In this document: in pieces, positions 1 through 64,000 of the stretch
How positions within the stretch are numbered: position 1 is the first letter of the stretch
Layout of the letters: each line of letters opens with the position of its first letter
Source of the DNA: a virus
Virus record (IMG/VR): IMGVR_UViG_3300027782_000058
Coordinates: 1 to 64,000 of that record
Reading direction: 5' to 3' (one strand)
DNA length: 64,000 nt
Position numbers and translations under genes: made by a program
The notes under the pieces: generated by a model
The model's input: only the letters and a program-made list of their open reading frames with translations
Told to the model about the DNA's origin: nothing
Databases searched by the model: none

Positions 1-10
1 ATCTGGAATC

Positions 11-313
11 GTGCTGTGCAAGCCTGCCCGGATGGAGTGCCCGTGCAAGAAGTTGAGGCCGGTCCTGACGGCTGAGGATGTCAGGCCGTTCCTGCGGAAG
101 ACTGCTGGGTCTGGGACGATGCACGCGCTGATCCGAGGACTGGCGGCGCTGTCGGTGTCGGGTCGGTCGGCTGAGTGGATCGTGGATCTGGTCTGTGACA
201 GGTGCGGGTCCGGAGACGGTGTGGTCCCTGCGGCGGTGACTCAGGGCGGGGTGCTGGTGTCAGAGCCGACTGGGTATGATGCTTTACTCTGCCGAGAATG
301 CCGGGGCGGCTGA
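11..313 (+). CDS. Hypothetical Cys-rich small protein, 5' end uncertain
   Basis: The frame is open to the window edge, so the true start may lie upstream; GTG at 11 and ATG at 32 are in-frame candidates. Cysteines come in pairs (CPC near the N-terminus, CDRC in the middle, CREC at the C-terminus), suggesting a metal-binding fold. The stop overlaps the start of the WhiB gene (TGATG), so the two are probably translationally coupled. Family not recognised. Confidence 0.5.
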   Translation: MLCKPARMECPCKKLRPVLTAEDVRPFLRKTAGSGTMHALIRGLAALSVSGRSAEWIVDLVCDRCGSGDGVVPAAVTQGGVLVSEPTGYDALLCRECRGG

Positions 314-627
314 TGAGCCGACAGAGGGATATCGACGGAGGGATAGATCTTCCCAGCACGACGGCTGAGTACTGGGAGTGGCAGTTGCGAGGAGCCTGCC
401 GTGACGAGGGGATTGACCCCGAGTTGTTCTTTCATCCGTGGGATGAGCCTCTGGCGCAGAGACGGATTCGAGCCAATGTCGCGATCTCGATCTGCAAGGT
501 ATGCCCAGTCGTCAGCGAATGCCTTGACTGGTCGATGAAAGTCCAAGAGCCGTACGGCACATGGGGTGGTGTGAGTGAGGACGACCGTCGAAGGATGCTG
601 AGGCTGAGACGGGTCGTGCGAGGATGA
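313..627 (+). CDS. whiB: WhiB-family transcriptional regulator
   Basis: 104-residue protein with the WhiB signature: one Cys in a GAC motif, then CKVCPVVSEC (CxxCx5C) giving four cluster-ligating cysteines, a GTWGG turn, and a basic C-terminal tail (RRRMLRLRR). WhiB proteins are actinobacterial [4Fe-4S] proteins that act with sigma factors; phage copies (for example TM4 WhiBTM4) can interfere with host WhiB2. I chose the ATG at 313, which overlaps the upstream stop, over the ATG at 298, which has no visible ribosome binding site. Its role here, control of host or phage transcription, is inferred. Confidence 0.9.
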   Translation: MSRQRDIDGGIDLPSTTAEYWEWQLRGACRDEGIDPELFFHPWDEPLAQRRIRANVAISICKVCPVVSECLDWSMKVQEPYGTWGGVSEDDRRRMLRLRRVVRG

Positions 628-676
628 TCGAGCAGTTGTGCGGCTGCTGTATTGAAGTATGTAGATTTGTCAAGTC

Positions 677-721
677 TTGACATCTGACATATGGTTTGAG
701 CGTGGAACGGATCGTTATACT
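677..721 (+). promoter_or_regulatory. Possible promoter upstream of the lysis genes
   Basis: TTGACA at 677-682 and a good -10 TATACT at 716-721 are both present, but 33 nt apart, so they do not form one promoter. The -10 may work with a weak -35 around 695 (TTTGAG). It precedes about 170 nt of AT-rich leader. Confidence 0.3.
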
Positions 722-855
722 ATAGAGTTGTTTATAGAAGGGCCTGAAAAGGCGGCGCACTTTCTCCGCGCGAGCAAAAAATTCGTCGCGAAAAAATCCT
801 GTACCCTTGGCTCTAGCAGAAAAAATAATAGATGTCAAGCCCGACAAGGGTAAGC

Positions 856-873
856 ACAAAAAATATTTTTTGT
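856..873 (+). repeat. Perfect 18-bp palindrome
   Basis: ACAAAAAATATTTTTTGT is identical to its reverse complement and ends 16 nt before the start codon of the small acidic ORF ahead of the endolysin. A-tract dyads like this bind dimeric regulators or can form a weak hairpin. Function unknown. Confidence 0.6.
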
Positions 874-889
874 CAAGTTGAGGAGCGGT

Positions 890-994
890 ATGGGCGACGA
901 CGAGCAGGACTTCCCCGAGATCTCCCTTGAGGACGCGGCAAGCGCTGAGGCTCCCGAGGCCGACGCGCACCCGCACTTCGAGGAGGAAATGTGA
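890..994 (+). CDS. Small acidic protein preceding the endolysin
   Basis: 34-codon ORF with a GAGG ribosome binding site 5 nt upstream. The product is very acidic (MGDDEQ start, HFEEEM end) with an Ala/Glu-rich middle and no membrane segment. Its TGA overlaps the GTG start of the endolysin in another frame (ATGTGA), which implies translational coupling. A role in lysis timing is only suggested by position. Confidence 0.5.
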   Translation: MGDDEQDFPEISLEDAASAEAPEADAHPHFEEEM

Positions 995-1911
995 CCATCA
1001 ACAAGCCGACACCGGCACAGATCCGCGAGGCCATCCTTGACTGGATGCCCGCCAATAAGGTATCCTTTGATCGGGAGTGGAACACCCGTGGTCGTCCGTG
1101 GGAGTACGGACTTCGCGGCGCGGTCGAGCATCACATCTCAGGTGTCGGAGACGGCGCGGTCGAGTGGTGCGACGGTCGCTCCGAGGGCTACAACTACCCG
1201 TGCTGCAACGAGGTCGTCCGTCGTGACGGCTCGGTGATTATTATGTCCGCTTTGTCCTGCTGGCACTCTGGCAAGGGTGGACCGTGGCCTGCTTACGGCG
1301 TGCCGAAGGATCTTGGCCACCTGATGCTCTGGGGCCGTGAGCACGAGTCGTGGGGGACCAAGCAGGACTTCACCGACGAGATGTTCGACTCGACGGCACG
1401 AATGGACAGTGCCCTGCGTCAGGTCTCGAACTGGGAGAACTTCAACCATCTGATCAACCACAAGGGCTGGACTGACGGTGGCCCGGAGATGGGCCTGTCC
1501 TACTACCACCCGACCCGAGGCCGGAAGAACGACACCCTCTACGACATCTCGGTGTTTCGGACCAACGCTCAGAAGATGTGGGAGACCAAGCATGCCCCTG
1601 CACCTAAACCGCCAGTACCTCCGAAGCCTGTACCCAAGCCCGACTCGGTCGTCGACCTGTCGAACATTCAGCGGGCGGCACGGCGAAAGGGCAAGGACGT
1701 GGATGTGCTGCTGGTGACCAAGGGCCTTCGAGCCGTTGGTATCACCCGTGGTATCCGGGTTCAGGATGTTTTTGACGAATCCGTTCGAGTAGGGTATGCT
1801 TTGTGGCAGCGGAGGCTCGGGTACACCGGCACGGACGCTGACGGCATCCCCGGCATGACCAGTCTCTCGACACTAGGCTCGAAGTCCAAACTATTCAAGG
1901 TGGTGCTGTAG
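991..1911 (+). CDS. lysA: Endolysin: N-acetylmuramoyl-L-alanine amidase with C-terminal wall-binding domain
   Basis: 306 residues. Residues 1 to about 190 match an amidase_2 (PGRP-like) zinc amidase: EHHISG early, SCWHSGKGG, then NHKGWTDGG and a GRKNDTLYD segment resemble the zinc-ligand and substrate-binding motifs. A Pro/Lys linker (about 200-215) leads to a C-terminal domain of about 90 residues resembling peptidoglycan-binding repeats. The enzyme would cleave the lactyl-peptide bond of murein. No signal peptide, so it depends on the adjacent holin. GTG start with GGAGG 5-9 nt upstream. Confidence 0.85.
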   Translation: MTINKPTPAQIREAILDWMPANKVSFDREWNTRGRPWEYGLRGAVEHHISGVGDGAVEWCDGRSEGYNYPCCNEVVRRDGSVIIMSALSCWHSGKGGPWPAYGVPKDLGHLMLWGREHESWGTKQDFTDEMFDSTARMDSALRQVSNWENFNHLINHKGWTDGGPEMGLSYYHPTRGRKNDTLYDISVFRTNAQKMWETKHAPAPKPPVPPKPVPKPDSVVDLSNIQRAARRKGKDVDVLLVTKGLRAVGITRGIRVQDVFDESVRVGYALWQRRLGYTGTDADGIPGMTSLSTLGSKSKLFKVVL

Positions 1912-2211
1912 ATGCCAGACCAAGTCAAGGCAATGATCGGGACGTGGGCACGGGTGTTCGTGGTATCCGCGATCACCGCGTTCCTCGCTCTCCAGTCTCC
2001 CCCGTGGGATCTGTCAAGTGATCAGTGGCTCGCGGTGCTGTGGGCAGCGATCCTGTCCATCCTGCCCGTGATCGTCAACTGGATGAACCCCGGCTACATC
2101 ATGTACGGCAACGGCTCGGTGTCAAACGGCACGGCTGGCTCGGGCAACCCGCTTCCTGACCAGATCGGTCCGTCGACGGAGAACGTCGATGACCTCCCCG
2201 CCGGAGGCTGA
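1912..2211 (+). CDS. Holin
   Basis: 99 residues starting at the base after the endolysin stop. Two hydrophobic segments (about residues 12-30 and 38-56) separated by a short polar turn, then a Gly/Asn/Ser-rich hydrophilic C-terminus. Size, topology and the abutting endolysin fit a class II-like holin that opens the inner membrane for the amidase. Assignment rests on topology and context, not sequence identity. Confidence 0.75.
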   Translation: MPDQVKAMIGTWARVFVVSAITAFLALQSPPWDLSSDQWLAVLWAAILSILPVIVNWMNPGYIMYGNGSVSNGTAGSGNPLPDQIGPSTENVDDLPAGG

Positions 2212-2236
2212 AAACCGTAAGTTACTGGCGAGTAGG

Positions 2237-2247
2237 AAAAAATCTTT
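2237..2247 (+). repeat. AAAAAATCTTT element, copy 1
   Basis: Exact copy in the 142-bp gap between holin and terminase-like gene, preceded by GG. This gap otherwise holds only a weak AT-rich promoter-like stretch. Confidence 0.8.
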
Positions 2248-2353
2248 ACGACGCCATCGAGAAGTTGGACCGGGTCGTGCGGGAAAAACTCCCCACGGCC
2301 CGGTCGCTTCAGTTTTGTCGGGCAAAATTTTTATTGATTGGTACATTTGACCC

Positions 2354-3265
2354 ATGTCTGAACTGGTGTACGGCGGCGAGCCCGTCGAAGAGGGAGCAGG
2401 CGAGCCCGTCGTCGAGGAGCCAATCGACACTCGACCCGATCTGGCAGCCATCGGCCTGCCCGAGATCGAGCGAGGGGTGTGCGAGGACACCTACGAGAAC
2501 CGTGCTGCCCTTCGTCGAGCGAAGTTGCAATGGCAGCCGGTCTATGATAGTTTTGGTAACCCGACCGGACTGATCGCGGCACGGTCCCCGGAGGCGATGA
2601 AGGAGCGACGGATCCAGTCGCTCGCCGAGAAGCGACCGCTGCTCGTCGACCCGAAAGACATGAACTCGGATTATGTCACCGGGCTCGACCTACTGGTCGA
2701 CGAGGCGGCATGCCGTATCGCGCCACCGTGGGTGGTCGGTGCGACCAAGGGGTGGCAAGCCGAGCAACTGGCAGGCGGACCGTCGAGTGAGCGGCGTGCG
2801 CCGAAGGTGCTCCCGACCCGATGCCGCGTGATCAAGTCAGACGGTATCCGCTGCATGCTGTGGGCATCGGGTCGTCATCAGGATGACGGCATGTGCCGAG
2901 TCCATCTACGGTCTGCCCGTAAACCGGGCGAGGACATCGAGCGGGCACGGAAGAAGATCATCCAAGCCGCACCGTACGCGGTGGATGTCCTCGAAGAGAT
3001 GATGGAAACCGCTGTATCTGAGCCGGTTCGGCTCAAGGCTGCAACGGAGATCCTCGACCGTGCCGGAGTTCGAGGCGGCATGGAGATTGACATGGGCGTC
3101 GAGGTGACGGATGCGCGGCCTGCCGCTCAGGTCGTTGCCGAACGGCTGGCCCGTCTTGCTGCAGGAGCCGTGACCGTCGAGGCTGCCCAGCACAAAACGG
3201 ACAATCAGGACGAAGTGATCGATGCCGAGGTCGTTGAGATCGAAGAAGGAGAACTCGATGCGTGA
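2354..3265 (+). CDS. Probable terminase small subunit-like protein
   Basis: 303 residues. The N-terminal 60 are acidic; the middle has a Cys/His cluster (CRVIKSDGIRC, then a spaced Cys and His) that could bind zinc. Residues about 205-240 carry the pattern ALEEMM...SEPVRLKAATEILDRAGVRGG, common in actinophage small terminases and related DNA-binding proteins. The C-terminus is acidic. A small terminase would recognise the packaging site and recruit the large subunit, but no large subunit is in this window, so the call is moderate. Alternative: another phage DNA-binding protein. Confidence 0.5.
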   Translation: MSELVYGGEPVEEGAGEPVVEEPIDTRPDLAAIGLPEIERGVCEDTYENRAALRRAKLQWQPVYDSFGNPTGLIAARSPEAMKERRIQSLAEKRPLLVDPKDMNSDYVTGLDLLVDEAACRIAPPWVVGATKGWQAEQLAGGPSSERRAPKVLPTRCRVIKSDGIRCMLWASGRHQDDGMCRVHLRSARKPGEDIERARKKIIQAAPYAVDVLEEMMETAVSEPVRLKAATEILDRAGVRGGMEIDMGVEVTDARPAAQVVAERLARLAAGAVTVEAAQHKTDNQDEVIDAEVVEIEEGELDA

Positions 3266-3428
3266 AGAAATCGAAGAGATCGCGAACTTGGCAGCCGTGC
3301 TCGTTGAGGAACTTCAGTCCGACATCGAGTTGTGCAAGACAAGAGAAGAGCATATTCGGATGACGGCACGGACGAACGCTGCGACCAATCTTGTGCGCCT
3401 TCTCGACCTAGCGGCCTCGCGGATTTGA
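3258..3428 (+). CDS. Small coiled-coil-like protein
   Basis: 56 residues, ATG inside the 3' end of the preceding gene (8-nt overlap) with GAAGGAG upstream. Glu/Leu-rich helical composition throughout. Probably co-translated with the terminase-like gene. Not recognised. Confidence 0.6.
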   Translation: MREEIEEIANLAAVLVEELQSDIELCKTREEHIRMTARTNAATNLVRLLDLAASRI

Positions 3429-3433
3429 CTGTA

Positions 3434-3484
3434 GGTTGTTTCTTTGATATGATGCATGCTATGCATCAGATCAAAGAAACAACC
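3434..3484 (+). repeat. 51-bp near-perfect inverted repeat (24-bp arms, 3-nt loop)
   Basis: Left arm 3434-3457 and right arm 3461-3484 are complementary at 23 of 24 positions, with loop GCT; the one mismatch is at arm position 16. The inner part reads GATGCAT-GCT-ATGCATC. It starts 5 nt after the stop of the preceding gene and has no T tract, so it is not a standard intrinsic terminator. Candidates: RNA-processing or stability stem, protein-bound cruciform, or replication site. Confidence 0.85.
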
Positions 3485-3588
3485 GTACTTGGGACCTAAG
3501 CCCTTTTTCTAATCGGGGTTACACTCGAATTGACGGCAAGCGACAACGCAATGCCTACGCTGAGGCGCGGGGGGACCGGAGGCATGAG

Positions 3589-3762
3589 ATGCCTGATCTA
3601 TTTATTTCAGTTCTAGTCCTAATGACAGTCGTTCAATCCACGCTGTGCGTGGTGATGATTACGTCGATTGCCGTGAGTGAATATCGGTACTTTCATTTGG
3701 CAAGCACAATTCATCACAAGGAAAACGTGCATGCTGCAGAGGAAGCCAAAAAAAATTTTTAG
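3589..3762 (+). CDS. Small single-pass membrane protein
   Basis: 57 residues, ATG preceded by GGAGG 6 nt upstream, a strong site. Residues 4-28 are hydrophobic (LFISVLVLMTVV...), followed by a polar His/Glu/Lys-rich tail, so the topology is probably N-terminal anchor with cytoplasmic tail. Stands alone between the 51-bp hairpin and the lipoprotein gene. Function unknown. Confidence 0.6.
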   Translation: MPDLFISVLVLMTVVQSTLCVVMITSIAVSEYRYFHLASTIHHKENVHAAEEAKKNF

Positions 3763-3847
3763 CGGCACGGGCTGTTCATATCGAGTGCATCACGCTATGG
3801 TGTAAGTGAGTGCCTTAGAGCACTTCAAATACACAACGGAGGAAACG

Positions 3848-4279
3848 ATGTACAAGACCAAGATCGGCATGGCCGTGGGCCTAGCCGCTGCAGCACTCGT
3901 GCTTACGGCCTGCGGGTCGGGAAGCGGCACGGCCTCGACCGTGACGGTAACAGCGACCGCTGCAGCACCCGCACCCGCTCCTGCACCCGCACCAGCGGAG
4001 ACGGTAGACAGCGGCTCGGTCAAGGATGCCGCGTACATCGCGCTTCTTCGCAGTAAGGGCAACTCGTACGTCGACTCTGCAACGGACGAGAAGTTGATCG
4101 AACTCGGACACTCGGCGTGCGACGTATTCGATAGCGGCACGACCGTGCGCGAGTACGCCGTGTACTTCGTGAAGGAGTACCCGAACAACGAGGAGATGCG
4201 AACATTCGCCGCGTACCTCGGCGGTGCGGCGGTGGCCGCGTACTGCCCGGAGTACCAGTACCAGATTGATGCCCTCTAG
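3848..4279 (+). CDS. Lipoprotein, DUF732-like
   Basis: 143 residues with a lipoprotein signal peptide: MYKTK, hydrophobic helix, lipobox LTAC. A low-complexity Ala/Pro linker (PAPAPAPA) follows, then a domain with YIALLRSKG...DEKLIELGHSACD and a later Cys near the C-terminus, the layout of mycobacterial DUF732 proteins. GGAGG precedes the ATG. Phage-encoded cell-surface lipoproteins can change the host envelope or exclude superinfecting phage; that role is inference. Confidence 0.75.
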   Translation: MYKTKIGMAVGLAAAALVLTACGSGSGTASTVTVTATAAAPAPAPAPAPAETVDSGSVKDAAYIALLRSKGNSYVDSATDEKLIELGHSACDVFDSGTTVREYAVYFVKEYPNNEEMRTFAAYLGGAAVAAYCPEYQYQIDAL

Positions 4280-4281
4280 TC

Positions 4282-4629
4282 ATGGACGATCCACGGATCC
4301 GGGTTGGATCGGACGCGCTGCTGGACTCTCATCTGCCCGGCATGCCGTTGTCCGACATCCAACCCCGAATCGTGGAACGGGCAGGCAAGGATGCCGAGAC
4401 CGTGATTGATGCGCTCGACCGACTTCGCCTCGGCGAGGGAAACTCCTTCGAGCGCGATGTCGAGCGGCTGCTCGCAGCGACACGGATGAGACTGCTCGAA
4501 GACATCCTCGACCGATTGAAAGACGAGATGTCAAAGGTTGCTGACAGCGAGCGGTACTCGCACCTCGAACCCGGAATCCGATGGTCTTTGGAGATCCTCA
4601 CGGACCGGGTGATCGGCGTGGGCAAGTGA
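4282..4629 (+). CDS. Hypothetical protein
   Basis: 115 residues, starting two bases after the lipoprotein stop, so probably in the same operon. Mostly helical, charged, no Cys and no membrane segment; a long amphipathic stretch covers residues 40-95. Its stop overlaps the GTG of the next gene. Family not recognised. Confidence 0.7.
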   Translation: MDDPRIRVGSDALLDSHLPGMPLSDIQPRIVERAGKDAETVIDALDRLRLGEGNSFERDVERLLAATRMRLLEDILDRLKDEMSKVADSERYSHLEPGIRWSLEILTDRVIGVGK

Positions 4630-4931
4630 AGGTTGCGGTCTACTGGATGCGAGCAGGCTCGGATAACTGCCGCCGCTTTACGCTCTCCGATGAGCACGAT
4701 CATTACGAGATCCTCAGTCGACTCGTCGAGGAGACCGCTGCCTGCAGCGGCCCGCTGTATGACAAGGTCTCACCGATGCCTGAAGTCGAGGGCGGCTCGG
4801 GACTGCAGGAACGGGACTTAGTCAGACTTGACGACACTCTCTACGAGTTGAAGTCTCGAACGGAGTTCGTCTCTGCCTTCGATCAAACCGCGTACTTGAA
4901 ACCGATGACGGTCGACGACGACTTGACCTGA
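4626..4931 (+). CDS. Hypothetical protein
   Basis: 101 residues from a GTG overlapping the previous stop (GTGA). Acidic, with two cysteines and no recognisable motif. The overlap indicates coupling to the upstream gene; an ATG at 4581 lies deep inside that gene and is less likely. Confidence 0.65.
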   Translation: MKVAVYWMRAGSDNCRRFTLSDEHDHYEILSRLVEETAACSGPLYDKVSPMPEVEGGSGLQERDLVRLDDTLYELKSRTEFVSAFDQTAYLKPMTVDDDLT

Positions 4932-4958
4932 GTAAGATCTCTATGATACAAATGATCC

Positions 4959-5270
4959 ATGTTCACTATTCTGCTATTTGGCAAGGCGTGGGAGATCAAC
5001 GAGCGCCTGAAGGGCGAGGACGACAGCGCCGGGTCCGTCGTGTTCCTCGCCTTCTTAGCGCTGATCTTCGTTTGGCCAGTGCTACCGGCACGGCTGCTCT
5101 ACCACGCGGGCATGTCTCAAAAGGTAGCCCTCTTGGTGACGGTGATCCCCGGAGCCATCTTTGCTCTACTGTCAATCGGTCTCTATCTGGCTGTCGGTCT
5201 GGTGGTGGCACTTATCGCTGTCATCGGAGCGACCTGCTACATGACGTGGACTAGCGGCTCGGAGGATTGA
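4959..5270 (+). CDS. Three-helix membrane protein
   Basis: 103 residues. Hydrophobic segments at about 28-45, 53-72 and 75-95; short charged stretch (INERLKGEDD) after the first residues. A TATGAT -10-like box at 4942-4947 lies just upstream, so the message may have a very short leader. A competing frame from 4943 is Arg/Gly-rich and lacks this pattern. Could be a second holin-like or envelope protein; not recognised. Confidence 0.65.
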   Translation: MFTILLFGKAWEINERLKGEDDSAGSVVFLAFLALIFVWPVLPARLLYHAGMSQKVALLVTVIPGAIFALLSIGLYLAVGLVVALIAVIGATCYMTWTSGSED

Positions 5271-5294
5271 CACACGGATTTAGATCTGTACTAT
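5267..5294 (+). promoter_or_regulatory. Promoter for the 5332 gene
   Basis: TTGACA 5267-5272, 16-nt spacer, TACTAT 5289-5294. It overlaps the stop of the upstream membrane protein. The predicted transcript begins near 5301, which rules out the in-frame ATG at 5293 as the start. Confidence 0.65.
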
Positions 5295-5331
5295 GAAACG
5301 AAATGACACCCACCGAAGTGAGGAAGCAGAC

Positions 5332-5508
5332 ATGAGCAATTCCAAGAAAGTGACGGAGGCACGGCAGGCGTGGATGGAGACCACCACCGCGCTGATGGCA
5401 AGCGGCACGGATGAGAACCGCGAGGCGGAGATGAAGGCATGGGCCGCTCTTCAGGCCGCAGTGTCTTCGTACTCTGAGAAGAACGGCCATGTCGACGACG
5501 GAGTCTGA
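5332..5508 (+). CDS. Small helical protein
   Basis: 58 residues; ATG with GAGG upstream and its own sigma70-type promoter. Ala/Glu-rich helix, no motif recognised. Overlaps the start of the next small gene by 20 nt. Confidence 0.65.
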   Translation: MSNSKKVTEARQAWMETTTALMASGTDENREAEMKAWAALQAAVSSYSEKNGHVDDGV

Positions 5509-5629
5509 GCGCGAACGATGGTGGTTTCACTTCTGCCGTTTGTGCGATAACACGTTTAGCAGCCGATCCGAGATAGAGTTCTGCAGAGTCTGCAGCATCC
5601 AAACCATTAGCGCGGAGGTACCGCTATGA
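5489..5629 (+). CDS. Small zinc-ribbon protein
   Basis: 46 residues with two CxxC knuckles, FCRLC and FCRVC, 15 residues apart, the minimal set for one structural zinc. The stop overlaps the ATG of the glycosyltransferase (ATGA), so they are coupled. Likely nucleic-acid or protein binding; partner unknown. Confidence 0.6.
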   Translation: MSTTESERERWWFHFCRLCDNTFSSRSEIEFCRVCSIQTISAEVPL

Positions 5630-6369
5630 ACCCGAACGAAAAGGTTGTCGTCGGATATGTCGACAACGGAGTCACACGCGGCCCGTTCGCACATGACCTG
5701 TTCCTGATGGGCGCGTCCCGAGCGGATCGGTTCGCCGGGATCGTGAACGAGTGCGACAACCTGATCGCTCGTGGTCGGAACCGCATGGTAAAAAATTTTT
5801 TGGCAAGCGGCACGGCTGAGTGGCTGTTCATGCTTGACGCCGACCAGCGGTTTTACCTCGAAGCGTTCGACTTGCTCATCAGTGCGGCGGACGCCAAGGA
5901 GCGGCCTGTCATCTCCGGGCTGTACTTTGCTGCCAACGACACTGGCGAGTTGTACCCGTTGCCGATGCCGACGATTTACATGAGGAACGAAGAGCATTCC
6001 TTTCATGTGATCACGCATTACCCGGAGAACGCGGTAGTCCAGATCGACGGTGCGGGCGCGGGATTCATGCTCGTGCATCGATCCGTGTTCGAGAAGATCG
6101 CTGAGCAGGCTGGACCTGAATACCTCGACCGCTGCTGGTTCCGTGACTACCCGCTGCCCGATGGTGACGGATGGTTCGGCGAGGATCTGTACTTCTGCAA
6201 CATGGTCCATGATGCCGGGTTCAACATGTACTGCCACACTGGAGCCACGTCTCCGCACATCAAGTCGTACGCGGTGACTGAAGCGCACTTCCTGAAGTTC
6301 CGCGACTTCTTCGATTCACAGGGGATCAAGTCCGAGTTCCAGAAGCGACTTGACAACGGCACGGATTAG
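5626..6369 (+). CDS. Glycosyltransferase, GT-A fold
   Basis: 247 residues. A short beta-rich N-terminus precedes ARGRNRMVKNFLASGTAEWLFMLDADQRF, where LDADQ is the DxD-type metal and nucleotide-sugar motif. GAGAGFMLVHRSVFEKI and a later GEDLYFCNMV segment match phage GT-A family 2-like enzymes. It would transfer a sugar from a nucleotide donor to an unknown acceptor: modified DNA, a virion protein or the host surface. GCGGAGG ribosome binding site upstream of the ATG. Confidence 0.75.
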   Translation: MNPNEKVVVGYVDNGVTRGPFAHDLFLMGASRADRFAGIVNECDNLIARGRNRMVKNFLASGTAEWLFMLDADQRFYLEAFDLLISAADAKERPVISGLYFAANDTGELYPLPMPTIYMRNEEHSFHVITHYPENAVVQIDGAGAGFMLVHRSVFEKIAEQAGPEYLDRCWFRDYPLPDGDGWFGEDLYFCNMVHDAGFNMYCHTGATSPHIKSYAVTEAHFLKFRDFFDSQGIKSEFQKRLDNGTD

Positions 6370-6379
6370 TAGGTAAGGT
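6350..6379 (+). promoter_or_regulatory. Promoter for the 6410 operon
   Basis: TTGACA 6350-6355, 18-nt spacer, TAAGGT 6374-6379, straddling the glycosyltransferase stop. Followed by a GGGAGA ribosome binding site before ATG 6410. Confidence 0.6.
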
Positions 6380-6409
6380 CGTACCTCGACCACTACTCAG
6401 GGAGACGAA

Positions 6410-6751
6410 ATGACGGAGATTCAGGTTGTATGGGCGACCGGCGCGCGGTGGGCAGCCGAGGTCGGCAAGGATCCTGTGACGACGAAGACCATCGAGTACT
6501 ACACGGACGGCGTGCCGGACGAGGACATCTGCGAGAAAGTGTTCCGTGACACGAACCTCTACGAGGGTGATCTCTGGGACGCGCTTCAACCGCTGTCCGA
6601 GGCACGGACTCATACCTCGCTCTCGGTTGGCGATTACGTCATCATCGACGGACGCATGTACCGTTGCGCCGGAATCGGCTGGGAGCGCACCGAGACCTTC
6701 GACCCCGGCTTGGGCTTTCTCGACCCGATCCCAGAGGAGATCGACCTGTGA
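6410..6751 (+). CDS. Hypothetical protein
   Basis: 113 residues, first gene of a four-gene overlapping cluster. Acidic, mixed alpha/beta composition, with SVGDYVIIDGRMYRC resembling a small beta-barrel turn. No recognised family. Confidence 0.75.
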   Translation: MTEIQVVWATGARWAAEVGKDPVTTKTIEYYTDGVPDEDICEKVFRDTNLYEGDLWDALQPLSEARTHTSLSVGDYVIIDGRMYRCAGIGWERTETFDPGLGFLDPIPEEIDL

Positions 6752-6969
6752 CAGATCCAACGGCACATCCGCCGATTGACCGCGTCGAACTGTCTGCGGA
6801 TGAGCATGAGAAGTTCGTGCTCTGGCTCGAAGAGGGAGTCGAGCGCGGCTGGATAAGCAGCCCGGTGTGCAGCACGCATGACGGCCTGCCCGGTACCGCC
6901 GAGGAAGACATGGACTGGGAGGAGGGGCTAGACCCCTGCGTTCCAGCAGTGAGAATCTGGGTCGCATGA
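6748..6969 (+). CDS. Hypothetical acidic protein
   Basis: 73 residues from a GTG overlapping the previous stop (GTGA); its own stop overlaps the next ATG. Strongly acidic with a DMDWEEG segment. Function unknown; coupling suggests fixed stoichiometry with its neighbours. Confidence 0.7.
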   Translation: MTDPTAHPPIDRVELSADEHEKFVLWLEEGVERGWISSPVCSTHDGLPGTAEEDMDWEEGLDPCVPAVRIWVA

Positions 6970-7157
6970 GATTCGGATGGTGCATGGACAACCATCACGA
7001 GAACTGCCGACAGGTCTACCGCCAGCACTGGTCCGACGATGAAGTGCGCCGATGCGACTGCGAATGCCACAAAGGGAAAGAACTCCCTGACCCGCCGCCG
7101 TCGAAAGAATCTTTGCGAATGCCTGTGAATCCGAACCCCAGAAGGAGGAAGGGGTGA
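6966..7157 (+). CDS. Cys/His-rich small protein
   Basis: 63 residues, ATGA overlap with the previous gene. Contains CMDNHHENC and CDCECH, a cluster of Cys and His able to ligate zinc, and a basic C-terminal tail (RRRKG). Probably nucleic-acid binding; not recognised. Confidence 0.65.
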   Translation: MRFGWCMDNHHENCRQVYRQHWSDDEVRRCDCECHKGKELPDPPPSKESLRMPVNPNPRRRKG

Positions 7158-7354
7158 CACTCGTGGCACCGTGTGACAAGTGCGGCAAGGACATGACCGA
7201 GTACGGAAGTTACGAGATTCGACGAAAGCACCCGGACCCTCGACGAGACCTAATAAAAAATTTTTGTTCCGAGTCCTGCATGTACGACGCGCTCGACTCG
7301 CGTGGCACGCGACTCACCGGGCCAATGCTCGAACGCTTGACACGAGCATCATAG
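7154..7354 (+). CDS. Small zinc-finger protein
   Basis: 66 residues from a GTG overlapping the previous stop. CDKC near the N-terminus and CSESC in the middle give a four-Cys zinc site. The AT-rich run at 7254-7266 falls inside this gene. Last gene of the overlapping cluster. Confidence 0.7.
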   Translation: MTLVAPCDKCGKDMTEYGSYEIRRKHPDPRRDLIKNFCSESCMYDALDSRGTRLTGPMLERLTRAS

Positions 7355-7420
7355 AGGGTGTACCTTCCACATTAGGCAGGACGCCTGAAGTTGACAGCAA
7401 GACACCTGATGGTGTAACCT
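7337..7420 (+). promoter_or_regulatory. Two tandem promoters and leader hairpin for the 7468 gene
   Basis: TTGACA 7337-7342 with a TGTACC-like -10 at 7359, and TTGACA 7391-7396 with TAACCT 7415-7420 (18-nt spacer). The second is followed directly by CTTGC-TTCA-GCAAG, a 5-bp hairpin at the predicted 5' end. Confidence 0.55.
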
Positions 7421-7467
7421 TGCTTCAGCAAGACCAAATGACGAAACGACACAAGGGAGTGATCAAA

Positions 7468-7686
7468 GTGCAGAACACCACGGTCAACTATGACCTTCAG
7501 TTCAAGAACCTCACGTTCGCCGACATTATGCGCGAGGGCGAGAAGTGGAAGCGCGAGCGCGTTTTCTTCGACGCCAAAAAGGCGTTTGAGTCGGCTCGCC
7601 GCTCAGAGGCGCGCGGCGTCTCCGTCGCCTTCGCCAAGAGCGAGAGCGGCGCGTACTTCGTCTGGAGCGGGGAGGTGACGGCATGA
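7468..7686 (+). CDS. Hypothetical basic protein
   Basis: 72 residues from GTG 7468, chosen because AAGGGAGTGATCAAA just upstream is the same ribosome-binding context used before 11740, 12878 and 28598. Basic, Lys/Arg-rich helix then a GVSVAFAKSESGAYFVW beta segment. Stop overlaps the next ATG. Confidence 0.65.
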   Translation: MQNTTVNYDLQFKNLTFADIMREGEKWKRERVFFDAKKAFESARRSEARGVSVAFAKSESGAYFVWSGEVTA

Positions 7687-7925
7687 GGCCGAGTATGAAG
7701 TTCGGAAGTCCCGTCGAGGTGCATCGTCAACGGCCCGGCCTGTACGAGGCAACCAACGGATACGTCATCCGACGCACCAACCCGATCACCAGTGACGGAC
7801 GTGCTTGGTGGATCGTCTACCACCCATCAATCGTCGGCGGCTACGACAACGGCATGTGGCGTCGACACCCGGCGAGCAAGACCTTCGAGACTCTGGCTGA
7901 CGCAAAGGAATGGGTGATGGCATGA
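7683..7925 (+). CDS. Hypothetical protein
   Basis: 80 residues, ATGA overlap with the preceding gene. Beta-rich with many aromatics (GRAWWIVYHPSIVGGYDNGMWRRHP) and a C-terminal helix TFETLADAKEWV. This pattern is common in short phage proteins of unknown role. Confidence 0.7.
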   Translation: MRPSMKFGSPVEVHRQRPGLYEATNGYVIRRTNPITSDGRAWWIVYHPSIVGGYDNGMWRRHPASKTFETLADAKEWVMA

Positions 7926-8128
7926 GTACCTACTACGAGTACCCCGAGACCTCTATCCTTATCAACGGACAGGGTGGGTACGACATCACGTTCTACGACG
8001 GCACGGTCGAAGACATGCCGCAGATTCGGATGGTGATTCCAGCGCACTCGTACTACATCGAGGAGTGCATTCGGAACATTGTCGAGTACGCCAAGACCTA
8101 CGGCAAGGAAGAAGCCCTACGGGGTTGA
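7922..8128 (+). CDS. Hypothetical acidic protein
   Basis: 68 residues, ATGA overlap. Tyr-rich (MSTYYEYPETS start). No motif recognised. The promoter of the next unit overlaps its last codons. Confidence 0.7.
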   Translation: MSTYYEYPETSILINGQGGYDITFYDGTVEDMPQIRMVIPAHSYYIEECIRNIVEYAKTYGKEEALRG

Positions 8129-8195
8129 CAAGAAATAATGGATAGGTGTAAGATCGCATCATCAAGACAACACAACGACAAACAACACTAGGGAG
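8125..8195 (+). promoter_or_regulatory. Promoter and start-associated sequence for the 8202 gene
   Basis: TTGACA 8125-8130, 18-nt spacer, TAAGAT 8149-8154; CTAGGGAG at 8188-8195 serves as ribosome binding site. The stretch after the -35 (AGAAATAATG) recurs at 10075. Confidence 0.7.
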
Positions 8196-8201
8196 ATAGA
8201 A

Positions 8202-8789
8202 ATGGGTTACTACGTCACACTTATTGCAGCAGACTTCACGATCCCCGAGACCCCCGAGGTTCTCGCGGCGATCCACGGCATGGACGTTCGCTTCGACGCG
8301 CTGAAGCGCGGCGGCGTGATCGGCGGGGATAAGCCGCAGGAGAAGTGGTTCTCATGGATGCCGAAGTTGGGCACGCTCACCAGCGTGCAGGAGGTGTTCG
8401 AAACGCTGGGCTTCGACACCGAGATCGACCCCGAGACCGGGAATGTCGGGCTTGTCGGGTACGACAACAAGACTGGACAGGAGGACTTGTTCCTCGCGGT
8501 GGTCGCGCCGTTCGTCAAGGACGGCTCGTACACGGTATGGCGTGGCGAGGACGGCATGTTGTGCCGATACGAGGTCACGGAAGGACGCCTTACCGTACGG
8601 AACTCTTTCGTCCAGTGGACCGAACCGGAGCCGTTTGCCATCGCGCACTATGGCTCTGTGGGATCGTTCAGGGATGGGACGTACCTTGGATTCTCGATCC
8701 TCGTGGACCCGTACAACGACGACGAGACCACGATCATGAACCTGATCGACGACCAGATTCAGGACTTGCGCGGCGCATCAAAGGTATGA
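8202..8789 (+). CDS. Hypothetical protein
   Basis: 195 residues, start set by CTAGGGAG 6 nt upstream. Begins MGYYVTLIAADFTIPE and alternates beta strands and helices; a C-terminal IMNLIDDQIQDL helix. One cysteine. It resembles single-domain actinophage early proteins, but I cannot name a family. Confidence 0.75.
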   Translation: MGYYVTLIAADFTIPETPEVLAAIHGMDVRFDALKRGGVIGGDKPQEKWFSWMPKLGTLTSVQEVFETLGFDTEIDPETGNVGLVGYDNKTGQEDLFLAVVAPFVKDGSYTVWRGEDGMLCRYEVTEGRLTVRNSFVQWTEPEPFAIAHYGSVGSFRDGTYLGFSILVDPYNDDETTIMNLIDDQIQDLRGASKV

Positions 8790-8837
8790 TAGATTGACCA
8801 TGCAAGACAACGACAAACGACACAACGACTAGGGAGG
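8763..8837 (+). promoter_or_regulatory. Promoter and start-associated sequence for the 8845/8877 genes
   Basis: GACTTG-like -35 near 8763, TATGAT -10 at 8785-8790 overlapping the upstream stop, CTAGGGAGG at 8829-8837. Confidence 0.55.
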
Positions 8838-8844
8838 CAAGGAA

Positions 8845-8880
8845 ATGCAGGTACCGACGCGAGTGGAGGTGGCGGCATGA
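8845..8880 (+). CDS. Possible 11-codon leader peptide
   Basis: ATG 7 nt after CTAGGGAGG encodes MQVPTRVEVAA and ends with TGA overlapping the ATG of the 8877 gene. The conserved start-associated sequence points to this ORF, not to 8877, so 8877 is probably translated by coupling. Confidence 0.4.
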   Translation: MQVPTRVEVAA

Positions 8881-9290
8881 GCACCTACGTCGTCACCCTC
8901 GTGATTGAGGACGTTGGCCCGGACATGGGCAGTCCAGAATACTGGCCTTGGGCCGAGATGCTTGACTACCCCGGCGCGGTCATGAATGCGATTACGGAGG
9001 AGATTGAGTCTCACCCGACGCCGGAGCAGATCGACCTGTTCCAGCGGCTCACCAGTGACTACCGGCGAGCGATCAAGCAGGAAATGAGTCCGGCTCCTGA
9101 GGAGGAGGATGAGGACTCCGAGGTGATTAGCACATGGGAAATCTCCTATTCCACCAAGCCTGAATGGTGGGATGATGATTCGGAACCTCGCTGCGATGTA
9201 TGCGGAATGCATTGTGAGGAAGTCGAATGGTGTGGCGAATGCGGAAACTGCGTTTTGCACTGTGAGGGACGCGAAGAGGTGAAGGCATGA
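8877..9290 (+). CDS. Zinc-binding acidic protein
   Basis: 137 residues. The N-terminal half is acidic and helical with a PEEEDEDSE linker; the C-terminal 35 residues hold CDVCGMHC and CGECGNCVLHC, eight Cys/His candidates for one or two zinc sites. Coupled to the next gene by ATGA. Likely binds nucleic acid or a host protein; not recognised. Confidence 0.75.
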   Translation: MSTYVVTLVIEDVGPDMGSPEYWPWAEMLDYPGAVMNAITEEIESHPTPEQIDLFQRLTSDYRRAIKQEMSPAPEEEDEDSEVISTWEISYSTKPEWWDDDSEPRCDVCGMHCEEVEWCGECGNCVLHCEGREEVKA

Positions 9291-9499
9291 ATACCAACTG
9301 CCTCGCGGGCATCGAGTGCCCCCAGTGCGGATCGGAGGGACCGTTCGCCATTGCAGTCACTGCGGTGGCCGTGATGCACGATGACGGATCGGAGTACGTC
9401 GAGAGCATCGAATGGACGAACACGTCGAACATCTCATGCATGACCTGCCACAACTACGGCATGGTCGGAGAGTTTGAGGCGCAACCAAATACCAACTGA
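9287..9499 (+). CDS. Small zinc-ribbon protein
   Basis: 70 residues with CPQC near the N-terminus and CMTC near the C-terminus, a classic two-knuckle ribbon, with beta strands between. ATGA overlap with the upstream zinc protein, so the two are made together. Confidence 0.7.
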   Translation: MNTNCLAGIECPQCGSEGPFAIAVTAVAVMHDDGSEYVESIEWTNTSNISCMTCHNYGMVGEFEAQPNTN

Positions 9500-9505
9500 C
9501 ACTCC

Positions 9506-9561
9506 CTAGAAAAACAGCCGGGGCAGGCTTGGAAAACTTGCCCCGGCTTTTCTAGTTTTTT
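9506..9561 (+). terminator. Intrinsic terminator after the 9287 gene
   Basis: Nested stem CTAGAAAA...AGCCGGGGCA / TGCCCCGGCTTTTCTAG, then TTTTTT. CTCCCTAG (9502-9509), the reverse complement of the start-associated sequence, forms its left edge. Confidence 0.9.
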
Positions 9562-9581
9562 GGGCGAGCGCGCCGGAGTGG

Positions 9582-9592
9582 AAAAAATCTTT
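9582..9592 (+). repeat. AAAAAATCTTT element, copy 2
   Basis: Exact copy 20 nt after the terminator's T tract, with GG before and GCGACGCC after, flanks close to copy 1. Confidence 0.85.
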
Positions 9593-9649
9593 GCGACGCC
9601 GTGATGAAGTGGGTCAAGGTAACGATTCGATAACGACAGCCGTTTCGAT

Positions 9650-9679
9650 TAGACAGGTGTCATACCGGCATGGTACTGT
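9650..9679 (+). promoter_or_regulatory. Promoter for the 9733 gene
   Basis: TAGACA 9650-9655, 18-nt spacer, TACTGT 9674-9679. Confidence 0.5.
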
Positions 9680-9732
9680 TCTACATGTCAGCAAGACGCT
9701 GGCGAGACAAACGACACAGGGATGTGATCAGG

Positions 9733-9936
9733 TTGCAAAAGGACACAACGACTGCAGTCATCGCAAAGGAAGAGTACTGCGACTACTGCCAGATGAGCGG
9801 TACGAAGACCGTCGCCCTCTACGACGGCAAGACCACTCAGGGGGCGTGGGCCTACATGTGCGAGGACCACTTCAGCGACTACGGGGTCGGTATCGGTCTC
9901 GGACTCGGACAGATTCTGATCGTCGAGACGAGTTGA
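9733..9936 (+). CDS. Small zinc-finger protein
   Basis: 67 residues from TTG 9733, placed where the related GGGAGTGATCAAAGTG context puts its start; in-frame GTG 9724 is the alternative. CDYC and CEDH form a CxxC/CxxH zinc site; the C-terminus is Gly-rich and hydrophobic (GVGIGLGLGQILIVE). Confidence 0.6.
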   Translation: MQKDTTTAVIAKEEYCDYCQMSGTKTVALYDGKTTQGAWAYMCEDHFSDYGVGIGLGLGQILIVETS

Positions 9937-9946
9937 CAGAGACTCC

Positions 9947-10022
9947 GGAGGAGTGCTAGAAATAGACCACTCCTCCCTAGGAGAAGGCAGGCCCCGGATC
10001 CCCCTCCGGGGCTTTGTCTTTT
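9947..10022 (+). terminator. Double hairpin terminator after the 9733 gene
   Basis: First a perfect 9-bp stem GGAGGAGTG (9947-9955)/CACTCCTCC (9968-9976); CTCCCTAG overlaps its 3' side at 9973-9980. Then GCCCCGGA/TCCGGGGC (9991-10012) with a T-rich tail. Confidence 0.8.
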
Positions 10023-10041
10023 CCCGAAGCAGAACGCGCGG

Positions 10042-10052
10042 AAAAAATCTTT
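10042..10052 (+). repeat. AAAAAATCTTT element, copy 3
   Basis: Exact copy, 17 nt before the next TTGACA, the closest spacing among well-formed copies. Confidence 0.85.
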
Positions 10053-10068
10053 ACGGATGCGCGCCGCC

Positions 10069-10095
10069 TTGACAAGAAATAATGCAAGGTATAGT
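10069..10095 (+). promoter_or_regulatory. Promoter for the 10130 gene
   Basis: TTGACA 10069-10074 and TATAGT 10090-10095 (15-nt spacer, short). Spacer begins AGAAATAATG as at 8131. Confidence 0.55.
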
Positions 10096-10129
10096 CTGGG
10101 CACTACAACAACCGAGAGAGGAGAAGCAC

Positions 10130-10267
10130 ATGAATGAGGAACTACGGAAACTAATCGCCAAGTTGCCGGAGCAGGCGGCCACCACTGGCCGCGACTTCGG
10201 TCGAGGGTACGCGCTCGCAGTCAGAGATGTGCTTGCCGTTCTCGATAGACTTGACACTCAAGAGTAA
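10130..10267 (+). CDS. Small helical protein
   Basis: 45 residues, ATG after GAGAGGAGAAG. Two amphipathic helices separated by GRDFGRGYALAV. The promoter of the next unit overlaps its 3' end. Unknown function. Confidence 0.6.
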   Translation: MNEELRKLIAKLPEQAATTGRDFGRGYALAVRDVLAVLDRLDTQE

Positions 10268-10310
10268 GTGCGATAGAGTTCATACATCAGAACGACACAC
10301 ACTAGGGAGG
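10251..10310 (+). promoter_or_regulatory. Promoter and start-associated sequence for the 10319 gene
   Basis: TTGACA 10251-10256, 17-nt spacer, TAGAGT 10274-10279; CTAGGGAGG 10302-10310. Confidence 0.75.
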
Positions 10311-10318
10311 TGAATGAC

Positions 10319-10711
10319 GTGATGAAAACAGATACGCGAGTGGAGTGCTACTGGAACCTCCACAAGAACTGCTTGTCGGCACGGCCTACGGTCAAAGGCG
10401 GCAAGGTATGGCACGCGGACATGGTGTGGCTCACGGATGTACGATTCGCGGTGCAGCCCGCTGGCAACGCCAAGGTGCGCGCCGAGGGACGCAAGAACGT
10501 CCACGCCTACGTTCGCGGTACGGTCGTGAACTGGCAGGGGCTGCTAGGCGGTGCTCCGGTCGACGCCGAGACGGTGGAACGTCTCGGCTGGGTGCGGGTG
10601 TCGTACAACCCCTACAGGTACGAATCGTTCGTGCTCGCTGCTACAGGTGAGCCGATCCTCGCAGCCCGTGAGGCGTTCATCGCCAGCAAGCAAATCTGGG
10701 CGCTGCTCTAA
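10319..10711 (+). CDS. Hypothetical protein
   Basis: 130 residues from GTG 10319, 8 nt after CTAGGGAGG; a GTG at 10310 lies in the ribosome binding site itself. Mixed alpha/beta, basic, with MVWLTDVRFAVQPAGNAKVRAEGRK forming a strand pair. Not recognised, though similar single genes are common in actinophage early regions. Confidence 0.7.
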   Translation: MMKTDTRVECYWNLHKNCLSARPTVKGGKVWHADMVWLTDVRFAVQPAGNAKVRAEGRKNVHAYVRGTVVNWQGLLGGAPVDAETVERLGWVRVSYNPYRYESFVLAATGEPILAAREAFIASKQIWALL

Positions 10712-10720
10712 AAAGTCAAA

Positions 10721-10756
10721 AACGAAAAGGCGGGACTTCGGTCCCGCTTTTTCGTT
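10721..10756 (+). terminator. Intrinsic terminator after the 10319 gene
   Basis: GCGGGAC-TTCG-GTCCCGC stem flanked by AACGAAAA and TTTTTCGTT, so it may work in both directions. Confidence 0.9.
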
Positions 10757-10768
10757 GCGCGGACTCGG

Positions 10769-10779
10769 AAAAAATCTTT
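10769..10779 (+). repeat. AAAAAATCTTT element, copy 4
   Basis: Exact copy with GG before and GCGC after, between the terminator and the GP88 promoter. Confidence 0.85.
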
Positions 10780-10848
10780 GCGCTCGCGCGCTAGCAACGT
10801 CTCGCGTTACTACTTTCCTGCCCCCGAAAACTCTCCTGCCGTTTGGAC

Positions 10849-10906
10849 TTGCATCATAGAGAGATTCCTGCTATTCTCTCTAATGTCAGAACAACACCTA
10901 GGGAGG
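10849..10906 (+). promoter_or_regulatory. Promoter and start-associated sequence for the GP88 gene
   Basis: TTGCAT 10849-10854, 17-nt spacer, TATTCT 10872-10877; CTAGGGAGG 10898-10906. Confidence 0.7.
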
Positions 10907-10915
10907 TAACAACCA

Positions 10916-11647
10916 GTGTCAACCACACTCAAGCGAAGCAAGGACCGGAAGGTCACCAACGCAGTGAACCCGAAGGGTACCGCCGCCTTCATTGCGAACA
11001 CCTTCGGACTCCCGTCCGGAAAGAATTACTCCTGCCCCGGTGCCACCGAGGTCTGCGAACTCATCTGCTACGCGGGCAAGTTGGAGATTATCTACAAGGG
11101 CGTGCGCGACGTGCTCACGCACAACTTCGACACGCTGCAGTCTCTTGATCAGGCTGGCATGGCCGAGGCTCTCTCGGGTATGGTGGCAGACTTCAAGGCC
11201 GACTCGGTCAAGCGTGGCGCGGACCTGCTGTTCCGCATTCACTGGGACGGGGACTTCTTCTCGGACGACTACGCGAGCGCGTGGGTCGCCGTGGTGCGCG
11301 AGCACTCGGACGTTCAATTCTGGGTCTACACGCGGGTCGTGAGCGCTGCAGTCATGATTCACAAGGCGGCGCTGCCGAACCTCTCGCTCTACTTCTCGGC
11401 AGACTCGGCTAACGCGCCGATTGCTGCCATGCTGAAGAAGACCTACGGCATGAACCTCGCGTGGCTCGCTGAGAACTTCCAGACGGGTCAGGCGGCGCTC
11501 AAGGAACTCACGGGCAAGCCGGGGGCGAAGTGCCCCGAGAATGCGGGCAGGCTCCCGCTGATCAGTGCCGAGGGATCGGCGTGCGTCCGGTGCGGACTCT
11601 GCGTCTTCGGCAAGGCTGACGTGGTGTTCAGCCGGTCCAAGAAGTAG
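10916..11647 (+). CDS. GP88-family protein
   Basis: 243 residues from GTG 10916. The N-terminus has KVTNAVNPKGTAAFIANTFGLPSGKNYSCPGATEVCELICYAGKLE, a Cys-rich entry matching mycobacteriophage GP88-type proteins. The middle has FRIHWDGDFFSDDYASAWVAVVREHSDVQFWVYTR, and the C-terminus has CVRCGLCVFGK. The paired cysteines at both ends suggest an iron-sulfur or zinc site. The family is widespread in actinophages but its activity is not established; the fold is compatible with a radical-SAM-like or nuclease role, which I cannot decide. Confidence 0.75.
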   Translation: MSTTLKRSKDRKVTNAVNPKGTAAFIANTFGLPSGKNYSCPGATEVCELICYAGKLEIIYKGVRDVLTHNFDTLQSLDQAGMAEALSGMVADFKADSVKRGADLLFRIHWDGDFFSDDYASAWVAVVREHSDVQFWVYTRVVSAAVMIHKAALPNLSLYFSADSANAPIAAMLKKTYGMNLAWLAENFQTGQAALKELTGKPGAKCPENAGRLPLISAEGSACVRCGLCVFGKADVVFSRSKK

Positions 11648-11650
11648 GAC

Positions 11651-11679
11651 TTGACAGTGGGCCGGTAGGCGAGTAGACT
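11651..11679 (+). promoter_or_regulatory. Promoter for the 11740 gene
   Basis: TTGACA 11651-11656, 17-nt spacer, TAGACT 11674-11679; AAGGGAG ribosome binding site ahead of GTG 11740. Confidence 0.75.
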
Positions 11680-11739
11680 TCACCTACCGGCTCACGGTCG
11701 GGAAAACAAAACGACAAACGACACAAGGGAGTGATCGAA

Positions 11740-12246
11740 GTGGGACTGAGAGACATTGCAAGCGCAGCAATCGAAGCCGAAGAGGCGAAGCAGAAGGCCG
11801 ACGAGAAGCGTTGGTGGAACGAGAACGCACGGGCAGGCGAGAGCATCGTGAAGGACTTGCTCGGCATCACCGGCAAGGCGGTACGAGCGCACAAGACGGA
11901 GCGGTCGGAATCCACTGGAGCGCAATGGGGGAATGGCACGGTAGTGGAACTTGAGGAGGGTGTGTGCGTCAAGGTGATGCACTGGATCCACAACACCACC
12001 GACCGATACGGATTCGTCACCGGAACCGAGACAACCAGAAGCCTTGAGTTGTGCGACCGAGAGGGACTCAACCTGCAGGCTACGGACGGTTCGTCGTTCT
12101 ACTCCCCGAAGTTCACGACACTCGCGGAGTTGGGGCACGCGCTCACGAAGTACGACGGGCAGGCGGCTGACAACAAAGCCGAGCGCGAGCGCCGAGCGCG
12201 AGCGCGAGAGGCAGCAGAGGCTAGGCTCGCAGCGAACGCCCGCTGA
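11740..12246 (+). CDS. Hypothetical protein with basic coiled-coil tail
   Basis: 168 residues from GTG 11740 (same GGGAGTGATCNAAGTG context as 7468). Ala/Glu helix at the N-terminus, a central beta domain (NGTVVELEEGVCVKVMHWI), and an Arg/Ala/Glu helix at the C-terminus (RRARAREAAEARLAANAR). No catalytic motif seen. Confidence 0.7.
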   Translation: MGLRDIASAAIEAEEAKQKADEKRWWNENARAGESIVKDLLGITGKAVRAHKTERSESTGAQWGNGTVVELEEGVCVKVMHWIHNTTDRYGFVTGTETTRSLELCDREGLNLQATDGSSFYSPKFTTLAELGHALTKYDGQAADNKAERERRARAREAAEARLAANAR

Positions 12247-12255
12247 GAATCACGC

Positions 12256-12283
12256 GGCCCCGATTCCACAAGGAGTCGGGGTC
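12256..12283 (+). terminator. Terminator-like hairpin after the 11740 gene
   Basis: 12-bp stem GGCCCCGATTCC/GGAGTCGGGGTC with loop ACAA; no T tract follows. Confidence 0.6.
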
Positions 12284-12314
12284 GCGTGCTCGCGCGCGCC
12301 TCGCGGCGTGCGGG

Positions 12315-12325
12315 AAAAAATCTTT
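12315..12325 (+). repeat. AAAAAATCTTT element, copy 5
   Basis: Exact copy; flanks GGG and ACGACGCGG resemble copies 1 and 2. Confidence 0.85.
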
Positions 12326-12377
12326 ACGACGCGGCGCGGGTACAACATAACGATTCGGTAACGACGGGCCTCTCAAC

Positions 12378-12434
12378 TTGCGCTTCATCATAGAAGCGAG
12401 TAGAGTGTCCTTATCAGCACAAACAACTAGGAGG
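12378..12434 (+). promoter_or_regulatory. Promoter and ribosome binding site for the 12443 gene
   Basis: TTGCGC 12378-12383, 17-nt spacer, TAGAGT 12401-12406; start-associated variant CTAGGAGG 12427-12434. Confidence 0.7.
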
Positions 12435-12442
12435 TGAAAGAT

Positions 12443-12757
12443 ATGGAAGGACTGACTACAAATGTCAAGGCTACTGTTGACCTGACAGGGAGACAGTGGG
12501 AAATCTTCTCGCCCGAGGTCATGGCCGAGGGAGGGGCATCAGACTTGGTGCAAGTGACGATCCACCACAACGAGTGCGTTACCGCACTCAATGCCGCTGC
12601 CACTGAGGCTCTCTCCTGCGGAAACCCCCGCGAAGCGTGGGAAATCTTCGGGAAGGCTCAGCGCGAGTGGGCGCACTTCGGTGCCGAGGACTCCGAGCCA
12701 ACGTGGAAGTTCACGCGGCTCATGCGCGAGGTATTCGGCAACGACTGCGGGTACTAG
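12443..12757 (+). CDS. Hypothetical protein
   Basis: 104 residues; ATG 8 nt after the CTAGGAGG variant. N-terminal beta hairpin, then a long helical region with NPREAWEIFGKAQREWAHFG. Acidic. Not recognised. Confidence 0.7.
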   Translation: MEGLTTNVKATVDLTGRQWEIFSPEVMAEGGASDLVQVTIHHNECVTALNAAATEALSCGNPREAWEIFGKAQREWAHFGAEDSEPTWKFTRLMREVFGNDCGY

Positions 12758-12799
12758 GTCACAGAAAGATAACGATCCAAAGAAACACCCCGTCTGGGC

Positions 12800-12851
12800 T
12801 TGCAGATGTCAGACCAAACGTGTAATGTTCTACTTACCGGCAGATAGCCGG
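12800..12851 (+). promoter_or_regulatory. Promoter and 5' hairpin for the 12878 gene
   Basis: TTGCAG 12800-12805, 17-nt spacer, TAATGT 12823-12828; CCGGC-AGATA-GCCGG hairpin at 12837-12851, at the predicted transcript start. Confidence 0.7.
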
Positions 12852-12877
12852 AAACGACGAAAGAGGGAGTGATCCAA

Positions 12878-13216
12878 GTGAGTGTTCGATTCGAGAAGCG
12901 AGTGGTCGAGGTTGTCTCCGAAACCATCGAGAACGTGGCGGTGCTGGATGGCACGAACGCCGAGGAGTTGATCGAGCGCATGAACACCGCGCGCGCCGCT
13001 GCTGCCAAGATGAAGGAAGAGGCAGACGCTGCTCGCGACGCGCTCGTCGCGCTGATGGGCGGTGCCGAGACTGGCACCATCGGCGGTGTGGACCGCGTGA
13101 AGATCAAGATGATCGAGCGCGAGGGTACGAACCGCGACCTGCTCGCGGAGGCTTACCCCGAGGCGTACGAGGCTACGCTGACCACCACCACCTACCCCCG
13201 AGTCACCACCAAGTGA
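12878..13216 (+). CDS. Coiled-coil protein resembling the C-terminal part of YqaJ-type recombination proteins
   Basis: 112 residues from GTG 12878. Residues 30-60 form an Ala/Glu/Lys coiled coil. The rest, ALMGGAETGTIGGVDRVKIKMIEREGTNRDLL followed by AEAYPEAYEAT, is arranged like the tail that follows the nuclease core in YqaJ/RecB-type phage exonucleases. No nuclease motif is present, so this would be an accessory piece or a convergent small protein. Assignment is tentative. Confidence 0.6.
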   Translation: MSVRFEKRVVEVVSETIENVAVLDGTNAEELIERMNTARAAAAKMKEEADAARDALVALMGGAETGTIGGVDRVKIKMIEREGTNRDLLAEAYPEAYEATLTTTTYPRVTTK

Positions 13217-13224
13217 CCCGAGGA

Positions 13225-13256
13225 GGGCGGGGTCGGGAGAAATCCCGGCCCCGTCC
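13225..13256 (+). terminator. Terminator hairpin after the 12878 gene
   Basis: 14-bp stem (GGGCGGGGTCGGGA with its complement, two G-T pairs), loop GAAA; short TT tail. Confidence 0.75.
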
Positions 13257-13283
13257 TTCCGCGTTTTGAGCGCGGGCCGCAGG

Positions 13284-13294
13284 AAAAAATCTTT
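13284..13294 (+). repeat. AAAAAATCTTT element, copy 6
   Basis: Exact copy preceded by AGG; 38 nt before the next -35. Confidence 0.85.
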
Positions 13295-13331
13295 GGGGTC
13301 GCTAGGCGGAAAACTTTCTGAGGCGTAGGAC

Positions 13332-13395
13332 TTGCGCTTGTCACAGAAGTTTGGTACTGTTTGACTACTCGCAGGGAGCGAGCACAAACTAGGGA
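13332..13395 (+). promoter_or_regulatory. Promoter, 5' hairpin and start-associated sequence for the 13403 gene
   Basis: TTGCGC 13332-13337, 17-nt spacer, TACTGT 13355-13360; CTCGC-AGGGA-GCGAG hairpin 13368-13382; CTAGGGA 13389-13395. Confidence 0.75.
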
Positions 13396-13402
13396 TGAAC
13401 AC

Positions 13403-13609
13403 ATGAGCATCGACTACAAGGTGGGGGACGAGATCACCTACCAGACCTTCGGTATGGACTACCGTACCGTCATCGTCACAGATCGCCACGAGAACATAAA
13501 GAATGGGCAGCCGGGATTCGATGGCTACGTCACAGGCGACCCGACTTTCTCCGTCTGGGGCTACGACCACCAGATCACTCAGGTAACTACGAGCGTAGGG
13601 AGCGCATGA
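13403..13609 (+). CDS. Hypothetical beta-rich protein
   Basis: 68 residues, ATG 7 nt after CTAGGGA. YKVGDEITYQTFGMDYRTVIVTDRHENIKNGQPGFDGYV has the strand-turn pattern of a small SH3-like barrel (as in phage proteins that bind nucleic acid), which is inference only. Stop overlaps the next ATG. Confidence 0.7.
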   Translation: MSIDYKVGDEITYQTFGMDYRTVIVTDRHENIKNGQPGFDGYVTGDPTFSVWGYDHQITQVTTSVGSA

Positions 13610-13833
13610 TGAGCCGCATCGTAATCAAGACAACCTGCACTGCGACTGTCAGGGAGGAGTGGCAGTGGGAGTCAGACATGACGCTTGACGAGATTCGCCA
13701 CGCCGAGCCTGACCTGATGGACGATGACCTGATCGATTGGCTGCTGAGCCAAGGTGCTCGGCTGGTCGAGGTCAAGAACGTAGAGGTGTACGACGAGCAG
13801 GATCGAGAGGTTCTGGAGGTCGAAGAAGTCTGA
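13606..13833 (+). CDS. Hypothetical acidic protein
   Basis: 75 residues, ATGATG start overlapping the upstream stop (13606 or 13609). A conserved-looking layout of N-terminal strands (IVIKTTCTATVREEWQWE), an acidic helix DLIDWLLSQGA, then two strands. Unknown function. Confidence 0.7.
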   Translation: MMSRIVIKTTCTATVREEWQWESDMTLDEIRHAEPDLMDDDLIDWLLSQGARLVEVKNVEVYDEQDREVLEVEEV

Positions 13834-13845
13834 GAGGTTAGCCAA

Positions 13846-13882
13846 GCAGAAGCGGGTCAGAAAACTTCCGGCCCGCTTTTGC
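13846..13882 (+). terminator. Intrinsic terminator after the 13606 gene
   Basis: AGAAGCGGG...CCCGCTTTT stem with a loop of about 15 nt containing a minor stem; ends TTTTGC. Confidence 0.75.
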
Positions 13883-13900
13883 ATGTCCGGGTAGTTCCGG

Positions 13901-13911
13901 AAAAAATCTTT
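13901..13911 (+). repeat. AAAAAATCTTT element, copy 7
   Basis: Exact copy preceded by CCGG, between the terminator and two tandem promoters. Confidence 0.85.
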
Positions 13912-13978
13912 GCAATCCTGTCTCGATCTGCGGAAGGTCACGAAACGATAACGATCCCCCGGAAACTTGCTTTTGGAC

Positions 13979-14042
13979 TTGACCAGTGTCAGTGCAGTAC
14001 GCAATAATGGTGCCAACGACGAAAGACAACCACCACTAGGGA
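13979..14042 (+). promoter_or_regulatory. Orphan promoter with start-associated sequence but no gene
   Basis: TTGACC 13979-13984 with a CAATAA-like -10 at 14002, and CTAGGGA at 14036-14042, but the next start codon belongs to a second promoter unit. It looks like a unit whose ORF has been deleted. Confidence 0.5.
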
Positions 14043-14050
14043 ACGCCGAG

Positions 14051-14125
14051 TTGACACAAACTCAGCCAACTGCTACTGTTACACCAACAAAGCAACACAC
14101 ACCCAAATGACGAAAGGACTAGGGA
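14051..14125 (+). promoter_or_regulatory. Promoter and start-associated sequence for the 14127 operon
   Basis: TTGACA 14051-14056, 17-nt spacer, TACTGT 14074-14079; CTAGGGA 14119-14125, only one base before the ATG. Confidence 0.7.
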
Positions 14126-14126
14126 A

Positions 14127-14579
14127 ATGCTAGACAAGGACAAGCCAGTTCAGGGCTATGTTGTCTACTCGGAATTCCGACAGGGCGGCAGCACCCTTCA
14201 GATGTTTTTCACTCCGGATGGGTTCACCACTGATGGCCGCTTCGTGGGGATGAAGATCCACCGCCGAGTGGTCAGTTCGATCACACCCAAGAAGCAGTGG
14301 AAGATCTCATCTGCTCCTGATCGAGAGGTGCGGAAGTTCGTTGTCGATGGTGAGCCCAACACCTTCGACGCTGACTTCGCAGACACTCGTCTGGGATTCT
14401 GCCACTCGCTGCTCAACTCCATGATGGGTGGTTCATGGGAGATGGTGAAGCACCCCATCGTGGTTGAGGCATCCAAGAAGGACATGGATGACCTTCTCGC
14501 ACTCAAGACACCCACCAAGATCATCTACCGAATCAACCAGACTCGTGAGGCCGCTGGCTTCCCCGAGAACCTGTTCTGA
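14127..14579 (+). CDS. Hypothetical protein of the AAA/VWA operon
   Basis: 150 residues. Beta-rich N-terminal half (VVYSEFRQGGSTLQMFFTPDG) and a helical C-terminal half. It sits directly upstream of the AAA+ ATPase in the same transcript, so it may be a substrate or adaptor for that system; this rests on position alone. Confidence 0.7.
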   Translation: MLDKDKPVQGYVVYSEFRQGGSTLQMFFTPDGFTTDGRFVGMKIHRRVVSSITPKKQWKISSAPDREVRKFVVDGEPNTFDADFADTRLGFCHSLLNSMMGGSWEMVKHPIVVEASKKDMDDLLALKTPTKIIYRINQTREAAGFPENLF

Positions 14580-14582
14580 GAC

Positions 14583-14590
14583 CTAGGGAG
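14583..14590 (+). promoter_or_regulatory. Start-associated sequence of the AAA+ gene
   Basis: CTAGGGAG right after the upstream stop and 7 nt before ATG 14598; no separate promoter seen. Confidence 0.7.
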
Positions 14591-14597
14591 AAATGAA

Positions 14598-15656
14598 ATG
14601 ACACACACTACACTTGTCGAGAAGTACCGCCCTCTGGGCAACCTTGACCCCTCTGGGGTATCGCTCTACGAGCGCCTCATGGAGGTGTCTCTGCTCGCTG
14701 GCGATGAGAACGCTGCCATGCGGCTCAATGCTCAGGTGCTGCCTCAGGGACGCTATGCAGAGCGCGTGGCTGCTCGTCCTCGCGTGGCTGCTGCCACTGC
14801 TGCTGCTCTCGCGGGTGGCCCTGTCATCGCTAGTGGTGATGACGTGTTCGTCCGGCCCAATGGTGAGCAGTACCACGCTCGCTCATGGGGTGAGCATCAG
14901 GACGTGATGGTCCTCCGCAAGGCGCGTGAGCAGACCAAGAAGGCTTACCTCTCAGGTGGGTCTCCTATGTTCACGCTGATCTACGGGGAGCCCGGCTGCG
15001 GCAAGACTGCGCTCGTGGAGGCAGCGTTCGGGAGCGATCTCTACACGCTCATGGGCACTGGCGACACTGAGGTCTCCGACCTCACGGGAGGCTATGTCCA
15101 GACCCCGAGTGGCACGTTCGTCTGGATCAATGGCGACATGATTCGCGCCGCCATCGAGGGCAAGGTCTACTTCATTGACGAGATCGGACTGGTTGACTCC
15201 AAGGTTCTGTCGATCCTCTACGGACTCATGGATGGACGCCGCGAGATCACTGTCAATGCCAACCTTGAGATGGGTTCGATCAAGGCCCACCCTGACTTCT
15301 ACGTCGTGGCTGCCACCAACCCCAACGCCCCCGGCGTTCGGCTCTCTGAGGCTCTCCTGTCGCGCTTCACCAATCAGGTGGAGATGACGACTGACTGGTC
15401 GCTCGCTCGCAAGTTGGGCGTCCCGACGACTGTCGTCACGGCAGCGCAGAACCTCAACAAGAAGCGCGACTCGCAGGAGTGCATGTGGGCTCCGCAGATG
15501 CGAGAGTTGCTCGCCTTCCGCGACATTGCGGAGACGTTCGGACTCAAGTTCGCGATCTCTAACCTGCTCGCTGCTGCACCTGAGATCGACCGGCCCATCG
15601 TGGCTGACGTTCTCACGCGGGTGTTCGGCGATGAGTGCAAGCCCGCCAAGATCTGA
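14598..15656 (+). CDS. AAA+ ATPase, MoxR/dynein-related (AAA_5) type
   Basis: 352 residues. An N-terminal region of about 100 residues has a poly-Ala stretch; the ATPase core follows, with Walker A GEPGCGKT (about residue 131), Walker B VYFIDEIGLVD and a sensor-1 AATNPNA motif, then LSEALLSRF containing the arginine finger. The family partners with VWA-domain proteins (MoxR-VWA, CobS/CobT-like pairs) to remodel proteins or insert metals; such a VWA gene lies immediately downstream. Target in the phage is unknown. Confidence 0.85.
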   Translation: MTHTTLVEKYRPLGNLDPSGVSLYERLMEVSLLAGDENAAMRLNAQVLPQGRYAERVAARPRVAAATAAALAGGPVIASGDDVFVRPNGEQYHARSWGEHQDVMVLRKAREQTKKAYLSGGSPMFTLIYGEPGCGKTALVEAAFGSDLYTLMGTGDTEVSDLTGGYVQTPSGTFVWINGDMIRAAIEGKVYFIDEIGLVDSKVLSILYGLMDGRREITVNANLEMGSIKAHPDFYVVAATNPNAPGVRLSEALLSRFTNQVEMTTDWSLARKLGVPTTVVTAAQNLNKKRDSQECMWAPQMRELLAFRDIAETFGLKFAISNLLAAAPEIDRPIVADVLTRVFGDECKPAKI

Positions 15657-15677
15657 TCCCTAGCGGATCTTGGCGCT

Positions 15678-15720
15678 GGGTCGGGGAGTCGTTTGGGTGC
15701 GGCTCCCCGGCCCACCTAGG
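15678..15720 (+). terminator. Terminator hairpin after the AAA+ gene, with orphan start-associated sequence
   Basis: GGGTCGGGGAG/CTCCCCGGCCC stem, 15678-15713. Outside it CCCTAG (15658-15663) can pair with CTAGGG (15715-15720), extending the structure; the latter copy has no gene after it. Confidence 0.7.
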
Positions 15721-15726
15721 GAAGAA

Positions 15727-15779
15727 TTGACAGCATCATAGACACCTGCTACTATCGTACTAATGCCGCAGGGAGCGGC
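15727..15779 (+). promoter_or_regulatory. Promoter and 5' hairpin for the VWA gene
   Basis: TTGACA 15727-15732, 17-nt spacer, TACTAT 15750-15755; GCCGC-AGGGA-GCGGC hairpin 15765-15779. The in-frame ATG at 15763 is part of the hairpin and is not the start. Confidence 0.75.
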
Positions 15780-15798
15780 CAACGACAGGAGAGACATA

Positions 15799-17646
15799 AT
15801 GGCACACATCAACCACACCGCCCACCGCAAGGGAGGGCACACGCCCCCCGAGTGGCTTCGGATCGGCGCTGAGATCTCCACCCTCGCCAACGCTTGGGCA
15901 GCGAGGTACGACCTCGTGGCCTACGTCGGCCCCGGTGCTGGAGGTCCGGCCCCCGCCTGCTACTCGCCCGCGCTGGCCGAGATCGAGGTCAACGTCACCA
16001 CGGCGTTCGGACCCCACATCAAGCCTGAGGACATTGGCACACTCACTGATCGTTCGACTCAGTACGAGTACGCTCGTGCCTGCGGAGCGATTCGCCACGA
16101 GGCGTACCACGCTCGCTACTCTGGCTGGGACATGGAGACTGCCAGCAAGGATCTCAAGCGCGACGAGTTCGACGCTCTGGTGCTGCTGGAGGAGGGTCGT
16201 ATCGAGGCGTTCGGAGTCAAGGATGACCCCACCTCGCGAGTGTTCCTCCGCGCTTGCGCGATGGACATTGTGATCGGGGACGCCAAGGAGCACCTTAACG
16301 AGGATGCCTCTCTGCGCGGTCTGACCAACCTTGTCGGTCTGGTCTACCCCCGAATCTTCGCTGGCATCCTTGACGCCGACGAGATGGCTGACCTGACTGA
16401 CCTGATCGAGGAGGCTCTGGGCTTCGACCTCGTGGAGTCTCTCTGCGCTCTGATCCGCAAGGCACAGGCTCACGACATGCACACCCACATCGAGCCTCTC
16501 TACCCTGTCGCCCGCGAGTGGGCGCGTCTGGTGCGCGAGGCCACGAGCGAGAGCGAGGAGCCGGGAGAGCCGGGAGAAGGTGGCGAGTCTGGCGACGAGG
16601 GCGAGGGTGAGGGTGATGGCCCCGGTAAGGCTCCCAAGTTCTCTGACGAGGAGATCAAGGAGATCATCGCTGAGGCTCTGGCTCGCATGGAGGATGCGGC
16701 TGAGGAGGTCGCGATCAACAACAACGATGACCTCGCAGATCAGGAGCAGGCAGAGGCGTGGGAGGGTGTCGTCAATGAGCGTCGTGCTGAGGCTGACGAG
16801 CGCAAGACTCACACCAACGTGGCAAGCAAGGTATTCGCTCGCCCCCGCGAGGGTGGCAGGAGCAGCGGCTCTCGTCTGCACAGGACTCGTGCGCCGCTTC
16901 CGTCTGAGCGCGCCGCTGCGGTTCAGGTGGCACGCGCTCTGGACCGCGCCAAGTACCGCGAGCGGGACGTTACTGAGACTCGCAGTGTGCTTCCTCCCGG
17001 TCGTCTCCGCACGCGGGCGATGGTGCAGGATGCCGCCAATCGAGCGCAGGGTCGCATGACTCAGGTAGACATGTGGCAGCGCAAGGCTCGCAAGCACACT
17101 GACGAGCCGACGCTGACTGTCGGGATCATGGTGGACATTAGCGGCTCGATGGGCTCTGCGATGGAGCCGATGGCGACTACCGCGTGGGTCATGTCTGAGG
17201 CGGGCTACCGGGTGCAGGCCAAGACCGCGATGGTCTACTACGGCAGCGCAGTGTTCCCGACGCTCAAGCCGGGAGAGCGCCAGAGCGAGGTTCGGATCTA
17301 CACCGCGCCTGACGGCACTGAGAAGTTTGACGAGGCGTTCTGCGCTCTTGACGGCTCTCTCAACCTGCTCTACGGAGCGGGCGCTCGCTTGCTTGTGGTG
17401 GTCTCTGACGGCTGCTACACGGCTCCGCAGATCGCTGCTGCCAAGAAGTGGGTCAAGCGATGCGAGGAGGCCGGTGTCGGCGTTCTGTGGCTTCCCTTCG
17501 ACCACGGCCACTACGCCCGTGAGATCCTCTCTGTGTCCTCTACGGCAAGCCTCGTGGCAGGAACGATGGACCCGGCTGCGGCTGCGGCTGAGATCGGGCG
17601 GGCTGCGGCTGAGTCGATGACCAAGATCGGTCGTCGGGCCGGGTGA
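15799..17646 (+). CDS. VWA-domain protein (CobT-like), partner of the AAA+ ATPase
   Basis: 615 residues, ATG after AGGAGAG. The N-terminal 240 residues are helical with IRHEAYHARY, a metalloprotease-like HExxH-related segment (HEAYH). A very acidic linker (about 250-290) is followed by a basic region and a von Willebrand A domain with the MIDAS motif DISGSMG (D446) and a later VVSDGC. This acidic-linker-plus-VWA layout is that of the cobaltochelatase subunit CobT and phage CobT-like proteins. With the AAA+ protein it probably forms a remodelling complex; whether it chelates metal is unknown. A minus-strand frame across the gene is a shadow. Confidence 0.85.
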   Translation: MAHINHTAHRKGGHTPPEWLRIGAEISTLANAWAARYDLVAYVGPGAGGPAPACYSPALAEIEVNVTTAFGPHIKPEDIGTLTDRSTQYEYARACGAIRHEAYHARYSGWDMETASKDLKRDEFDALVLLEEGRIEAFGVKDDPTSRVFLRACAMDIVIGDAKEHLNEDASLRGLTNLVGLVYPRIFAGILDADEMADLTDLIEEALGFDLVESLCALIRKAQAHDMHTHIEPLYPVAREWARLVREATSESEEPGEPGEGGESGDEGEGEGDGPGKAPKFSDEEIKEIIAEALARMEDAAEEVAINNNDDLADQEQAEAWEGVVNERRAEADERKTHTNVASKVFARPREGGRSSGSRLHRTRAPLPSERAAAVQVARALDRAKYRERDVTETRSVLPPGRLRTRAMVQDAANRAQGRMTQVDMWQRKARKHTDEPTLTVGIMVDISGSMGSAMEPMATTAWVMSEAGYRVQAKTAMVYYGSAVFPTLKPGERQSEVRIYTAPDGTEKFDEAFCALDGSLNLLYGAGARLLVVVSDGCYTAPQIAAAKKWVKRCEEAGVGVLWLPFDHGHYAREILSVSSTASLVAGTMDPAAAAAEIGRAAAESMTKIGRRAG

Positions 17647-17651
17647 GACTT

Positions 17652-17706
17652 CCGACCGGGGTGGCAACCTCTCCCTAGGTGTGTGCCAACGCGCCGCCCC
17701 GGTCGG
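17652..17706 (+). terminator. Terminator after the VWA gene, with CTCCCTAG in the loop
   Basis: CCGACCGGGG (17652-17661) pairs with CCCCGGTCGG (17697-17706). The large loop shows CTCCCTAG at 17671-17678. Confidence 0.7.
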
Positions 17707-17715
17707 TCGATCAAC

Positions 17716-17744
17716 TTGACAGATGCTCTCTAGAGGAGTACCTT
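17716..17744 (+). promoter_or_regulatory. Promoter for the 17783-18011 operon
   Basis: TTGACA 17716-17721, 17-nt spacer, TACCTT 17739-17744. Confidence 0.7.
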
Positions 17745-17782
17745 GTATCTATAAGCGAACGACAACAGGAAGAGAGACAGCA

Positions 17783-18001
17783 ATGACAAAAGGACCGACG
17801 TGCCCCCGATGCGGAGGGTACATTCCGAACAACGTGACACCGGGTGCGTACCCCGGAGCGATCTCCCGACTCGACAACCGTACGGAGATCTGCTCGGAGT
17901 GCGGGACTCAGGAAGCGCTTGAGGACTACTTCGGAGGAATGTCGATCAAGCCCATGAGCGAGTGGGCCGGACTCACTCCGGACCTAAACGAGAAGGTGTA
18001 A
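17783..18001 (+). CDS. Conserved small zinc-ribbon protein
   Basis: 72 residues. CPRCGGYIPNN near the start, then GAYPGAISRLDN, then CSECGTQEALEDYF. This exact architecture, two CxxC knuckles with an SR(L)DN loop, is one of the commonest small proteins of actinophages. Role unknown; probably nucleic-acid binding. ATG after AGAGAGAC. Confidence 0.75.
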   Translation: MTKGPTCPRCGGYIPNNVTPGAYPGAISRLDNRTEICSECGTQEALEDYFGGMSIKPMSEWAGLTPDLNEKV

Positions 18002-18010
18002 GGGAAGAAA

Positions 18011-18913
18011 TTGAGACTAATCGAAGTACACACAGACGACTACCGAAACTGGGTATTCGACACGTCGCACCCTACACAGGGGCGACGGTTCATCAAGGCG
18101 CACGAGCGGCTGCACGACCTCGCGGCAGGGCAAGGTGTTGATGTCAAGACCATCGAGTCTGACTATGTGCCAGACTTCCGGGTGATGCGGCTCGCGCATA
18201 GCGAGAGGTACATCGCTGAGGTGCTTGACGGGTACAGTGGCGAGTGGTCCGGACAGGACGAGGATCTCGGCATGCTCGCCCTCAGAATGTGCGGAGGGAC
18301 TCAACTGGCTCTTGACGCACTGCTGAGCGAGCGAGGTGTCTATCGGACTGCGGTCCACTTCCCCGGCGCGAAGCATCACGCGCAGTTCTCGCACTCAAGC
18401 GGGTTCTGTGTATTCGCTGACTTTGCCATTGCCGCGATCCGTGCGACGCAACTCGGCCTGCGAGTGGCGATCCTCGATATCGACGCGCATCACGGTGACG
18501 GCACGGAGAACCTGACGTATTCGAATCAGAGCATCCTGACGTACTCGATCCATGACGGGACGATCTTTCCCGGCACGGGTCACTACTCGGTGCCAAGCCA
18601 GCGGGTCTACAACGCTGCACTGGAAGCCGAGGCAGGGGATGCTCAACTTCACGAGAACGTCGAAGAGTTCATCCGGCTTGCCGGTGAGTTTAACGCTGAC
18701 TTGCTCATGATCGCGATGGGTGCCGATGGCCTGCGTAACGATCCTCTCTCTACGCTGACCTACAGTATTGGCGGGCTGACCCGCGCGGTCGCACTCGTTC
18801 GGTCGGAGTTCCCAGAACATCCGATCCTGCTCGGAGGAGCGGGCGGGTATCAGCCGGATACCGAGACGCCGGAAGTCTGGGCACAGATGGCAATCGCCGC
18901 GACCACCGGGTGA
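18011..18913 (+). CDS. Histone deacetylase / acetylpolyamine amidohydrolase family hydrolase
   Basis: 300 residues from TTG 18011 (GGGAAG upstream). All class I/II deacetylase hallmarks are present: His dyad H122-H123 in GAKHHA, SSGFCVFAD, zinc ligands D158 and H160 in DIDAHHGDG, third ligand D239 in MGADGLRNDP, and transition-state Tyr280 in GGY. The enzyme should remove acetyl groups from lysine or a polyamine using zinc. In a phage the target could be acetylated host or phage proteins; this is inference. It follows a zinc-ribbon gene in the same transcript. Confidence 0.85.
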   Translation: MRLIEVHTDDYRNWVFDTSHPTQGRRFIKAHERLHDLAAGQGVDVKTIESDYVPDFRVMRLAHSERYIAEVLDGYSGEWSGQDEDLGMLALRMCGGTQLALDALLSERGVYRTAVHFPGAKHHAQFSHSSGFCVFADFAIAAIRATQLGLRVAILDIDAHHGDGTENLTYSNQSILTYSIHDGTIFPGTGHYSVPSQRVYNAALEAEAGDAQLHENVEEFIRLAGEFNADLLMIAMGADGLRNDPLSTLTYSIGGLTRAVALVRSEFPEHPILLGGAGGYQPDTETPEVWAQMAIAATTG

Positions 18914-18975
18914 GCGAGAAAAAAAGTTTGGTGTCGCACTTCATCGCACTGTGGAAAACTCGATCCGATCTCGAC

Positions 18976-19044
18976 TTGACAACGACTCTCTAATCAGGTA
19001 AGTTTAGTCCTGTCAGCAAGACCGCTGGCACAGACACTAGGGAG
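18976..19044 (+). promoter_or_regulatory. Promoter and start-associated sequence for the 19051 gene
   Basis: TTGACA 18976-18981, 17-nt spacer, TAAGTT 18999-19004; CTAGGGAG 19037-19044. A variant AT-rich element (AAAAAAAGTTT) lies at about 18921. Confidence 0.75.
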
Positions 19045-19050
19045 ATCAAA

Positions 19051-19320
19051 ATGTCAGTTCCGCAGAGCACGCAGAGCGCAATCGAGAACGGCGCGAAGGG
19101 CTTCGAGTTCCGCGAGGATGGTTCCTTCGCAATGGCTAGCGGCCCGGACGCGGTAGCCCTCTACCGCCTCAAGGTCATCCAGAACGCTCTGGCCTTCGAG
19201 ATCAAGACCGGGATGAAGATGTCCCGAGCCTCCGCCCTCAAGGCCGCTAACGGGGCGCTGGGCACGACCTACCGCACGAAGCAGAAGGCCCTCGATCACC
19301 TCAACTCGATCCTCGGCTGA
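19051..19320 (+). CDS. Hypothetical basic helical protein
   Basis: 89 residues. The C-terminal half (ALAFEIKTGMKMSRASALKAANGALGTTYRTK) is helical and basic, as in small DNA- or RNA-binding phage proteins. No named family. Confidence 0.75.
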   Translation: MSVPQSTQSAIENGAKGFEFREDGSFAMASGPDAVALYRLKVIQNALAFEIKTGMKMSRASALKAANGALGTTYRTKQKALDHLNSILG

Positions 19321-19332
19321 GGCTCGGAAGGA

Positions 19333-19359
19333 AGCCCCCGCGAAAGCGGGGGCTTTTTT
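19333..19359 (+). terminator. Intrinsic terminator after the 19051 gene
   Basis: AGCCCCCGC-GAAA-GCGGGGGCT followed by TTTTT. Confidence 0.95.
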
Positions 19360-19390
19360 CGTTTCTGAAAAAATCAGAAAAGCCCCGTCC

Positions 19391-19401
19391 AAAAAATCTT
19401 T
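19391..19401 (+). repeat. AAAAAATCTTT element, copy 8
   Basis: Exact copy, but preceded by CC instead of GG. Confidence 0.8.
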
Positions 19402-19430
19402 GGAGCCCCGACTTCGACAGCACACAAAAC

Positions 19431-19462
19431 AAAAGACCCCCGCCCGTAGGCGAGGGTCTTTT
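19431..19462 (+). terminator. Bidirectional terminator without an obvious upstream gene
   Basis: AAAAGACCC...GGGTCTTTT with an inner GCC/GGC pair. No ORF lies between it and the preceding terminator. Confidence 0.8.
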
Positions 19463-19497
19463 CCCCGCTGCCACGGTCACCGCCCCCCCTGTGGGGC

Positions 19498-19566
19498 GAT
19501 GAAAACCTACTGGAGTGGGAGTGCCCGCTCTGCGGCTACGGGGACACGTTCGATCCCCACGCCTAA
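19498..19566 (+). pseudogene. Possible remnant of a zinc-finger gene
   Basis: One frame ending TAA at 19564-19566 reads ENLLEWECPLCGYGDTFDPHA, a natural CxxC zinc-knuckle peptide, but has no start codon, ribosome binding site or promoter. Likely the 3' end of a decayed gene between two terminators. Confidence 0.35.
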
Positions 19567-19572
19567 CAGAAC

Positions 19573-19637
19573 TTGACAGCAGCCCTGAACTATGATTAGA
19601 TATACATATCGGCAGGGAGCCGAAGCCACTAGGGAGG
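19573..19637 (+). promoter_or_regulatory. Promoter, 5' hairpin and start-associated sequence for the 19643 gene
   Basis: TTGACA 19573-19578, 17-nt spacer, TTAGAT 19596-19601; TCGGC-AGGGA-GCCGA 19609-19623; CTAGGGAGG 19629-19637. A textbook example of the repeated unit. Confidence 0.85.
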
Positions 19638-19642
19638 CAGAC

Positions 19643-19807
19643 ATGATCGCAATCTTCTCGTACACCGAGGAACTGTTTGAAGACATCCGTCAGGCGGGTG
19701 CGCTCGACGCGGGGTACTACAGGGTAGGTGGCCAGTACGGCTACAGCCCCGACGGGGTGGGCGTCTACTGGTATGACTCCCGCGAGGAGATGCTCGCGAA
19801 TCACTGA
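19643..19807 (+). CDS. Small hypothetical protein
   Basis: 54 residues, ATG 5 nt after CTAGGGAGG. Acidic, aromatic-rich C-terminus (GVGVYWYDSREEMLANH). Unknown function. Confidence 0.7.
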   Translation: MIAIFSYTEELFEDIRQAGALDAGYYRVGGQYGYSPDGVGVYWYDSREEMLANH

Positions 19808-19818
19808 CCAACTCAGTG

Positions 19819-19838
19819 GCCCCCGCGAAAGCGGGGGC
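19819..19838 (+). terminator. Terminator after the 19643 gene
   Basis: GCCCCCGC-GAAA-GCGGGGGC, nearly the same stem as at 19333, but followed by TACT, not a T tract. Confidence 0.75.
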
Positions 19839-19851
19839 TACTCCGGTCAAC

Positions 19852-19912
19852 TTGACACATGAACGAATCTGTGGTTGAATATACCTATACAGAACGACAC
19901 CAACTAGGGAGG
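19852..19912 (+). promoter_or_regulatory. Promoter and start-associated sequence for the 19919 gene
   Basis: TTGACA 19852-19857, 17-nt spacer, TTGAAT 19875-19880; CTAGGGAGG 19904-19912. Confidence 0.75.
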
Positions 19913-19918
19913 CCCCAA

Positions 19919-20071
19919 ATGAGCAAGAAGCAGAAGAAGGTCAAGGACATGTTCGTCGTGGCCCGTGCGGGTTACGTTCAGGACCAGAAGGTTCAGGTGT
20001 TCGCGCACCGGAACACCAAGCGCGCGAAGACGCGCGCCGCCCAGAAGGCCCGCGCCCTCACCGAATGGTGA
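19919..20071 (+). CDS. Small very basic protein
   Basis: 50 residues, over a quarter Lys/Arg (MSKKQKKVKD start; NTKRAKTRAAQKARA). Probably binds nucleic acid; could be a histone-like or RNA-binding peptide. No family recognised. Confidence 0.7.
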   Translation: MSKKQKKVKDMFVVARAGYVQDQKVQVFAHRNTKRAKTRAAQKARALTEW

Positions 20072-20116
20072 GGGCAGGGCCAATGGACGTGAAGACGAAG
20101 GCGCTAGAGGCGCAGG

Positions 20117-20127
20117 AAAAAATCTTT
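20117..20127 (+). repeat. AAAAAATCTTT element, copy 9
   Basis: Exact copy with AGG before, 36 nt ahead of the non-coding RNA promoter. Confidence 0.85.
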
Positions 20128-20163
20128 GGACTCCGGGTCAGTCGGCTCGCTTACGATCAAGAG

Positions 20164-20192
20164 TTGACAAGACTCAGGAAGTATGCTTAAAT
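20164..20192 (+). promoter_or_regulatory. Promoter of the non-coding RNA
   Basis: TTGACA 20164-20169, 17-nt spacer, TTAAAT 20187-20192. No start-associated sequence follows, unlike at the protein-coding units. Confidence 0.75.
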
Positions 20193-20198
20193 AGCACT

Positions 20199-20408
20199 AT
20201 CAACAAAGCACAACCCCGCACCGTGACCCCTTCGGGGGAGACCGCCACACAAGCAGGGTGCATGAGGTTCTAGGACAGAGATGCACCGCTCCCATAGCGC
20301 GCTGGTTGCGCGACATGTGCAAGACGAGCAAGAGCATGGTAGGTGGGTTCGATTCCCGCATGGGTGGCTGGAAAAACTGGGCAGTGATCCTGTCCAGTTT
20401 TTCCTTTT
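20199..20408 (+). ncRNA. Candidate structured non-coding RNA with a tRNA-like T arm
   Basis: A promoter at 20164 and a strong terminator (GGAAAAACTGG 20370-20380 / CCAGTTTTTCC 20394-20404, then TTTT) delimit about 210 nt with no ORF over 60 codons of natural composition and no start-associated sequence. Predicted stems: GACCCC-TTCG-GGGG; GGTGCAT/ATGCACC; CGCG-CTGGTTG-CGCG, like a D arm; and GTGGG-TTCGATT-CCCGC, an almost canonical T arm. CTCCCAT and ATGGGTG could form an acceptor stem with one T-T mismatch. The anticodon region does not fold properly and lacks U33, so this is a tRNA-like or degenerate tRNA RNA at best. Confidence 0.55.
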
Positions 20409-20420
20409 GGGGGAGGAAGG

Positions 20421-20431
20421 AAAAAATCTTT
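20421..20431 (+). repeat. AAAAAATCTTT element, copy 10
   Basis: Exact copy 17 nt after the non-coding RNA terminator stem; GG before, ACTC after. Confidence 0.85.
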
Positions 20432-20459
20432 ACTCAGCACTCCTTCGCCGCCGGGAATC

Positions 20460-20531
20460 TTGACAACTGTCAGAGACCTATGCTTTAATGTACATGTCGG
20501 CAGGGAGCCGACAACCAAACGCCTAGGGAGG
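20460..20531 (+). promoter_or_regulatory. Promoter, 5' hairpin and start-associated sequence for the 20540 gene
   Basis: TTGACA 20460-20465, 18-nt spacer, TTTAAT 20484-20489; TCGGC-AGGGA-GCCGA 20497-20511; CTAGGGAGG 20523-20531. Confidence 0.8.
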
Positions 20532-20539
20532 CGACAGAA

Positions 20540-20827
20540 GTGCAGACCACTAACCTCGACAAGAAGAACCGTTCTTGGTGCGCGTTCGAAGCCCTGTTCA
20601 TGCGTTACGAGCGGTCGGGGCGCAACGAGACCCTGCTCCCTCGCATGGCCATGCAGTCGGCTTTCGAGTGGGCGATGGACAGTGCGGAGCGCAAGGAGTT
20701 CTACGAGATGATCCTCTTCGCCGCGCAGACAGAGATCGAGGGCGACTACATGCTCCTCAATGAGGAGACCGGCGAGTACGAGTGGGCCACCGAGGAGCAG
20801 GCGAACGAGAGCCGCTGGAGGGCGTAG
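20540..20827 (+). CDS. Hypothetical acidic protein
   Basis: 95 residues from GTG 8 nt after CTAGGGAGG. Helical, with many Met, Glu and aromatic residues. No motif recognised; promoter, terminator and leader define it as a single-gene unit. Confidence 0.75.
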   Translation: MQTTNLDKKNRSWCAFEALFMRYERSGRNETLLPRMAMQSAFEWAMDSAERKEFYEMILFAAQTEIEGDYMLLNEETGEYEWATEEQANESRWRA

Positions 20828-20833
20828 GGCGGC

Positions 20834-20863
20834 GGGCAGGGTCGCTCCCTAGCGGCCCTGCCC
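20834..20863 (+). terminator. Terminator after the 20540 gene, CTCCCTAG in the loop
   Basis: GGGCAGGG/CCCTGCCC stem with an inner GCT/AGC pair; CTCCCTAG at 20845-20852 lies across the loop. Confidence 0.75.
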
Positions 20864-20883
20864 ATTCCTCTCGCCGACAGAAG

Positions 20884-20934
20884 TTGACAGCACTACAGAA
20901 GTATGGTTAGATAGAGATATCGGCAGGGAGCCGA
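20884..20934 (+). promoter_or_regulatory. Promoter and 5' hairpin for the 20955 gene
   Basis: TTGACA 20884-20889, 17-nt spacer, TTAGAT 20907-20912; TCGGC-AGGGA-GCCGA 20920-20934. The ribosome binding site is AAGGAG, not the usual CTAGGGAG. Confidence 0.8.
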
Positions 20935-20954
20935 AACGACACAAGGAGCCAAAG

Positions 20955-21122
20955 ATGCCCATCGTTACCCTCAGCAACGGAGAGAAGATCAAGGTCGCCC
21001 CGAAGCCGAAGATGCCTTTCGGTCCCGACCGCTGCTGCAAGTGCGGTGCCTATGCTTACCAGTGGTACGGCTACTGGGCTCAGCCGTTCTGCCGCACACA
21101 TGAGCGAAAGGACGGGATCTAA
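20955..21122 (+). CDS. Small zinc-finger protein
   Basis: 55 residues between a clear promoter and terminator. CCKC in the middle and CRTH near the C-terminus form a likely CxxC/CxxH zinc site; Lys/Pro-rich N-terminal half. Binding partner unknown. Confidence 0.7.
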   Translation: MPIVTLSNGEKIKVAPKPKMPFGPDRCCKCGAYAYQWYGYWAQPFCRTHERKDGI

Positions 21123-21136
21123 TCCCCAAACAAACA

Positions 21137-21158
21137 GCCCCGCTTAGGCGGGGTTTTT
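21137..21158 (+). terminator. Intrinsic terminator after the 20955 gene
   Basis: CCCCGC-TTAG-GCGGGG then TTTTTG. Confidence 0.85.
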
Positions 21159-21186
21159 GTTGTTCCGAGGTGATGTAGGGCAGCAG

Positions 21187-21197
21187 AAAAAATCTTT
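21187..21197 (+). repeat. AAAAAATCTTT element, copy 11
   Basis: Exact copy; a single G before it, ACTC after as in copy 10. Confidence 0.85.
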
Positions 21198-21280
21198 ACT
21201 CTGACTCCGGGGATCCATTTCGTCACGCGGACATTCCCCCACATCAAGGCAGTGAGAACATTTCCCCGCATCAGTAGGGA

Positions 21281-21332
21281 TTGACAACTAAAGAACTTGC
21301 CTGCTAAGATTCACTTATTCGGCAAACAGCCG
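21281..21332 (+). promoter_or_regulatory. Promoter and 5' hairpin for the 21358 gene
   Basis: TTGACA 21281-21286, 18-nt spacer, TAAGAT 21305-21310; CGGC-AAACA-GCCG 21320-21332. Confidence 0.75.
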
Positions 21333-21357
21333 GGTTGACGCACATACGGAGGACATA

Positions 21358-21639
21358 ATGCTCACAAGAGAAGGCATCTTCGAGAAGTTCGGCCCGAGGG
21401 CAAGGGTTGCACAGGACGGATTCCAGTTCGATGGAATTGTGGTCTACGCCCACAACTGGCTTATCGATCAGCACAAGGTCGTATGGGCGGGCGAGTTCTT
21501 CGGAACTGTCGGATACTCCAACGTCACCGAGTTCCTCGACTCGTTCAAGAGTTGGTGTGATGAGCAAGGCACTTGGGTTCCAGTTGTCGCCCTACTTGGT
21601 AACTCTCGCACTGGAGAAAGCCACTTCATGTCAATCTGA
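21358..21639 (+). CDS. Hypothetical protein
   Basis: 93 residues, ATG with GGAGG upstream. Helix-strand alternation with VVYAHNWLIDQHKVVWAGEFFGTV in the centre and a second region SWCDEQGTWVPVVALL. Not recognised. Confidence 0.7.
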   Translation: MLTREGIFEKFGPRARVAQDGFQFDGIVVYAHNWLIDQHKVVWAGEFFGTVGYSNVTEFLDSFKSWCDEQGTWVPVVALLGNSRTGESHFMSI

Positions 21640-21679
21640 GCCGGGAGGGGAGCCGAGGAAACTTGGCTCCCCAACCTAC

Positions 21680-21744
21680 TTGACATCTGCTCAAAAGTAC
21701 GGTTGGATAGAGATATCGGCAGGGAGCCGAAAGAACCTAGGGAG
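21680..21744 (+). promoter_or_regulatory. Promoter, 5' hairpin and start-associated sequence for the 21750 gene
   Basis: TTGACA 21680-21685, 17-nt spacer, TTGGAT 21703-21708; TCGGC-AGGGA-GCCGA 21716-21730; CTAGGGAG 21737-21744. Confidence 0.8.
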
Positions 21745-21749
21745 CCAAG

Positions 21750-21938
21750 ATGATCAACGTAATCGACGAGAAGATGACCTCCAGTGGCAACTGGGCCGGT
21801 ACTTGCACCGAGTGCAAGGAGATCGTCACCGGAATGGACGACTTCGACGAGGACCGTGGCTGGATGTTCATCGGATGGTTCCACGAGGGACAGAGGTCAA
21901 CCTCCAAGTGGGATCCCTGTCCTCGAAAGGGGGCCTGA
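21750..21938 (+). CDS. Small Cys-containing protein
   Basis: 62 residues. CTEC in the first third and a single Cys near the end (WDPCPRKG); three Cys plus a His could hold zinc. Acidic centre (DDFDEDRG). Unknown role. Confidence 0.65.
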   Translation: MINVIDEKMTSSGNWAGTCTECKEIVTGMDDFDEDRGWMFIGWFHEGQRSTSKWDPCPRKGA

Positions 21939-21958
21939 AGAGTCGGTATGATGGCTAG

Positions 21959-22120
21959 GTGGAGATAGACATCGTTGACACATACGGATGGCTCGAACAC
22001 GGAGTCTTCCTGTCTATGACCACAGAAGAGTTGGCAGAACTGAGATTCGCTCTCTCGATAGCCTCAGCACATGGAATAAAGATGGACATCATTGACGAGT
22101 TTCTAAGGGTTACAGACTGA
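21959..22120 (+). CDS. Small hypothetical protein
   Basis: 53 residues from GTG 21959. Reads MEIDIVDTYGWLEHGVF then a natural-looking amphipathic helix TTEELAELRFALSIASAHG. The ribosome binding site is weak and no separate promoter is evident, so it is probably in the 21750 transcript. Confidence 0.5.
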   Translation: MEIDIVDTYGWLEHGVFLSMTTEELAELRFALSIASAHGIKMDIIDEFLRVTD

Positions 22121-22150
22121 ACAAACCAAACGACAAAGGAGAAAAAGACA

Positions 22151-22387
22151 ATGCCTGACCTAATGAACGCACCGCCCACCGACCGAGTGATCCTCGCCGT
22201 TACCGCACTTCACATGGAGTGGGAGGCAGCAGACAAGAACTTCACAGAGAGCATGGTGGAGGACACTGCTAAACGCTGGAGCCTGTCTGAGGAAGAGGCT
22301 GAGGACATCGCCAACTTCCTCTGTGAATTCGTCATGGACATGCGGGCTGATGCCGAGGATGATGGATTCGAAGGGGACGAAGACTAA
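22151..22387 (+). CDS. Hypothetical acidic protein
   Basis: 78 residues, ATG after AAAGGAGAAA. Three helices, strongly acidic C-terminus (DAEDDGFEGDED). A possible nucleic-acid mimic, but that is speculation from charge. Confidence 0.7.
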   Translation: MPDLMNAPPTDRVILAVTALHMEWEAADKNFTESMVEDTAKRWSLSEEEAEDIANFLCEFVMDMRADAEDDGFEGDED

Positions 22388-22400
22388 CAAGAGGCGTAAG

Positions 22401-22533
22401 CCGTGAGTGCGCTTGTGCGGGAAAGATGGATATGCTTATGACCCGCTAACCACGGCAGCAGGAGGTGTTGGCGAACTCCCTGCGCTGATCCTGTCGAGAA
22501 GCCCCCGGACTCATACTCCGGGGGTCTTTCGTT
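22401..22533 (+). ncRNA. Structured non-coding segment ending in a terminator
   Basis: GCCGTG and CACGGC (6 bp) enclose GCGGG/CCCGC (5 bp); then GCAGGAGGT pairs with ACTCCCTGC, hiding an AGGAGG; then CCCCCGGA/TCCGGGGG with a 7-nt loop and T-rich tail (22502-22533). TTGTGC with a TTATGA-like -10 near 22414-22442 could be a promoter inside. No ORF. Confidence 0.4.
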
Positions 22534-22562
22534 TTCTTCCTCTGCTCGCCGGGTGACGGGGT

Positions 22563-22573
22563 AAAGATTTTTT
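22563..22573 (-). repeat. AAAAAATCTTT element, copy 12 (inverted)
   Basis: Reads AAAGATTTTTT on the top strand, so this copy is inverted relative to surrounding + strand genes. Confidence 0.85.
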
Positions 22574-22616
22574 CCTCTCGCGTGGAAACTGACCCGCGAT
22601 GGCTTCGCAATAGAAC

Positions 22617-22686
22617 TTGACAACTGCTTCTCAAAGGAGTAACGTATGTCTTGTCGCTCCAACCGGGGGCGCGCGCCCAAGGGAGG
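22617..22686 (+). promoter_or_regulatory. Promoter and 5' hairpin for the 22692 gene
   Basis: TTGACA 22617-22622, 17-nt spacer, TAACGT 22640-22645; GGGC-GCGC-GCCC hairpin 22667-22678; AAGGGAGG ribosome binding site. Confidence 0.75.
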
Positions 22687-22691
22687 CACCC

Positions 22692-22964
22692 ATGTCCGAC
22701 AGCCGCTACTCCAACGCCGCGCTTCGCGCGGACCTCAACTCCACCTCGCGCGGTCCCCGCGTGCGGGCAGAGATCCTGCTCACCGTGCCCGAGGAGGTGC
22801 GCGCGGAACTTAGCGCAGAAGCGTGGACACTCGGTAACCTGCGTAACGGTGGCCGACCCTCTGACGACCTGCGCGAGGCCGTCCGCGTCTGGCGTGAGAC
22901 CGGGAAGTTCCCCGCCCGCGCCTACGCGGCAGAGTGGCGCGAGCGCAATCAGCGTCGCTTCTGA
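22692..22964 (+). CDS. Hypothetical basic protein
   Basis: 90 residues, ATG after AAGGGAGGCACCC. Arg/Ala-rich, with VRAEILLTVPEEVRAELSAEAWTLGN reminiscent of a ribbon-helix-helix-like strand plus helix. Possible DNA-binding protein; uncertain. Confidence 0.7.
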   Translation: MSDSRYSNAALRADLNSTSRGPRVRAEILLTVPEEVRAELSAEAWTLGNLRNGGRPSDDLREAVRVWRETGKFPARAYAAEWRERNQRRF

Positions 22965-22974
22965 TCCGCAAGCG

Positions 22975-23003
22975 AAGGGACTCCCCTCCGGGGGAGTCCC
23001 TTT
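22975..23003 (+). terminator. Intrinsic terminator after the 22692 gene
   Basis: AAGGGACTCCCC-TCCG-GGGGAGTCCCTTT, near-perfect and A/T flanked. Confidence 0.9.
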
Positions 23004-23048
23004 CGTATGCCCGGAGCAGTTAGGAAAATTCTTTGATACACTCGCGGT

Positions 23049-23132
23049 GTCTGCTTGAGCAACTCCCTATGCTCGTGGACACAGGTGGGACCCCCGCCGC
23101 GACTAGCGCCGTCACTCCCTAGACGGCGCTAG
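23049..23132 (+). ncRNA. Tandem hairpins presenting ACTCCCTA loops
   Basis: First hairpin: GTGTC/GACAC outer and GAGCA/TGCTC inner stem with 8-nt loop ACTCCCTA. Second: an 11-bp perfect stem CTAGCGCCGTC/GACGGCGCTAG (23103-23132) with the same loop. No ORF here. The loop sequence is complementary to the TAGGGAGT-like core of the start-associated sequence. The second hairpin may also terminate transcription. Confidence 0.5.
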
Positions 23133-23136
23133 TTGC

Positions 23137-23164
23137 TTTACAGGGTTCTTTTCTGGGATATGGT
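23137..23164 (+). promoter_or_regulatory. Promoter for a leaderless 23171 transcript
   Basis: TTTACA 23137-23142, 16-nt spacer, TATGGT 23159-23164; the ATG is 7 nt further on, so the mRNA probably starts at the initiation codon. Confidence 0.55.
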
Positions 23165-23170
23165 TCCGAC

Positions 23171-23422
23171 ATGAGCGAATACCAAATTGTGGACCGAGCG
23201 TTTCATCATAACGGGAACGCGGTGCCGTTCGTCGCTGCACTTGTTGACGACGCCGAGAACGATGACGTAAAACTGGTCATCATGTTCGAGGACGAGGATT
23301 ACACCGCAGTTTTCTCACTCGACCGACTTCTTGATGATGAGGACATCTCAGCCAAGACCAACTCGTGGAGCGGTAGTCGATTCGAGTTTCTTCGAGACCT
23401 GCTCTGGAACGACGAGAACTAG
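23171..23422 (+). CDS. Hypothetical acidic protein
   Basis: 83 residues, very acidic with a central KLVIMFEDEDYTAVFSLDRLLDDED. Probably translated from a leaderless message. Lies 7 nt upstream of the Ntn-hydrolase gene. Confidence 0.65.
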   Translation: MSEYQIVDRAFHHNGNAVPFVAALVDDAENDDVKLVIMFEDEDYTAVFSLDRLLDDEDISAKTNSWSGSRFEFLRDLLWNDEN

Positions 23423-23429
23423 CCCGCCC

Positions 23430-24002
23430 ATGACTACCATCGCCGCGATTCAGGGAAAGAACTTCGCTGTTGTCGGATTCGATTCGATGGTCACGGAAGA
23501 CAACGGCAGGTTTTTCACACTCCCATCGGACATGCCAAAGGTTGTCAAAGACGAGAACTGCCTGTTTGGAGCATCCGGAGACCTGAGGTTGATCAACCTG
23601 CTTTCGATCTCCAACTTCGACAAGCCGATGGAAAGTTTTAAAGGCCGAGCACTCGATGTCTGGGTAGGCGGAATCTTCATCCCAGAACTCAGAGAAGTCT
23701 TGGAAGAAGGGCTTCCGTCTGAGAAAGAAGGCTCCTACGAGGGAACCATCATCGCGGTCTTTAATGGAGTCATCTACGAGGTAGGCCCTAACTACGAGTG
23801 GATCCGTTCGACGAACGGACTTTACGCACTCGGCTCCGGCGGAAGTTACGCGCTCGGGAACCTTCAGGCTGCGGAGCCGGGGATCTACAAAAATTCTTTA
23901 CTCGCTGAGCAGGCCGTCCGCCGAGCGGTAAAGGCAGCGATCAAGTACGACTATCGATCTCGCGGGCCGGTTCGGGCTCTTACCGTTCATGCCCCGGCTT
24001 GA
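23430..24002 (+). CDS. Proteasome beta-subunit-like Ntn hydrolase
   Basis: 190 residues from ATG 23430. After Met removal the chain starts TTIAAIQG, giving an N-terminal Thr1 nucleophile; Asp17 (GFDS) and a Lys at about position 36 (MPKVV) occupy the places of the proteasome/HslV catalytic Asp17 and Lys33, and FGASGD matches the GxxGD loop. Length fits a self-compartmentalising beta subunit without propeptide. Such proteins cut peptides; in phage it might degrade host or scaffold proteins. Upstream in-frame starts would bury the Thr and are rejected. Confidence 0.75.
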   Translation: MTTIAAIQGKNFAVVGFDSMVTEDNGRFFTLPSDMPKVVKDENCLFGASGDLRLINLLSISNFDKPMESFKGRALDVWVGGIFIPELREVLEEGLPSEKEGSYEGTIIAVFNGVIYEVGPNYEWIRSTNGLYALGSGGSYALGNLQAAEPGIYKNSLLAEQAVRRAVKAAIKYDYRSRGPVRALTVHAPA

Positions 24003-24028
24003 CAGACCGAGACCCATGTATGTAGTCT
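23999..24028 (+). promoter_or_regulatory. Promoter for the 24074 gene
   Basis: TTGACA 23999-24004 overlapping the upstream stop, 18-nt spacer, TAGTCT 24023-24028. Confidence 0.6.
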
Positions 24029-24073
24029 TATAGAAGTAGAACAACAACACCAATGACATAGGAGAAAAACATC

Positions 24074-24751
24074 GTGATCAAAAATACGGAAAACGCCCTC
24101 GATGACATCATCGAGCGTCGATCAAAGGGAGAGACCCTGCAGTCAATCGCCAACGACTACGGCGTGACGCGGGAGCGAATCCGGCAAATCGCTGGATCGG
24201 ATGCTAGTGCATCGGCTCGGACCCTACGCAAGGAACGACGTGAGCAGAGTCTCGAACGACTCCGGGTTGATCGGGAAGAGGCTCGGATCAAGGCATTGCT
24301 TGCCCCCTACGAGGAGAAGTCAAAGCGTTGGTCAGACGAGGACATTCTTGCTTGCCTGCGTGAGGCTGCCGCTACTGTCGGTGCGGACACAATCTCCATC
24401 AAGAAGTACAACGGACTTGTGCCGCTGATGGATATCCCATCAAGTGCAACGGTTACCCTCAGGTTCAACTCATGGAACGATGCGCTTGAGGCTGCCGGGC
24501 TTAAGGCTGCCAACTCATCGCGGGTTCAGCCTTTCTACAAGCGGGAAGATGCCGTCGCATCTGTCAAGGCGTACCTCGCCGAAAAGTGGGAGTCCGGCTC
24601 GTTGAGCATGGGATCGCAGAAGTACGACGAGTGGCGACTCTCTCAGAAGCCAACTACTCACCCGATTCCGTCTGCTGCCCTCATCGTTCGCCGATGGGGA
24701 TGGGCAAACGTTCGTGCCGAGGCTGCGAGTCAGATGCTCGCCGAGCGCTGA
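24074..24751 (+). CDS. Sigma-region-4-like HTH DNA-binding protein
   Basis: 225 residues from GTG. Residues 10-40 (IIERRSKGETLQSIANDYGVTRERIRQI) match sigma70 region 4.2, which contacts the -35 box. The remainder has two copies of a helical unit ending in W..ALEAAGL or WGWANVRAEA, as in homing-endonuclease-associated DNA-binding repeats. It lacks region 2, so it is not a full sigma factor. It could act as a promoter-specific regulator of the repeated TTGACA units, which is inference. Confidence 0.7.
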   Translation: MIKNTENALDDIIERRSKGETLQSIANDYGVTRERIRQIAGSDASASARTLRKERREQSLERLRVDREEARIKALLAPYEEKSKRWSDEDILACLREAAATVGADTISIKKYNGLVPLMDIPSSATVTLRFNSWNDALEAAGLKAANSSRVQPFYKREDAVASVKAYLAEKWESGSLSMGSQKYDEWRLSQKPTTHPIPSAALIVRRWGWANVRAEAASQMLAER

Positions 24752-24793
24752 TCTCGCAGTCAATGACAAAGTGACGAAAGGAACTTACTGCTC

Positions 24794-25768
24794 ATGCGTG
24801 CAACAGACACGCTCGATTTGCGGGCAGACCTGAAGACAAAGGTCGACGACTTCAGGTACGCCAAGACAATGGAACATCACCTGATCCTTGACTTCACGCG
24901 GGCTAAGCCAAATGAGAATCCGCGTCCAGCCGAAACACTCGCGGAAGCATTCGTTGTCGCGGCTCAGCATGCGGCCCGAGATGGGGAAAATTTCTTTGTC
25001 TCGGCAGATATGTGCGATCTCGTCTCGTTCTCTGCTCGGATGCTTGACTCGACGGACTTCATGGATGTCACACTCGCCCCATCAAAATCTGGGTTCTGCT
25101 ACTTCGAGGCTCCAATCGAGATCAAGGACAATCGCGGGCAGACATTAAAAATCAACGCTTTCCTCTGGCAGCAAGTTGCCGTCAGAGGTGGCGGGGAGGC
25201 AGTGCTACTGCACATGTGGAATGACGAGTATCGAACTCCGGATGATGCGGCAGAGAAGGGCCGAACTGCACTGAAGCGTGCTGAGATGATCGGACGATGG
25301 GGATACATCGGATCACAGACATATGTCAACAATGATCCTCTCGGAGATGAGTTTCAACCGATGATGTCTGAGGAGGCTGCCAGACTTTACGAAGAGGAAG
25401 GATCGACTCCGCATCAGACGACAAATGTCATGCGGATCGCTCATGCTCTATGGCTGATGCTCGGGCAGACAATCACGTCATCGACGAAAGAGTCCGGTGA
25501 TAAGCGTCAGGAACGTGAGATGAAATGGATGGACCTACCGAACGATGTCACGGTCATTCAACTTCGACGCTCAGAAAGTAAGCCCCGTGAGGGAGAAAGT
25601 GCAGTCGAGTGGAAGCATCGTTGGATCACACGCGGGCACTGGAGATGGCAGCCGTACAAAGAAAAAGGGGAATGGATTCGGAAGCGAATCTGGATTAATC
25701 CTTACGTCAAGGGTCCGGGTGATAAGCCTCTAATCCTGACTCGGAAGGTAAACGCGCTTGTTCGGTAG
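24794..25768 (+). CDS. Hypothetical protein
   Basis: 324 residues, ATG with AAAGGAAC upstream. Contains long alpha/beta stretches and a C-terminal segment HRWITRGHWRWQPYKEKGEWIRKRIWINPYVKG, typical of a conserved tail seen in actinophage proteins next to regulators. No catalytic motif found. Confidence 0.75.
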   Translation: MRATDTLDLRADLKTKVDDFRYAKTMEHHLILDFTRAKPNENPRPAETLAEAFVVAAQHAARDGENFFVSADMCDLVSFSARMLDSTDFMDVTLAPSKSGFCYFEAPIEIKDNRGQTLKINAFLWQQVAVRGGGEAVLLHMWNDEYRTPDDAAEKGRTALKRAEMIGRWGYIGSQTYVNNDPLGDEFQPMMSEEAARLYEEEGSTPHQTTNVMRIAHALWLMLGQTITSSTKESGDKRQEREMKWMDLPNDVTVIQLRRSESKPREGESAVEWKHRWITRGHWRWQPYKEKGEWIRKRIWINPYVKGPGDKPLILTRKVNALVR

Positions 25769-25861
25769 GCGCGACACGCCGAATCTGAAATACACGGGTG
25801 TGATGCCTGACTGCGTTATGATGGTTCTACCAGCAAAACACAACAACTTAGGGAGACCACA

Positions 25862-26026
25862 ATGAACAACGTCAGGCTCACCACCCGTGGCAAGATCGTT
25901 CTTGCAATCATCGCTACCGTTGCACTGCTCGGACTGAACTGGGCAATCTCAGGAAAGTCACTTGCTTGTGATTGGAGGCACGGGATTACCAAGTGTGAGG
26001 TCATCACAATCGAAGGGAAGGGGTGA
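25862..26026 (+). CDS. Small single-pass membrane protein
   Basis: 54 residues; TTAGGGAG variant of the start-associated sequence upstream. Basic N-terminus, one membrane helix (about 12-29), then CDWRHGITKC, two Cys that may form a disulphide outside the membrane. Confidence 0.65.
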   Translation: MNNVRLTTRGKIVLAIIATVALLGLNWAISGKSLACDWRHGITKCEVITIEGKG

Positions 26027-26033
26027 GGAAGGG

Positions 26034-26204
26034 ATGTCAAAGATTTTTTCCACGTTCCGGCGCGTAGTCTGGTCGTCGGTCCTCGCGGTTCTGCTTTTTC
26101 TCGGTAGTCTCTACGCGGTCCATCTTGGAGACAATCTGCTTACGTTGGCACTTGCCATCGGTGGAAACACGTTTGCACTGCTAGCACTTCGAGCATCCCG
26201 CTGA
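26034..26204 (+). CDS. Small two-helix membrane protein
   Basis: 56 residues, ATG after GGAAGG, 8 nt beyond the previous stop. Two hydrophobic segments (about 12-30, 34-53), basic ends. An inverted AAAAAATCTTT element lies inside its codons 3-6. Holin- or antiholin-like by topology only. Confidence 0.6.
   Translation: MSKIFSTFRRVVWSSVLAVLLFLGSLYAVHLGDNLLTLALAIGGNTFALLALRASR
26039..26049 (-). repeat. AAAAAATCTTT element, copy 13 (inverted, inside a gene)
   Basis: Reads AAAGATTTTTT on the top strand, encoding SKIFS of the membrane protein; the only exact copy I found in a coding region. Confidence 0.8.
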
Positions 26205-26205
26205 C

Positions 26206-26248
26206 TTGACAAGTGACGAATCGAGGAGTAGGCTGAGCCCACTGGCTC
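26206..26248 (+). promoter_or_regulatory. Promoter and 5' hairpin for the 26275 gene
   Basis: TTGACA 26206-26211, 17-nt spacer, TAGGCT 26229-26234; GAGCC-CACT-GGCTC 26235-26248. Confidence 0.7.
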
Positions 26249-26274
26249 ATCCACCCACACCCACGGAGGACACA

Positions 26275-26835
26275 ATGACAACCACCCTTTACCCCGCGAG
26301 CGAGCGTCAGGTCGCTTTCATCACGTCCCTGCTCGCGGACCGCGTGATTCCGGACGCCGACGCCGTGCGCGCCGAACTCCCGACGCTAGACAAGCGTCGC
26401 GCGTCGGCGCTGATCGAGCGCCTGCTGCAGGCCCCTAAGGCCGCTCGGACTGCTGCGGCGACCCGTAGCGGCAACCCCGCGCTCGCGGGCATCCCGCACT
26501 CGAAGTACGCCGTGCGCGTCAGCGACATCGAGGTCGCGGCTGATGTCGCGGGAATCGCCCTCGCGGGTGACCTGCTGTTCGTCGAGGTCAAGGAGTACCG
26601 GGGCACGGTCTACATGCGCCGCCTGACCGGCGCTCCCGGTGCGTTCACCCGCTCGCGTATGCCGCGCGGGCTGGAGGATGACATCATCCGCGTGATCGCT
26701 GCGGACCCTTACGGGCACACCCGCCTGTTCGGCGAGCACTACCGCTGCTGCGGCAAGTGCGGGGCGGAACTCACGGACGAGGAGTCGCGCCGCCTGATGC
26801 TCGGCCCGGTGTGCCGGAGGGCATTCGGGGTCTAG
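26275..26835 (+). CDS. DUF6011-like zinc-binding protein
   Basis: 186 residues from ATG 26275 (GGAGGACACA upstream). N-terminal SERQVAFITSLLADR helical module; central strands FVEVKEYRGTVYMRRLTGAPGAF; C-terminal CCGKCGAEL...LMLGPVCRR, the CxxCG...GPVC pattern of DUF6011. It binds one zinc; biological role not established. A paralogue is at 30970. Confidence 0.75.
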   Translation: MTTTLYPASERQVAFITSLLADRVIPDADAVRAELPTLDKRRASALIERLLQAPKAARTAAATRSGNPALAGIPHSKYAVRVSDIEVAADVAGIALAGDLLFVEVKEYRGTVYMRRLTGAPGAFTRSRMPRGLEDDIIRVIAADPYGHTRLFGEHYRCCGKCGAELTDEESRRLMLGPVCRRAFGV

Positions 26836-26849
26836 CCCCTCTCATGGAG

Positions 26850-26875
26850 AAGCCGCCCTACGGGGCGGCTTTTTC
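26850..26875 (+). terminator. Terminator between convergent genes
   Basis: AAGCCGCCC-TACG-GGGCGGCTTTTTCC. It serves the 26275 gene; the minus-strand gene 27088-26858 ends inside it. Confidence 0.9.
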
Positions 26876-27088
26876 CTTTGCCATGCAGGCTTGGATAGTC
26901 GTGAAAAGTTTGTAGAGCGGGATCTTGGGGCACTCACTGCCGTGTGCAACGCATATGCCGATGGTATCGAGAGCATCGAGGGCATCGTCAGGGCCAAACA
27001 CTTCGAGAAACTTGTAGGCAATGGGGATGAGGAATTCGTCATCGAACTGGTCATCCGTTTTATCAAGCGTCGCTGAAGTAGTTGTCAT
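26858..27088 (-). CDS. Hypothetical acidic protein, minus strand
   Basis: 76 residues starting MTTTSATLDKTDDQFDDEF. Helical, acidic, two Cys. A TAAGGT -10 (27100-27095 on the minus strand) sits 6 nt before the ATG, so the message is probably leaderless. The overlapping minus frame ending at 26842 is Ser/Arg-rich and less natural. Confidence 0.55.
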   Translation of the reverse strand: MTTTSATLDKTDDQFDDEFLIPIAYKFLEVFGPDDALDALDTIGICVAHGSECPKIPLYKLFTTIQACMAKEKAAP

Positions 27089-27144
27089 GCGTCGACCTTA
27101 CTCGTGAATCGTATTCGAAGTCGAGCGAGCGGGCGGAGAACGAG

Positions 27145-27155
27145 AAAAAATCTTT
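27145..27155 (+). repeat. AAAAAATCTTT element, copy 14
   Basis: Top-strand orientation, although both neighbouring genes are on the minus strand, so orientation does not strictly follow transcription. Confidence 0.85.
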
Positions 27156-27174
27156 ACTCCGCCCGCCGGGCGGC

Positions 27175-27294
27175 TCACTTTTTCGGTTCTGTCTTCTTCT
27201 TGGCTGCAGCGGGCTTTGCCGCCTGAGGAGTTTTTTCAGGGGCGGGCTTAGTCGCGCCGGGCATGTCTTGCGCGCGGAAGTTGGTTTGGGCCAT
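27175..27294 (-). CDS. Small Lys/Pro/Ala-rich basic protein, minus strand
   Basis: 39 residues, GGGAGG upstream of its ATG. C-terminal PAAAKKKTEPKK is histone-tail-like and would bind DNA non-specifically. A GTACCG-TTTT-CGGTAC dyad (27336-27351) lies in its promoter region and may be an operator. Confidence 0.55.
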   Translation of the reverse strand: MAQTNFRAQDMPGATKPAPEKTPQAAKPAAAKKKTEPKK

Positions 27295-27370
27295 GAGGGC
27301 ACCTCCCTTCCTAACTTCGATGGGCATGTCAGAATCGTACCGTTTTCGGTACTGTTCTGCCTTGACATGA

Positions 27371-27405
27371 CAAGGCCCCCACTCCCCGAGAGGAGTGAGG
27401 GCTTG
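27371..27405 (-). terminator. Terminator for the 27418 minus-strand gene
   Basis: CAAG-GCCC-CACTCC / GGAGTG-GGGC-CTTG stem, loop CCGAGA, one bulge. Symmetric, so possibly bidirectional. Confidence 0.75.
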
Positions 27406-27417
27406 TCAGGGTGACGG

Positions 27418-27777
27418 TCAGAGTTGGACCAGTCGTCCTAGGTCAAGCACGCGCTGCATGAGCGCGCCCCATGAGCAGTAGTAGTGCATCCCGTACGCGG
27501 ACCGCGTGCGGGGGTTGTAGGTCCAAGTGGAGTAGGTGTCCACCTTGCTAGGGGCCTCACCGTCGTTCACGGCGTAGGCGTCCTTGAGGGCGATGCCGCA
27601 CGCGGCACACGGGCGGTCGCCCGCCTCGCCATCGTTCGGCATGTGGAGCATGAACGTCTTACGCATGCGCCGTGCGCCTTCCGCGAGTGCGGCAAACGTG
27701 TCCGCCTCATGGTACGCCTTAGCCCCGGTAGTCCACGGCTTGCGGAAGCCGGGGCGGGTAGTGGTCGAAGTCTTCAC
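27418..27777 (-). CDS. Zinc-finger-like hypothetical protein, minus strand
   Basis: 119 residues from GTG. On the minus strand it is preceded by CTAGGGAGG (27793-27785), confirming the start. CAAC in the middle and a later YYCSW could form a zinc site; basic N-terminus. Its leader has a CCGGG-AAAAC-CCCGG hairpin. Its promoter (TTGACT, 17 nt, TAGTTT) diverges from that of the 27941 gene. Confidence 0.75.
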   Translation of the reverse strand: MKTSTTTRPGFRKPWTTGAKAYHEADTFAALAEGARRMRKTFMLHMPNDGEAGDRPCAACGIALKDAYAVNDGEAPSKVDTYSTWTYNPRTRSAYGMHYYCSWGALMQRVLDLGRLVQL

Positions 27778-27868
27778 TGTCTCACCTCCCTAGGGTGTCT
27801 GCCGGGGTTTTCCCGGTCAGGAGTAAAACTACCCTAGATCGAGTCAAAAGTCAAATCGAGGGTAGGAC

Positions 27869-27936
27869 TTGCGAATGTCAGAGAACTAGGGTACTCTGAT
27901 CCCATACCCCGAAGACACGGGGCAGAACTAGGGAGG
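27869..27936 (+). promoter_or_regulatory. Promoter, 5' hairpin and start-associated sequence for the 27941 gene
   Basis: TTGCGA 27869-27874, 17-nt spacer, TACTCT 27892-27897; CCCCG...CGGGG hairpin 27907-27922; CTAGGGAGG 27928-27936. Confidence 0.8.
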
Positions 27937-27940
27937 CACA

Positions 27941-28171
27941 ATGTTCACTGAAGTCAACTTCATCATCGACGTTTGCACTGACTGCTACGTCGCCGCCGCT
28001 GGAGTCGGGGACGCGGGTGAGACTCCCGAGTACGCCCCCCTCGCTCACTTCGACGGGCAGGGTACGGCAGTGCCCACTGAGGAAGGGGAGGGCCACTTCA
28101 GCAATCACGGGTGCCCCGGATGCGGGTCACCCCTTGCGGGGCAACGCTTTGAGGTCACGGTTCTGAACTAG
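27941..28171 (+). CDS. Small zinc-ribbon protein
   Basis: 76 residues. CTDC near the N-terminus and CPGCGSPL near the C-terminus, about 45 residues apart, give a two-knuckle ribbon as in the 17783 and 9287 products. Confidence 0.75.
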   Translation: MFTEVNFIIDVCTDCYVAAAGVGDAGETPEYAPLAHFDGQGTAVPTEEGEGHFSNHGCPGCGSPLAGQRFEVTVLN

Positions 28172-28183
28172 GCGCGAGAGGTT

Positions 28184-28207
28184 GCCCCGGCCTACGGGTC
28201 GGGGCTT
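28184..28207 (+). terminator. Terminator after the 27941 gene
   Basis: GCCCCGGCC-TACG-GGTCGGGGC, TT tail only. Confidence 0.8.
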
Positions 28208-28242
28208 CCCGCCCCCGTCAGGAAACAATTCCGGCGTAAGAC

Positions 28243-28308
28243 TTGCGATCCGATCCAAAGTAGGGTATCTTCGTACTACCGCCCCAAACGGGGGCCAAAC
28301 TAGGGAGG
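28243..28308 (+). promoter_or_regulatory. Promoter, 5' hairpin and start-associated sequence for the 28314 gene
   Basis: TTGCGA 28243-28248, 17-nt spacer, TATCTT 28266-28271; GCCCC-AAACG-GGGGC hairpin at 28281-28295; CTAGGGAGG 28300-28308. Confidence 0.8.
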
Positions 28309-28313
28309 TCACA

Positions 28314-28529
28314 ATGCACACACTCATCACCCCCACCCTCACCCTCGCGGGCACCGTTTACTCGGTGTCTGAGCAGTACGAGTCCCCTGCGGCTCACTTC
28401 ACTACCCGCGAGGCTGCAGTGGCCCACGCGGAAGCCCTTAACGCCGCCTACCGGGGTCGATTCAATGACTGTCTTGGCGACGACTACTACCCCACGTTCG
28501 CGGTGGGGGAGGTCAAGGTCTACTCCTGA
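28314..28529 (+). CDS. Hypothetical protein
   Basis: 71 residues. SEQYESPAAHFTTREAAVAHAEALNAAYRGRF gives a beta strand and a long helix. No family recognised. A second gene follows without its own promoter, so this is a two-gene transcript. Confidence 0.7.
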   Translation: MHTLITPTLTLAGTVYSVSEQYESPAAHFTTREAAVAHAEALNAAYRGRFNDCLGDDYYPTFAVGEVKVYS

Positions 28530-28597
28530 CCACTGGCACGCGCCCCCCGGCCATACGGTCGGGGGGGCATTCACAACGACAGAAGGAAGTGATCACA

Positions 28598-28957
28598 ATG
28601 CAGAACCCAGTGACATTCACGCCCACTGAGGCCGTGATCCTCACTCACCGGCTAGAGGCCCCTGACGCTATCGCTGAAGCCCTCTCTGACGGCGGGGCAC
28701 CGTGGACCTACGCGGCCATCGAGGAACGCGCCACCGCCATCCTCTCGGGCTGGAGGGGAGGCAAGTCCCTGACCGTCGACATGGGCGACTCGCTCACCCG
28801 CGCCATCATCGAGGACTGTTGTGATGGCAGTGTGTTCTTCGCCGCGATGGAGTACGCGGTCGACTACGGAGAAATTACCCCCGCAAAGGCGCGACACCTT
28901 GAGCAAGCGGCGACCACGCTGGAAGCCAAGACGGGGGTGCCGGTTCCACTCGGATAG
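28598..28957 (+). CDS. Hypothetical protein
   Basis: 119 residues, ATG in the AAGGAAGTGATCACA context. Helical, acidic, with two adjacent Cys (EDCCDG). Its C-terminal ARHLEQAATTLEAKTG is a long helix. Unknown function. Confidence 0.7.
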   Translation: MQNPVTFTPTEAVILTHRLEAPDAIAEALSDGGAPWTYAAIEERATAILSGWRGGKSLTVDMGDSLTRAIIEDCCDGSVFFAAMEYAVDYGEITPAKARHLEQAATTLEAKTGVPVPLG

Positions 28958-28973
28958 CCGCGCGCCTAGCGAG

Positions 28974-29004
28974 AAGCCTCATCCCTACGGGGGATGGGGC
29001 TTTT
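28974..29004 (+). terminator. Intrinsic terminator after the 28598 gene
   Basis: AAGCCTCATCCC-TACG-GGGGATGGGGCTTTT. Confidence 0.9.
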
Positions 29005-29037
29005 CGCATTCCCGTCGCGAGTCGAGGACGCCGCCGG

Positions 29038-29048
29038 AAAAAATCTTT
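29038..29048 (+). repeat. AAAAAATCTTT element, copy 15
   Basis: Exact copy with CCGG before and GCC after. Confidence 0.85.
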
Positions 29049-29106
29049 GCCTCGCCCCCGCGCGGCCCCGCCCCCGGACGAATGGAAAGGCTTCACTCGA
29101 AAGAAC

Positions 29107-29172
29107 TTGACACCTGTCATAGGACTGGTATAAGGTGTGTATACATCCCAGAGAGGGGTGCCACTAGGGAGG
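29107..29172 (+). promoter_or_regulatory. Promoter and start-associated sequence for the 29180 gene
   Basis: TTGACA 29107-29112, 16-nt spacer, TATAAG 29129-29134; CTAGGGAGG 29164-29172. Confidence 0.7.
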
Positions 29173-29179
29173 TGGGAAG

Positions 29180-29464
29180 TTGCAGTACCGAATCACTCAC
29201 CACGCGGCTCGTCAGGCCGCAGTCAAGGGGTTCGCCATCGACGCCGTGATCCGAGCGGCTCAATCCCCGAGCATCACTTACCCGAGCGGGAAGCGTCACC
29301 CCGGTCAGGTCCGTCACATTCGTGACGGCATCGTCGCCGTCGTGGACCCCGTGACGGCAACGGTTGTCACGGTCTACGAGAACGTGCGGGAGACCGCGCT
29401 ACGTCCCGATCAGCGCGACCCGGTGGCGCTGGAGTACGGCAGGCAGTGGGGCAAGCGGCACTGA
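29180..29464 (+). CDS. DUF4258-like protein (RelE-fold relative)
   Basis: 94 residues from TTG, 7 nt after CTAGGGAGG. ITHHAARQAAVKGFAIDAV, a GKRHPGQVRHIRDG segment and VVTVYEN follow the strand order of DUF4258/BrnT-like proteins, some of which are ribonuclease toxins. No antitoxin gene accompanies it, so a toxin role is doubtful. Confidence 0.65.
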   Translation: MQYRITHHAARQAAVKGFAIDAVIRAAQSPSITYPSGKRHPGQVRHIRDGIVAVVDPVTATVVTVYENVRETALRPDQRDPVALEYGRQWGKRH

Positions 29465-29474
29465 CTGACTGAGA

Positions 29475-29506
29475 GGGAGGCCCCCACCTACGGGTGGGGG
29501 TCTCCC
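29475..29506 (+). terminator. Terminator after the 29180 gene
   Basis: GGGAGGCCCCCACC-TACG-GGTGGGGGTCTCCC, one mismatch; GTTT follows. Confidence 0.9.
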
Positions 29507-29526
29507 GTTTGTCAGGGGACCCAAAC

Positions 29527-29555
29527 TTGACAGGCAAGGTAGATAGGCGTATTCT
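29527..29555 (+). promoter_or_regulatory. Promoter for the 29596 gene
   Basis: TTGACA 29527-29532, 17-nt spacer, TATTCT 29550-29555; AAGGGAG ribosome binding site at 29582. Confidence 0.75.
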
Positions 29556-29595
29556 TTGAGAGTTGGACTCACCACACAGACAAGGGAGAACCGAA

Positions 29596-29940
29596 ATGAC
29601 GACCACCACCGTCCTCGAACTTGTGGAGGACTACATGCAGGCAATCCGCGAGGCTACGGCCAAGTACTACGCGGACAACTACCACCACCTTCAGCCCCCG
29701 ATGATCTATGCGGAGCCGGGTCGCCGGTTCGCCCGCATCGTGATGGAAGGCTCGAATCAGCGTACGGTCCACGCTTTCGTGGACATGGAGACCGGCGACG
29801 TGATCAAGGCTGCAGGCTGGAAGGCCCCGCAGAAGGACAAGGACGGCCTCGCGGTTCGCTACCACCTCGCCGATGAGGCTGATCGCGCGCGGTGCTACGC
29901 GGCCATCGACCCTCACGGTGGATACCTCTACAAGTGGTAG
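29596..29940 (+). CDS. Hypothetical protein
   Basis: 114 residues. Helix, then GRRFARIVMEGSNQRTVHAFVDMETGDVIKAAGWKAPQ, a beta-hairpin segment, ending in HGGYLYKW. Short proteins with this GDVxKAAxWKxP core and terminal KW are widespread in phages, function unknown. Confidence 0.75.
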   Translation: MTTTTVLELVEDYMQAIREATAKYYADNYHHLQPPMIYAEPGRRFARIVMEGSNQRTVHAFVDMETGDVIKAAGWKAPQKDKDGLAVRYHLADEADRARCYAAIDPHGGYLYKW

Positions 29941-29955
29941 CCCTCACGAAGTACG

Positions 29956-29981
29956 GCCCCCACCTACGGGTGGGGGCTTTT
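29956..29981 (+). terminator. Intrinsic terminator after the 29596 gene
   Basis: GCCCCCACC-TACG-GGTGGGGGC then TTTTCG; same stem as at 29475. Confidence 0.9.
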
Positions 29982-30020
29982 CGTTTTCGCGCGACGGGAG
30001 GACTGGTAACCCTCTCGCCG

Positions 30021-30051
30021 AAAGGCCCTCGCCGAAAGGCGGGGGCCTTTT
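30021..30051 (+). terminator. Second terminator in tandem
   Basis: AAAGGCCCTCGCC-GAAA-GGCGGGGGCCTTTT, 40 nt after the first with no gene between. Confidence 0.85.
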
Positions 30052-30136
30052 CGCGTGCGAATGCGGGCCGGGTGATGGGAGGTGGCGAAACTTTTTTTCC
30101 GGTCATCGCGCGCGAGGTCGCTACGCGCGGGACAAC

Positions 30137-30202
30137 TTGACACTCGGTAGGATGTTCGATAAGGTAGGACTACCGCCCAACCGGGGCGCACAACCTAGGG
30201 AG
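30137..30202 (+). promoter_or_regulatory. Promoter, 5' hairpin and start-associated sequence for the 30208 gene
   Basis: TTGACA 30137-30142, 17-nt spacer, TAAGGT 30160-30165; CGCCC-AACCG-GGGCG hairpin 30174-30188; CTAGGGAG 30195-30202. A variant AT element (AAACTTTTTTTCC) at about 30090 takes the place of the standard one. Confidence 0.8.
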
Positions 30203-30207
30203 TCGAA

Positions 30208-30456
30208 ATGTCCGTCACCACCGTCACCACCTACGCAATCTCCTACACCGCCACTAACCGTAGCGGCGCGGTCCACACCTACGTTCTGTCAGACCTTGAC
30301 ACCGCCGGTATCGGCGAGGTCATCGCTTCCATGTACGCGCAACGGGATGACTGGTACTGCCGCAACGTCACCATTGCCACGATGGGCGGTCAGGTTGTCT
30401 ACACGTTCGATGGCACCCCGCACGCCGCTACCGTGGCGAGCGTTCTCTCTCGCTAG
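30208..30456 (+). CDS. Hypothetical protein, paralogue of the 32773 product
   Basis: 82 residues. YAISYTATNRSGAVHTYVLSDLDTAGIGEVIASMYA aligns by eye with FAIAYTVNTENIVLSGLDSQGLIDAVLYSA of the 32773 protein: strand, turn, GLD/DLD, helix, then VTI/VTV. Function unknown. Confidence 0.7.
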   Translation: MSVTTVTTYAISYTATNRSGAVHTYVLSDLDTAGIGEVIASMYAQRDDWYCRNVTIATMGGQVVYTFDGTPHAATVASVLSR

Positions 30457-30473
30457 TCACGTCCTAGGCCCCG

Positions 30474-30500
30474 GCCCTCACCCTGCGAAAGGGTGGGGGC
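30474..30500 (+). terminator. Terminator-like hairpin after the 30208 gene
   Basis: GCCCTCACCC-TGCGAAA-GGGTGGGGGC; no T tract. Confidence 0.6.
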
Positions 30501-30590
30501 TGGCTGGCTTTCCGGCCCATATCGCCATGCGGCGGGCTAGATACAATGGCTTGACATTCCTTGCGCGCCCTACCCTGCCGGAGGCCCACC

Positions 30591-30761
30591 GTGCCGTTTC
30601 GCACGTCGTGCGAGCAATGCGAGGGAGTCGCCACCGTGCTAGTGGCGGGCGGTCGCGCGCACGCGCAATGCCTGCCGCTGCCGGTGGACTTGACGCGGCT
30701 CGCTGCCATGCCGCGACTTCCGGATGGGATCCCGTGGCGGTGCCCGTGGTGCGGCGCTTGA
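30591..30761 (+). CDS. Small double-knuckle zinc protein
   Basis: 56 residues from GTG, GGAGG 6 nt upstream. CEQC near the N-terminus, one Cys in the middle and CPWC at the C-terminus. TTGACA at 30551 is nearby but its spacing to TACCCT is short, so the promoter is uncertain. Confidence 0.6.
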   Translation: MPFRTSCEQCEGVATVLVAGGRAHAQCLPLPVDLTRLAAMPRLPDGIPWRCPWCGA

Positions 30762-30897
30762 AACTTTTTTTCCTCACCTACGCGCACACGGCAGGACATC
30801 GGGAGTGCTCGGGCTACCGCGACTTCGAGACTTTGCGCGAAAGTCTGCCGTAAGGCTCTCAGACTTGACATGACTTGACGCATAGGGCTCTCATGAC

Positions 30898-30950
30898 TTG
30901 ACAAACGTTCGGATTCGAGTAAACTGGGCACACCGGCCCACAAGGGGCCG
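30898..30950 (+). promoter_or_regulatory. Promoter and 5' hairpin for the 30970 gene
   Basis: TTGACA 30898-30903, 16-nt spacer, TAAACT 30920-30925; CGGCCC-ACAA-GGGGCCG hairpin 30934-30950. Two more TTGAC boxes lie within 40 nt upstream in a GGCTCTCA direct repeat. Confidence 0.75.
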
Positions 30951-30969
30951 CAACCGAAGGGACACCGAC

Positions 30970-31500
30970 ATGACCACCTACGCCCCCCGCACCCGCGTCG
31001 CCCGCCCCGCGACCGACCGTCAGGTTGCGTACGCCGAGGCGCTGCTGCTGCAGGTCACCGGCCCTGACAACTTTGACGAGGCCCGCCTCGCGCTCGCCGA
31101 GCGGGGTGGACTCGCCACGGTTGACGCGGCGTCGCGCACTATCGACGCCCTGCGGACGCAGGCCGCTGCCATGCGGACGCAGGCCCCTCGCGCCGCTGCC
31201 CCTCGCGCCGCTGCCACTGAGGCCCTCGCACTGGGCATGTACCGCCGTGACGGTGAGGTCTACCGCGTAGTCGCCTCGCGGGCCGGTCGCCCGTACGCTA
31301 AGCGCCTTGACCCGGCCACGGGTAAGTTTGACTACGCGGCGGGCGCGATCCGCACGCTCACCGCTGCGGACCGTATGAGCCTCTCCGAGGCTGCCGAGTA
31401 CGGTCGGGCCATCGGTCGGTGTTGCGTATGTGGCGCGACGCTCACCGACCCCGAGTCGGTCGCCCGTGGCATCGGCCCCGTGTGCGGGGGGCGAGTCTGA
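30970..31500 (+). CDS. DUF6011-like zinc-binding protein, paralogue of 26275
   Basis: 176 residues. N-terminal TDRQVAYAEALLLQ module as in 26275, an Ala-rich linker with a duplicated MRTQA unit, central EVYRVVASRAGRPYAKRL strands, and C-terminal CCVCGATLTDPES...GIGPVCGG zinc motif. Duplicated family within one genome; function unknown. Confidence 0.75.
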   Translation: MTTYAPRTRVARPATDRQVAYAEALLLQVTGPDNFDEARLALAERGGLATVDAASRTIDALRTQAAAMRTQAPRAAAPRAAATEALALGMYRRDGEVYRVVASRAGRPYAKRLDPATGKFDYAAGAIRTLTAADRMSLSEAAEYGRAIGRCCVCGATLTDPESVARGIGPVCGGRV

Positions 31501-31515
31501 GGCCCCGAGCGCGAG

Positions 31516-31544
31516 AGGCCCCATCCCTTCGGGGGTGGGGCCTT
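31516..31544 (+). terminator. Terminator after the 30970 gene
   Basis: AGGCCCCATCCC-TTCG-GGGGTGGGGCCTTCG. Confidence 0.85.
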
Positions 31545-31589
31545 CGTCATGTCGTGCGGATCACGCGCGAGCGGCGAGCGGCAGGCGAG

Positions 31590-31600
31590 AAAAAATCTTT
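31590..31600 (+). repeat. AAAAAATCTTT element, copy 16
   Basis: Exact copy, GAG before, GCCC after. Confidence 0.85.
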
Positions 31601-31670
31601 GCCCTGCCCCCGTCGGGCGTGGAGTCGCGAGAGGTCGCGCGAGTGGTGAGATTCCCTTCCGAGATTCGAC

Positions 31671-31736
31671 TTGACATGCCGCACGAGGTACGTCATACTG
31701 GAGGCATGCCGCAAGGCGCGGCAGCACCTAGGGAGG
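31671..31736 (+). promoter_or_regulatory. Promoter, 5' hairpin and start-associated sequence for the 31742 gene
   Basis: TTGACA 31671-31676, 17-nt spacer, CATACT 31694-31699; GCCGC-AAGGC-GCGGC 31708-31722; CTAGGGAGG 31728-31736. Confidence 0.8.
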
Positions 31737-31741
31737 CAATC

Positions 31742-31987
31742 ATGACCGACTACACCACGATCACCGGAACCCGCGAGGGTGTTCGCGCCTACTACTCCGA
31801 GATTGCCCCCGGAGTGTGGGAGGCGGAGATTGAGTGGCAGGACGACTACGCTCGCGGTGTCTGGCACAACGCCGGTTGCGTTACGTTCACCAGTGAGCCC
31901 GACCTCGCCGCCATCGTGAGCGCGGTACAGTCCTACTGCTCCGATCAATACGACCGCGAAATGGAGTACCGCTCCACAAAACACTGA
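31742..31987 (+). CDS. Hypothetical protein
   Basis: 81 residues. Beta-rich (GVWEAEIEWQDDYARGVWHNAGCVTF) followed by a helix PDLAAIVSAVQSYCSDQY. No family recognised. Confidence 0.7.
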   Translation: MTDYTTITGTREGVRAYYSEIAPGVWEAEIEWQDDYARGVWHNAGCVTFTSEPDLAAIVSAVQSYCSDQYDREMEYRSTKH

Positions 31988-31993
31988 CACCCG

Positions 31994-32030
31994 AAAGATG
32001 CCCCGCCCCGAAAGGGTGCGGGGCATCTTT
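31994..32030 (+). terminator. Intrinsic terminator after the 31742 gene
   Basis: AAAGATGCCCCGC...GCGGGGCATCTTT, 13-bp stem with an inner CCC/GGG pair. Confidence 0.9.
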
Positions 32031-32079
32031 GCGTTTGGGATTGACAATCCGGCGCGCGAGGGGCACCGCCGCACCGTGG

Positions 32080-32090
32080 AAAAAATCTTT
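32080..32090 (+). repeat. AAAAAATCTTT element, copy 17
   Basis: Exact copy; GTGG before and GCCC after. Confidence 0.85.
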
Positions 32091-32147
32091 GCCCACGGGG
32101 CGGTCGGGAGTCGCGCGCGGACTGCGAACCATGCCGATGCACTTGAC

Positions 32148-32212
32148 TTGACACTGCCTTAGATCCGAGTAAACTGGGACTACCGCCCCGGCAGGGGGCC
32201 ACACCTAGGGAG
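32148..32212 (+). promoter_or_regulatory. Promoter, 5' hairpin and start-associated sequence for the 32218 gene
   Basis: TTGACA 32148-32153, 16-nt spacer, TAAACT 32170-32175; GCCCC...GGGGC hairpin at 32185-32199; CTAGGGAG 32205-32212. Confidence 0.8.
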
Positions 32213-32217
32213 ACCAA

Positions 32218-32556
32218 ATGTCCACTGTCATCGCCACCGCCACCCCCACGTCCGCCGCTATCTCGGACGGCATCGTGCGGGCAAGTGTCGACCTTATGGG
32301 ACGCAACCGTGAGGGGCGTCAGGAATGGCGCTACAGCATCGCCTGCGAGTCCGAGGCTCAGACTGGCACCGACCTGCGGACGGGAGTTGGGGCCACAGAG
32401 ACTGGCGTCGACATGCTCCGTACCCTCGCGGGATTCCTCGCGGCACACTCCGAGTCCTCCGAGGGCGGCGAGTGTGCGGACCTGTTCGATATCTCGCGAG
32501 AGGCTACGGAGGCCATCTCCGAGGTCATCTACTACGCGGTCGGGTGGGATGCCTGA
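32218..32556 (+). CDS. Hypothetical acidic protein
   Basis: 112 residues. Beta-rich N-terminus, then an acidic helical half with LAGFLAAHSESSEGGECADLFDI. Unknown function. Confidence 0.7.
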   Translation: MSTVIATATPTSAAISDGIVRASVDLMGRNREGRQEWRYSIACESEAQTGTDLRTGVGATETGVDMLRTLAGFLAAHSESSEGGECADLFDISREATEAISEVIYYAVGWDA

Positions 32557-32569
32557 CCCGAACGTTCTG

Positions 32570-32603
32570 AAAGGCCCCGCATCCGAAAGAGCGCGGGGCC
32601 TTT
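32570..32603 (+). terminator. Intrinsic terminator after the 32218 gene
   Basis: AAAGGCCCCGC...GCGGGGCCTTT, perfect 11-bp stem. Confidence 0.9.
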
Positions 32604-32637
32604 CGCATTGCGCGGGGAGCGCGCGCGGTGGAATCGG

Positions 32638-32648
32638 AAAAAATCTTT
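32638..32648 (+). repeat. AAAAAATCTTT element, copy 18
   Basis: Exact copy; CGG before, AGACC after. Confidence 0.85.
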
Positions 32649-32700
32649 AGACCGCCGCCCCGCCCGTCGCCACGCGCCCATCGCCCGGTCCCGATAGAAC

Positions 32701-32752
32701 TTGACAACGCTCGCAGAATCCGGCATACTAGATCCATGCCGCAGGGAGCGGC
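32701..32752 (+). promoter_or_regulatory. Promoter and 5' hairpin for the 32773 gene
   Basis: TTGACA 32701-32706, 17-nt spacer, CATACT 32724-32729; GCCGC-AGGGA-GCGGC 32738-32752; AAGGGAG ribosome binding site. Confidence 0.8.
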
Positions 32753-32772
32753 ACTAATCAAGGGAGACTGAA

Positions 32773-32910
32773 ATGACCTTCGCAATCGCCTACACCGTGA
32801 ACACCGAGAACATCGTCCTGTCGGGCCTTGACTCGCAGGGGCTTATCGATGCCGTGCTCTACTCGGCTCAATACGGCCCCATCACGAACGTCACGGTGTC
32901 GTCCTACTGA
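32773..32910 (+). CDS. Small protein, paralogue of the 30208 product
   Basis: 45 residues: strand (TFAIAYTVNT), GLDSQGLIDAVLYSA helix, then NVTVSSY. Shorter version of the 30208 protein without its C-terminal strands. Function unknown. Confidence 0.65.
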   Translation: MTFAIAYTVNTENIVLSGLDSQGLIDAVLYSAQYGPITNVTVSSY

Positions 32911-32924
32911 CAGGCACCGCGCGA

Positions 32925-32953
32925 GACCCCGGCCCTTACGGGTCGGGGTCTTT
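32925..32953 (+). terminator. Intrinsic terminator after the 32773 gene
   Basis: GACCCCGGCCC-TTAC-GGGTCGGGGTCTTT, one G-T pair. Confidence 0.9.
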
Positions 32954-32968
32954 CGCTTTCTAGGGGGC

Positions 32969-33034
32969 TTGACAACGTGACTCAAACTAGTAGACTGGGG
33001 CTACGCCCCGATACGCGGGGCCTGACCTAGGGAG
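32969..33034 (+). promoter_or_regulatory. Promoter, 5' hairpin and start-associated sequence for the 33040 gene
   Basis: TTGACA 32969-32974, 16-nt spacer, TAGACT 32991-32996; GCCCCG...CGGGGC 33005-33021; CTAGGGAG 33027-33034. Confidence 0.8.
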
Positions 33035-33039
33035 TCACA

Positions 33040-33177
33040 ATGGCCGTTATGACCACAGAGTGGATCTGTTCCTCATGCCGTACCGTGTGGGTGAGTGAGG
33101 ACTACCCGCTTTGCCCGGAGTGCCGCACGGATGAGTGCGCGCTCACGCGCGAGGCGTGGGTTAGGTGGGTACGATGA
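33040..33177 (+). CDS. Small zinc-ribbon protein
   Basis: 45 residues; CSSC and CPEC 12 residues apart form a complete ribbon. Coupled to the next gene by ATGA. Confidence 0.7.
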   Translation: MAVMTTEWICSSCRTVWVSEDYPLCPECRTDECALTREAWVRWVR

Positions 33178-33485
33178 CCACCACCCGCAACGCAAACGCC
33201 GCTATCGCGTCGTGCGAGACGTTCCGCGCGTCGGCCCTGTCGGGAGTCACCACGGTGCCCGGTGCGGGTCGCCTTGACGGTGCCGACCGTGATCGGTTCT
33301 ACGCCGACCGGGACGCTATCGCCTACGCGGTTATGTCCTACGGCACGCCTATCGCGTGGCTCACGCCGCGCGGGTGGCACGTCGTGGGCCAGCGTTTCAG
33401 CGTCACCACTTCACGACACCAGAGCGTCACCTTGCGGGGCGTGCGCGAGTGGTGCGAACGGTCGGGAGTCACTTGCGTTTGGTGA
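33174..33485 (+). CDS. Hypothetical protein
   Basis: 103 residues from ATG overlapping the zinc-ribbon stop. IAYAVMSYGTPIAWLTPRGWHVVGQRFSVTTSRHQSVTLRG is a recurring motif block of short actinophage proteins (strands around a conserved YGTPIAW). Function unknown. Confidence 0.75.
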   Translation: MTTTRNANAAIASCETFRASALSGVTTVPGAGRLDGADRDRFYADRDAIAYAVMSYGTPIAWLTPRGWHVVGQRFSVTTSRHQSVTLRGVREWCERSGVTCVW

Positions 33486-33502
33486 CCCGCTAGCCTCCGA
33501 GT

Positions 33503-33538
33503 GAGAGCCCTGCCCCGTTTGAGGGGGGTGGGGCTCTC
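33503..33538 (+). terminator. Terminator after the 33174 gene
   Basis: GAGAGCCCTGCCCC...GGGGGTGGGGCTCTC with small bulges. Confidence 0.8.
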
Positions 33539-33572
33539 GCCGTTTCGCGCGCGGCGTGCGGGCGCTCGACGA

Positions 33573-33583
33573 AAAAAATCTTT
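33573..33583 (+). repeat. AAAAAATCTTT element, copy 19
   Basis: Last exact copy I found, inside an A7 run, ACCCCCC after it. Confidence 0.8.
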
Positions 33584-33727
33584 ACCCCCCCGGTGTTTGG
33601 CTCGACGGACTACCGAGAGGTGGTCGGGGTCTTCACTTGTCTCCCGGCGGGGTGCGGGGCGGGGCGCGCCCACCCGTGACGCTCTCGGGGCGCTATCAAA
33701 CCGTGACCTAGAAACTTGCGGGAAGTG

Positions 33728-33793
33728 TTGACAGTCTCCCCAAACTCTGACAAACTAGAGGCATGCCCCAAACGGGGGCACCACCTAGGGAGG
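33728..33793 (+). promoter_or_regulatory. Promoter, 5' hairpin and start-associated sequence for the 33800 gene
   Basis: TTGACA 33728-33733, 17-nt spacer, CAAACT 33751-33756; TGCCCC...GGGGCA 33764-33780; CTAGGGAGG 33785-33793. Confidence 0.75.
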
Positions 33794-33799
33794 CACCAA

Positions 33800-33907
33800 A
33801 TGTCACTCACCACCACCACCGCCTACACGGTCACTAGCCTCTGGGATGACGACCTAGAGGACGCACTCTGTGAGTGCGTTGCCGATGACTGCCCCCTAGA
33901 TCACTAG
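33800..33907 (+). CDS. Very small acidic protein
   Basis: 35 residues, framed by a complete promoter-hairpin-start unit and a terminator, which is the main evidence that it is real. CECVADDC near the C-terminus with a terminal His could bind a metal. Confidence 0.6.
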   Translation: MSLTTTTAYTVTSLWDDDLEDALCECVADDCPLDH

Positions 33908-33920
33908 GGGGCAAGCGGGC

Positions 33921-33946
33921 AGGGGCACCCTACGGGGTGCCCCTTT
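33921..33946 (+). terminator. Intrinsic terminator after the 33800 gene
   Basis: AGGGGCACCC-TACG-GGGTGCCCCTTT. Confidence 0.9.
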
Positions 33947-34026
33947 CGTTGCCCGGCGGGGGTGCGCGGCGGGCGTCCGGAAACTTTTTTTCGTGCCTCG
34001 CGCCCCAGCGGCACGGCACGGCCTAC

Positions 34027-34067
34027 GGCAGGGCAGGGCAGGGGCAGGGCAGGGCAGGGCAGGGGGG
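34027..34067 (+). repeat. G-rich (GGGCA)n tandem repeat
   Basis: Seven runs of three or more G separated by CA or C; can form G-quadruplexes on this strand. Lies between a variant AT element (33981) and the next promoter. Confidence 0.7.
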
Positions 34068-34113
34068 TGACGATGACCGTTATAGAACCGTGACCAAAAC
34101 TTGCGAGACTGGC

Positions 34114-34180
34114 TTGACACTTGGCAGGCAACTACGGTACTTTCGTTGTATGCCGCAAAGGGCGGCACCAACTAGGGAGG
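34114..34180 (+). promoter_or_regulatory. Promoter, 5' hairpin and start-associated sequence for the 34186 gene
   Basis: TTGACA 34114-34119, 18-nt spacer, TACTTT 34138-34143; TGCCGC...GCGGCA hairpin 34151-34167; CTAGGGAGG 34172-34180. Confidence 0.75.
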
Positions 34181-34185
34181 CACCA

Positions 34186-34446
34186 ATGTCCAACTACACC
34201 TTCACCACCAACACCCCGTTCGTCAACGTCTCTGTCGGTCCGCGTACCGATGTTGCTCAGTACATCTTCCACCTCGCCAACGGGGACAGTATCAGCGTTC
34301 TCCCCGCCTACGACCCTGCCGACTTCGAGTCGGCGTACATCCCCGCCGGGGACACGTCCGGACGTTGGGATGTTCGTAGGTGGGACGGCACCGACGCCTC
34401 CCCTGAGAGCGTGGCCCTCGCGCACCTCGCGGCACTCACCGCCTGA
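34186..34446 (+). CDS. Hypothetical protein
   Basis: 86 residues. Beta strands in the first half (YTFTTNTPFVNVSVGPR, QYIFHLANGDSISVLPAY), short C-terminal helix. Unknown function. Confidence 0.7.
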   Translation: MSNYTFTTNTPFVNVSVGPRTDVAQYIFHLANGDSISVLPAYDPADFESAYIPAGDTSGRWDVRRWDGTDASPESVALAHLAALTA

Positions 34447-34460
34447 CCCTCGCTCACTGG

Positions 34461-34486
34461 AAGGCCCTCGCTACGGCGGGGGCCTT
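34461..34486 (+). terminator. Terminator after the 34186 gene
   Basis: AAGGCCCTCGC-TACG-GCGGGGGCCTT. Confidence 0.85.
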
Positions 34487-34493
34487 CCTCATG

Positions 34494-34530
34494 CGGCAGG
34501 GCGGCAGGGCGGCAGGGCGGCAGGGCGGGG
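34494..34530 (+). repeat. GGCAGGGC 8-bp tandem repeat
   Basis: Four head-to-tail copies between terminator and promoter, at the place where AAAAAATCTTT sits in other units; a variant AAAAAGTTT follows at 34539. Confidence 0.8.
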
Positions 34531-34557
34531 CCTCCCGAAAAAGTTTGCCGGTAGGTC

Positions 34558-34628
34558 TTGCCATCCGATTCGAAGTACGGTACTTTTACCTCAGCGCCCC
34601 AAAAGGGGCCACAACCTAACCTAGGGAG
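34558..34628 (+). promoter_or_regulatory. Promoter, 5' hairpin and start-associated sequence for the 34634 gene
   Basis: TTGCCA 34558-34563, 17-nt spacer, TACTTT 34581-34586; GCCCC-AAAA-GGGGC 34596-34609; CTAGGGAG 34621-34628 preceded by a partial duplicate (CCTAACCTAGG). Confidence 0.75.
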
Positions 34629-34633
34629 ACACA

Positions 34634-34861
34634 ATGACCACCACCGCCACCCGCCCCACCCCCACTACCAAGACCGTTTCCGTTGCCGTTCACCCTAGCG
34701 GCGAGTGTTTCGTCGTCACCCGGATCGATGGGTTTTACGACGCGGGTAACGGCTTCCGCGACCGTTCATTCTGGGAGGTTGTGTTCACCCTCAAGCGGGC
34801 AGGCGGGGACGTGCTGCACAAGGTGCCGAACCGCCACTACCGCCCGTGTGAGTGCGGGTAG
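34634..34861 (+). CDS. Hypothetical basic protein
   Basis: 75 residues. Thr/Pro-rich start, then VSVAVHPSGECFVVTRIDGFYDAG and a basic end with HYRPCECG, two close Cys. Unknown function. Confidence 0.7.
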   Translation: MTTTATRPTPTTKTVSVAVHPSGECFVVTRIDGFYDAGNGFRDRSFWEVVFTLKRAGGDVLHKVPNRHYRPCECG

Positions 34862-34874
34862 TCCGCACCACGGC

Positions 34875-34906
34875 GAGAGGCCCCGCCCGGAAGGGTGGGG
34901 CCTCTC
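34875..34906 (+). terminator. Terminator after the 34634 gene
   Basis: GAGAGGCCCCGCCC-GGAA-GGGTGGGGCCTCTC. Confidence 0.9.
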
Positions 34907-34914
34907 GCATGTCG

Positions 34915-34981
34915 GGCTCACGGCTCACGGCCTACGGCTCACGGCCTACGGCTCACGGCTCACGGCCTACGGCCTACGGCC
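34915..34981 (+). repeat. Minisatellite of CGGCTCA and CGGCCTA units
   Basis: CGGCTCA and CGGCCTA 7-mers alternate about nine times. It replaces the promoter and leader expected before the following ORF fragment. Confidence 0.8.
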
Positions 34982-35012
34982 CCCCGTACTTACGGTCACC
35001 GCCCTCCCGGAC

Positions 35013-35147
35013 GTGTGGCAGGCCCTGCAGCCTGCCGCCGGATGGCTCACTACCGCGTGGACTGTGGTCGACGGTGCGGGCCGTGAGTACCGTAGCGACT
35101 CCCCCGCCGACGCGGTGGCCTCTACAGGGCAGGAAGGTAGGCCCTAG
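35013..35147 (+). pseudogene. Possible truncated gene at the end of the early array
   Basis: Frame with natural composition (WLTTAWTVVDGAGREYRSDSPADAVA) from GTG 35013 to a stop at 35147, upstream of a good terminator but without promoter, ribosome binding site or start-associated sequence; the minisatellite ends 31 nt before it. Confidence 0.35.
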
Positions 35148-35160
35148 GCCCACGACTCGG

Positions 35161-35195
35161 AAGGCCCCGACACCCGCGAGGGAGTCGGGGTCTTT
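35161..35195 (+). terminator. Intrinsic terminator closing the early array
   Basis: AAGGCCCCGAC...GTCGGGGTCTTT. Confidence 0.85.
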
Positions 35196-35213
35196 CGTTG
35201 TGTCCATGCTCAC

Positions 35214-35254
35214 GCGCACTAACGCACGTTAACGCGCGTTAGCGCGCGTTAGGA
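35214..35254 (+). repeat. Palindromic CTAACGC/GCGTTAG cluster
   Basis: Overlapping inverted repeats of GTTAACGCGCGTTAGCGCGC type; several registers can form hairpins. Confidence 0.7.
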
Positions 35255-35280
35255 ATGAGCGACAGGACATGCCCCTATGC

Positions 35281-35369
35281 CCCTCAGAGAGGCTCTAGAG
35301 CATTAGAACACCCTCATCCTCATGTTCCCCCAGACTCACCCTGACAGGCCCTCAGAGAGGCTCTAGAGC
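35281..35369 (+). repeat. 21-bp direct repeat containing GCTCTAGAGC
   Basis: Two exact copies, 35281-35301 and 35349-35369, starting CCCTCAGAGAG and containing the 10-bp palindrome GCTCTAGAGC. No gene nearby. Confidence 0.85.
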
Positions 35370-35379
35370 CTCAGGGCAG

Positions 35380-35690
35380 GAAGGCAGGGCAGGAAGGTAG
35401 GGCAGGGGCTTCCTGTCGGGAGGTAGGGGCAGGGAGGCAGGGGCAGGCAGGCAGGGAGAGAGAGAGAGAGAGGGCAGGGACACTCGACAGGCTCACTCGA
35501 CAGGCTCGACACACTCGACTGACCCTCGACTCGACTCGACTCACTCGACAGGCAGGCACTCGACTCGACTCACTCGACAGGCAGGCACTCGACTCGACTC
35601 ACTCGACAGGCAGGCAGGCAGGCACTCGACTCGACACACTCGACACACTAGACATGGCCCTCGACAGGCAGGAAGGCAGGCAGGGGAAAG
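35380..35690 (+). repeat. Gene-free low-complexity and tandem-repeat block
   Basis: GGCAGGA-type purine repeats, a (GA)n run at about 35457-35473, (CTCGA)n microrepeats, and a 29-bp unit beginning GGCAGGCACTCGACTCG repeated perfectly at 35551-35579 and 35580-35608 with partial copies on both sides. From 35690 to 35843 three TGTCCGTTTTG/TGTCCGTTTTGA direct repeats follow (about 35710-35759). No ORF on either strand looks natural. Confidence 0.8.
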
Positions 35691-35843
35691 GTTTTTTCCC
35701 TGCCCTAGTATGTCCGTTTTGCTCTTGATGTCCGTTTTGATCCTTTCTGTCCGTTTTGTACGAAACGATCAGGGGAGGCCCGCCACATAAGCAGAGCCCA
35801 CTCACACGCCTAACGAATTTCAACTAAAGGTTCACTTTTTTGC

Positions 35844-35873
35844 TTGCATCGTCCAACTTCTTCGCCCTAGACT
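35844..35873 (+). promoter_or_regulatory. Late-operon promoter, probably leaderless
   Basis: TTGCAT 35844-35849, 18-nt spacer, TAGACT 35868-35873; ATG at 35881 is 8 nt after the -10 box, so transcription would start at or next to it. Confidence 0.6.
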
Positions 35874-35880
35874 CATCCCC

Positions 35881-36345
35881 ATGACGCTTCCAGAAGAGGA
35901 GACCCTCCTCCTCCGCTCGCTCTCTCAACCAGACCTTCACCCGCGTCTGAAGGCGCTCAACTCCGTTGGCTGGCCGATCTCGACTCTCGCCAACGCACTC
36001 TCCCCCGCACGACCGAAGGCGACCGTCCACTACTGGATCTCCAGATGCCACACGTCCGACCGCCTCGACATCCCGCTCCCCCACCCCCTCAAGCGCGAGA
36101 AGGCAGCACGTCCAGTACGTCCAACCGTCTCCCCGGAGGACGCCGCCACGCTCCGCTCCCTGTCGCAACTCGCACGCCGCCACCGAGCCCGCCAGCGCCC
36201 CGACGCGCCTCAGGCCATCGCGTCCCGAGAACTCACCATCCTCGCCGCACAACTGAACTCCACGGGCGTGCCCACCGCCGCAATCGCCAAGGCGGCAGGA
36301 ATTTCCTATCGCGCCATGCACAAAAGGATCACAAACTCTGGTTGA
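35881..36345 (+). CDS. HTH DNA-binding protein at the head of the late operon
   Basis: 154 residues with two helix-turn-helix-like segments: GWPISTLANALSPARPKATVHYWI (about 30-53) and GVPTAAIAKAAGISYRAMHKRI (about 130-151), joined by a basic Arg/Pro linker. First gene before portal. It could be a small-terminase-like packaging-site binder or a late regulator; position slightly favours packaging. Confidence 0.65.
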   Translation: MTLPEEETLLLRSLSQPDLHPRLKALNSVGWPISTLANALSPARPKATVHYWISRCHTSDRLDIPLPHPLKREKAARPVRPTVSPEDAATLRSLSQLARRHRARQRPDAPQAIASRELTILAAQLNSTGVPTAAIAKAAGISYRAMHKRITNSG

Positions 36346-36353
36346 ATAGGCTA

Positions 36354-36734
36354 ATGCGCGTACGAGCAGATGTCTTCCCAGCGATCATCGTCGTGACGCC
36401 CAACGGCTCTGTGTCCGAGGACACCATCCAGTCCCTCTCCGCACGCAACACCGCGACGTATCCCGAGGGTGCCCGACGCCTCGACCGCTGCCGGGTCGCA
36501 ATCATCCAAGACACGATCCTCGTAGCAGTCGACTCGCCGACCGGACCGACCCTCGTCTTCCGCGACGACATCTCCTACCACTCCAAGGACGCCACCCGAG
36601 AGCATCGGGCCGTGACCGTCTCGGGCAAGGGCCTCGCGTTCATCAAGGACGAGAACTGCGGCTGCGGATCGCGCCTCCGCAGTTGGAACCCCTACGGCGC
36701 TACCGTGACCGCCTACGCGGAGGACTCCGAATGA
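36354..36734 (+). CDS. Hypothetical protein of the head module
   Basis: 126 residues. Strand-rich with DDISYHSKDATREHRAVTVSG and CGCGSRLRSWNPYG near the C-terminus. Stop overlaps the DUF1360 start (ATGA). This pair precedes structural genes in many actinophages; function unknown. Confidence 0.7.
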   Translation: MRVRADVFPAIIVVTPNGSVSEDTIQSLSARNTATYPEGARRLDRCRVAIIQDTILVAVDSPTGPTLVFRDDISYHSKDATREHRAVTVSGKGLAFIKDENCGCGSRLRSWNPYGATVTAYAEDSE

Positions 36735-37033
36735 CCCAGCAGCGAAGCCTCGTCTCACTCGCCATCTCCGGGCTTGCCACCTACCGCGCCACACGACTCG
36801 TGACGACCGACCAGATCACCGCCCCGATCCGCGACCGCGTCTGGGAGAAGCATCCCCCGCACACGTCAAAAATTGGATACCTTTTCACATGTGACTGGTG
36901 TACGTCAATCTACGTCGCATCAGCACTTGAGATTTCCCGTATCATTGCACCTAGGTTGACCTCCAGTGCCGAGACAGTCCTCGCCCTCTCTGCCGTGGCA
37001 GGTCTGCTGTCCGCGCACGAGGACGACATCTAG
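36731..37033 (+). CDS. DUF1360-family membrane protein
   Basis: 100 residues. Signature RVWEKHPP...KIGYLFTCDWCTSIYVA and a hydrophobic C-terminal segment (VLALSAVAGLLSAH). The CDWC pair and two hydrophobic stretches define DUF1360. Role in phage unknown. Confidence 0.8.
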   Translation: MTQQRSLVSLAISGLATYRATRLVTTDQITAPIRDRVWEKHPPHTSKIGYLFTCDWCTSIYVASALEISRIIAPRLTSSAETVLALSAVAGLLSAHEDDI

Positions 37034-37074
37034 AGGTCTTCGCGCTCCGACACAACGAGATTGAGAAGGGCCAA

Positions 37075-38739
37075 GTGGGAATCTTCCGCAGTGAGTCAGA
37101 CAGTCCGTCGAGCGGACTCGTCCCTGTCATCTCGCCCGCACGCTCCCTCTCGTACTCGGCACCCCGCTCCCTGACGGCTGCCGCCGCCCAGATCAAGGTC
37201 AATGACAAGGGCGAGTTTGAGCAGTTCAAGTCACGCCGCAGCGCCGGTTCCAGCGCGTGGCAGGCAGAGGCTTGGGAGTACTACGACGCCATCGGTGAAG
37301 TGAAGTACGCCTTCAACCTCGTTGCTTCCGTTGTCTCCCGAATTCGCATCTACTCGGCCATCGTCGAGGATCCCAGCCAGACTCCCGTGTCCGTCACCGC
37401 GTCCCCCAAGGTAGACGCGCGTCTGGCACAGGCCGCAGAGCGCGCGCTTGACCGCCTGACCAGCGCCTACGGTGGCCAGCCCGGACTCCTGCGCGACGCC
37501 GCGCTGAACCTGAGCGTCGCAGGCGAGTGCTACCTCATCCAGATCCCCGCCCAGATCAGCACCGGCACCCCCGAGTCGTGGGACATCCGGAGCATCGACG
37601 AGGTGAAGACCGACCCGCGTGGCGGGTACTCGGTAATCGGACGCCGTGAGGCCGCGAACTCCAACCAGCAGTCAGGTTCCGCTCGCAGCCTAGGCTCCAA
37701 GGCGTTCGTTGGTCGCATCTGGCGCTCGCACCCCCGCTACTCCGACGAGGCTGACTCGTCCCTGCGCGGCCTTCTGGACCTGTGCGCCGAACTCCTGCTG
37801 CTCAACCGCACCTTCCGCGCCACCGCACGCAGCCGCCTCAACGCTGGCGCGCTCTACCTGCCTGACGGCTTGTCCGTCGCGGCTCAGGGCGACCCAGACA
37901 TCTACGAGGATGACTCGGACCTGAACCCTCCGTACACGCAGGAGGAGGCTGAGGACGAGTTCGAGGAGCAGTTGATCGACGCGATGACGACGCCGATCCG
38001 CGACGAGGAGTCCGCCTCCGCCGTCGTGCCGCTGATCATTCGCGGTCCTGCCGAATTGGGTGACAAGATCAAGCAGTTCAAGTTCGAACGGTCCTTCGAC
38101 CCGGCTCTGGCCGAGCGCTCCGACCGCGTGCTTGAGCGCATCCTGCAGGGTCTGGATGTCCCCAAGGATGTCATCACGGGGCTGGCGAACGTCAAGTACA
38201 GCAACGCACTGCAGATTGACGAGAGCCTGTACAAGGCTCACATCGAGCCGCTGATGCTGCTGATCGTTGACGCGCTGACCGTCGTCTACCTGCGTCCCTA
38301 CCTCGTAGCCTCCGGCTTCGCCCCCGACGAGGTTGACCGGATCGTCGTCTGGTACGACCCCTCAGCCGTCTCCACGCGCAACGACCGCGCATCGGATGCT
38401 GACGCCGGGTACGACCGCTACGCCGTGTCACTCGACACTTGGCGTCGGGCGCATGGCTTCTCAGATGCTGACGCTCCCACGCCCAACGAGTTGGCGATCC
38501 GCATGCTCGCAGAGCGCGGCACCCTGACCCCTGAACTCACCGAGGCCATGCTCTCGGCCCTCGCCCCTCAGGTCATGGAGGCCGTGCGCGCCGCTCAGCA
38601 GGGTGCCAGCGCCGGAGCAATCCCACCGGAGGTTCAGCAGTTGCTCAAGGCTCAGGGGCAGCAGCCCGGCGCAGCGCCAGAAGCCCCGGCTCCAGCACCA
38701 GCACCCGCACCAGAGCAGGGCGGTCAGCCCAATGCCTGA
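37075..38739 (+). CDS. Portal protein
   Basis: 554 residues from GTG 37075 (AGAAGG upstream). FNLVASVVSRIRIYSAIVE, then GGQPGLLRDAALNLSVAGECYLI with WDIRSIDEVK, a clip-like region, and the stem/crown motif VLERILQGLDVPKDVITGLANVKYSNALQIDESLYKAHIEPL typical of actinophage portals (SPP1/HK97-type). It forms the dodecameric DNA channel at one capsid vertex. Pro/Ala/Gln-rich C-terminal tail. Confidence 0.9.
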   Translation: MGIFRSESDSPSSGLVPVISPARSLSYSAPRSLTAAAAQIKVNDKGEFEQFKSRRSAGSSAWQAEAWEYYDAIGEVKYAFNLVASVVSRIRIYSAIVEDPSQTPVSVTASPKVDARLAQAAERALDRLTSAYGGQPGLLRDAALNLSVAGECYLIQIPAQISTGTPESWDIRSIDEVKTDPRGGYSVIGRREAANSNQQSGSARSLGSKAFVGRIWRSHPRYSDEADSSLRGLLDLCAELLLLNRTFRATARSRLNAGALYLPDGLSVAAQGDPDIYEDDSDLNPPYTQEEAEDEFEEQLIDAMTTPIRDEESASAVVPLIIRGPAELGDKIKQFKFERSFDPALAERSDRVLERILQGLDVPKDVITGLANVKYSNALQIDESLYKAHIEPLMLLIVDALTVVYLRPYLVASGFAPDEVDRIVVWYDPSAVSTRNDRASDADAGYDRYAVSLDTWRRAHGFSDADAPTPNELAIRMLAERGTLTPELTEAMLSALAPQVMEAVRAAQQGASAGAIPPEVQQLLKAQGQQPGAAPEAPAPAPAPAPEQGGQPNA

Positions 38740-39988
38740 TAGGAAGGCCCCTCCGGGGGACAGGATCAAAGGCTCTGAGAGCAATCGTCCGAAGAGTTCG
38801 GAGAGCCAGAGTTCCGCGCGTTCCATCGAGTTCTCCGAGGCAACCGAGAAGGCGCTCCAGAACAAGGTTGAGAAGAACAACGAGGACGCTTCCACTGCCA
38901 AGAAGACATCGCTCGCCACCCTCAAGGCTGTGTACCGCCGTGGCGCTGGTGCGTTCTCGTCTAGTCACCGACCCGGAATGACGAGGAACCAGTGGGCGAT
39001 GGCCCGCGTCAACGCATTCCTTTATCTGCTGAACAACGGTGCCCCTGAGAACAAATCTTATGTGTCGGACAACGATCTGCTGCCCACTGGGCACCCCCGC
39101 TCGACGAGGAAGAAGGAGAGCATGAGCCTGAGCCCGAACTCCAAGGACGCCCGGATGATCTACTTCGGCGCTGATACGGAGGAAGCGATCTCAACCCGCG
39201 TCTCCGCCTACAACGCCAAGGCTCCCAAGGGCTTCGAGGTCTCGCTGCCCACAGCCCGCGCTGTCTTCCGTCGCGGCGCTCTGGCGATGACCGCCTCAGG
39301 CACCAGCCGCCGCACTCGCAACGACTGGGGCTTCGCCCGTCTCGATGCGTTCCTGTCCCTCGTGCGACACGGACGCCCACACAACCCTTCGTACACTGAG
39401 GACAATGACCTGATTCCGCTCACTGCCAGCGCCGCTCGCAGCGAGGAGAACGCTGCAGGCACCGTCACTGGTGAGGAGAGCGATCTGGCCGGTGCTCTTC
39501 TGGACATCGCAGAGAAGTACGGCAAGTTCAACCAAGACGCCACCGGCATCTGGGCCGGGTACGTCCCTGCAGCGGAGAACGAGGTTGCTGAGATCGGTGT
39601 GATGTGCGCCAACTGCGTGCTCTACCGTGGCGAGGACCAGTGCGCGATCATCGCGCTTCCGGTGGAGCCTGCGGGTCGCTGCCGTTTCGCGGTCATCCCA
39701 GATGGTGTCGTGAAGCCCGAGCCGCCCATCGAGGATGAGGTGCGCGCACTTCCGAATCTCATCTCGTTCATCAAGGAGCAGGACGACTACGAGTCGAACG
39801 AAGACGCGATTCTTGACATGACCGAGTACTCCGGTCTCGGCTATGACGCGGAGCCTGCCATTCGTGCTGCGTGGATTCGTGCCACGAATGATGACTCAGA
39901 TCCATTCAAGCGTGCATTATCTATGGCAGAATTGACAGACCAAAGCATTGACGCCGACCTACTGCCCCGCTTTGAGAAGGGTGTCTAG
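38732..39988 (+). CDS. Head-associated protein with duplicated VYRRG-SYVSDNDLLP domain
   Basis: 418 residues, overlapping the portal stop by 8 nt. Two copies of one domain: AVYRRGAGAFSS...NQWAMARVNAFLYLL...SYVSDNDLLPTGHPRST (about 65-130) and AVFRRGALAMTA...NDWGFARLDAFLSLV...SYTEDNDLIP (about 160-225). The same domain opens the next, giant gene. C-terminal third has CANCVLYRGEDQCAIIALPVEPAGRCRF, a Cys motif shared with 49365. Probably a minor capsid or injected protein; MuF-like position. Confidence 0.7.
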   Translation: MPDRKAPPGDRIKGSESNRPKSSESQSSARSIEFSEATEKALQNKVEKNNEDASTAKKTSLATLKAVYRRGAGAFSSSHRPGMTRNQWAMARVNAFLYLLNNGAPENKSYVSDNDLLPTGHPRSTRKKESMSLSPNSKDARMIYFGADTEEAISTRVSAYNAKAPKGFEVSLPTARAVFRRGALAMTASGTSRRTRNDWGFARLDAFLSLVRHGRPHNPSYTEDNDLIPLTASAARSEENAAGTVTGEESDLAGALLDIAEKYGKFNQDATGIWAGYVPAAENEVAEIGVMCANCVLYRGEDQCAIIALPVEPAGRCRFAVIPDGVVKPEPPIEDEVRALPNLISFIKEQDDYESNEDAILDMTEYSGLGYDAEPAIRAAWIRATNDDSDPFKRALSMAELTDQSIDADLLPRFEKGV

Positions 39989-39990
39989 CA

Positions 39991-42900
39991 GTGAAGGACA
40001 ACATCGATGGCGCAAGCGCCAAGTCGACAGCCCGACTCAATGCTCGGATTGATGCGCTGGTCGCGTCTGCGAATGATGGAACCCCGGCCCAGCGTCGGGT
40101 GAACCTTGGTGCTGCCCGTGAGGTGGTCCGACGCTCGCTGAAGTCAACACAGGGTAGGGCATTCTCTCAGCGCGAACACATCGCACTGACAGCGCTCTCG
40201 CACTTCATCACTCTGGCACAGCGTGACAAGTCAGTCGCGCTCTACCCGGCCAACACTGACCTTCTTCCTCTCGGCCACCCCCGGTCGACCGCTTCCAACG
40301 CCCTCACAGCCTTCGCCCTCCGCGAGCACCGCGCTCGCTGGTTTGCCGCTGACCACCGCGTCTTGGACGAGCACCGCGCGCTGGTTGCGTCTGCTCTTGC
40401 TGCTGAGTACGGCTCGATGGAGCACTTCTACGCGCTCTCGATGCTGGAGCAACTGAACGATGGCTCCGCCCTCGTTGCCCTCGTTGCATCCTTCGGTGAC
40501 GGCAACTCGCGTGCTGCCCGTTCGGCTCGTGCCCGTCGTCAGCGCCGCGACCGTTTCGGTCGATTCGCCTATCAAGGCGGCGGTCTCCGCAGCCTTCTCC
40601 GCTTCGGAGACGGCAGCGTTCGCTCGCTCACTGGTAGTTATGTCAAGGACTCTGATGACGGTGAGTCGTTTGATGTCGAGACCCCGGACGGAACCCTCTA
40701 CCGGATCCCAGCGAGCAAGGCCGAGTCTGTCAAGGCCGTACTTTTTGACAGTCCCGATGGCTTCAGTCCCATGCCCGCCAAGTATGACTCATCTGATCCG
40801 ATCATCGACGTTGCTGACCTTGTCAAGATTGACATGCCATCCGGCTACATCGAGAAGTCTCGCGACAAGGATGGATCGGTCACATACGGTCTGGCCAATG
40901 GTGACGACTACCTGATTCGTGCGACTCCTGCAGGCAACGGCACGACTGCGTACGAGGTCGTGCGGAATGATGGCAAAGACACCCCGGTTGGTCTTGCCAG
41001 CAACTGGTCTGACGTACACAAGATGGTTGTGCAAGACGGCAAGAAGGCCAACCGCGAGGACGCCGCCAAGGCTCGTCTTGAGGGCAAGTCCGGTCCTGAG
41101 TCTGACTACCTAGACTTCCTTCCCGATGTCAACATCGCGGCCAAGGATGAGGGCAGCGAGGTTCGTCGTCAGGCACAGTCGATCATGGACTTCTTCGAAC
41201 TGGATGAACTTCCAGATGGAATGTCCGCCCAGCAACTGGCCGACCGCACACGTCTGAACGCTGATGCTCTCAAGGATGGCTCGCTCAAGGGCGGCGAAGA
41301 CCTCGCTCAGGACTTCTACGACGCTGCTGACGCCATCGAGCGCAAGTCTGGTCTCGCCAAGCCCGAGAAGAAGGCCGACCTGACCCCCGCTCCCTCCACT
41401 GCCCCAGCCCCCGAGGCCGGTAAGTGGGAGCCCAGCGACACCCGCATTGACCTGCCCTACAAGGAACCGATCATCGGCCCGGACGGCAACCTGACCGGAG
41501 AGTACAAGGACGGAACGGCGAATATCGTAGACATCAATGGCCGCAAGGTCGTGGTGGTGGATATCAACGGAACTCCTGTCCCCTTCTACCTGTCTTCCGG
41601 CGACGGCGGCAAGAAGGATGTAGAGGCTGGTAAGTGGTACCCCTTCTTCGGCTGGGGCATGGACGGCTGGATGAACAAGGGTAAGTCCGACGAGATCAAC
41701 GACTACTACGGGTCTCCTGAACTCCGGGCGCAGGCCGAGTGGCTCGACGCGAACATCGGAGATATCCGAGACGACAAGAGCATCCCGCGCGATTCCTCAA
41801 GTCAGGGCAACCTCGACATGTGGATCAACGATCACGTTGGTCTCAAGCCTGCATCCAACGACACCCCCACCACACGCACTGAGTTCGACGCAAACGTCGC
41901 TGAGATCAAGCGTCGGATTGAAGCAGGCAATGGTGGCTCCAACAAGGAGCAGGCCCGCCTAGATGCCACTCCTACTCCAGAGTCAGGAGGCACATCGGCC
42001 TCACCGGAGCAGATCGCCGAACTCCGCAGGCTGATGGACGAGCGTAATGTTCGTGATAACGTTCCCGATCTTGCCGATGGCATCGAAAAACTGATCGCGG
42101 ACAACACCCTAGGTAAGGAACAAGCAGACCGGCTGATCAGTGGAATCAGGGAAAACCGGGACGTGTTCCCTGAGCCCGACACCACTCCCGAGAAGGCTCC
42201 CAGTAAGTCCGACGACTTCAACGCACCTGAGGGCGCTTACGCGCTGAACCAGACTGCAATCGACAACTTCGAGCCTCAGGGTCGCGTAGATGAGAGCAGT
42301 ACGGACTTCACCGACGACCCCTCCGAACTCGCGCAGCGGTTCGACACAGATGACCTGACGGCTGCTCTTGAGCAGGCCCTCATCGGTGAGGACGGCGCTG
42401 ACGGCGACGTTCAGGGCCGTGGTGCTGGCAATCTCCAGTTCAACAGGGGAGACGAGTGGGTTCCTGCTGAGGCGCTTTATCAAGCACTCGACCAGCAGGA
42501 CGAGGATGCCCGCGCCATCGCCAACGATATCTACGACAGTGCGCGCAAGGGTCAGATGAAGGAGCAGGCCCGCCTTGACGGTGCTCCGCTTCCTGAGAAG
42601 GCGACCAAGGATGAGACTCCCGTCTCTGCCCCCGAGAAGCCAGCGGCGCAGTCTGAGATGAAGCCTCTTAAGGAACTGAAGAAGGGAGATGTGGTTCGCT
42701 TAGAGGACGGCACTCTTCGCACTGTCTCTGAGGTCTATGGCGTCCGTAGTTACAATTCGAGGACCAACAGTTTCGATGGATCCACCGAGGTCGAATTCAC
42801 TGACGGCTCTACCATGCGTCGTTCTAACGAGGATGCGCGGAACAAGCCTGACTTCGAGGTAGTTTCGTCCGAGTCCGAGTCCGGCGTCAACATTCCAGAG

Positions 42901-45900
42901 AATCTCCCTAGCCTGCTGGAAGACCTGTCTCCAGAGGACCGCGCTAACTACGAGCAGACCGGCGACTACCGTCCCTACCTGCCCGAGAACGCAGACATTC
43001 CTGACTACCCGTCTTCCATGTACCAGATGGATCAGTCTCCTCTGTCGCCAGAAGAAATTGGCCCGCTGGCGGAAGACGCCCCGCAGGGGTTCGACAACGA
43101 CCCGATGCGTCTGGCAACGGAGTACAACTCTGAGACGCTCACTGAGGAACTCACCAATGCTCTGACCGGCGATAACGAGCGCGACCTAGGCTACGGCTAC
43201 TTCGGCTACACGGATGAGAATGGCGAGGAGTGGGCGGGCAACATCCCCGCCGAGGCCATCCGTGACGCGCTTCAGTTGCAGGGTGTCAACACTGATCAGA
43301 TCGTTCAGGATGCAATTGACAAGACAGCCAAGGCCCCAGAAGGAGTAGAAGTAGACGTACCAGAAAAGCCATCGCGTGAGCCTTCAGCAGAGCCTCTCAC
43401 TGATGTCCGGTACAGCGATGCGATCCTGCTGTCCAACCCTGAACTGCAGAACTCCATCGACGCTGCCCTTGAAGATGCCATGAACGAGGGCCGCAACATC
43501 GGCAGGAACGCCACTCGCTCCTCTGCCAATCGACTCGAAGTCCTGCTGAACGAGCAGGCCATGCGTCGGGCTGGCGCATCTCGCGCTGATCGTGTGAAGG
43601 CTCAGCGTCTGCTGGAGCAGATTCAGGCCCTGCGTGACACCAACATGCCCGCTGACTTCAGCAAGCCCTCGATGCGTGGCGGTAAGAAGGATCAGGACAA
43701 GGAGAAGAGCCTTGTCGATCAGTTCAACGCCATCCCCGGCGTAAGCCAGCAGCGCTACAGGCTCGACACCCCCAGCAAGACCGTCGAGAAGCAGGGTGGC
43801 GTACCCAGTCTCTACGCTCCGTCAACAATTGAGGTCGCACCCGGCCTCAACTGGGAGCAGCGCGATAATGGCCGGTCAAAGGGTGGAAAATTCGGATCCC
43901 AGTCTGGAAGCACCTACATCATCTCTGGCTCCCGCGCCAAGGATCTCAATCCTGACGAGATGAAGAAACTCGGATTCTACTGGGATGAAAACTCTCAGTC
44001 ATGGATCAACTACAACGGTGCTGTTGGCAATATGTCCTCCAAGGACAAGAAGAACATCACTGACTCCCTCAGCAAGTCCGGATTCGATGTCAACCCTGCA
44101 TTCACCAATGGAGGCTTCATTCCTTCATGGCTCAGGGACTCCGCTGACGTTGTCAACCCGAAGATTGTTGAGACAGTGTCGGCTCCTAGGCCGCGTCGTC
44201 CTTCTCCCCCCGGTCGTCCGATCACGGATGGAAGGCTTCGCGACCTGCTGGAGCAGGCTGACGGTGACCCCAAGAAGTTCCGTGAACTTCTTGGTAAGGA
44301 GAACGTCCACGTCTTCGACTTTGAGACGACCGGCATCCGGTTCGACGAGAACGGGAACATGATCGACTCCGGTGAACCGTGGGCGATTTCGGTTGCGCGC
44401 TACAACCCGGCCACGGGTGAGATGGAGCAGAAGACCTTCTACATGAACCCCGGCCAGTCCATCAAGGACACTTGGGCTGGCGGGACGAATGAAGACGGCA
44501 GTCCTCGCGCCATTGACTCAGATGGAAAACCGCTCACTGACGAGTGGCTCGCACAGCAGCCTTCGCAGGCTGAGGCTCTGCAGGCCGCTCTTGATTTCAT
44601 GGGTCAGGATCCGATCCTGTTCGGGCACAACTCAACCTTCGACCACGACACGTTCACCCGCAAGGCGGACGAACTCGGTCTGGACTACCGCCCGGCTGCC
44701 ATTGGTGACACGATGAGCCTTTCTCAACTGGTGCATGATGGCGAGCAACTGCCATCGCACTCGCTCGGTTATCTGGCCAAGCATCACGGGATTCCCAGTC
44801 AGGGCACCGCGCACACGGCTGATGCTGACACCCGCACGACTGCTGCGCTGCTCGACAAGTTGCTCACGAAGGCCGAGCGTGCAGAACTCGGCATGACGCC
44901 GGAGAACCTCGACAGGTGGCAGGGTAAGAACGAGGATCGATACAACAAGGCACTGGCTGACTACAACGAGGCCAATGCCCCACGGGTAGCCACTGAGGCA
45001 GTCCTTGAGGCCGCTCAGGATCCGACTGAGGTTCCTTCTCCGGAAGAGACCTCTGCCCGCGTTGACAAGATGATCAAGGACATGTCTGGCAACCCTGATG
45101 GTGCGCCTAACCCTGAGACAGACATCGTTGATGAATCATCAGATGGAGCCGAACCGCTTCCTAACGGTTACAGCCGTAGCAATCTGCATGAGTTGGCTCA
45201 GTCGGCACTGGATGAGTTTGATCGCAACAGTGATATCAACAGTTACACGCAGTTCACGCCTCAGGAGATCAAGGAGGTTCAGGACAAGATCGATGCTCTT
45301 CGTGAGATGTCCAATGACCCCTCGGTCAGCGACGAGCAGGTAGCCGCTGCACTGGATGACATCGCTGAAGACCTTGATGCAATGGTCAGCCGTCTCGGTG
45401 ACCCGAACGACGACCGCACTCCTCTGCGAAACATCGACATTATCGAGAATCTCAACCGAGAGCGGGACTACGTCACCGAGACCGCAGACATGCTGCGCGC
45501 TCGTAACGGCGAGAACAAGCCGGAGCCGGAGTCCGACGACACCACCAACGAGGTGGATGACGCACAGGTCCGCGACCAGATGGCTGGGGAGGCTGCCGGA
45601 ATTCGCAACATCGTCAACGAGACTGGCAGCACTAACGCCGACCTAACTGATGAAGAGCGCCAGAGGTTCTGGGACTATCAGACTCGCCTTGAGGAGGTCA
45701 TCGCTCTCGTTCGTGGCAACCGCAAGGACGAGATGGGTGACAGGGATCTGGCAACCTACGTCAACCGTGTGGCAATTGACCTGAAGAATGACTTCGGCCC
45801 CGGTGGTGAGTTAGAGGATGTCGCGTACTCGCGCGGCATGGACCGCAACAAGGTTGAGAACATTCTTGATCTGGCGGACAAGTTGGAAGTGCTCACCAAC

Positions 45901-48900
45901 CGGCTGATGCAGCAAGTCTTGGATCGTGAGGGAAGTAAACCTCCCGCAGTCCGCACGCCTGCCATACCAAAGAGTGGTCCCGGCTCGAAGCCTGAGGCAC
46001 CGACGAAGCCGGAAGACTCTGGACAACTCAAGCCGCTCAAGCCAGCCAACAACCCATCCCGAGATGAACTGATTGACATTCGAAGTAATTTTGACAGCCT
46101 CATGGCGAACGAGACTGACTCTGAAATTATTACAATGGGATCAGATATTTCAAATGCATTGAACGATGTGCTAGATCTCATCGAGGCCGATCCAGATGGC
46201 AAGAACCGCGAGACTGGTCGGTCACTGGACGCGCTGGCAGGAGACATTCAAGAGTTGGCAGATGTTGTCGAAGACGACAGGCTGAAGTCATTTGACGGAC
46301 TACTAGACAGAATCCGCACTCTTTCACGCGCATATCGTCGTCGTAACCGCGAACAACGTGGGGGTAACGGTACTGCCCGTAACCGCCGTCAAACTCCCGC
46401 AGCGCCTAAGAGCGAGCCGGTTGACACCCCGGAGACGAAGCCGGGACCAGACGCTCCAACTGTCACTAGAAAGGCTCAGTTTACTAACCCGGACACTGGA
46501 GCACGGTCAGAGAACTGGACTCTCAGTAACGGTGACCAAATTATTGCTATTGATTCCGTCACTGGTAGTGGGATTGCCACGGTTTACTATCACGATGATG
46601 AGCCTGAGGTCAGGCGTTGGGACACTGACAACTTCGCTGAGGCTCTTCAACTGCACCTCGCTGAGCGCAGTGGCAACTCCTCCTCCGCATCTCGGGAGAT
46701 CACGCAGCCGAACCCGTCGAACCTCCCACCAGAGGTCAAGGTTGGGAAGACTGGCAAGACTGGTGTTGGTGCCAAGGTTCCCGACGCTCCCGGCGAGCGT
46801 GCGGTCGGCATCACCAACGGAGCCGACCTTCCCAGTGCGCCTCCTCCCCCGAACAGCGATGGGCCGGTAGGCCCGAACGGGGAGCGGCTGCTTCGTCGTG
46901 GCCGGGAGAATCGCAACTTCTGGGATCACCCGATCATGCAGAGTTGGGCGCGTCGTCGATTCCGCAAGCCGCTTGAGGGTCAGTTCGTCGACCGGAGCCG
47001 TGTGCCGATTGCCTACGGAGACCGCGTCGTACACACTAACCCGAAGGCCGCTCGTTCGACTCTTCGTCCAGACGGCACTCCAATGACAGGTGTTGTCCTC
47101 AACCGTCAGGACAATGTTGGTCGCGAGAATGGCCACAACCGTGACCACGTCACGGTTCAGTGGGAGAACGGAACAGTGTCACACTACGTTTCCCACAACC
47201 TGCAGATCGTCGGACTCACTGAGGCTGACACTGAGTGGCGTACCCTCGTGCATCCTGACGAGACTCCTGACACTCCTGAGTCTGAGCGTATCGACCTACC
47301 GGCTGGCTTCGACTGGAACCAGAAGCGTCGAGGAGCAGCGCCATCTGGACGTATGGGACCAAATGGCAGGCTATCTGGAGAGGGTCGTGGGCAGAACAAC
47401 ATCCCTGTCGAGGCCGGAGACGAGTCCACTCGCTTCGAGCGAGGCGAAGGTGTAGAGGGTCTGATCGCTGACTTCAACGGCGTACAGATTCAGGTCGGCG
47501 ACCGCGTCTACCACCGAGGCAAGGTAGGATCACGTCGCGGGCTCACTGGCGGAACAGTGATCGGGAAGAAGTACATCGCCCGGTACCGCACGATCACGGA
47601 CGAGAACGGTAACAAGAAGCGAGTCCGTGTCGGCTACGCCTACCAGCCTATCGTCCGCTGGGACAACGACCCCGAGATTAAGGAGTGGTCGGCCAATCAA
47701 CTGATCGTCACGACTCCTGATGCTGAATCTCGGAATGTCTCAGATGCGCCGATCCCGACCCTTCGTCGTGAAGGACGCGGAGCGAGTTCTAAGTGGGTTC
47801 CTGACACTGAGGCACCGGACTACAACGCCGATTCGGCTAGTGGGTTCGAGCCGATCCCGGCAAACGGCGGAGGTTCTGGGGCTCCTTCGACTCCAACCCC
47901 CTCCCGCTCTCGCCGAGTCCAGCCCTCCGGAAATCGACCGGGATACGAGTTCGTTGGCTCTAGAGAAGTTCTCTTCATCGGAACGTCCGAGCAGATCAAT
48001 CGTCTCATCGATAACTATGCTGTCGATGACCAAGAGGCGGAGTTGTTCCGGTCTGAGATCGTAGACGACACCAACCCCGATGGCACGCAGAGTGGTAACG
48101 ATCAGATTATTCTGTCAATTGACCAAGGCGTCACCAATAGTGGGAAGACACCCAGAGAGTACGTTGAGGGCGTTCTCGACGAGACATTCGGTTCTGCCTC
48201 TTCAGGCACCAGCCCGACTTCCTCCACACCAAACGCCCCGGAAGCAGATACCTCCACTCCTGACGATGGAATGGTGGTGCAGCCTAAGGACAAGAACGGT
48301 CAGTTGCTCGACCTTGGTGACATTGTCGAAGCCAACAACGGCAAGCGAGGCATGGTTCGAGGCTTCACTCCAGACGGCAAGGTGCGAGTCAAGTACGAGG
48401 ATGGCCGTTACGGCAAGTTGAATGCTGACAAACTATCTCGCACTGGCCAAACGACACGCGGTCCTGCTGACCCAACCGGCGCTGTCGGCGAACCCGTCGA
48501 GGGTGAGTTCGGTGAGTGGGGTGCCCGCGCTGAGAAGATCCGTGAGGCCAAGAACCGTGGTCCGGCAGATCTTACTGATCTGATTCAGCGAGGTGATGAT
48601 GCCCTACCTCCGGGCAAGACCCTCAAGGACTTGATGCAGGAGGTCTGGGGCCTTGAGCACAAGTACAAGGACAAGGACGGCAATGAACGAAGCCTACGGG
48701 CCGAGGTCACTGGCGCTCACGTCTCTCGCGGCAGGCAGATCTCGGTCTCGATGAGAATTCTTGATGAGAACGGTCGTGTGGTTGGGACGATGAGTCGCCA
48801 ACTCAAGATGGATAATAACGGCAATCTGTCTGTCTACCACGCATATTTTGAGATCACTGACAGCAAGCGTCAGGGCACTGGCTTTGCAACGGCTATCAAC

Positions 48901-49356
48901 CGCTACGCCGAGGACTTCTACATTGCTCAGGGCGTTCGAGAGATCGGTGTTCAGGCTGCTCTTTCGAACGGTGGTTACACTTGGGCCAAGCAAGGCTTCG
49001 AGTGGGACCACCCACACTACGGGACTCCGTGGGCTGACCCTCTGAGGAGGCTGGGAGAGTACGGTCGAAGAGGAAACATGTCCCCGGCGCTGAGGAAGGT
49101 CTACGATGACCTAATGTGGCGTTTCCGCAACCTAGACCCAAGTGATCCCAACTTCCCGACTCCGCAGGAAATCGTCATGTTCGGATGGACACCCGGAGCC
49201 ACTTCTTGGCCCGGAAAGTCGATCCTTGTTGGATCTGGTTGGTATGGCGTCAAGCGTCTCAGGCCCGGTGGTCGCAGGACCACTCAGGGCGAGCGCGATA
49301 ATGGCAAGTGGTGGCATGACCAGATCTTCAGGCGGAACAACCAGAGGAAGGCGTAG
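39991..49356 (+). CDS. Giant multidomain head-module protein with DEDDh exonuclease and GNAT-like domains
   Basis: 3121 residues from GTG 39991. Domains: 1-100, REVVRRS...DLLPLGHPRST copy of the upstream gene's domain; 190-250, small beta module (GRFAYQGGGLRSLLRF); 250-1400, long acidic/Glu-Asp-rich repeats with several DALTxAxxQALxGEDG-like units; about 1430-1625, a DnaQ-type exonuclease with D1443, E1445 (FDFETTG), D1551 (GHNSTFD), H1608 and D1613 (AHTADAD), all catalytic residues present; 1650-2150, helical; 2280-2860, three KOW/SH3-like modules (GDRVVHT, GDRVYHRG, GDIVEANNGKRGMV); about 2900-3040, an acetyltransferase-like domain with SKRQGTGFATAI near 2958. Its place between portal and protease suggests an injected or capsid-internal protein that guards incoming DNA. 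It fits the polyvalent-protein concept; enzymatic roles are inferred. Confidence 0.75.
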   Translation: MKDNIDGASAKSTARLNARIDALVASANDGTPAQRRVNLGAAREVVRRSLKSTQGRAFSQREHIALTALSHFITLAQRDKSVALYPANTDLLPLGHPRSTASNALTAFALREHRARWFAADHRVLDEHRALVASALAAEYGSMEHFYALSMLEQLNDGSALVALVASFGDGNSRAARSARARRQRRDRFGRFAYQGGGLRSLLRFGDGSVRSLTGSYVKDSDDGESFDVETPDGTLYRIPASKAESVKAVLFDSPDGFSPMPAKYDSSDPIIDVADLVKIDMPSGYIEKSRDKDGSVTYGLANGDDYLIRATPAGNGTTAYEVVRNDGKDTPVGLASNWSDVHKMVVQDGKKANREDAAKARLEGKSGPESDYLDFLPDVNIAAKDEGSEVRRQAQSIMDFFELDELPDGMSAQQLADRTRLNADALKDGSLKGGEDLAQDFYDAADAIERKSGLAKPEKKADLTPAPSTAPAPEAGKWEPSDTRIDLPYKEPIIGPDGNLTGEYKDGTANIVDINGRKVVVVDINGTPVPFYLSSGDGGKKDVEAGKWYPFFGWGMDGWMNKGKSDEINDYYGSPELRAQAEWLDANIGDIRDDKSIPRDSSSQGNLDMWINDHVGLKPASNDTPTTRTEFDANVAEIKRRIEAGNGGSNKEQARLDATPTPESGGTSASPEQIAELRRLMDERNVRDNVPDLADGIEKLIADNTLGKEQADRLISGIRENRDVFPEPDTTPEKAPSKSDDFNAPEGAYALNQTAIDNFEPQGRVDESSTDFTDDPSELAQRFDTDDLTAALEQALIGEDGADGDVQGRGAGNLQFNRGDEWVPAEALYQALDQQDEDARAIANDIYDSARKGQMKEQARLDGAPLPEKATKDETPVSAPEKPAAQSEMKPLKELKKGDVVRLEDGTLRTVSEVYGVRSYNSRTNSFDGSTEVEFTDGSTMRRSNEDARNKPDFEVVSSESESGVNIPENLPSLLEDLSPEDRANYEQTGDYRPYLPENADIPDYPSSMYQMDQSPLSPEEIGPLAEDAPQGFDNDPMRLATEYNSETLTEELTNALTGDNERDLGYGYFGYTDENGEEWAGNIPAEAIRDALQLQGVNTDQIVQDAIDKTAKAPEGVEVDVPEKPSREPSAEPLTDVRYSDAILLSNPELQNSIDAALEDAMNEGRNIGRNATRSSANRLEVLLNEQAMRRAGASRADRVKAQRLLEQIQALRDTNMPADFSKPSMRGGKKDQDKEKSLVDQFNAIPGVSQQRYRLDTPSKTVEKQGGVPSLYAPSTIEVAPGLNWEQRDNGRSKGGKFGSQSGSTYIISGSRAKDLNPDEMKKLGFYWDENSQSWINYNGAVGNMSSKDKKNITDSLSKSGFDVNPAFTNGGFIPSWLRDSADVVNPKIVETVSAPRPRRPSPPGRPITDGRLRDLLEQADGDPKKFRELLGKENVHVFDFETTGIRFDENGNMIDSGEPWAISVARYNPATGEMEQKTFYMNPGQSIKDTWAGGTNEDGSPRAIDSDGKPLTDEWLAQQPSQAEALQAALDFMGQDPILFGHNSTFDHDTFTRKADELGLDYRPAAIGDTMSLSQLVHDGEQLPSHSLGYLAKHHGIPSQGTAHTADADTRTTAALLDKLLTKAERAELGMTPENLDRWQGKNEDRYNKALADYNEANAPRVATEAVLEAAQDPTEVPSPEETSARVDKMIKDMSGNPDGAPNPETDIVDESSDGAEPLPNGYSRSNLHELAQSALDEFDRNSDINSYTQFTPQEIKEVQDKIDALREMSNDPSVSDEQVAAALDDIAEDLDAMVSRLGDPNDDRTPLRNIDIIENLNRERDYVTETADMLRARNGENKPEPESDDTTNEVDDAQVRDQMAGEAAGIRNIVNETGSTNADLTDEERQRFWDYQTRLEEVIALVRGNRKDEMGDRDLATYVNRVAIDLKNDFGPGGELEDVAYSRGMDRNKVENILDLADKLEVLTNRLMQQVLDREGSKPPAVRTPAIPKSGPGSKPEAPTKPEDSGQLKPLKPANNPSRDELIDIRSNFDSLMANETDSEIITMGSDISNALNDVLDLIEADPDGKNRETGRSLDALAGDIQELADVVEDDRLKSFDGLLDRIRTLSRAYRRRNREQRGGNGTARNRRQTPAAPKSEPVDTPETKPGPDAPTVTRKAQFTNPDTGARSENWTLSNGDQIIAIDSVTGSGIATVYYHDDEPEVRRWDTDNFAEALQLHLAERSGNSSSASREITQPNPSNLPPEVKVGKTGKTGVGAKVPDAPGERAVGITNGADLPSAPPPPNSDGPVGPNGERLLRRGRENRNFWDHPIMQSWARRRFRKPLEGQFVDRSRVPIAYGDRVVHTNPKAARSTLRPDGTPMTGVVLNRQDNVGRENGHNRDHVTVQWENGTVSHYVSHNLQIVGLTEADTEWRTLVHPDETPDTPESERIDLPAGFDWNQKRRGAAPSGRMGPNGRLSGEGRGQNNIPVEAGDESTRFERGEGVEGLIADFNGVQIQVGDRVYHRGKVGSRRGLTGGTVIGKKYIARYRTITDENGNKKRVRVGYAYQPIVRWDNDPEIKEWSANQLIVTTPDAESRNVSDAPIPTLRREGRGASSKWVPDTEAPDYNADSASGFEPIPANGGGSGAPSTPTPSRSRRVQPSGNRPGYEFVGSREVLFIGTSEQINRLIDNYAVDDQEAELFRSEIVDDTNPDGTQSGNDQIILSIDQGVTNSGKTPREYVEGVLDETFGSASSGTSPTSSTPNAPEADTSTPDDGMVVQPKDKNGQLLDLGDIVEANNGKRGMVRGFTPDGKVRVKYEDGRYGKLNADKLSRTGQTTRGPADPTGAVGEPVEGEFGEWGARAEKIREAKNRGPADLTDLIQRGDDALPPGKTLKDLMQEVWGLEHKYKDKDGNERSLRAEVTGAHVSRGRQISVSMRILDENGRVVGTMSRQLKMDNNGNLSVYHAYFEITDSKRQGTGFATAINRYAEDFYIAQGVREIGVQAALSNGGYTWAKQGFEWDHPHYGTPWADPLRRLGEYGRRGNMSPALRKVYDDLMWRFRNLDPSDPNFPTPQEIVMFGWTPGATSWPGKSILVGSGWYGVKRLRPGGRRTTQGERDNGKWWHDQIFRRNNQRKA

Positions 49357-49364
49357 GGACTCCG

Positions 49365-50291
49365 ATGAACAGCAAGCAGCGCTCCGCCAATGCGGCGAAG
49401 GTCTATCAGGACTGGATCAAGGCAAATCCGAAGATGGACCCGGACAACCCGACTCCGGAGCAAGAGAACGACTACTTCATGCGTCTCTACGAGTCGGATC
49501 CTGATGTCGCAGGCAAGGGATGGGCTGATGCCGTATCCAAGATGAGCGAAGAAGAGATCACACAGTATTTGGACGATCAGGAGAAGGCATCTCCCGAGAC
49601 AGCAAACTCCTTCCGTGTACAGGCTCTGATGGCGGCTGTAGATGAGTCGACCGACGAACTTGTTGGTCTGGTGCTATTCGTTCCATCATCTGGAACAAAG
49701 GGTCTAGAGACCGAATGGGTTCGTGTCGATGGTGAGTGGGTTCCCGAGAGCGTCAGCCCTCTGGCCGATATGTCAGAAGATGATCTGGTCTACTACCCAG
49801 TAACGGACGACTACATCTTAATCTATGATGGAGGATCACGGTCCATCGAGGACGCGATGAGCCACAAGACGGAGATCCCTGAGCCTGTTGCGCCAGTCTC
49901 GTCACCCATCACTGCCGCAGCCTTCTCATGCCCGGCTCCCACGCAGGACATCCCTCTCAACCTAGCCAATCGACAGAAGGCCATTGATGGCGCTGGCTAC
50001 GGACCGATGAATCCAACACGCCCGAATGAGCAGTTCTGGCAGGCAAAGGCAGACCGTTGGAGCACCACTGTAGAAGAGGCTAAGTCGTCCAAGTGCGGCA
50101 ATTGTGCAGCATTCATTATCACTGCTTCTATGAGAGAATGTATCAATCAAGGGCTAGGCGATGACGCGGACTCTTGGAACGTGATCAACGCTGGTGATCT
50201 CGGATACTGTGAAGCATTCGACTTCAAGTGCGCTTCTGAGCGGACTTGTGACGCATGGATCGTCGGCGGTCCCATTACTGAGGAGAAGTAG
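49365..50291 (+). CDS. Head-module protein with conserved Cys motif
   Basis: 308 residues, ATG 49365. Acidic N-terminal 200 residues; C-terminal 110 contain IPLNLANRQKAIDGAGYGPMNP and KCGNCAAFIITASMREC...GDLGYCEAFDFKCASERTCDAW, six spaced Cys resembling the C-terminal motif of the 38732 protein. May bind a metal cluster; found beside capsid genes in related phages. Role unknown. Confidence 0.7.
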   Translation: MNSKQRSANAAKVYQDWIKANPKMDPDNPTPEQENDYFMRLYESDPDVAGKGWADAVSKMSEEEITQYLDDQEKASPETANSFRVQALMAAVDESTDELVGLVLFVPSSGTKGLETEWVRVDGEWVPESVSPLADMSEDDLVYYPVTDDYILIYDGGSRSIEDAMSHKTEIPEPVAPVSSPITAAAFSCPAPTQDIPLNLANRQKAIDGAGYGPMNPTRPNEQFWQAKADRWSTTVEEAKSSKCGNCAAFIITASMRECINQGLGDDADSWNVINAGDLGYCEAFDFKCASERTCDAWIVGGPITEEK

Positions 50292-50293
50292 TC

Positions 50294-50614
50294 ATGGAAG
50301 AAGAGTTCACCTTCCCGTCGCAACTGTGGGTGCTTCTCGACGAAGACACCCCTACCAGTCTTGTCTTCATGACAGACGCTGGCGCTTGGGTGCGCGAGGA
50401 TGGCGAGTGGGTCGAGTTCGTCATCGACGACAAAAACCCCAAGCGTCGCTTCGAGGGAATGCTGATCGCTCCCGTCGATCCCCGGATCATCGACCTGTGG
50501 GATGCACAGAACGGCGAACTGTCAGACGCTGAGGTCGACCCCTTCGAGTACAAATGGAACCCGCCGTCAGTAGTCGGCAAGCCTGAAGATGCGGCTACGA
50601 AGCCGAGCAACTAA
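50294..50614 (+). CDS. Hypothetical acidic head-module protein
   Basis: 106 residues, starts two bases after the previous stop. Strand-rich with many Trp and acidic residues (GAWVREDGEWVEFVIDD). Its WVREDGEWV segment echoes WVRVDGEWVPES in the preceding protein, so the two may share a domain. Confidence 0.7.
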   Translation: MEEEFTFPSQLWVLLDEDTPTSLVFMTDAGAWVREDGEWVEFVIDDKNPKRRFEGMLIAPVDPRIIDLWDAQNGELSDAEVDPFEYKWNPPSVVGKPEDAATKPSN

Positions 50615-50671
50615 AGGAAGCAGCAGCAGTAGGCAGAATACTGAGCAATTATACTTTATTTGGAGCGTAAG

Positions 50672-51133
50672 ATGATGATTCCGATGGACGGCCAGATGCA
50701 TTCAGTACTCGTCGCTGCTCTTCGCCAACTCATGGCAGACACTTCAGCCGTGTACCAGCATGCTCATGGGTTTCACTGGAATGTCAAAGGTCCAGACTTC
50801 AGCCAGTACCACGCGCTCTTCGCTGCAATCTACGAGGACATCTACGGCAGCCTAGACCCGACAGCCGAGTGCCTTCTCAAGATCGGCGAGGACGCACCCT
50901 TCACCGCGAGTGAGTTCGCTGCGCTGTGCTCCATCGATGACATGACAACCACTGACACTCCTCAGTCGATGACTGAGAGCCTGTACATGCTCAACGAGGC
51001 GCTGATCCGATCCACCAAGACCGCGTTCGACGCTGCCATCGGATGCGACAACCAAGGTGTGGCCAACTTCCTCGCCGGTCGTCTTGACCAACTAGCAAAG
51101 TGGTCTTGGCAGTTGCGGGTTTCTGCTTCCTAG
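50672..51133 (+). CDS. Dps-like ferritin-family protein
   Basis: 153 residues from ATG 50672 (GGAG 6 nt upstream). Residues 30-66 carry the Dps ferroxidase set: H35 in HWNVKGP, H47, D62 and E66 (LDPTAE), with the spacing of Dps (H31/H43/D58/E62). Four-helix-bundle length. Dps proteins oxidise Fe(II) with H2O2 and coat DNA. A Lys-rich N-terminal tail is missing, so DNA coating may be weak. It lies among capsid genes, so a virion or packaging role is possible. A TATACT -10 at 50650 suggests an internal promoter. Confidence 0.8.
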   Translation: MMIPMDGQMHSVLVAALRQLMADTSAVYQHAHGFHWNVKGPDFSQYHALFAAIYEDIYGSLDPTAECLLKIGEDAPFTASEFAALCSIDDMTTTDTPQSMTESLYMLNEALIRSTKTAFDAAIGCDNQGVANFLAGRLDQLAKWSWQLRVSAS

Positions 51134-51193
51134 GTTCTAGTACTACGTCAAGTTCGCTAGAATATAGGAACAAACAGTCAGAATGGAGAGACC

Positions 51194-54100
51194 GTGGGCT
51201 ACTTCGGTAGGTCTGGCGATCTAGCGCTGTTCGTGTTCGACGAACTGGGTGTCGTCGTGGACGAGGGGCTCAACCTCGTCGTGGAGAAGGGGCATCTGGA
51301 TGCCCTGATCGCTTCCGGCGACTGGAACACTGACGACTCTGAATACTCCAAGGCGGCAGAGGACATCGCGCAGGCGTCCATCACAGATCTCGATATCCAC
51401 GTCTTCTCGTCTAATGACCGTCTCTACACGATCCCGAAGTCCGTCCAATCGGAGGCCAAACGTGCTCTTGAGTGGAGGAAGACGCACAAGCGTGGCGGAA
51501 CTCCAGTAGGACTAAACACCGCTCGCACTCTGGCCGAGGGTGGACAGATTGGGATCAAGAAGATCCGCCACATCGCTCGCTACTTCCCTCGTCACGAGGT
51601 TGATAAGCGTGGCCAAGGGTACAAACTGGGAGATAAGGGATTTCCCAGCAACGGTCGAATCGCATGGGCTCTCTGGGGAGGGGACGCTGCACAGAAGTGG
51701 GCAGCGACTATCGTAGAACGAGACGACAAGAAGAAAAAGTCTCTCACTGCTGATGGACTTCCTTCCGAGTACTTCGAGCCGAGCAGCAGTCGATTTGACT
51801 ACTTCCGAATGGCAGAAAATCTGCCTGCTGAAGAGGCTCCGGAGTTCATGGCCCGAGTCCGTCTCGACGGGAGCGGGATTGACCGCATCTACATGATGGA
51901 TGCTGATGGGATCGTCTACATCTGGGACGACGGATCTTGGGATGACCTAGGTCTGTTCGAGCAGGACATCATGTCATTTGATGCTTTCTTCGACATGCCA
52001 GACGACGACGTAGACACCATGTACGTTCCAGTGGACGCTGAGGCTGCTGTCAAGATCTGCGCCCTCATCGATGCTGAGCCGTTCTCCCCCAAAAACACTA
52101 GCGACTTCTCTTCTGACGAAGAGATGCTAATGGTACATAGCGCCCTGTCCGAGATCGACTGGGACGAGGTCGACAGGGTTCTGGTAGCCGCTGGTGAGGC
52201 TCCTGCAGCAGATGCCCCCGCCGACCAGCCTCAGGGGGATGGCAACTACACCCCGGATGAGCGCTCCAAGAATGCGTCCAAGCAGGTTCGTGACGCGACT
52301 GGCAAATTCTCGAAGAGCGGATCACGAGTAGTTGTTGGCAATGACACGAACTCCCGTGGAACGATCACGTCGATCAATCCTGACACTCAGACTGTCGACG
52401 TACAACTGGACAACGGAAACACTGTCACCGTCCCCGGAACTGCCACTCAGGGGGAGGACAAGTTCGTAGACGTGTCGGCAGAGAACGAGACCAACATGAC
52501 TGTCCCTCCGAGTGCCACCGCTGGCATTCTAGGCCAGCCTCGCGTCCCATCAAATCAGCCGAATGCTCGTATCCCCGGCATGCTTCCCCCTCTCACTGGA
52601 GAAAGCATCTCTCTGCTGCTCAATGACTGGCCTGCATGGGTTGCAGCCGAGCGTGAGTTGTACCGGCAGACCGCTCCCAAGACTCCCCCGAACATCGGTC
52701 CGCGCCAGTACAACGTTCCCCAGCGGGACAACACTGGTGTAGATGTCCGAGACCCCTCCACCGGAGGCACTCGAAACGTCGCATGGAATCCGATGCAGGC
52801 TCCCAACGCATACAACCACCCCCTGCTGCGCGACTGGCTGAAAGGCAGCGACCGTCACGGCCACCCAAACCGTGGATGGTACAACCCAATCGTTCGCAGG
52901 AACGTGATCGAGCCCCGCAGGTACTTCTCCGCCGAGGTTCTCATCGCTGCTGGTGCCGAACATCCTGAGGTGCAGGAGATCAAGAAGCCTGATCCCAATG
53001 CTCCCAAGGCAAAGTCAGGCCCTGACTTCACACCTGAAACCTCTGACGTTCCTCCCATGTACATGGCCATCGTCGCTCAGGATGATCCTCAAGCCGTCAT
53101 GGACCTGATCTCTCTGGTTCCAGTGAACTCCCAGTCATCCACTCCGACCATCTTCCGCAGGGAGCCCGGTGAGTGGGTCAAGGATGATGCCATCCTCGCT
53201 GACCTGAACTCTCCCACGCCTCCACCAGTGGTTGTGCTGGACAACAAGAACCTAGCATCAGTGGTCGAGCAGATCGACCAAGCCTTGGTGGCATCTGCCT
53301 CTTATCTGCTTGACCGTCGTCTTGCTGATCTCTGGATCAGCGGTGCTGATGTCATGGCGATTGTCGCTGCTGGTGGCGTTGACCGCAACCGTGGCAACGC
53401 TGAGAAACTACGTCGGTACTGGACTGTTGGTGAGGGTGGAGCGAAGATCCGCTGGGGGACTGGCGGAGACTGGAAGCGCTGCGTTCGCCACCTGTCGAAG
53501 TATCTCGGTCCGCGTGCGAAGGGCTACTGCAACCTTCGTCACAAGGAGATGCTGGGCATCTACCCCGCTACCCACGCGAAGCGCCTCCGCGAGAACTCGA
53601 TGGAGCAGCCTCTATACATGGAGGTTCCAGACTCTGACCTGCAGATGCCCATCGAGGCCATTCATGCTGAGGAAGACAAGAACTTTGATCACGAGTGGGA
53701 GCCAAACGAAGAAGTCGTTTGGATGCTCATCGAACTCAAGGATCTTGATGACGACACGTTCAGCCTAGTAGCCGCTGGCGGTCTAGACCGCAATCGCGGA
53801 AACGCTGAGGAGTTGCGCCGCTACTGGACGGTCGGCAAGGGTGGAGCCAAGATTCGCTGGAACACCAAGGGCGACTGGACCCGCTGCACACGTCATCTTG
53901 CCAAGTACCTAGGCCCACGAGCCAAGGGCTACTGCGCTCTCCGCCACAAGGAGATGACAGGTATGTGGACCGGAGATCAGGCTCACCGTCAGATGTACGG
54001 GCGCAAGTCTTTCAGCACCGACTTCATCCTGCCTGAGCAGCAGATCATCGAGAACGCTGCACTGTCTGCTCAGATCGCCTCTGCCAAGGCCCGTATCTCT

Positions 54101-55690
54101 GGTGTCACTGCTTCCGGCAGCACTCCTGAGTACGGCTCTGCATTCTTCATCCCTCTGGTCATCCCTGAGCAGATGGAGTCTGGTGATGGACGGAAGTTCA
54201 CCAAGGACGCCATCGACATGCGTCAACTCCCTCTCCCCCTGCTGTGGCAGATCAAGACTGGAGCCGGGCACGACGGTTCGGTTGTGGTTGGAAAGATCAC
54301 GCACATGCAGCGGACTAAGGATGGCATCGGTCATGCCTTCGGCGTCTTCGACAACGGAGAGCATGGACGCGAGGCTGAGCGCCTTGTCCGTGGCGGCTTC
54401 ATTCGTGGTGTCTCCGCAGATCTGGACCGATTCGAGGCAAGTGAAGAACCTGAGGAAGCCTCAGGTGACGACTCCAAGAAGATCGGCTCAAGCAAGATCA
54501 ACATCACAAAGGCCCGCGTAATGGCCGTTACCCTTGTACCTAAGCCAGCATTCCAAGAATGCACGATTGAACTCATTCCAGACATGGCGCATAAGCAGCA
54601 GGAGGAAACCGTGGTACCTGACGGAGTGTATGTCGAGGATTCGGATGCCGCCGAGGCTTCCGCGCTGCTCGCTTGCGGAATGGTTGCCGGTGCGATTCCG
54701 GTAACTCCGCCGAAGGAGTGGTTCACCAACCCCGGACTGTCCAAGCCGACTCCCCTCACCGTTGATGAGGAGGGCCGAGTGTTCGGTCACATTGCCGCAT
54801 GGCATGTGGACCACATCGGCATGTCGTTCGGAACTCGTCCTCCCCGAAGCGCCAGCCAGTACGCCTACTTCCACACTGGAGTCATTCGTACTGAAGAGGG
54901 CTCAGACGTTCCGGTTGGTCAGTTGACACTGGCTGGAGGGCACGCCTCTCTGGAGGCAAGCGCCTCCGAGGCCGTTCGTCACTATGACGACACTGCCAGC
55001 GCCATCGCTGATGTCCACGCAGGCGAGGACAATCACGGCATCTGGGTAGCCGGAGCCCTGCGCCCCGGAACCACTCCCGAGCAGGTTCGTGCGCTGCGCG
55101 CTTCTGCCCCATCCGGTGACTGGCGTCCGATCAAGGGCAAGTTGGAACTGGTTGCCGTGTGTCAGGTCAATGTTCCCGGCTTCCCCGTCGCCCGCGCGCG
55201 TGTGGCGTCTGGTCAGGTTCTTGCTCTGGTTGCCGCTGGGGCAAACACTCTGGCGAAGATGAAGGGCGATCCGGTAGCCGAACTAGCCGCTCGGATCGAC
55301 AAATTGGAGCAGTTGGAGAAGGCTCCTCTGGTTGCTGCCGCTGAGGCTGCCAAGGCTCGCATCGCATCAGTCCGGGCTGCTGAACTGAGCGCCCGAGTGC
55401 ATGGCACCGGAGAGTTCGCAATCTCAGAGGAGACTCGGATGCGTCTGGCCGGGGAGGGCAAGGCTCTGCCTGACGGCTCCTACCCGATCCGCAACGTCTC
55501 TGACCTCAAGAATGCGATCAAGTCCTACGGGCGGGCCAACAAGAGCGACCGGGCCAAGGTCCGCAAGCACATCACGAAGCGGGCCAAGGCTCTGGGTCAT
55601 CCTGAACTGATCCCCGATGAGTGGACCGCTGCTTCCATTCTTGAGGCTCGCGTCGCCTCCGCCATGACGGAGGAGCCAAGTGCCGAGTAA
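51194..55690 (+). CDS. Capsid maturation protease fused to accessory head domains
   Basis: 1498 residues from GTG. 1-190: a module with RGGTPVGLNTARTLAEGGQIG...PSNGRIAWALWGGDAA. About 375-415: KOW-like. About 725-795 and 859-930: duplicated DRNRGNAExLRRYWTVGxGGAKIRW...YLGPRAKGYC modules. 970-1130: S78-like prohead protease with His1026 (AGHDGSVVVGKI) and Ser1074 (RGVSAD). 1150-1330: AWHVDHIGMSFG...GIWVAGALRPG domain found downstream of proteases in actinophages. C-terminus: LPDGSYPIRNVSDLKNAIKSYGR...RAKALG. The protease would cleave scaffold and capsid precursor. Confidence 0.8.
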   Translation: MGYFGRSGDLALFVFDELGVVVDEGLNLVVEKGHLDALIASGDWNTDDSEYSKAAEDIAQASITDLDIHVFSSNDRLYTIPKSVQSEAKRALEWRKTHKRGGTPVGLNTARTLAEGGQIGIKKIRHIARYFPRHEVDKRGQGYKLGDKGFPSNGRIAWALWGGDAAQKWAATIVERDDKKKKSLTADGLPSEYFEPSSSRFDYFRMAENLPAEEAPEFMARVRLDGSGIDRIYMMDADGIVYIWDDGSWDDLGLFEQDIMSFDAFFDMPDDDVDTMYVPVDAEAAVKICALIDAEPFSPKNTSDFSSDEEMLMVHSALSEIDWDEVDRVLVAAGEAPAADAPADQPQGDGNYTPDERSKNASKQVRDATGKFSKSGSRVVVGNDTNSRGTITSINPDTQTVDVQLDNGNTVTVPGTATQGEDKFVDVSAENETNMTVPPSATAGILGQPRVPSNQPNARIPGMLPPLTGESISLLLNDWPAWVAAERELYRQTAPKTPPNIGPRQYNVPQRDNTGVDVRDPSTGGTRNVAWNPMQAPNAYNHPLLRDWLKGSDRHGHPNRGWYNPIVRRNVIEPRRYFSAEVLIAAGAEHPEVQEIKKPDPNAPKAKSGPDFTPETSDVPPMYMAIVAQDDPQAVMDLISLVPVNSQSSTPTIFRREPGEWVKDDAILADLNSPTPPPVVVLDNKNLASVVEQIDQALVASASYLLDRRLADLWISGADVMAIVAAGGVDRNRGNAEKLRRYWTVGEGGAKIRWGTGGDWKRCVRHLSKYLGPRAKGYCNLRHKEMLGIYPATHAKRLRENSMEQPLYMEVPDSDLQMPIEAIHAEEDKNFDHEWEPNEEVVWMLIELKDLDDDTFSLVAAGGLDRNRGNAEELRRYWTVGKGGAKIRWNTKGDWTRCTRHLAKYLGPRAKGYCALRHKEMTGMWTGDQAHRQMYGRKSFSTDFILPEQQIIENAALSAQIASAKARISGVTASGSTPEYGSAFFIPLVIPEQMESGDGRKFTKDAIDMRQLPLPLLWQIKTGAGHDGSVVVGKITHMQRTKDGIGHAFGVFDNGEHGREAERLVRGGFIRGVSADLDRFEASEEPEEASGDDSKKIGSSKINITKARVMAVTLVPKPAFQECTIELIPDMAHKQQEETVVPDGVYVEDSDAAEASALLACGMVAGAIPVTPPKEWFTNPGLSKPTPLTVDEEGRVFGHIAAWHVDHIGMSFGTRPPRSASQYAYFHTGVIRTEEGSDVPVGQLTLAGGHASLEASASEAVRHYDDTASAIADVHAGEDNHGIWVAGALRPGTTPEQVRALRASAPSGDWRPIKGKLELVAVCQVNVPGFPVARARVASGQVLALVAAGANTLAKMKGDPVAELAARIDKLEQLEKAPLVAAAEAAKARIASVRAAELSARVHGTGEFAISEETRMRLAGEGKALPDGSYPIRNVSDLKNAIKSYGRANKSDRAKVRKHITKRAKALGHPELIPDEWTAASILEARVASAMTEEPSAE

Positions 55691-56450
55691 CGACGCTCCT
55701 CTGGATGCTGACGCGATCCTTGCAAGCATGAGGGCGCGTATCAGCGAGTTTAACAAGACTGAGGACATTATCCAGTCGATCCCAGATGCGCCCAAGCCTG
55801 AGGATCTGATCAAGGCTGTAGAGAAGATCCAAAAGGTAGATGCTCCAACTCCTAAGAATCCTACAAATGTCAATAAAGATGGAGTTCCGGAGGGCACTGT
55901 TGTACCTGCCCCTGCTGAGAGAATGACCCCAGCAGAGGCGCTCAAGTACACCGCTGAGACACAGCCACGAGATGCTCGCGGGCGATTTCGTCAGGTGCTG
56001 GCACGGATCAAGCAGGATCTAGGAACGTCTGGAAATCAGGATGCACTTGCCAAGATCGCTCAGGTCGAGAACCTTGACTTTGCAGGAAACTACACAGGCG
56101 CTGTAGAGGCATCTGGTGATCTTCTAAGCATTATTGATCGTCTTGACTCTGGAGCGCTAAACGCAACTTCACTAGAGAATGTCCGATCTAGTGCTGCTGA
56201 ACTTGGAAAAGTAATTTCTAATCTTCCTTTTGCATTTGGAGACGACAACGCAAAGATTCGCTATAGCGATGTCCCTCCAGCGCTGAAGAGTCTCATGGAA
56301 GAGATGATCAAGCGGGTTGAGGGAAAGATTGGCAAGAAGGATTCTGCCAAGGCCACTACCACTCTTAGGGAGTTCAAGTCTGGCGGTCTGTACATGAATC
56401 AAGCGCAGATCTCAAGCGAAATGTCAACGCTCCTGCGTTTGCTCACATAG
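55680..56450 (+). CDS. Scaffold-like head protein
   Basis: 256 residues from GTG overlapping the protease stop by 11 nt. Helical, Ala/Glu/Lys-rich, with coiled-coil stretches and a PRDARGRFRQVLARIKQDLG motif seen in actinophage head proteins. Position between protease and capsid is that of a scaffold; no direct sequence proof. Confidence 0.6.
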   Translation: MPSNDAPLDADAILASMRARISEFNKTEDIIQSIPDAPKPEDLIKAVEKIQKVDAPTPKNPTNVNKDGVPEGTVVPAPAERMTPAEALKYTAETQPRDARGRFRQVLARIKQDLGTSGNQDALAKIAQVENLDFAGNYTGAVEASGDLLSIIDRLDSGALNATSLENVRSSAAELGKVISNLPFAFGDDNAKIRYSDVPPALKSLMEEMIKRVEGKIGKKDSAKATTTLREFKSGGLYMNQAQISSEMSTLLRLLT

Positions 56451-56617
56451 AATCATTCAACTGCAACAGATAGACAACTAAATAGCCCACAAATAATGTA
56501 TCATTCAGTATCAGGTGGAGTGCCTCCGCACAGTTATGCGGCTGGAGTCCCTCAGCCTCGACTGATCATCGAATGGCGAACGCTCTGTTCGCCACTGACT
56601 GCCCCGGAGGAGGGACA

Positions 56618-58528
56618 GTGGACCGAATCAAGCAGATGATGGACTCACTGCCTGAACTTAGTGACGATCAGGTCACCGAACTTCAGAGTGAGATCATCAA
56701 CGAATTCGAAACGGTCGAGAAGGAAGAGCCGACTCCGCAGACAGTTGACGCGATGACTTCTCTTGCCGACATGCTCGACACAGTGCGTACCGAGGTCAAG
56801 CGCCGCGAGGCCGCTGCCGTCGAACTCGTTCAGGTTGCCGCAGAGGCTGCCTCTCGCGTTCACGGCTCGACCGAGGGCGAGGCCGAGACCGAGGCCGGTA
56901 ACATGACCGACGAGGTCGTGGAGGACACAGTCTCAGAGGTTGTTGAGACTCCCGCCGCCGAGGCCCCTGAGGGAGAGGCTCCTGCCGCTCCCGAGGAGAA
57001 GGCACCAGTCGAGGCTCCCGCCGAGGGAGACGAGTCAGAGGAAGAGAACATGGATGGTGAGGCCAAGAAGAAGGCCGCACCCGCCGAAGCGTCAGCCGAT
57101 GCAGAGAGTGCTGCTGAACTCTCGACCGAAGCCGCCCCAGAAGCCGAAGCCGCAGTCCTCGTTGAGGATGGGGCCGAGGCTGCTTCAGAAACATCAGACA
57201 ACACTGAGGCGCAGACCGCGCCAGAAACTATGGAGGCACCCGTGACCGCCGCTGCTGAGAATGCAGACCTCACCCCTGAGGTTCCGGCTGACCGCCGTCC
57301 CACCCCTGATTCATCGGCTGTCGTGGCGATCACGGCTGGCGCTGACATTCCGGGCTACACGGCTGGCAGCCCCTTGTCCGACATGACTGAGGTCTCCGAG
57401 GCGATGGTTCGTCGTCTCCACGGCCTCCGTAACATCAAGGGTGGTGACGGCGACCAGCACATCGTGGCCTCGCTCATCACCTCCTACCCGCAGGAGCGCA
57501 CGCTCACTGCTGACACCGAGTCGAACAACGCGAAGATCAAGGGTGTCGAAGCCCTTGTTGCTTCCGGTGGCCACTCGACCCCGTTCGAGGTCCGCTACGA
57601 CATCTTCGCGTTCGGTAGCACCGTTCGTCCGGTTCGGGACTCGCTTCCGCGATTCCAAGCCGACCGTGGCGGTATCCGCTACATCGTTCCCCCGGTTCTG
57701 TCGGACTACGACAACGCCGTTGGCGTCTGGACCGCTGCCAATGACGCAGCCACCAGCCCCAGCCCAGCGTCGAAGACCAGCCTCACCGTTGCTGCCGCTA
57801 CGGAGACGACCGTCGCAACCGACGCCGTCACCCTGCAGTTGCAGTTCGGTAACCTCGTGACCCGCGCCTACCCCGAGTTGGTTGCTCGTCACAACGAACT
57901 GGCCCTGATCCAGCACGCTCGTGAGGCTGAGCAGTACCTCATGAGCAAGATCGGCGCTGGCTCAACCGCCATCACGAGCACCAGCCTCATCGGTGTTGCT
58001 CGCGACTTCCTAGTTCAGGTTGGTCGTGCCAGTGCGGGCTACCGCTCGCGTCACCGTCTCGACCCTAATGCCCCACTTCGCGTTATTGCCCCCGCGTGGG
58101 TGAAGGACGCGATTCAGGCTGACCTTGCTCTGGCCATGCCCGGTGACGGCACCCTTGCCGCCTCCGAGGCCGAGATCGAGGGTTACCTTCGCGCTCGCAA
58201 CGTCCTGATCACTTGGACGATTGACGGCGACGTGTTTGGTGCTCAGAGCGCAGCCGCGATGGTTGAGTTCGGTGACACCTTCGTCTGGTACATTTTCGCC
58301 GAGGGCACCTTCCTGTTCCTCGACGGCGGTACGCTCGATGTCGGTATCATCCGTGACTCGACCCTCGTCGGCACGAACGACTACAAGATGTTCATCGAGA
58401 CCTTCGAGGGCATCGCAAAGGTTGGCGTGGAGTCGCTCAAGGTGACCTCAACCATCTCGGTGAACGGTGCGGCTGCTGCCCTCCGCGACACCACTGGTGG
58501 TGCCACCGCCGCTGCCATCGAACTGTAG
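56618..58528 (+). CDS. Major capsid protein with N-terminal scaffold-like domain
   Basis: 636 residues from GTG 56618, chosen over ATG 56573 because GGAGGAGGG precedes it. Residues 1-70 helical; 75-220 extremely Ala/Glu-rich and acidic, a delta/scaffold-like region likely removed by the protease; 225-636 an HK97-fold capsid with FEVRYDIFAFGSTVRPVRDSLPRFQADRGGIRYIVPPVLSDYDNAVGVWT and later GTFLFLDGGTLDVGIIRD. The 122-nt leader before it has no other gene. Confidence 0.85.
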   Translation: MDRIKQMMDSLPELSDDQVTELQSEIINEFETVEKEEPTPQTVDAMTSLADMLDTVRTEVKRREAAAVELVQVAAEAASRVHGSTEGEAETEAGNMTDEVVEDTVSEVVETPAAEAPEGEAPAAPEEKAPVEAPAEGDESEEENMDGEAKKKAAPAEASADAESAAELSTEAAPEAEAAVLVEDGAEAASETSDNTEAQTAPETMEAPVTAAAENADLTPEVPADRRPTPDSSAVVAITAGADIPGYTAGSPLSDMTEVSEAMVRRLHGLRNIKGGDGDQHIVASLITSYPQERTLTADTESNNAKIKGVEALVASGGHSTPFEVRYDIFAFGSTVRPVRDSLPRFQADRGGIRYIVPPVLSDYDNAVGVWTAANDAATSPSPASKTSLTVAAATETTVATDAVTLQLQFGNLVTRAYPELVARHNELALIQHAREAEQYLMSKIGAGSTAITSTSLIGVARDFLVQVGRASAGYRSRHRLDPNAPLRVIAPAWVKDAIQADLALAMPGDGTLAASEAEIEGYLRARNVLITWTIDGDVFGAQSAAAMVEFGDTFVWYIFAEGTFLFLDGGTLDVGIIRDSTLVGTNDYKMFIETFEGIAKVGVESLKVTSTISVNGAAAALRDTTGGATAAAIEL

Positions 58529-58588
58529 GCAGTAAGCACTAAGCAGTCATCTGGCGGCGCTGAAGAGATCTGAAGGAGAGTAAGCGAA

Positions 58589-59677
58589 ATGGTGTTCAAG
58601 GGTATCTACCCAGCACTAGAACTTCGTCCTACCGAATTCGGACTCTTCAGCGCCGCACAGGTGTCTGAGAGCAAGGTTCCAGACGAGCAGTGGGTTCGCG
58701 GGTTTTCATTCGAGTTTGATTCTCGCCCCACGCTTCGACTTGTTCAGCAAAATGGAACCGTCTCAAAGACAATGTTTGATGGCACTGGGCTTGCTCGATT
58801 CTTAGAAGTAGAGTCTTTCTACATCGAAGTCGAGGACTACCACTCAACGTTTGCCGCTAATAACGAAGATCGATTCGCCCGCGTCCTCAAGCAACTCAAC
58901 GCCGCTACGCAGAAGGGCGTTGAGGCTGAGTTGATGAACGGGTATACCGCCCGAGGCGAGAACAACACCAACAACTACTTGGCCATGAGTGGTGTTACGA
59001 CGATGGCATCAGCCACTCCGGGCACGGCGGTAAGTGTTGCCACCGGGCTAGCAATGCTTGAGTACGCCTTGGCTGCCTCTCCCACAGGGGAGCAGGGGCT
59101 CATCCACCTGACCCGAGACGTTGCTGCAGCCCTTGGCTCCCAGTGGCTTCTCATGCGCGTCGAAGATGACCCCGGACATTTCCACATTGAGACCATGAAT
59201 GGGACTACTACTTCTATTGGCTCCGGATACACCGGAGATGGTCCCATTGCTCGTGTCAGTTTCAAGCGTCGTACTGGCGGAAACTTGGCGCATATAACGA
59301 CCACAACTCCTCACTACCTATCAGTGGGAGATACCGTTCAGGTTTCAGGTGTTGATTCCACGTTTAATGGCAGTTTCACTGTTTCTGCTATAACAAATAG
59401 CACTGAGTTTGACTACGCAAGTACGGGCACCAACGTCAGTACTACTGCTGTATCACCATATGGCAGTGCTCAGATGCTTGGATCTAATACAACCAAGTGG
59501 ATCTATTCAAGTTCCAATGTTGGTGTTCTACTAGGAGAGTCTACTGTTGTCAATGACAACATCGCTCAGGGCTATGACGTAACCGCCAACCAGAACAACC
59601 TTCGGATCAAGGCTGTGCGACCGGCTGCGATCTACTTTGATCCTTCAATGACGTACGCCGTTAAAGTCACTGTCTAG
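58589..59677 (+). CDS. Capsid- or decoration-associated protein with Ig-like insert
   Basis: 362 residues, strong AAGGAGA site. N-terminal ALELRPTEFGLFSAAQVSES...WVRGFSFEFDSRPTLRLVQQNG, central helical region, then an inserted beta domain at about 215-290 (TTTTPHYLSVGDTVQVSGVDSTFNGSFTVSAITNSTEFDY). Similar gene sits after the capsid gene in many actinophages and is called minor capsid or decoration protein. The inserted domain is shared with the major tail protein. Confidence 0.6.
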   Translation: MVFKGIYPALELRPTEFGLFSAAQVSESKVPDEQWVRGFSFEFDSRPTLRLVQQNGTVSKTMFDGTGLARFLEVESFYIEVEDYHSTFAANNEDRFARVLKQLNAATQKGVEAELMNGYTARGENNTNNYLAMSGVTTMASATPGTAVSVATGLAMLEYALAASPTGEQGLIHLTRDVAAALGSQWLLMRVEDDPGHFHIETMNGTTTSIGSGYTGDGPIARVSFKRRTGGNLAHITTTTPHYLSVGDTVQVSGVDSTFNGSFTVSAITNSTEFDYASTGTNVSTTAVSPYGSAQMLGSNTTKWIYSSSNVGVLLGESTVVNDNIAQGYDVTANQNNLRIKAVRPAAIYFDPSMTYAVKVTV

Positions 59678-59728
59678 TAGTTCTTGTAGAATAAGCCCTA
59701 CGAGAGCGTCACCTAAGGAGAAATACGA

Positions 59729-60961
59729 ATGGCTACTCAGGACTACGCGGCGAGCGTTCAGGGCGTGTCCATCCGGGTCACCCGGCTCGACGCCGCAGGA
59801 AACCTGCTCACTGGGGTCATGGACTCCTACACTACCTCCGCCTTCATGCGCGTGTCGTTTACCCCTGAGTACGAAGAGGGCGACGAAATCACGGAGAAGT
59901 CGGCCAACGGTGTCATCTGCGTCTCGTACAAGGCTCCCGACACCCTCAAGCGCATCACGATGGAACTTGCCATCTGTGAGCCTGACCCCGAGATGACCAG
60001 CCTAATCTCAGGCGGTCTGCTCCTCCGCAAGACGGTGAGCAGCGTTGAAACCAGTGTTGGTTGGGCTGCCCCCGGCGTCGGTGACGACCCTGCAGGCAAT
60101 GGTGTTTGCGTCGAGGTGTGGTCGTTCGCCGTCAAGGACGGCAAGCGCGCTGCCACTCTTCCCTACTTCTACTGGGTCTTCCCCTACGTCCGTCTACGCC
60201 AGTCTGGCGACCGCGTCATTGAGAACGGCATGCTCGCGAGCACCTTCGAGGGCTACGGTCTTGGAAACGCCGCATTCGGCATCGGTCCGGATGGCCGCTG
60301 GGAGTGGCCAGTCGCTGCAGAGCGTCCCTACTCCTACGCTCGCACTTCATGGGCACCCACCGGCCTCAAGGGCTTCTACCAGTGGTACCCAGTATCGACT
60401 GCCACAGTCACCACCAAGGCTCTTGCAACTGACATCGCCACCATCACTACTTCGGCTTCCCACGGCTTCCTTACCGGGCAGACCGTCACAGTGGCAAGCC
60501 TTGGTAGTCCGTTTGATGGTACCTACACCATCAACTCGACCACGACCAACACCTTCACCTACAGCAAGGTTGGCGCAACCGTGACCAGCACTGCCACTAC
60601 TGGAACCGCAACTCGCGGCCCCGGCTACAGCGCGGTGTCCAGTCTCACTGCTGGCACCACCCTCGCGAATGTCTCGAACAAGGCTCTCACGAGCAACGTG
60701 GCAACCATCACTACATCGGCTGCACACAACTTCACCGTTGGTCGGGATATCTACGTCACTGGAGTCGGAAGCCCGTTCGATGGCTCCTACGCCGTCGCGA
60801 GTGTTCCTACTGCAACTACTCTTACCTACACCCGAGTTGCGGACAACGTCACGTCCACCACGTCAACAGGTACGATTCAGGACGCCTTCAACGTCCCCGG
60901 AAGCATCAACTACAATGCGGATCTGGCTATCGACACCATCGTCGGCTCGACTGCAGGCTAG
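59729..60961 (+). CDS. Major tail protein with two Ig-like repeats
   Basis: 410 residues. The N-terminal 210 residues are the tail-tube fold (VSIRVTRLDAAGNLLTG, MRVSFTPEYEEGDEITEKSANG, YFYWVFPYVRLRQSGDRV). Two repeats follow: TTSASHGFLTGQTVTVASLGSPFDGTYTI (about 245-295) and TTSAAHNFTVGRDIYVTGVGSPFDGSYAV (about 325-375), probably surface-exposed immunoglobulin-like domains that decorate the tail. Followed by a strong hairpin terminator. Confidence 0.85.
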   Translation: MATQDYAASVQGVSIRVTRLDAAGNLLTGVMDSYTTSAFMRVSFTPEYEEGDEITEKSANGVICVSYKAPDTLKRITMELAICEPDPEMTSLISGGLLLRKTVSSVETSVGWAAPGVGDDPAGNGVCVEVWSFAVKDGKRAATLPYFYWVFPYVRLRQSGDRVIENGMLASTFEGYGLGNAAFGIGPDGRWEWPVAAERPYSYARTSWAPTGLKGFYQWYPVSTATVTTKALATDIATITTSASHGFLTGQTVTVASLGSPFDGTYTINSTTTNTFTYSKVGATVTSTATTGTATRGPGYSAVSSLTAGTTLANVSNKALTSNVATITTSAAHNFTVGRDIYVTGVGSPFDGSYAVASVPTATTLTYTRVADNVTSTTSTGTIQDAFNVPGSINYNADLAIDTIVGSTAG

Positions 60962-60975
60962 TCAACATTCTGAGA

Positions 60976-61020
60976 ACGAGCGGCGTGCGCGCGTGTGTGA
61001 ACACGTCGCACGCCGCTCGT
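60976..61020 (+). terminator. Hairpin after the major tail gene
   Basis: Perfect 14-bp stem ACGAGCGGCGTGCG/CGCACGCCGCTCGT, loop of 17 nt, no T tract. May terminate partially or stabilise the abundant upstream mRNA. Confidence 0.8.
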
Positions 61021-61044
61021 ATCAGTTAGAAGCGAGGAGAAGTC

Positions 61045-62181
61045 ATGACGAACCTCTGGGTGAACGTCGAAGACCTCGGCGTCTATGCCACGTCTGACTA
61101 CGCCTACGACGCTGTCAAGACATCCTCATATATGCTTTGGGCCATGTCTGGGCGCAAGTTCAATGGAACTTCGACTGTAACCGAGAGGTATGTCGCCCCC
61201 GTCCGTGGCTTTCGAAATGCTTCTGGTCAACGGTTCAGTTATTTTCCAACTCTTGTCAACGGAGAAATTGTCAATCTTCAGAACACATCTGACACGGACT
61301 TTTCTGATGGGTTCTTCTATAACGAAAACTCGACTCGATTTCGAGTGCGCCTTCGTGGGCGCAGGGTCATCAAGATCCACACCCTGCGTGACTGGAACGG
61401 GACCATCATTCCAGAGACCCAGTACTACCTTGCGGATCACTCGCAGATTCAAGCAGCCCCTAATGCTCAGTGGTCTACCTCTAACGTCGAAGTGACCTAT
61501 ACCTACGGAACCCCGCCTCCCTTTGCTGGGAAGGCTGCAGCCAAGATGCTTGCTATCGAACTTGTCAAGATGTATGAAGGCGACGAGTCATGCTCTCTTC
61601 CTCAGCGTGTGACTAGCGTTGCTCGTCAGGGCGTGAGTTACACAGTCCTAGACTCGCAAGACTTCATCGCAGACATGAGAACTGGTGTATACGCCATTGA
61701 CTTGTTCCTTAAGGCTGCCAACCCAGACAATGCTCGCACACGATCTCGTGTCTTCTCTCCTGACCTGCCTCGTGGTCGTCGTCAGATCCCACGGGACAAG
61801 GTTCTCGCTACGTCTCTCTATGACCTTGCAGTGAAGAAAACTGGTGGGTCCATTGAGATCCCGATGCTAGACATCGATGCTGACGAGATCTTTGCAAATA
61901 ATCAATGGACATACTCAGTAGTTGTATCAAACTGGCCGGGTACTATCACTGGGACACTTGCAACTGCGCCAGTTATCGACCAAGTTGGAGACACTGTCAC
62001 GATCTCAGCGGCGTATCTTGAGACCAAAACTATCCTTGTGCTTCGTGACCCCGGAACATATACCCTTTACGCGAGTAGGCCAAGCCTCGCCAATCCAGCA
62101 ATTCCCGAGGTTGTCGAGTTGTATTCGGGTAACATTGAGATTCAGTTGGCCGAGCCGGTCGAAGCAATCTACACGCCGTGA
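61045..62181 (+). CDS. Head-to-tail connector (adaptor) protein
   Basis: 378 residues. Opens with ATSDYAYDAVKTSSYMLWAMSGRKFNGTSTVTERYVAPVRG, the pattern of actinophage head-tail adaptors. A central GRRVIKIHTLRDWNGTIIPETQYYL domain and a C-terminal beta domain (PGTITGTLATAPVIDQVGDTV...LYASRPS) that looks Ig-like. It would join portal and tail. Confidence 0.75.
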   Translation: MTNLWVNVEDLGVYATSDYAYDAVKTSSYMLWAMSGRKFNGTSTVTERYVAPVRGFRNASGQRFSYFPTLVNGEIVNLQNTSDTDFSDGFFYNENSTRFRVRLRGRRVIKIHTLRDWNGTIIPETQYYLADHSQIQAAPNAQWSTSNVEVTYTYGTPPPFAGKAAAKMLAIELVKMYEGDESCSLPQRVTSVARQGVSYTVLDSQDFIADMRTGVYAIDLFLKAANPDNARTRSRVFSPDLPRGRRQIPRDKVLATSLYDLAVKKTGGSIEIPMLDIDADEIFANNQWTYSVVVSNWPGTITGTLATAPVIDQVGDTVTISAAYLETKTILVLRDPGTYTLYASRPSLANPAIPEVVELYSGNIEIQLAEPVEAIYTP

Positions 62182-62186
62182 GGTGA

Positions 62187-62693
62187 ATGATGCCATTAGA
62201 CAACATTGCTGGTATTGACGAAGACGCTTACCATTTAGCAGATCATCTCCAGAACGTACTGGACAAGGTAGTCCAGACATATCAGTCGTATAGCATGCCC
62301 ATTCCAGATCGTCAGTACTGGACCGTTGGTCAGCCTGTCGTGGACTGCGAGCAGATCGTAGTCACGTTCATGCAGATGTACATCGGATCTCCCGGCGATG
62401 AGGCAGTCGAGCCTCGTCGATGCTCTGATCCTCGAAGCGCCACGATCAACATCTTGGTGTCTCGATGTATCCCCGTAGTTGGGCCGGGTGGCCGAGCACC
62501 ATCTGCGGAGCGTATTCAAAATGGCTCTCTTATGGCTGCGTATGACGCATGGATCCTATTAGAGAGTGTTCGACTTCTCGACACATGGGATCAGACCTCG
62601 TACGGACTCGGTGTAATTGCAACCGTAGAGACTCCACCCGCTGAGGGTGGCTTCCAGTCCGTAATGCTCACAATGACATCGGCGGTGCCGTAA
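62187..62693 (+). CDS. Tail terminator-like head-tail joining protein
   Basis: 168 residues (ATG 62187 or 62190 after GAGGTGA). VDCEQIVVTFMQMYIGSPGDEAVEPRRCSDPRSATINILVSRC followed by a helical AAYDAWILLESVRLL, the arrangement of tail-terminator proteins. TAATG overlap with the next gene. Position between adaptor and gp10-like gene supports the call. Confidence 0.65.
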   Translation: MMPLDNIAGIDEDAYHLADHLQNVLDKVVQTYQSYSMPIPDRQYWTVGQPVVDCEQIVVTFMQMYIGSPGDEAVEPRRCSDPRSATINILVSRCIPVVGPGGRAPSAERIQNGSLMAAYDAWILLESVRLLDTWDQTSYGLGVIATVETPPAEGGFQSVMLTMTSAVP

Positions 62694-63073
62694 TGGCTAA
62701 TGTAACGTTCTATCCTTCTATGGACTATATGCTGACCAATCCAAATGGAGATGTTGGTAAGTACCTATCTAGTAGAGGAAAACTTGTCACTGCGCTGGCC
62801 AAACGTCAAGTAGGAGTTCGGACTGGAGCACTTAGGGCTTCTATCCATATGAGGCATCTTCGAGACAGCCGTGGTCAATACCTATGGATTGGGTCAGAAC
62901 TGAATTACGCCCTGCTCCATCATGAGGGTAGTAGGCCCCACATGATCACTCCTAATAGGGCAAAGATGCTGAAGTTCCAGTCCAGAGGCAGGACTGTATT
63001 TGCTCATGTCGTCATGCACCCCGGAACCAAGGCTAACAAGTACTTGAGCGACAACCTTAAGTACGTCTTCTAA
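62693..63073 (+). CDS. HK97 gp10-like head-tail joining/minor tail protein
   Basis: 126 residues. VALAKRQVGVRTGALRASIHMR-like segment (RQVGVRTGALRASIHMRHL) and WIGSELNYALLHHEGSRPHMI match the gp10/neck protein family (RTGALRxSI and Y.....G). TAATG start. Joins head and tail during assembly. Confidence 0.75.
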   Translation: MANVTFYPSMDYMLTNPNGDVGKYLSSRGKLVTALAKRQVGVRTGALRASIHMRHLRDSRGQYLWIGSELNYALLHHEGSRPHMITPNRAKMLKFQSRGRTVFAHVVMHPGTKANKYLSDNLKYVF

Positions 63074-63139
63074 GACTACAAATTGATACACTAACTCAGT
63101 ACCGACGTACCTACACCTACATCACAGACTGGATAAAGA

Positions 63140-63484
63140 ATGACTAGATTCAAGGACTTTGGCGCAGGAGATGTTGACAAGACTCCTCTTTCTTTCAAGT
63201 TGTACGAAGAAGAGTTTCACTGCCGTCCCGCTATTCAGGGTTCGGCTCTACTCAAGATGGTCTCAGATTCGGAGTCTGATGATGGCGCTACGGTAGCCAA
63301 CATCATCACTACCTTCTTCTCCAAGACCCTTCAGCCAGAAAGTTACGAGCGCTTTGAGGTTCTTCTTGAAGATCCTGACAGAATCGTCACAGTCGAGACT
63401 CTTGGTGAAATCACGGCTTGGCTGGTGGAGGCGTACACGGACCGCCCTACTCAGGAGCCCGCGCCCTCCTCGAATGGGCAATAG
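63140..63484 (+). CDS. Tail assembly chaperone, short form
   Basis: 114 residues, acidic, ATG 63140. Helical (VANIITTFFSKTLQPESYERFEVLLED) like phage G-type tail chaperones that fold the tape measure. The tape measure starts at 63947. The extended form is reached in the -1 frame. Confidence 0.75.
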   Translation: MTRFKDFGAGDVDKTPLSFKLYEEEFHCRPAIQGSALLKMVSDSESDDGATVANIITTFFSKTLQPESYERFEVLLEDPDRIVTVETLGEITAWLVEAYTDRPTQEPAPSSNGQ

Positions 63485-63693
63485 ACATCTGGCCCTACAT
63501 CAACGGTAGGGCACTGATGCACGGGCTCCAACTCAGCGGTATGGAGTGCTCAGACATGCTTGATGTACTTCATTATATGTTTGAGGAAGATCTACAAGCA
63601 GAGTCTTCTGAGCATGCCGAGGCGAAGAGTCAACTCAGAACTACTTTGTACGATACTATGTATGATAGAAGATACAAGTATGCGCTACAATAG
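63418..63693 (+). CDS. Tail assembly chaperone extension, -1 frame
   Basis: Open in the frame one base back from the short form from 63409 to the TAG at 63691. RALLEWAIDIWPYINGRALMHGLQL and LDVLHYMFEEDLQAESSEHAEAKSQLR are natural helical T-type sequences. A shift must occur between 63409 and 63484; I see no XXXYYYZ heptamer there. No ATG or ribosome binding site supports independent initiation. Confidence 0.6.
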   Translation: MAGGGVHGPPYSGARALLEWAIDIWPYINGRALMHGLQLSGMECSDMLDVLHYMFEEDLQAESSEHAEAKSQLRTTLYDTMYDRRYKYALQ

Positions 63694-63906
63694 AATGGAA
63701 GCAGTACTGGATCGTTTGACTTCGATACAGATGATGGGTTCGTCAACAATTCAGAATCTGGAGTAATACCGTTTGATCCCACAAAACACTTAGAAGCGAC
63801 AGCCAAGCCGGAAACGACAAAACCGAAGCGTTACGTCCCGCCAACAGACTTCAACTCGGACATGACGCTTCCATTCGGCAAAATCCTAGATTCTCCTATG
63901 AACTAG
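63694..63906 (+). CDS. Continuation of the chaperone extension beyond an in-frame TAG
   Basis: The same frame stays open for 70 codons after TAG 63691-63693 and reads as normal protein (TGSFDFDTDDGFVNN, PETTKPKRYVPPTDFNSDM, TLPFGKILDSPMN), but has no start codon before 63871. Either the TAG (context CAA-TAG-A) is read through, or a second recoding event enters this frame, or the TAG is a mutation. Confidence 0.45.
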   Translation, partial: NGSSTGSFDFDTDDGFVNNSESGVIPFDPTKHLEATAKPETTKPKRYVPPTDFNSDMTLPFGKILDSPMN

Positions 63907-63908
63907 AA

Positions 63909-63938
63909 TAATAGGCTGGAGGTTAATAGGCTGGAGGT
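63909..63938 (+). repeat. 15-bp tandem duplication containing the tape-measure ribosome binding site
   Basis: TAATAGGCTGGAGGT occurs twice, 63909-63923 and 63924-63938, so there are two GGAGG sites in front of GTG 63947. Confidence 0.85.
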
Positions 63939-63946
63939 GGTGGCGC

Positions 63947-64000
63947 GTGGCTGTAGTTGGCGAAGCACATATTATCGTTCGCGCCATTACTACGGGTGTC
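63947..64000 (+). CDS. Tape measure protein, N-terminal fragment (truncated by window)
   Basis: GTG 63947 opens AVVGEAHIIVRAITTGV, the usual first strand of actinophage tape measure proteins (AHVIVRAITT). The gene runs past the window edge. It follows the tail chaperones, as expected. Confidence 0.7.
   Translation, partial: MAVVGEAHIIVRAITTGV

Follow-up and report, generated by a model that had tools for sequence, protein, structure and literature searches.

What is the function of an 11-mer that recurs, letter for letter, between the genes of one part of a phage genome? The phage (IMG/VR record IMGVR_UViG_3300027782_000058) is represented by a 91,079-base record that contains the 64,000-nt window, the whole stretch of DNA analysed here. 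A sequence-only reading had listed 19 exact copies of AAAAAATCTTT, and every coordinate and strand in that list proved correct. The copies all lie at 2.2-33.6 kb, on the plus strand at 2237..2247 (upstream of gene 2354-3265), 9582..9592, 10042..10052, 10769..10779, 12315..12325, 13284..13294, 13901..13911, 19391..19401, 20117..20127, 20421..20431, 21187..21197, 27145..27155, 29038..29048, 31590..31600, 32080..32090, 32638..32648 and 33573..33583, and on the minus strand at 22563..22573 and 26039..26049. AAAAAATCTTT is the top over-represented 10-12-mer in the genome; as the earlier estimate of far fewer than one chance copy implied, only ca. 0.009 (about 0.01) copies are expected in the 91-kb record, and 100 shuffles gave no match. 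Six variant sites fill the same slot, within 1-3 nt of the places given before: AAAAAAAGTTT at 18919..18929 (+), 30088..30098 (-), 30761..30771 (-) and 33981..33991 (-), GGAAAATTCTTT at 23023..23034 (+), and CGAAAAAGTTT at 34536..34546 (+). The two bases 5' of the core are mostly GG (G in 15/19 and 17/19), as had been noted; the GC or AC described on the 3' side stands only in part, the first base being R in 19/19 but the next being C in only 14/19. The extended consensus is GGAAAAAATCTTTRC. Relative to transcription, 19 sites are forward and 4 are inverted. Eighteen of the 19 exact copies are intergenic, as claimed; the inverted copy at 26039 lies where two genes meet with no terminator between them, and it overlaps the start of a 56-aa ORF (26034-26204) whose support is weak. 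No copy occurs between 33,584 and 91,079, the other 57 kb of the record, in keeping with the reported absence from the late operon. This lack is partly due to the scarcity of long gaps, and hence of unit junctions, in the late region, yet the long gaps that do exist there are also without a site.

Gene calls and a reading of all sites confirmed that the repeat sits between terminator and promoter. At a unit junction the stop codon is followed by the terminator hairpin and then by the site; after a spacer of variable length come a TTGACA-type promoter, the CTAGGGAGG ribosome site and the gene, all as called with simple scripts and a home-made hairpin finder. Between 9.4 and 34.7 kb there are 20 true intergenic gaps 180 bp or longer, each with an exact or variant site, and shorter gaps seldom have one; the seeming exception, a gap at 21938-22151 without a site, reflects a missed small ORF. 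Spacing from the upstream hairpin is tight, typically 12-49 nt with a median of 30. Plus-strand terminator hairpins at 9517..9547 (ca. 35 nt from its site), 13222..13259, 20370..20404 and 21131..21159 precede the sites at 9582, 13284, 20421 and 21187, respectively, and one at 22495..22531 (+) precedes the inverted site at 22563, which occupies the same slot. Among the 18 sites in ordinary co-directional gaps, 14 fall 5-45 nt past the best hairpin of an automatic search, a window picked after the distances had been seen, against 4.2 expected if sites were placed at random (0/20,000 simulations). The distance to the best -35 is variable, as had been described, over a range of 11-332 nt (mean 82, sd 67; no phasing) rather than about 17-170 nt. 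Terminators are stronger in site-bearing gaps, both here (p=0.027) and in the relative G040 (p=0.0015), whereas promoter scores in this phage do not differ significantly between gaps with and without a site (p=0.08); promoters also occur in half of the gaps that lack a site. At the convergent junction at 27145 the site lies inside a hairpin (27129-27166) and has no promoter to serve.

Other repeats and units were seen in the same region. The ribosome-site repeat CTAGGGAG(G) is strongly conserved, with 27 copies in the window, is common to this phage and the relative G051, and resembles start-associated sequences. A TAACGATTCGRTAACGA-like direct repeat, a possible operator, lies downstream of sites 9582, 12315 and 13901 (at about 9620, 12350 and 13950). 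The unit at 20128-20410, whose terminator is followed by site 20421, has a promoter and no ORF; it contains a T-arm-like GGTTCGATTCCC, gave no match with ARAGORN or Rfam, and may represent a degenerate tRNA or else a small RNA.

The portal, capsid and tail proteins group this phage with large actinophages, namely Actinomycetia phage DSL-LC01, Gordonia phages GMA2, Forza and GodonK, and Microbacterium phage Pumpernickel, a family of poorly known large viruses of water-dwelling actinobacteria. Near-complete relatives measure 121-136 kb, so about one third of this phage's genome may be missing from the record. We found no near DNA match to it among phages and no known RNA family in the window, and a CobT query returned no loci. 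The window also encodes a histone-deacetylase-fold protein (18011-18913; PF00850, E 8.5e-46) with relatives in G008, G013, G015, G024, G027, G031 and G049, an HNH_repeat protein (24074-24751) whose helix-turn-helix resembles sigma region 4, and a 3121-aa protein in the structural region (39991-49356).

Relatives were retrieved as contigs through the capsid, portal and MoxR proteins; several are fragments, and those within one group are not independent. Nearly all carry a repeated word of their own in the same genome region, a feature that, like the tight terminator spacing, goes beyond the earlier reading. In the MoxR-retrieved relatives the words are 9-12-mers, including GGGTAAAAA, GTATTTATTTTT and TATTCATTTTTT; AGGTAAAAAA, AAAAAGTAAAA, GTATCCACTTTT, TACACGGAAAA, GCNTGGAAAA-N6-ACCC and more were found as well, giving at least 12 spellings across the family at 10-30 copies per virus. 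For about half of the tested lineages, the word lies 5-45 bases past a terminator, as in L438 (10/11), L453 (11/12), L442 (7/7), L448 (7/8), G040 (6/6), G051 (5/5) and L447 (7/8), all with spellings other than AAAAAATCTTT; pooled, 94/145 sites are so placed against 44 expected. Coupling is also clear in G031. It was not significant in G015, G024, G008, G013, L398, L411, L394 and L450, nor in G049 and G002 under a stricter test, and because it is absent from G015, G024, L394 and L450, function may differ there. Orientation is locked in L436-L453 and mixed in G049, G008, G015, G024 and G032 (about even in G049, G024 and G032). A second group comprises DSL-LC01, G027, L412 and L413, where the repeat is an extended -10 promoter; DSL-LC01 has ca. 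16 copies of this TAAAGATGTTATAAT-type promoter, with no clear -35, at 24.8-43.3 kb. A GACACGCC repeat lies 10-15 nt upstream of the -35 in G032 and is common to several relatives, and TTATGNAATAA-like words occur close to sites in G008, G015 and G049. No comparable repeat was found in 50 kb examined of each of Pumpernickel, Forza and GodonK, and a scan of viral contigs with GGAAAAAATCTTTRC gave single matches only among the matches listed.

The nearest relative found, G051 (75% MoxR identity), is syntenic with the early half of the window and keeps the slots, with the spelling AAAAAATATTT, one base off AAAAAATCTTT; the slot is in this respect conserved, as the earlier reading had proposed to check. 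The two phages also have the minor variant AAAAAAGTTT in common, and a single palindromic AAAAATATTTTT, a spelling that G051 uses, is present at 859-870. At one clear orthologous junction, after gene 12878-13216, both phages have a hairpin and then the site, with C here (site 13284) and A in G051 (AAAAATATTT), between unrelated flanks. After the orthologue of gene 19919-20071, the G051 word is inverted relative to site 20117. The joint change of the copies between the two phages points to a trans-acting partner. Constraint on a related type of site can be seen in G008 and G013 (ca. 91% identical), where 145/147 bases agree in homologous sites and 683/814 in their flanks; this word is different and shows no terminator coupling, so the comparison supports function of such sites generally and not a terminator model.

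We suggest, at a probability of roughly 0.45, that a DNA-binding protein specific to the phage binds the repeat beyond the terminator and there serves as roadblock or insulator, keeping transcription units apart. The word is probably where such a protein lands to keep transcription from running on into the following gene. The protein would recognize its sequence specifically and most likely be encoded by the phage. It would occupy this double-stranded site just past the terminators of short early and accessory units, standing where the front of RNA polymerase is at the moment of hairpin formation; the polymerase would thereby be kept from reading through into the following gene, which has a promoter of its own. 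At a hairpin terminator the polymerase front lies ca. 20-30 nt past the hairpin, and most sites of this phage sit where it would stand. What the sequences show is the repeat itself, its restriction to the boundaries between units, how far it lies from the terminator, the recurrence of the slot with other words in relatives and the constraint on a related site type; a bound protein, its phage origin and its roadblock action are inferred. The orientation bias of this phage is not needed by a simple roadblock and counts against it. Among the four options offered by the sequence-only reading, an accessory element of terminators fits best, with the correction that the units are early or accessory rather than late. 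More tentatively, we extend the proposal to the family: virus-specific post-terminator sites and a fast-evolving cognate protein may insulate single-gene units, with one word per lineage that changes in concert across its copies, and the phages may have drifted to other spellings along with the protein.

The repeat could instead consist of operators or stoperators; a single repressor would then bind every copy and silence the early units, either during dormancy or at a late stage of infection, and the closeness to terminators would be secondary. Like the cluster A sites (PMC9283540, PMC6550527), the copies are numerous, asymmetric, dispersed and spelled differently from phage to phage; most copies of this phage point with transcription, and the promoters of the units lie downstream of the sites. 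A stoperator-like function, one of the options suggested earlier, is compatible, but a cognate cluster A repressor was not found: a RedRock gp74 query returned nothing in 14 records, its positive control being found, and tyrosine integrase (PF00589), ParB_N (PF02195) and ParA-type ATPase (PF13614) were likewise not found, the record of this phage being incomplete. Reversal abolishes stoperator function, and orientation is mixed in five relatives, which would count against this reading; we consider it unlikely. An upstream element of the following promoter, either an activator site or an UP element for the alpha subunit, is improbable. The A-tract/T-tract composition would suit it, AAAATCTTTGC of G044 keeps a constant distance of 40-42 nt to the TATAAT (-10) of the extended -10 promoters downstream of it, the repeat of DSL-LC01, L412 and L413 is the promoter itself, and in L436-L453 the distance from word to start codon is also fairly tight, which would fit such an element. 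In this phage, however, the unphased -35 distances, the promoters in site-less gaps and the site at the convergent junction all oppose it; the earlier statement that the repeat is not an UP element therefore holds here, G044 being different.

That the sites are recombination boundaries at which gene cassettes are shuffled seems very unlikely, even though they bound units of 1-3 genes where gene turnover is high and one small serine recombinase is encoded by each of 7/7 near-complete relatives tested (G008, G015, G024, G027, G041, G044 and G046). In the one close pair comparable, G008 and G013, only 1 of ca. 12 synteny breakpoints lies within 30 bp of a site; inverted half-site pairs, which serine recombinases need, are absent, and at orthologous junctions the site is kept while its flanks are not. 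Least credible is an element of RNA or single-stranded DNA, such as a hairpin, terminator tail or boxA-like signal. Position directly past terminator hairpins and locked orientation in L438, L442, L448 and L453 would agree with it, but the site flanks pair no better than shuffled partners (34/200 permutations), which led us to reject a flank hairpin, and inverted copies in the same slot, including the orthologous gene end inverted between this phage and G051, favour a DNA rather than an RNA element. An Lsr2/H-NS silencer, also raised earlier, fails to explain 19 identical 11-mers or the other words in relatives, and a search for a phage-encoded Lsr2 (PF11774) found none in 14 records; like the recombination-boundary reading, it has little support.

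Candidates for the protein that would bind the proposed roadblock sites were sought directly. Pfam and PHROGs scans of ca. 40 window proteins gave no clear repressor, and in a phylogenetic profile the families co-occurring with one motif type were not DNA-binding-like. WhiB proteins occur widely in the family; the variable spacing disfavours a sigma-tethered WhiB as the partner. The sites of this phage do not fit a DnaA box (TTTTCCACGC type). Dispersed phage-specific repeats are known and few are understood. Here, many relatives with different spellings in one slot should make the partner findable by co-variation, and it would show how a GC-rich phage separates dozens of single-gene units. The words could also serve as signatures for sorting uncultivated actinophages.

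The arrangement can be set beside several known systems. T4 PeSL elements combine a stem-loop and an early promoter in a cassette between accessory genes, and such cassettes have been proposed to shuffle genes at their boundaries; the repeat here is neither stem-loop nor promoter, and in the single pair compared, breakpoints do not fall at its sites. Cluster K and EF phages have start-associated sequences, which are likewise repeated, strongly conserved intergenic words, but they lie at the ribosome binding site, which here is the separate CTAGGGAGG repeat. Microbacterium clusters EC, EG and EI and cluster O mycobacteriophages have phage-specific intergenic repeated motifs, in 5-12 copies in EC, EG and EI (PMC7302621). 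Start codons follow the EC and EG motifs at 14-30 bp, whereas the present sites lie past terminators and upstream of a promoter; the order of site, promoter, leader and ribosome binding site separates them from the start-associated repeats of EC, EG and O. Cluster A stoperators (L5, Bxb1, RedRock), more than 20 short asymmetric intergenic sites whose consensus varies among related phages, are proposed to halt elongation (PMC9283540, PMC6550527), in principle an action akin to the roadblock suggested here. The present site resembles them, being short and asymmetric and scattered between genes in 19 exact and six variant copies; unlike stoperators, it is keyed to terminators and confined to the accessory region, with both orientations in several relatives, and searches for a cognate repressor and lysogeny genes found none. 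The action proposed here would be that of roadblock termination, in which a bound protein (Reb1 in yeast; LacI, CcpA and CodY in bacteria) stops the polymerase (reviewed in PMC10310618); what sets the present sites apart from known roadblocks is their placement just past hairpin terminators.

Follow-up and report, generated by a model that had tools for sequence, protein, structure and literature searches.

A giant protein from a phage head gene module with a predicted DEDDh exonuclease and the features of polyvalent proteins

The 3121-residue protein encoded in the late region of this phage appears to be a DEDDh-based version of the already known polyvalent-protein type. From its gene context we infer that it is packaged in the virion, injected and enzymatically active, comparable to DarB of phage P1, and we assign this reading a probability of about 0.62. 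It is favoured because the features of polyvalent proteins are present and because of the parallel to P1 DarB. The window, i.e. the whole stretch of DNA analysed here, comprises the opening 64 kb of a virus record that is 91,079 bases long.

Gene neighbourhood and probable host

The ORF at positions 39991-49356 is single and uninterrupted, starts with GTG and translates into 3121 aa. It occupies about 35% of the visible late genes, which span 27 kb, in line with the third that had been estimated. Its proposed placement between portal and protease also held up, with PHROG and Pfam matches for portal and DUF5824 proteins upstream and for protease and capsid proteins downstream:

37075-38739, + strand: portal protein, 554 aa (PHROG 776, E=4e-107; 71% identity to the portal of phage DSL-LC01)
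38603-39988, + strand: DUF5824 protein (PF19141, E=3.8e-13; ORF as listed, the real start may be further downstream)
39991-49356, + strand: giant polyvalent protein, 3121 aa (ORF and translation)
49365-50291, + strand: 308-aa protein (C-terminal domain elsewhere fused to DUF5824 proteins or portal)
51194-55690, + strand: head protease/structural protein, 1498 aa (PHROG 18402, head maturation protease, E=6e-59)
56573-58528, + strand: major capsid protein (PHROG 777, E=2e-84)

The 1498-aa protein shows a weak Pfam match to Peptidase_S78 and is 64% identical over 647 aa to the 'capsid maturation protease' of DSL-LC01. The domain of the 308-aa protein was also observed at the front of DUF5824 proteins or at the portal end in three related loci (L025, L028 and L036), a distribution that marks it as a mobile head-module domain. 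Ahead of its conserved fold, the capsid protein has a long spacer of acidic, low-complexity sequence in its N-terminal third; a short, conserved motif of the TA[AS] type in this spacer may be a site of maturation cleavage. Counted over the whole set, the pattern [VM]TA[AS] derived from this spacer occurred 16 times compared to 6.2 in shuffles; it is absent from the window giant and gave no support there. Further upstream in the window, two ORFs of 635 and 627 aa overlap over their full length on opposite strands (15760-17667, - strand; 15763-17646, + strand), and likely just one of them is a gene.

Judged by the portal, the nearest named relative is the Actinomycetia phage DSL-LC01 (71%), followed by large Microbacterium phages (56-61%). 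DSL-LC01 is a metagenome-assembled phage with Actinomycetia as predicted host (PMC10611076). By this relatedness, the host of the phage studied here is likely an actinobacterium.

Architecture of the giant protein

Comparison of homologous giants together with structure prediction divided the protein into the following parts:

40015-40491, + strand: N1, conserved all-helical domain, residues ~9-167 (profile matches 27 of 31 compared giants)
40501-40890, + strand: TAG module, residues ~171-300 (RRDRFGRFA motif, then an SH3-like small beta-barrel with a beta-rich extension)
41470-41817, + strand: mobile module, residues ~494-609 (elsewhere in the order in two other giants)
42163-42570, + strand: repeat module, copy 1, residues ~725-860 (giant comparison, AlphaFold2 model)
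42946-43350, + strand: repeat module, copy 2, residues ~986-1120 (giant comparison, AlphaFold2 model)
44191-44979, + strand: DEDDh exonuclease domain, residues ~1401-1663 (D1443, E1445, D1551, H1608, D1613)
45088-46590, + strand: window-specific region with internal similarity, residues ~1700-2200
46864-47517, + strand: module K, residues ~2292-2509 (common to six other giants)
48652-49260, + strand: GNAT-like domain, residues ~2888-3090 (acetyl-CoA-type loop RQGTGFA; profile and relatives)

In the AlphaFold2 model of residues 1-1125, N1 (pLDDT mostly 80-95), TAG (mostly 80-93 from residue 190 onward) and the repeats are confident, and the linkers between the modules are long, of low complexity and modelled with low confidence. 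A separate single-sequence model of the GNAT region reached a pLDDT of 48. A fold search with residues 1-1125 gave no match in the PDB at E<=0.001 and one unnamed viral model, A0A5J6TNB8, at 2.3e-9. Of the several KOW-like modules that had been proposed, one SH3-like small beta-barrel was modelled confidently at residues ~198-250, but no KOW or SH3 family passed its Pfam cut-off against the giant; the stretches labelled KOW-like fall in part within module K. The mobile module was found at residues 4880-4992 in one relative (L105) and 1143-1250 in another (L107), and the window-specific region was not found in the other giants compared. The N1 profile also matched the neighbouring DUF5824 protein at 7.5e-8, indicating that N1 and the DUF5824 domain are distantly related.

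The DEDDh domain is complete and conserved

The prediction of a complete DEDDh exonuclease was confirmed by profile searches and by residue conservation. Pfam RNase_T matched the giant with E=8.5e-9 (36.6 bits, curated cut-off 24) and PHROG 192, 'DNA polymerase exonuclease subunit', matched residues 1437-1663 with E=1.4e-22. Across 25 aligned homologous giants, D1443, D1551, H1608 and D1613 are identical in every one and E1445 is kept in 24, the one exception being a gap. Conservation of the five catalytic residues is far above chance expectation, indicating that the active site is maintained under strong constraint; such conservation speaks for constraint and does not reveal whether the substrate is DNA or RNA. 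The domain is a predicted 3'-5' exonuclease, and the only match of the giant to a sequence with solved structure is a DinG 3'-5' exonuclease. A role as the proofreader of the phage was set aside: the phage has a DNA polymerase of family A that itself matches an exonuclease domain, so that DEDDh would not be the only proofreader and the giant would be dispensable for this task.

The C-terminus is probably GNAT-like

For the proposed GNAT-like C-terminus, its loop and, less firmly, profile matches to the PDB speak in favour; neither the Pfam GNAT profile, which found nothing in the window giant even at E=1, nor the single-sequence model, which was poor and whose fold search was uninformative, gave support. 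In this low-confidence model, the RQGTGFA loop is preceded by a strand and followed by a helix. The PDB matches of a profile made from the window C-terminus and five phage relatives are for the most part GNATs (best E=0.0013), and 14 of 19 among the matches listed are named acetyltransferases. Most relatives retain the G-x-G-F/L loop. Taken together, these results make a GNAT-like domain probable. A scan for the domain from the window sequence alone gave no match, and the domain was not seen in any other of the 97 distinct giants examined.

The relatives of this domain point to the phage head. Gp5 of Microbacterium phage Jera is 30% identical to the window C-terminus over 231 residues and carries Phage_min_cap2 in front; its acetyltransferase match is sub-threshold (16.1 bits, cut-off 20.7). 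Further relatives are an 'acetyltransferase' of Gordonia phage VanLee and a 'minor head protein' of Alteromonas phage R7M, the latter matched weakly by the GNAT-like domain (E=0.04) and at 7.9e-11 with the six-sequence profile. Four IMG/VR loci (L117-L120) contain additional relatives: L117 and L118 combine a minor-head/MuF domain with the GNAT-like domain in one ORF, which in L118 directly follows the portal gene, and in L119 the upstream genes include a portal and a MuF gene. The fusion partners are minor-head/MuF proteins encoded beside portals.

A family of giants with a constant front end and a variable payload

Relatives of the giant were gathered from IMG/VR by portal-based and front-end-based searches; at least 321 related stretches were confirmed in the front-end search, and the best 80 of the 321 were kept. 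Two scans of 84,980 bacterial and archaeal genomes, for the GNAT domain and for the front end with a few exact peptide patterns, returned no relatives, and the family is apparently restricted to viruses. A DUF5824 gene lies directly upstream of the giant in all 97 distinct giants and a portal gene at most three ORFs upstream in 95 of 97, the recruitment of about 80 loci via the portal biasing the portal figure and not that for DUF5824. Protease and capsid genes follow downstream in the relatives.

Most complete giants have 2-6 thousand residues, with a maximum of 6091 aa. The order of modules is N1, TAG, one or two repeats (usually two), a variable stretch, DEDDh and a variable remainder, and front end and repeats are better conserved than the payload among the giants compared. 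DEDDh is present in 42 of the 97 distinct giants, among which only six ORFs longer than 2100 aa are without it. Two homologous giants are very large for phage proteins, namely those of L105 (83-18358 in G040; 6091 aa) and L089 (2458-18837 in G001; 5459 aa). Near the two ends of a 160,704-base record (G004), two different portal-DUF5824-giant modules were observed (L092 and L109), which reflect either a true duplication or an assembly that joined two phages.

The payload comprises diverse enzyme domains. A UvrD-type helicase above cut-off was found in 13 of 50 records of homologous giants, including the isolate Mimi, and MPTase-PolyVal in 11 of 50; in the giants whose domain positions were read, ArdC-N lies next to it. 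The 6091-aa giant matches DEDDh, helicase, NUDIX, WYL, KTSC and ADP-ribosyltransferase domains, and a kinase-like match below cut-off was seen among the homologous giants. Neither ArdC-N nor MPTase-PolyVal was found by Pfam in the window giant, and ArdC-N was not found in the phage's own genome.

Named phages carry TAG-bearing giants with other payloads in the same slot (DSL-LC01, the Microbacterium phages Pumpernickel and Zooman, and the Arthrobacter phage Mimi, the last with the UvrD-type helicase); in Pumpernickel, Zooman and Mimi, TAG is present while N1 and DEDDh are absent. DSL-LC01 additionally encodes a 466-aa 'cytoplasmic protein' composed of TAG and DUF3626 (L002, 10169-11569), possibly a second, smaller cargo. 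In Gordonia phage GMA2, Orf10 (L006, 7981-10632; 883 aa) follows the portal and is annotated as 'putative structural protein'; its C-terminus shows a weak match, below cut-off, to anti-CBASS Acb1 / 2H phosphoesterase (E about 1e-3), and the TAG module is absent from it.

TAG recurs in head protease/scaffold proteins

A TAG profile built from the giants only matched 40 protease/scaffold ORFs (E 3e-10 to 7e-5), in 39 of them at residues 349-387, and produced no match in 1200 shuffled sequences (60 proteins x 20). The protease protein of the window itself was matched weakly (E=0.01), and tblastn of the TAG module found no match among isolate phages. Presence of the module in both the cargo giants and the protease/scaffold proteins suggests that it serves both for docking in the procapsid.

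Proposed mode of action and alternatives

As a packaged and injected protein, the giant would dock during head assembly in the procapsid near the portal, using N1 and the SH3-like front end, and would be packed and then ejected together with the genome. In the new host, DEDDh would work as a 3'-5' exonuclease whose most likely targets are DNA ends, either of the phage genome in early processing or of host or rival DNA, and the C-terminal GNAT-like domain would acetylate a host protein.

The strict site beside portal and protease, the SH3-like TAG shared with protease/scaffold proteins and the better conservation of front end and repeats compared to the payload would also suit a protein that mainly organises the procapsid or portal vertex in a structural or scaffold-like role, and whose DEDDh acts on DNA ends while DNA is being packaged in the producing cell. 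We consider such an organiser unlikely, since a freely swapped payload (helicase, ArdC-N, NUDIX, ART, kinase-like, GNAT-like) fits delivered cargo better and some long members are without DEDDh. Still less probable is a late cytoplasmic enzyme of DNA metabolism, i.e. a hub of recombination, repair or replication that is merely located in the head operon. DEDDh and SF1 helicase in many relatives, as in DNA-processing enzymes, and the match to DinG are in agreement with it, but the invariant position in the head module, the minor head proteins fused to its GNAT relatives, the ArdC-N/MPTase-PolyVal domains of homologous giants and the separate polymerase with its own exonuclease domain argue against it. 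Finally, the low-complexity linkers and the head protease encoded nearby could indicate a polyprotein that is cut by this protease into separate effectors within the capsid; given that the candidate motif of the capsid spacer, itself perhaps not a real cleavage motif, is absent from the window giant, we regard this as very improbable.

We tentatively propose a modular delivery platform of tailed phages, an idea that is less likely than not. The RDRxGRFA motif and the SH3-like module would serve cargo giants and head protease/scaffold protein alike as a head-loading tag; the default payload would be DEDDh, in many cases together with an SF1 helicase, and would act on the ends of DNA just after entry.

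The results describe a large, widespread and so far little-described family of very large late phage proteins that combine a constant front end with swappable enzymes. They extend the enzyme classes that injected phage proteins are proposed to carry by an exonuclease, and TAG points to a possible head-loading module. As cultured Microbacterium and Arthrobacter phages have TAG in the same slot, packaging and delivery are directly testable.

Comparison with known systems

The term polyvalent protein denotes large proteins of several domains whose genes lie close to late virion genes and whose domains often occur fused to MuF elsewhere; GNAT and UvrD-type helicase are among the domain classes already described, and ArdC-N and MPTase-PolyVal are frequent hallmarks that are not required (Iyer et al. 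2017, PMC5512222). The resemblance to these proteins noted in the original prediction was borne out for the published features that can be checked in sequence. The window giant combines the unrelated DEDDh and GNAT-like domains in one chain, its gene sits among those for late virion proteins, its domains have relatives that are fused to MuF/minor-head proteins, and its homologues carry ArdC-N and MPTase-PolyVal. In contrast to the polyvalent proteins of that study, the giants possess a constant front end of N1, TAG and repeats and an almost universal DEDDh. DnaQ and DEDD are not mentioned in the main text of PMC5512222, the supplementary domain list apart; judged by this main text, DEDDh in polyvalent proteins is a lead towards novelty and not a finding.

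Two phage proteins each share one end of the window giant. The DSL-LC01 giant (WJZ48510.1, 3289 aa, 'hypothetical protein') occupies the same slot and aligns in N1, TAG and one repeat module, but no RNase_T match was obtained in its genome and no GNAT-like domain was found. Jera gp5 (WZB38554.1) resembles the C-terminus, but has 667 aa, a minor capsid domain in front and an annotation as capsid maturation protease.

No sequence match between P1 DarB and the giant was seen in the phage search. DarB, a 251 kDa protein with an N-terminal capsid-targeting/packaging signal, is found in virions, its gene adjoins portal and prohead protease by ORF number, and it is believed to enter the cell with the DNA, where it inhibits EcoK/EcoB restriction (PMC9024508). 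An inhibitor of EcoK/EcoB restriction differs from the DEDDh and GNAT-like enzymes predicted here. Both are giant proteins encoded beside portal and prohead protease, and by this analogy P1 DarB appears to be the best-studied parallel found for the giant.
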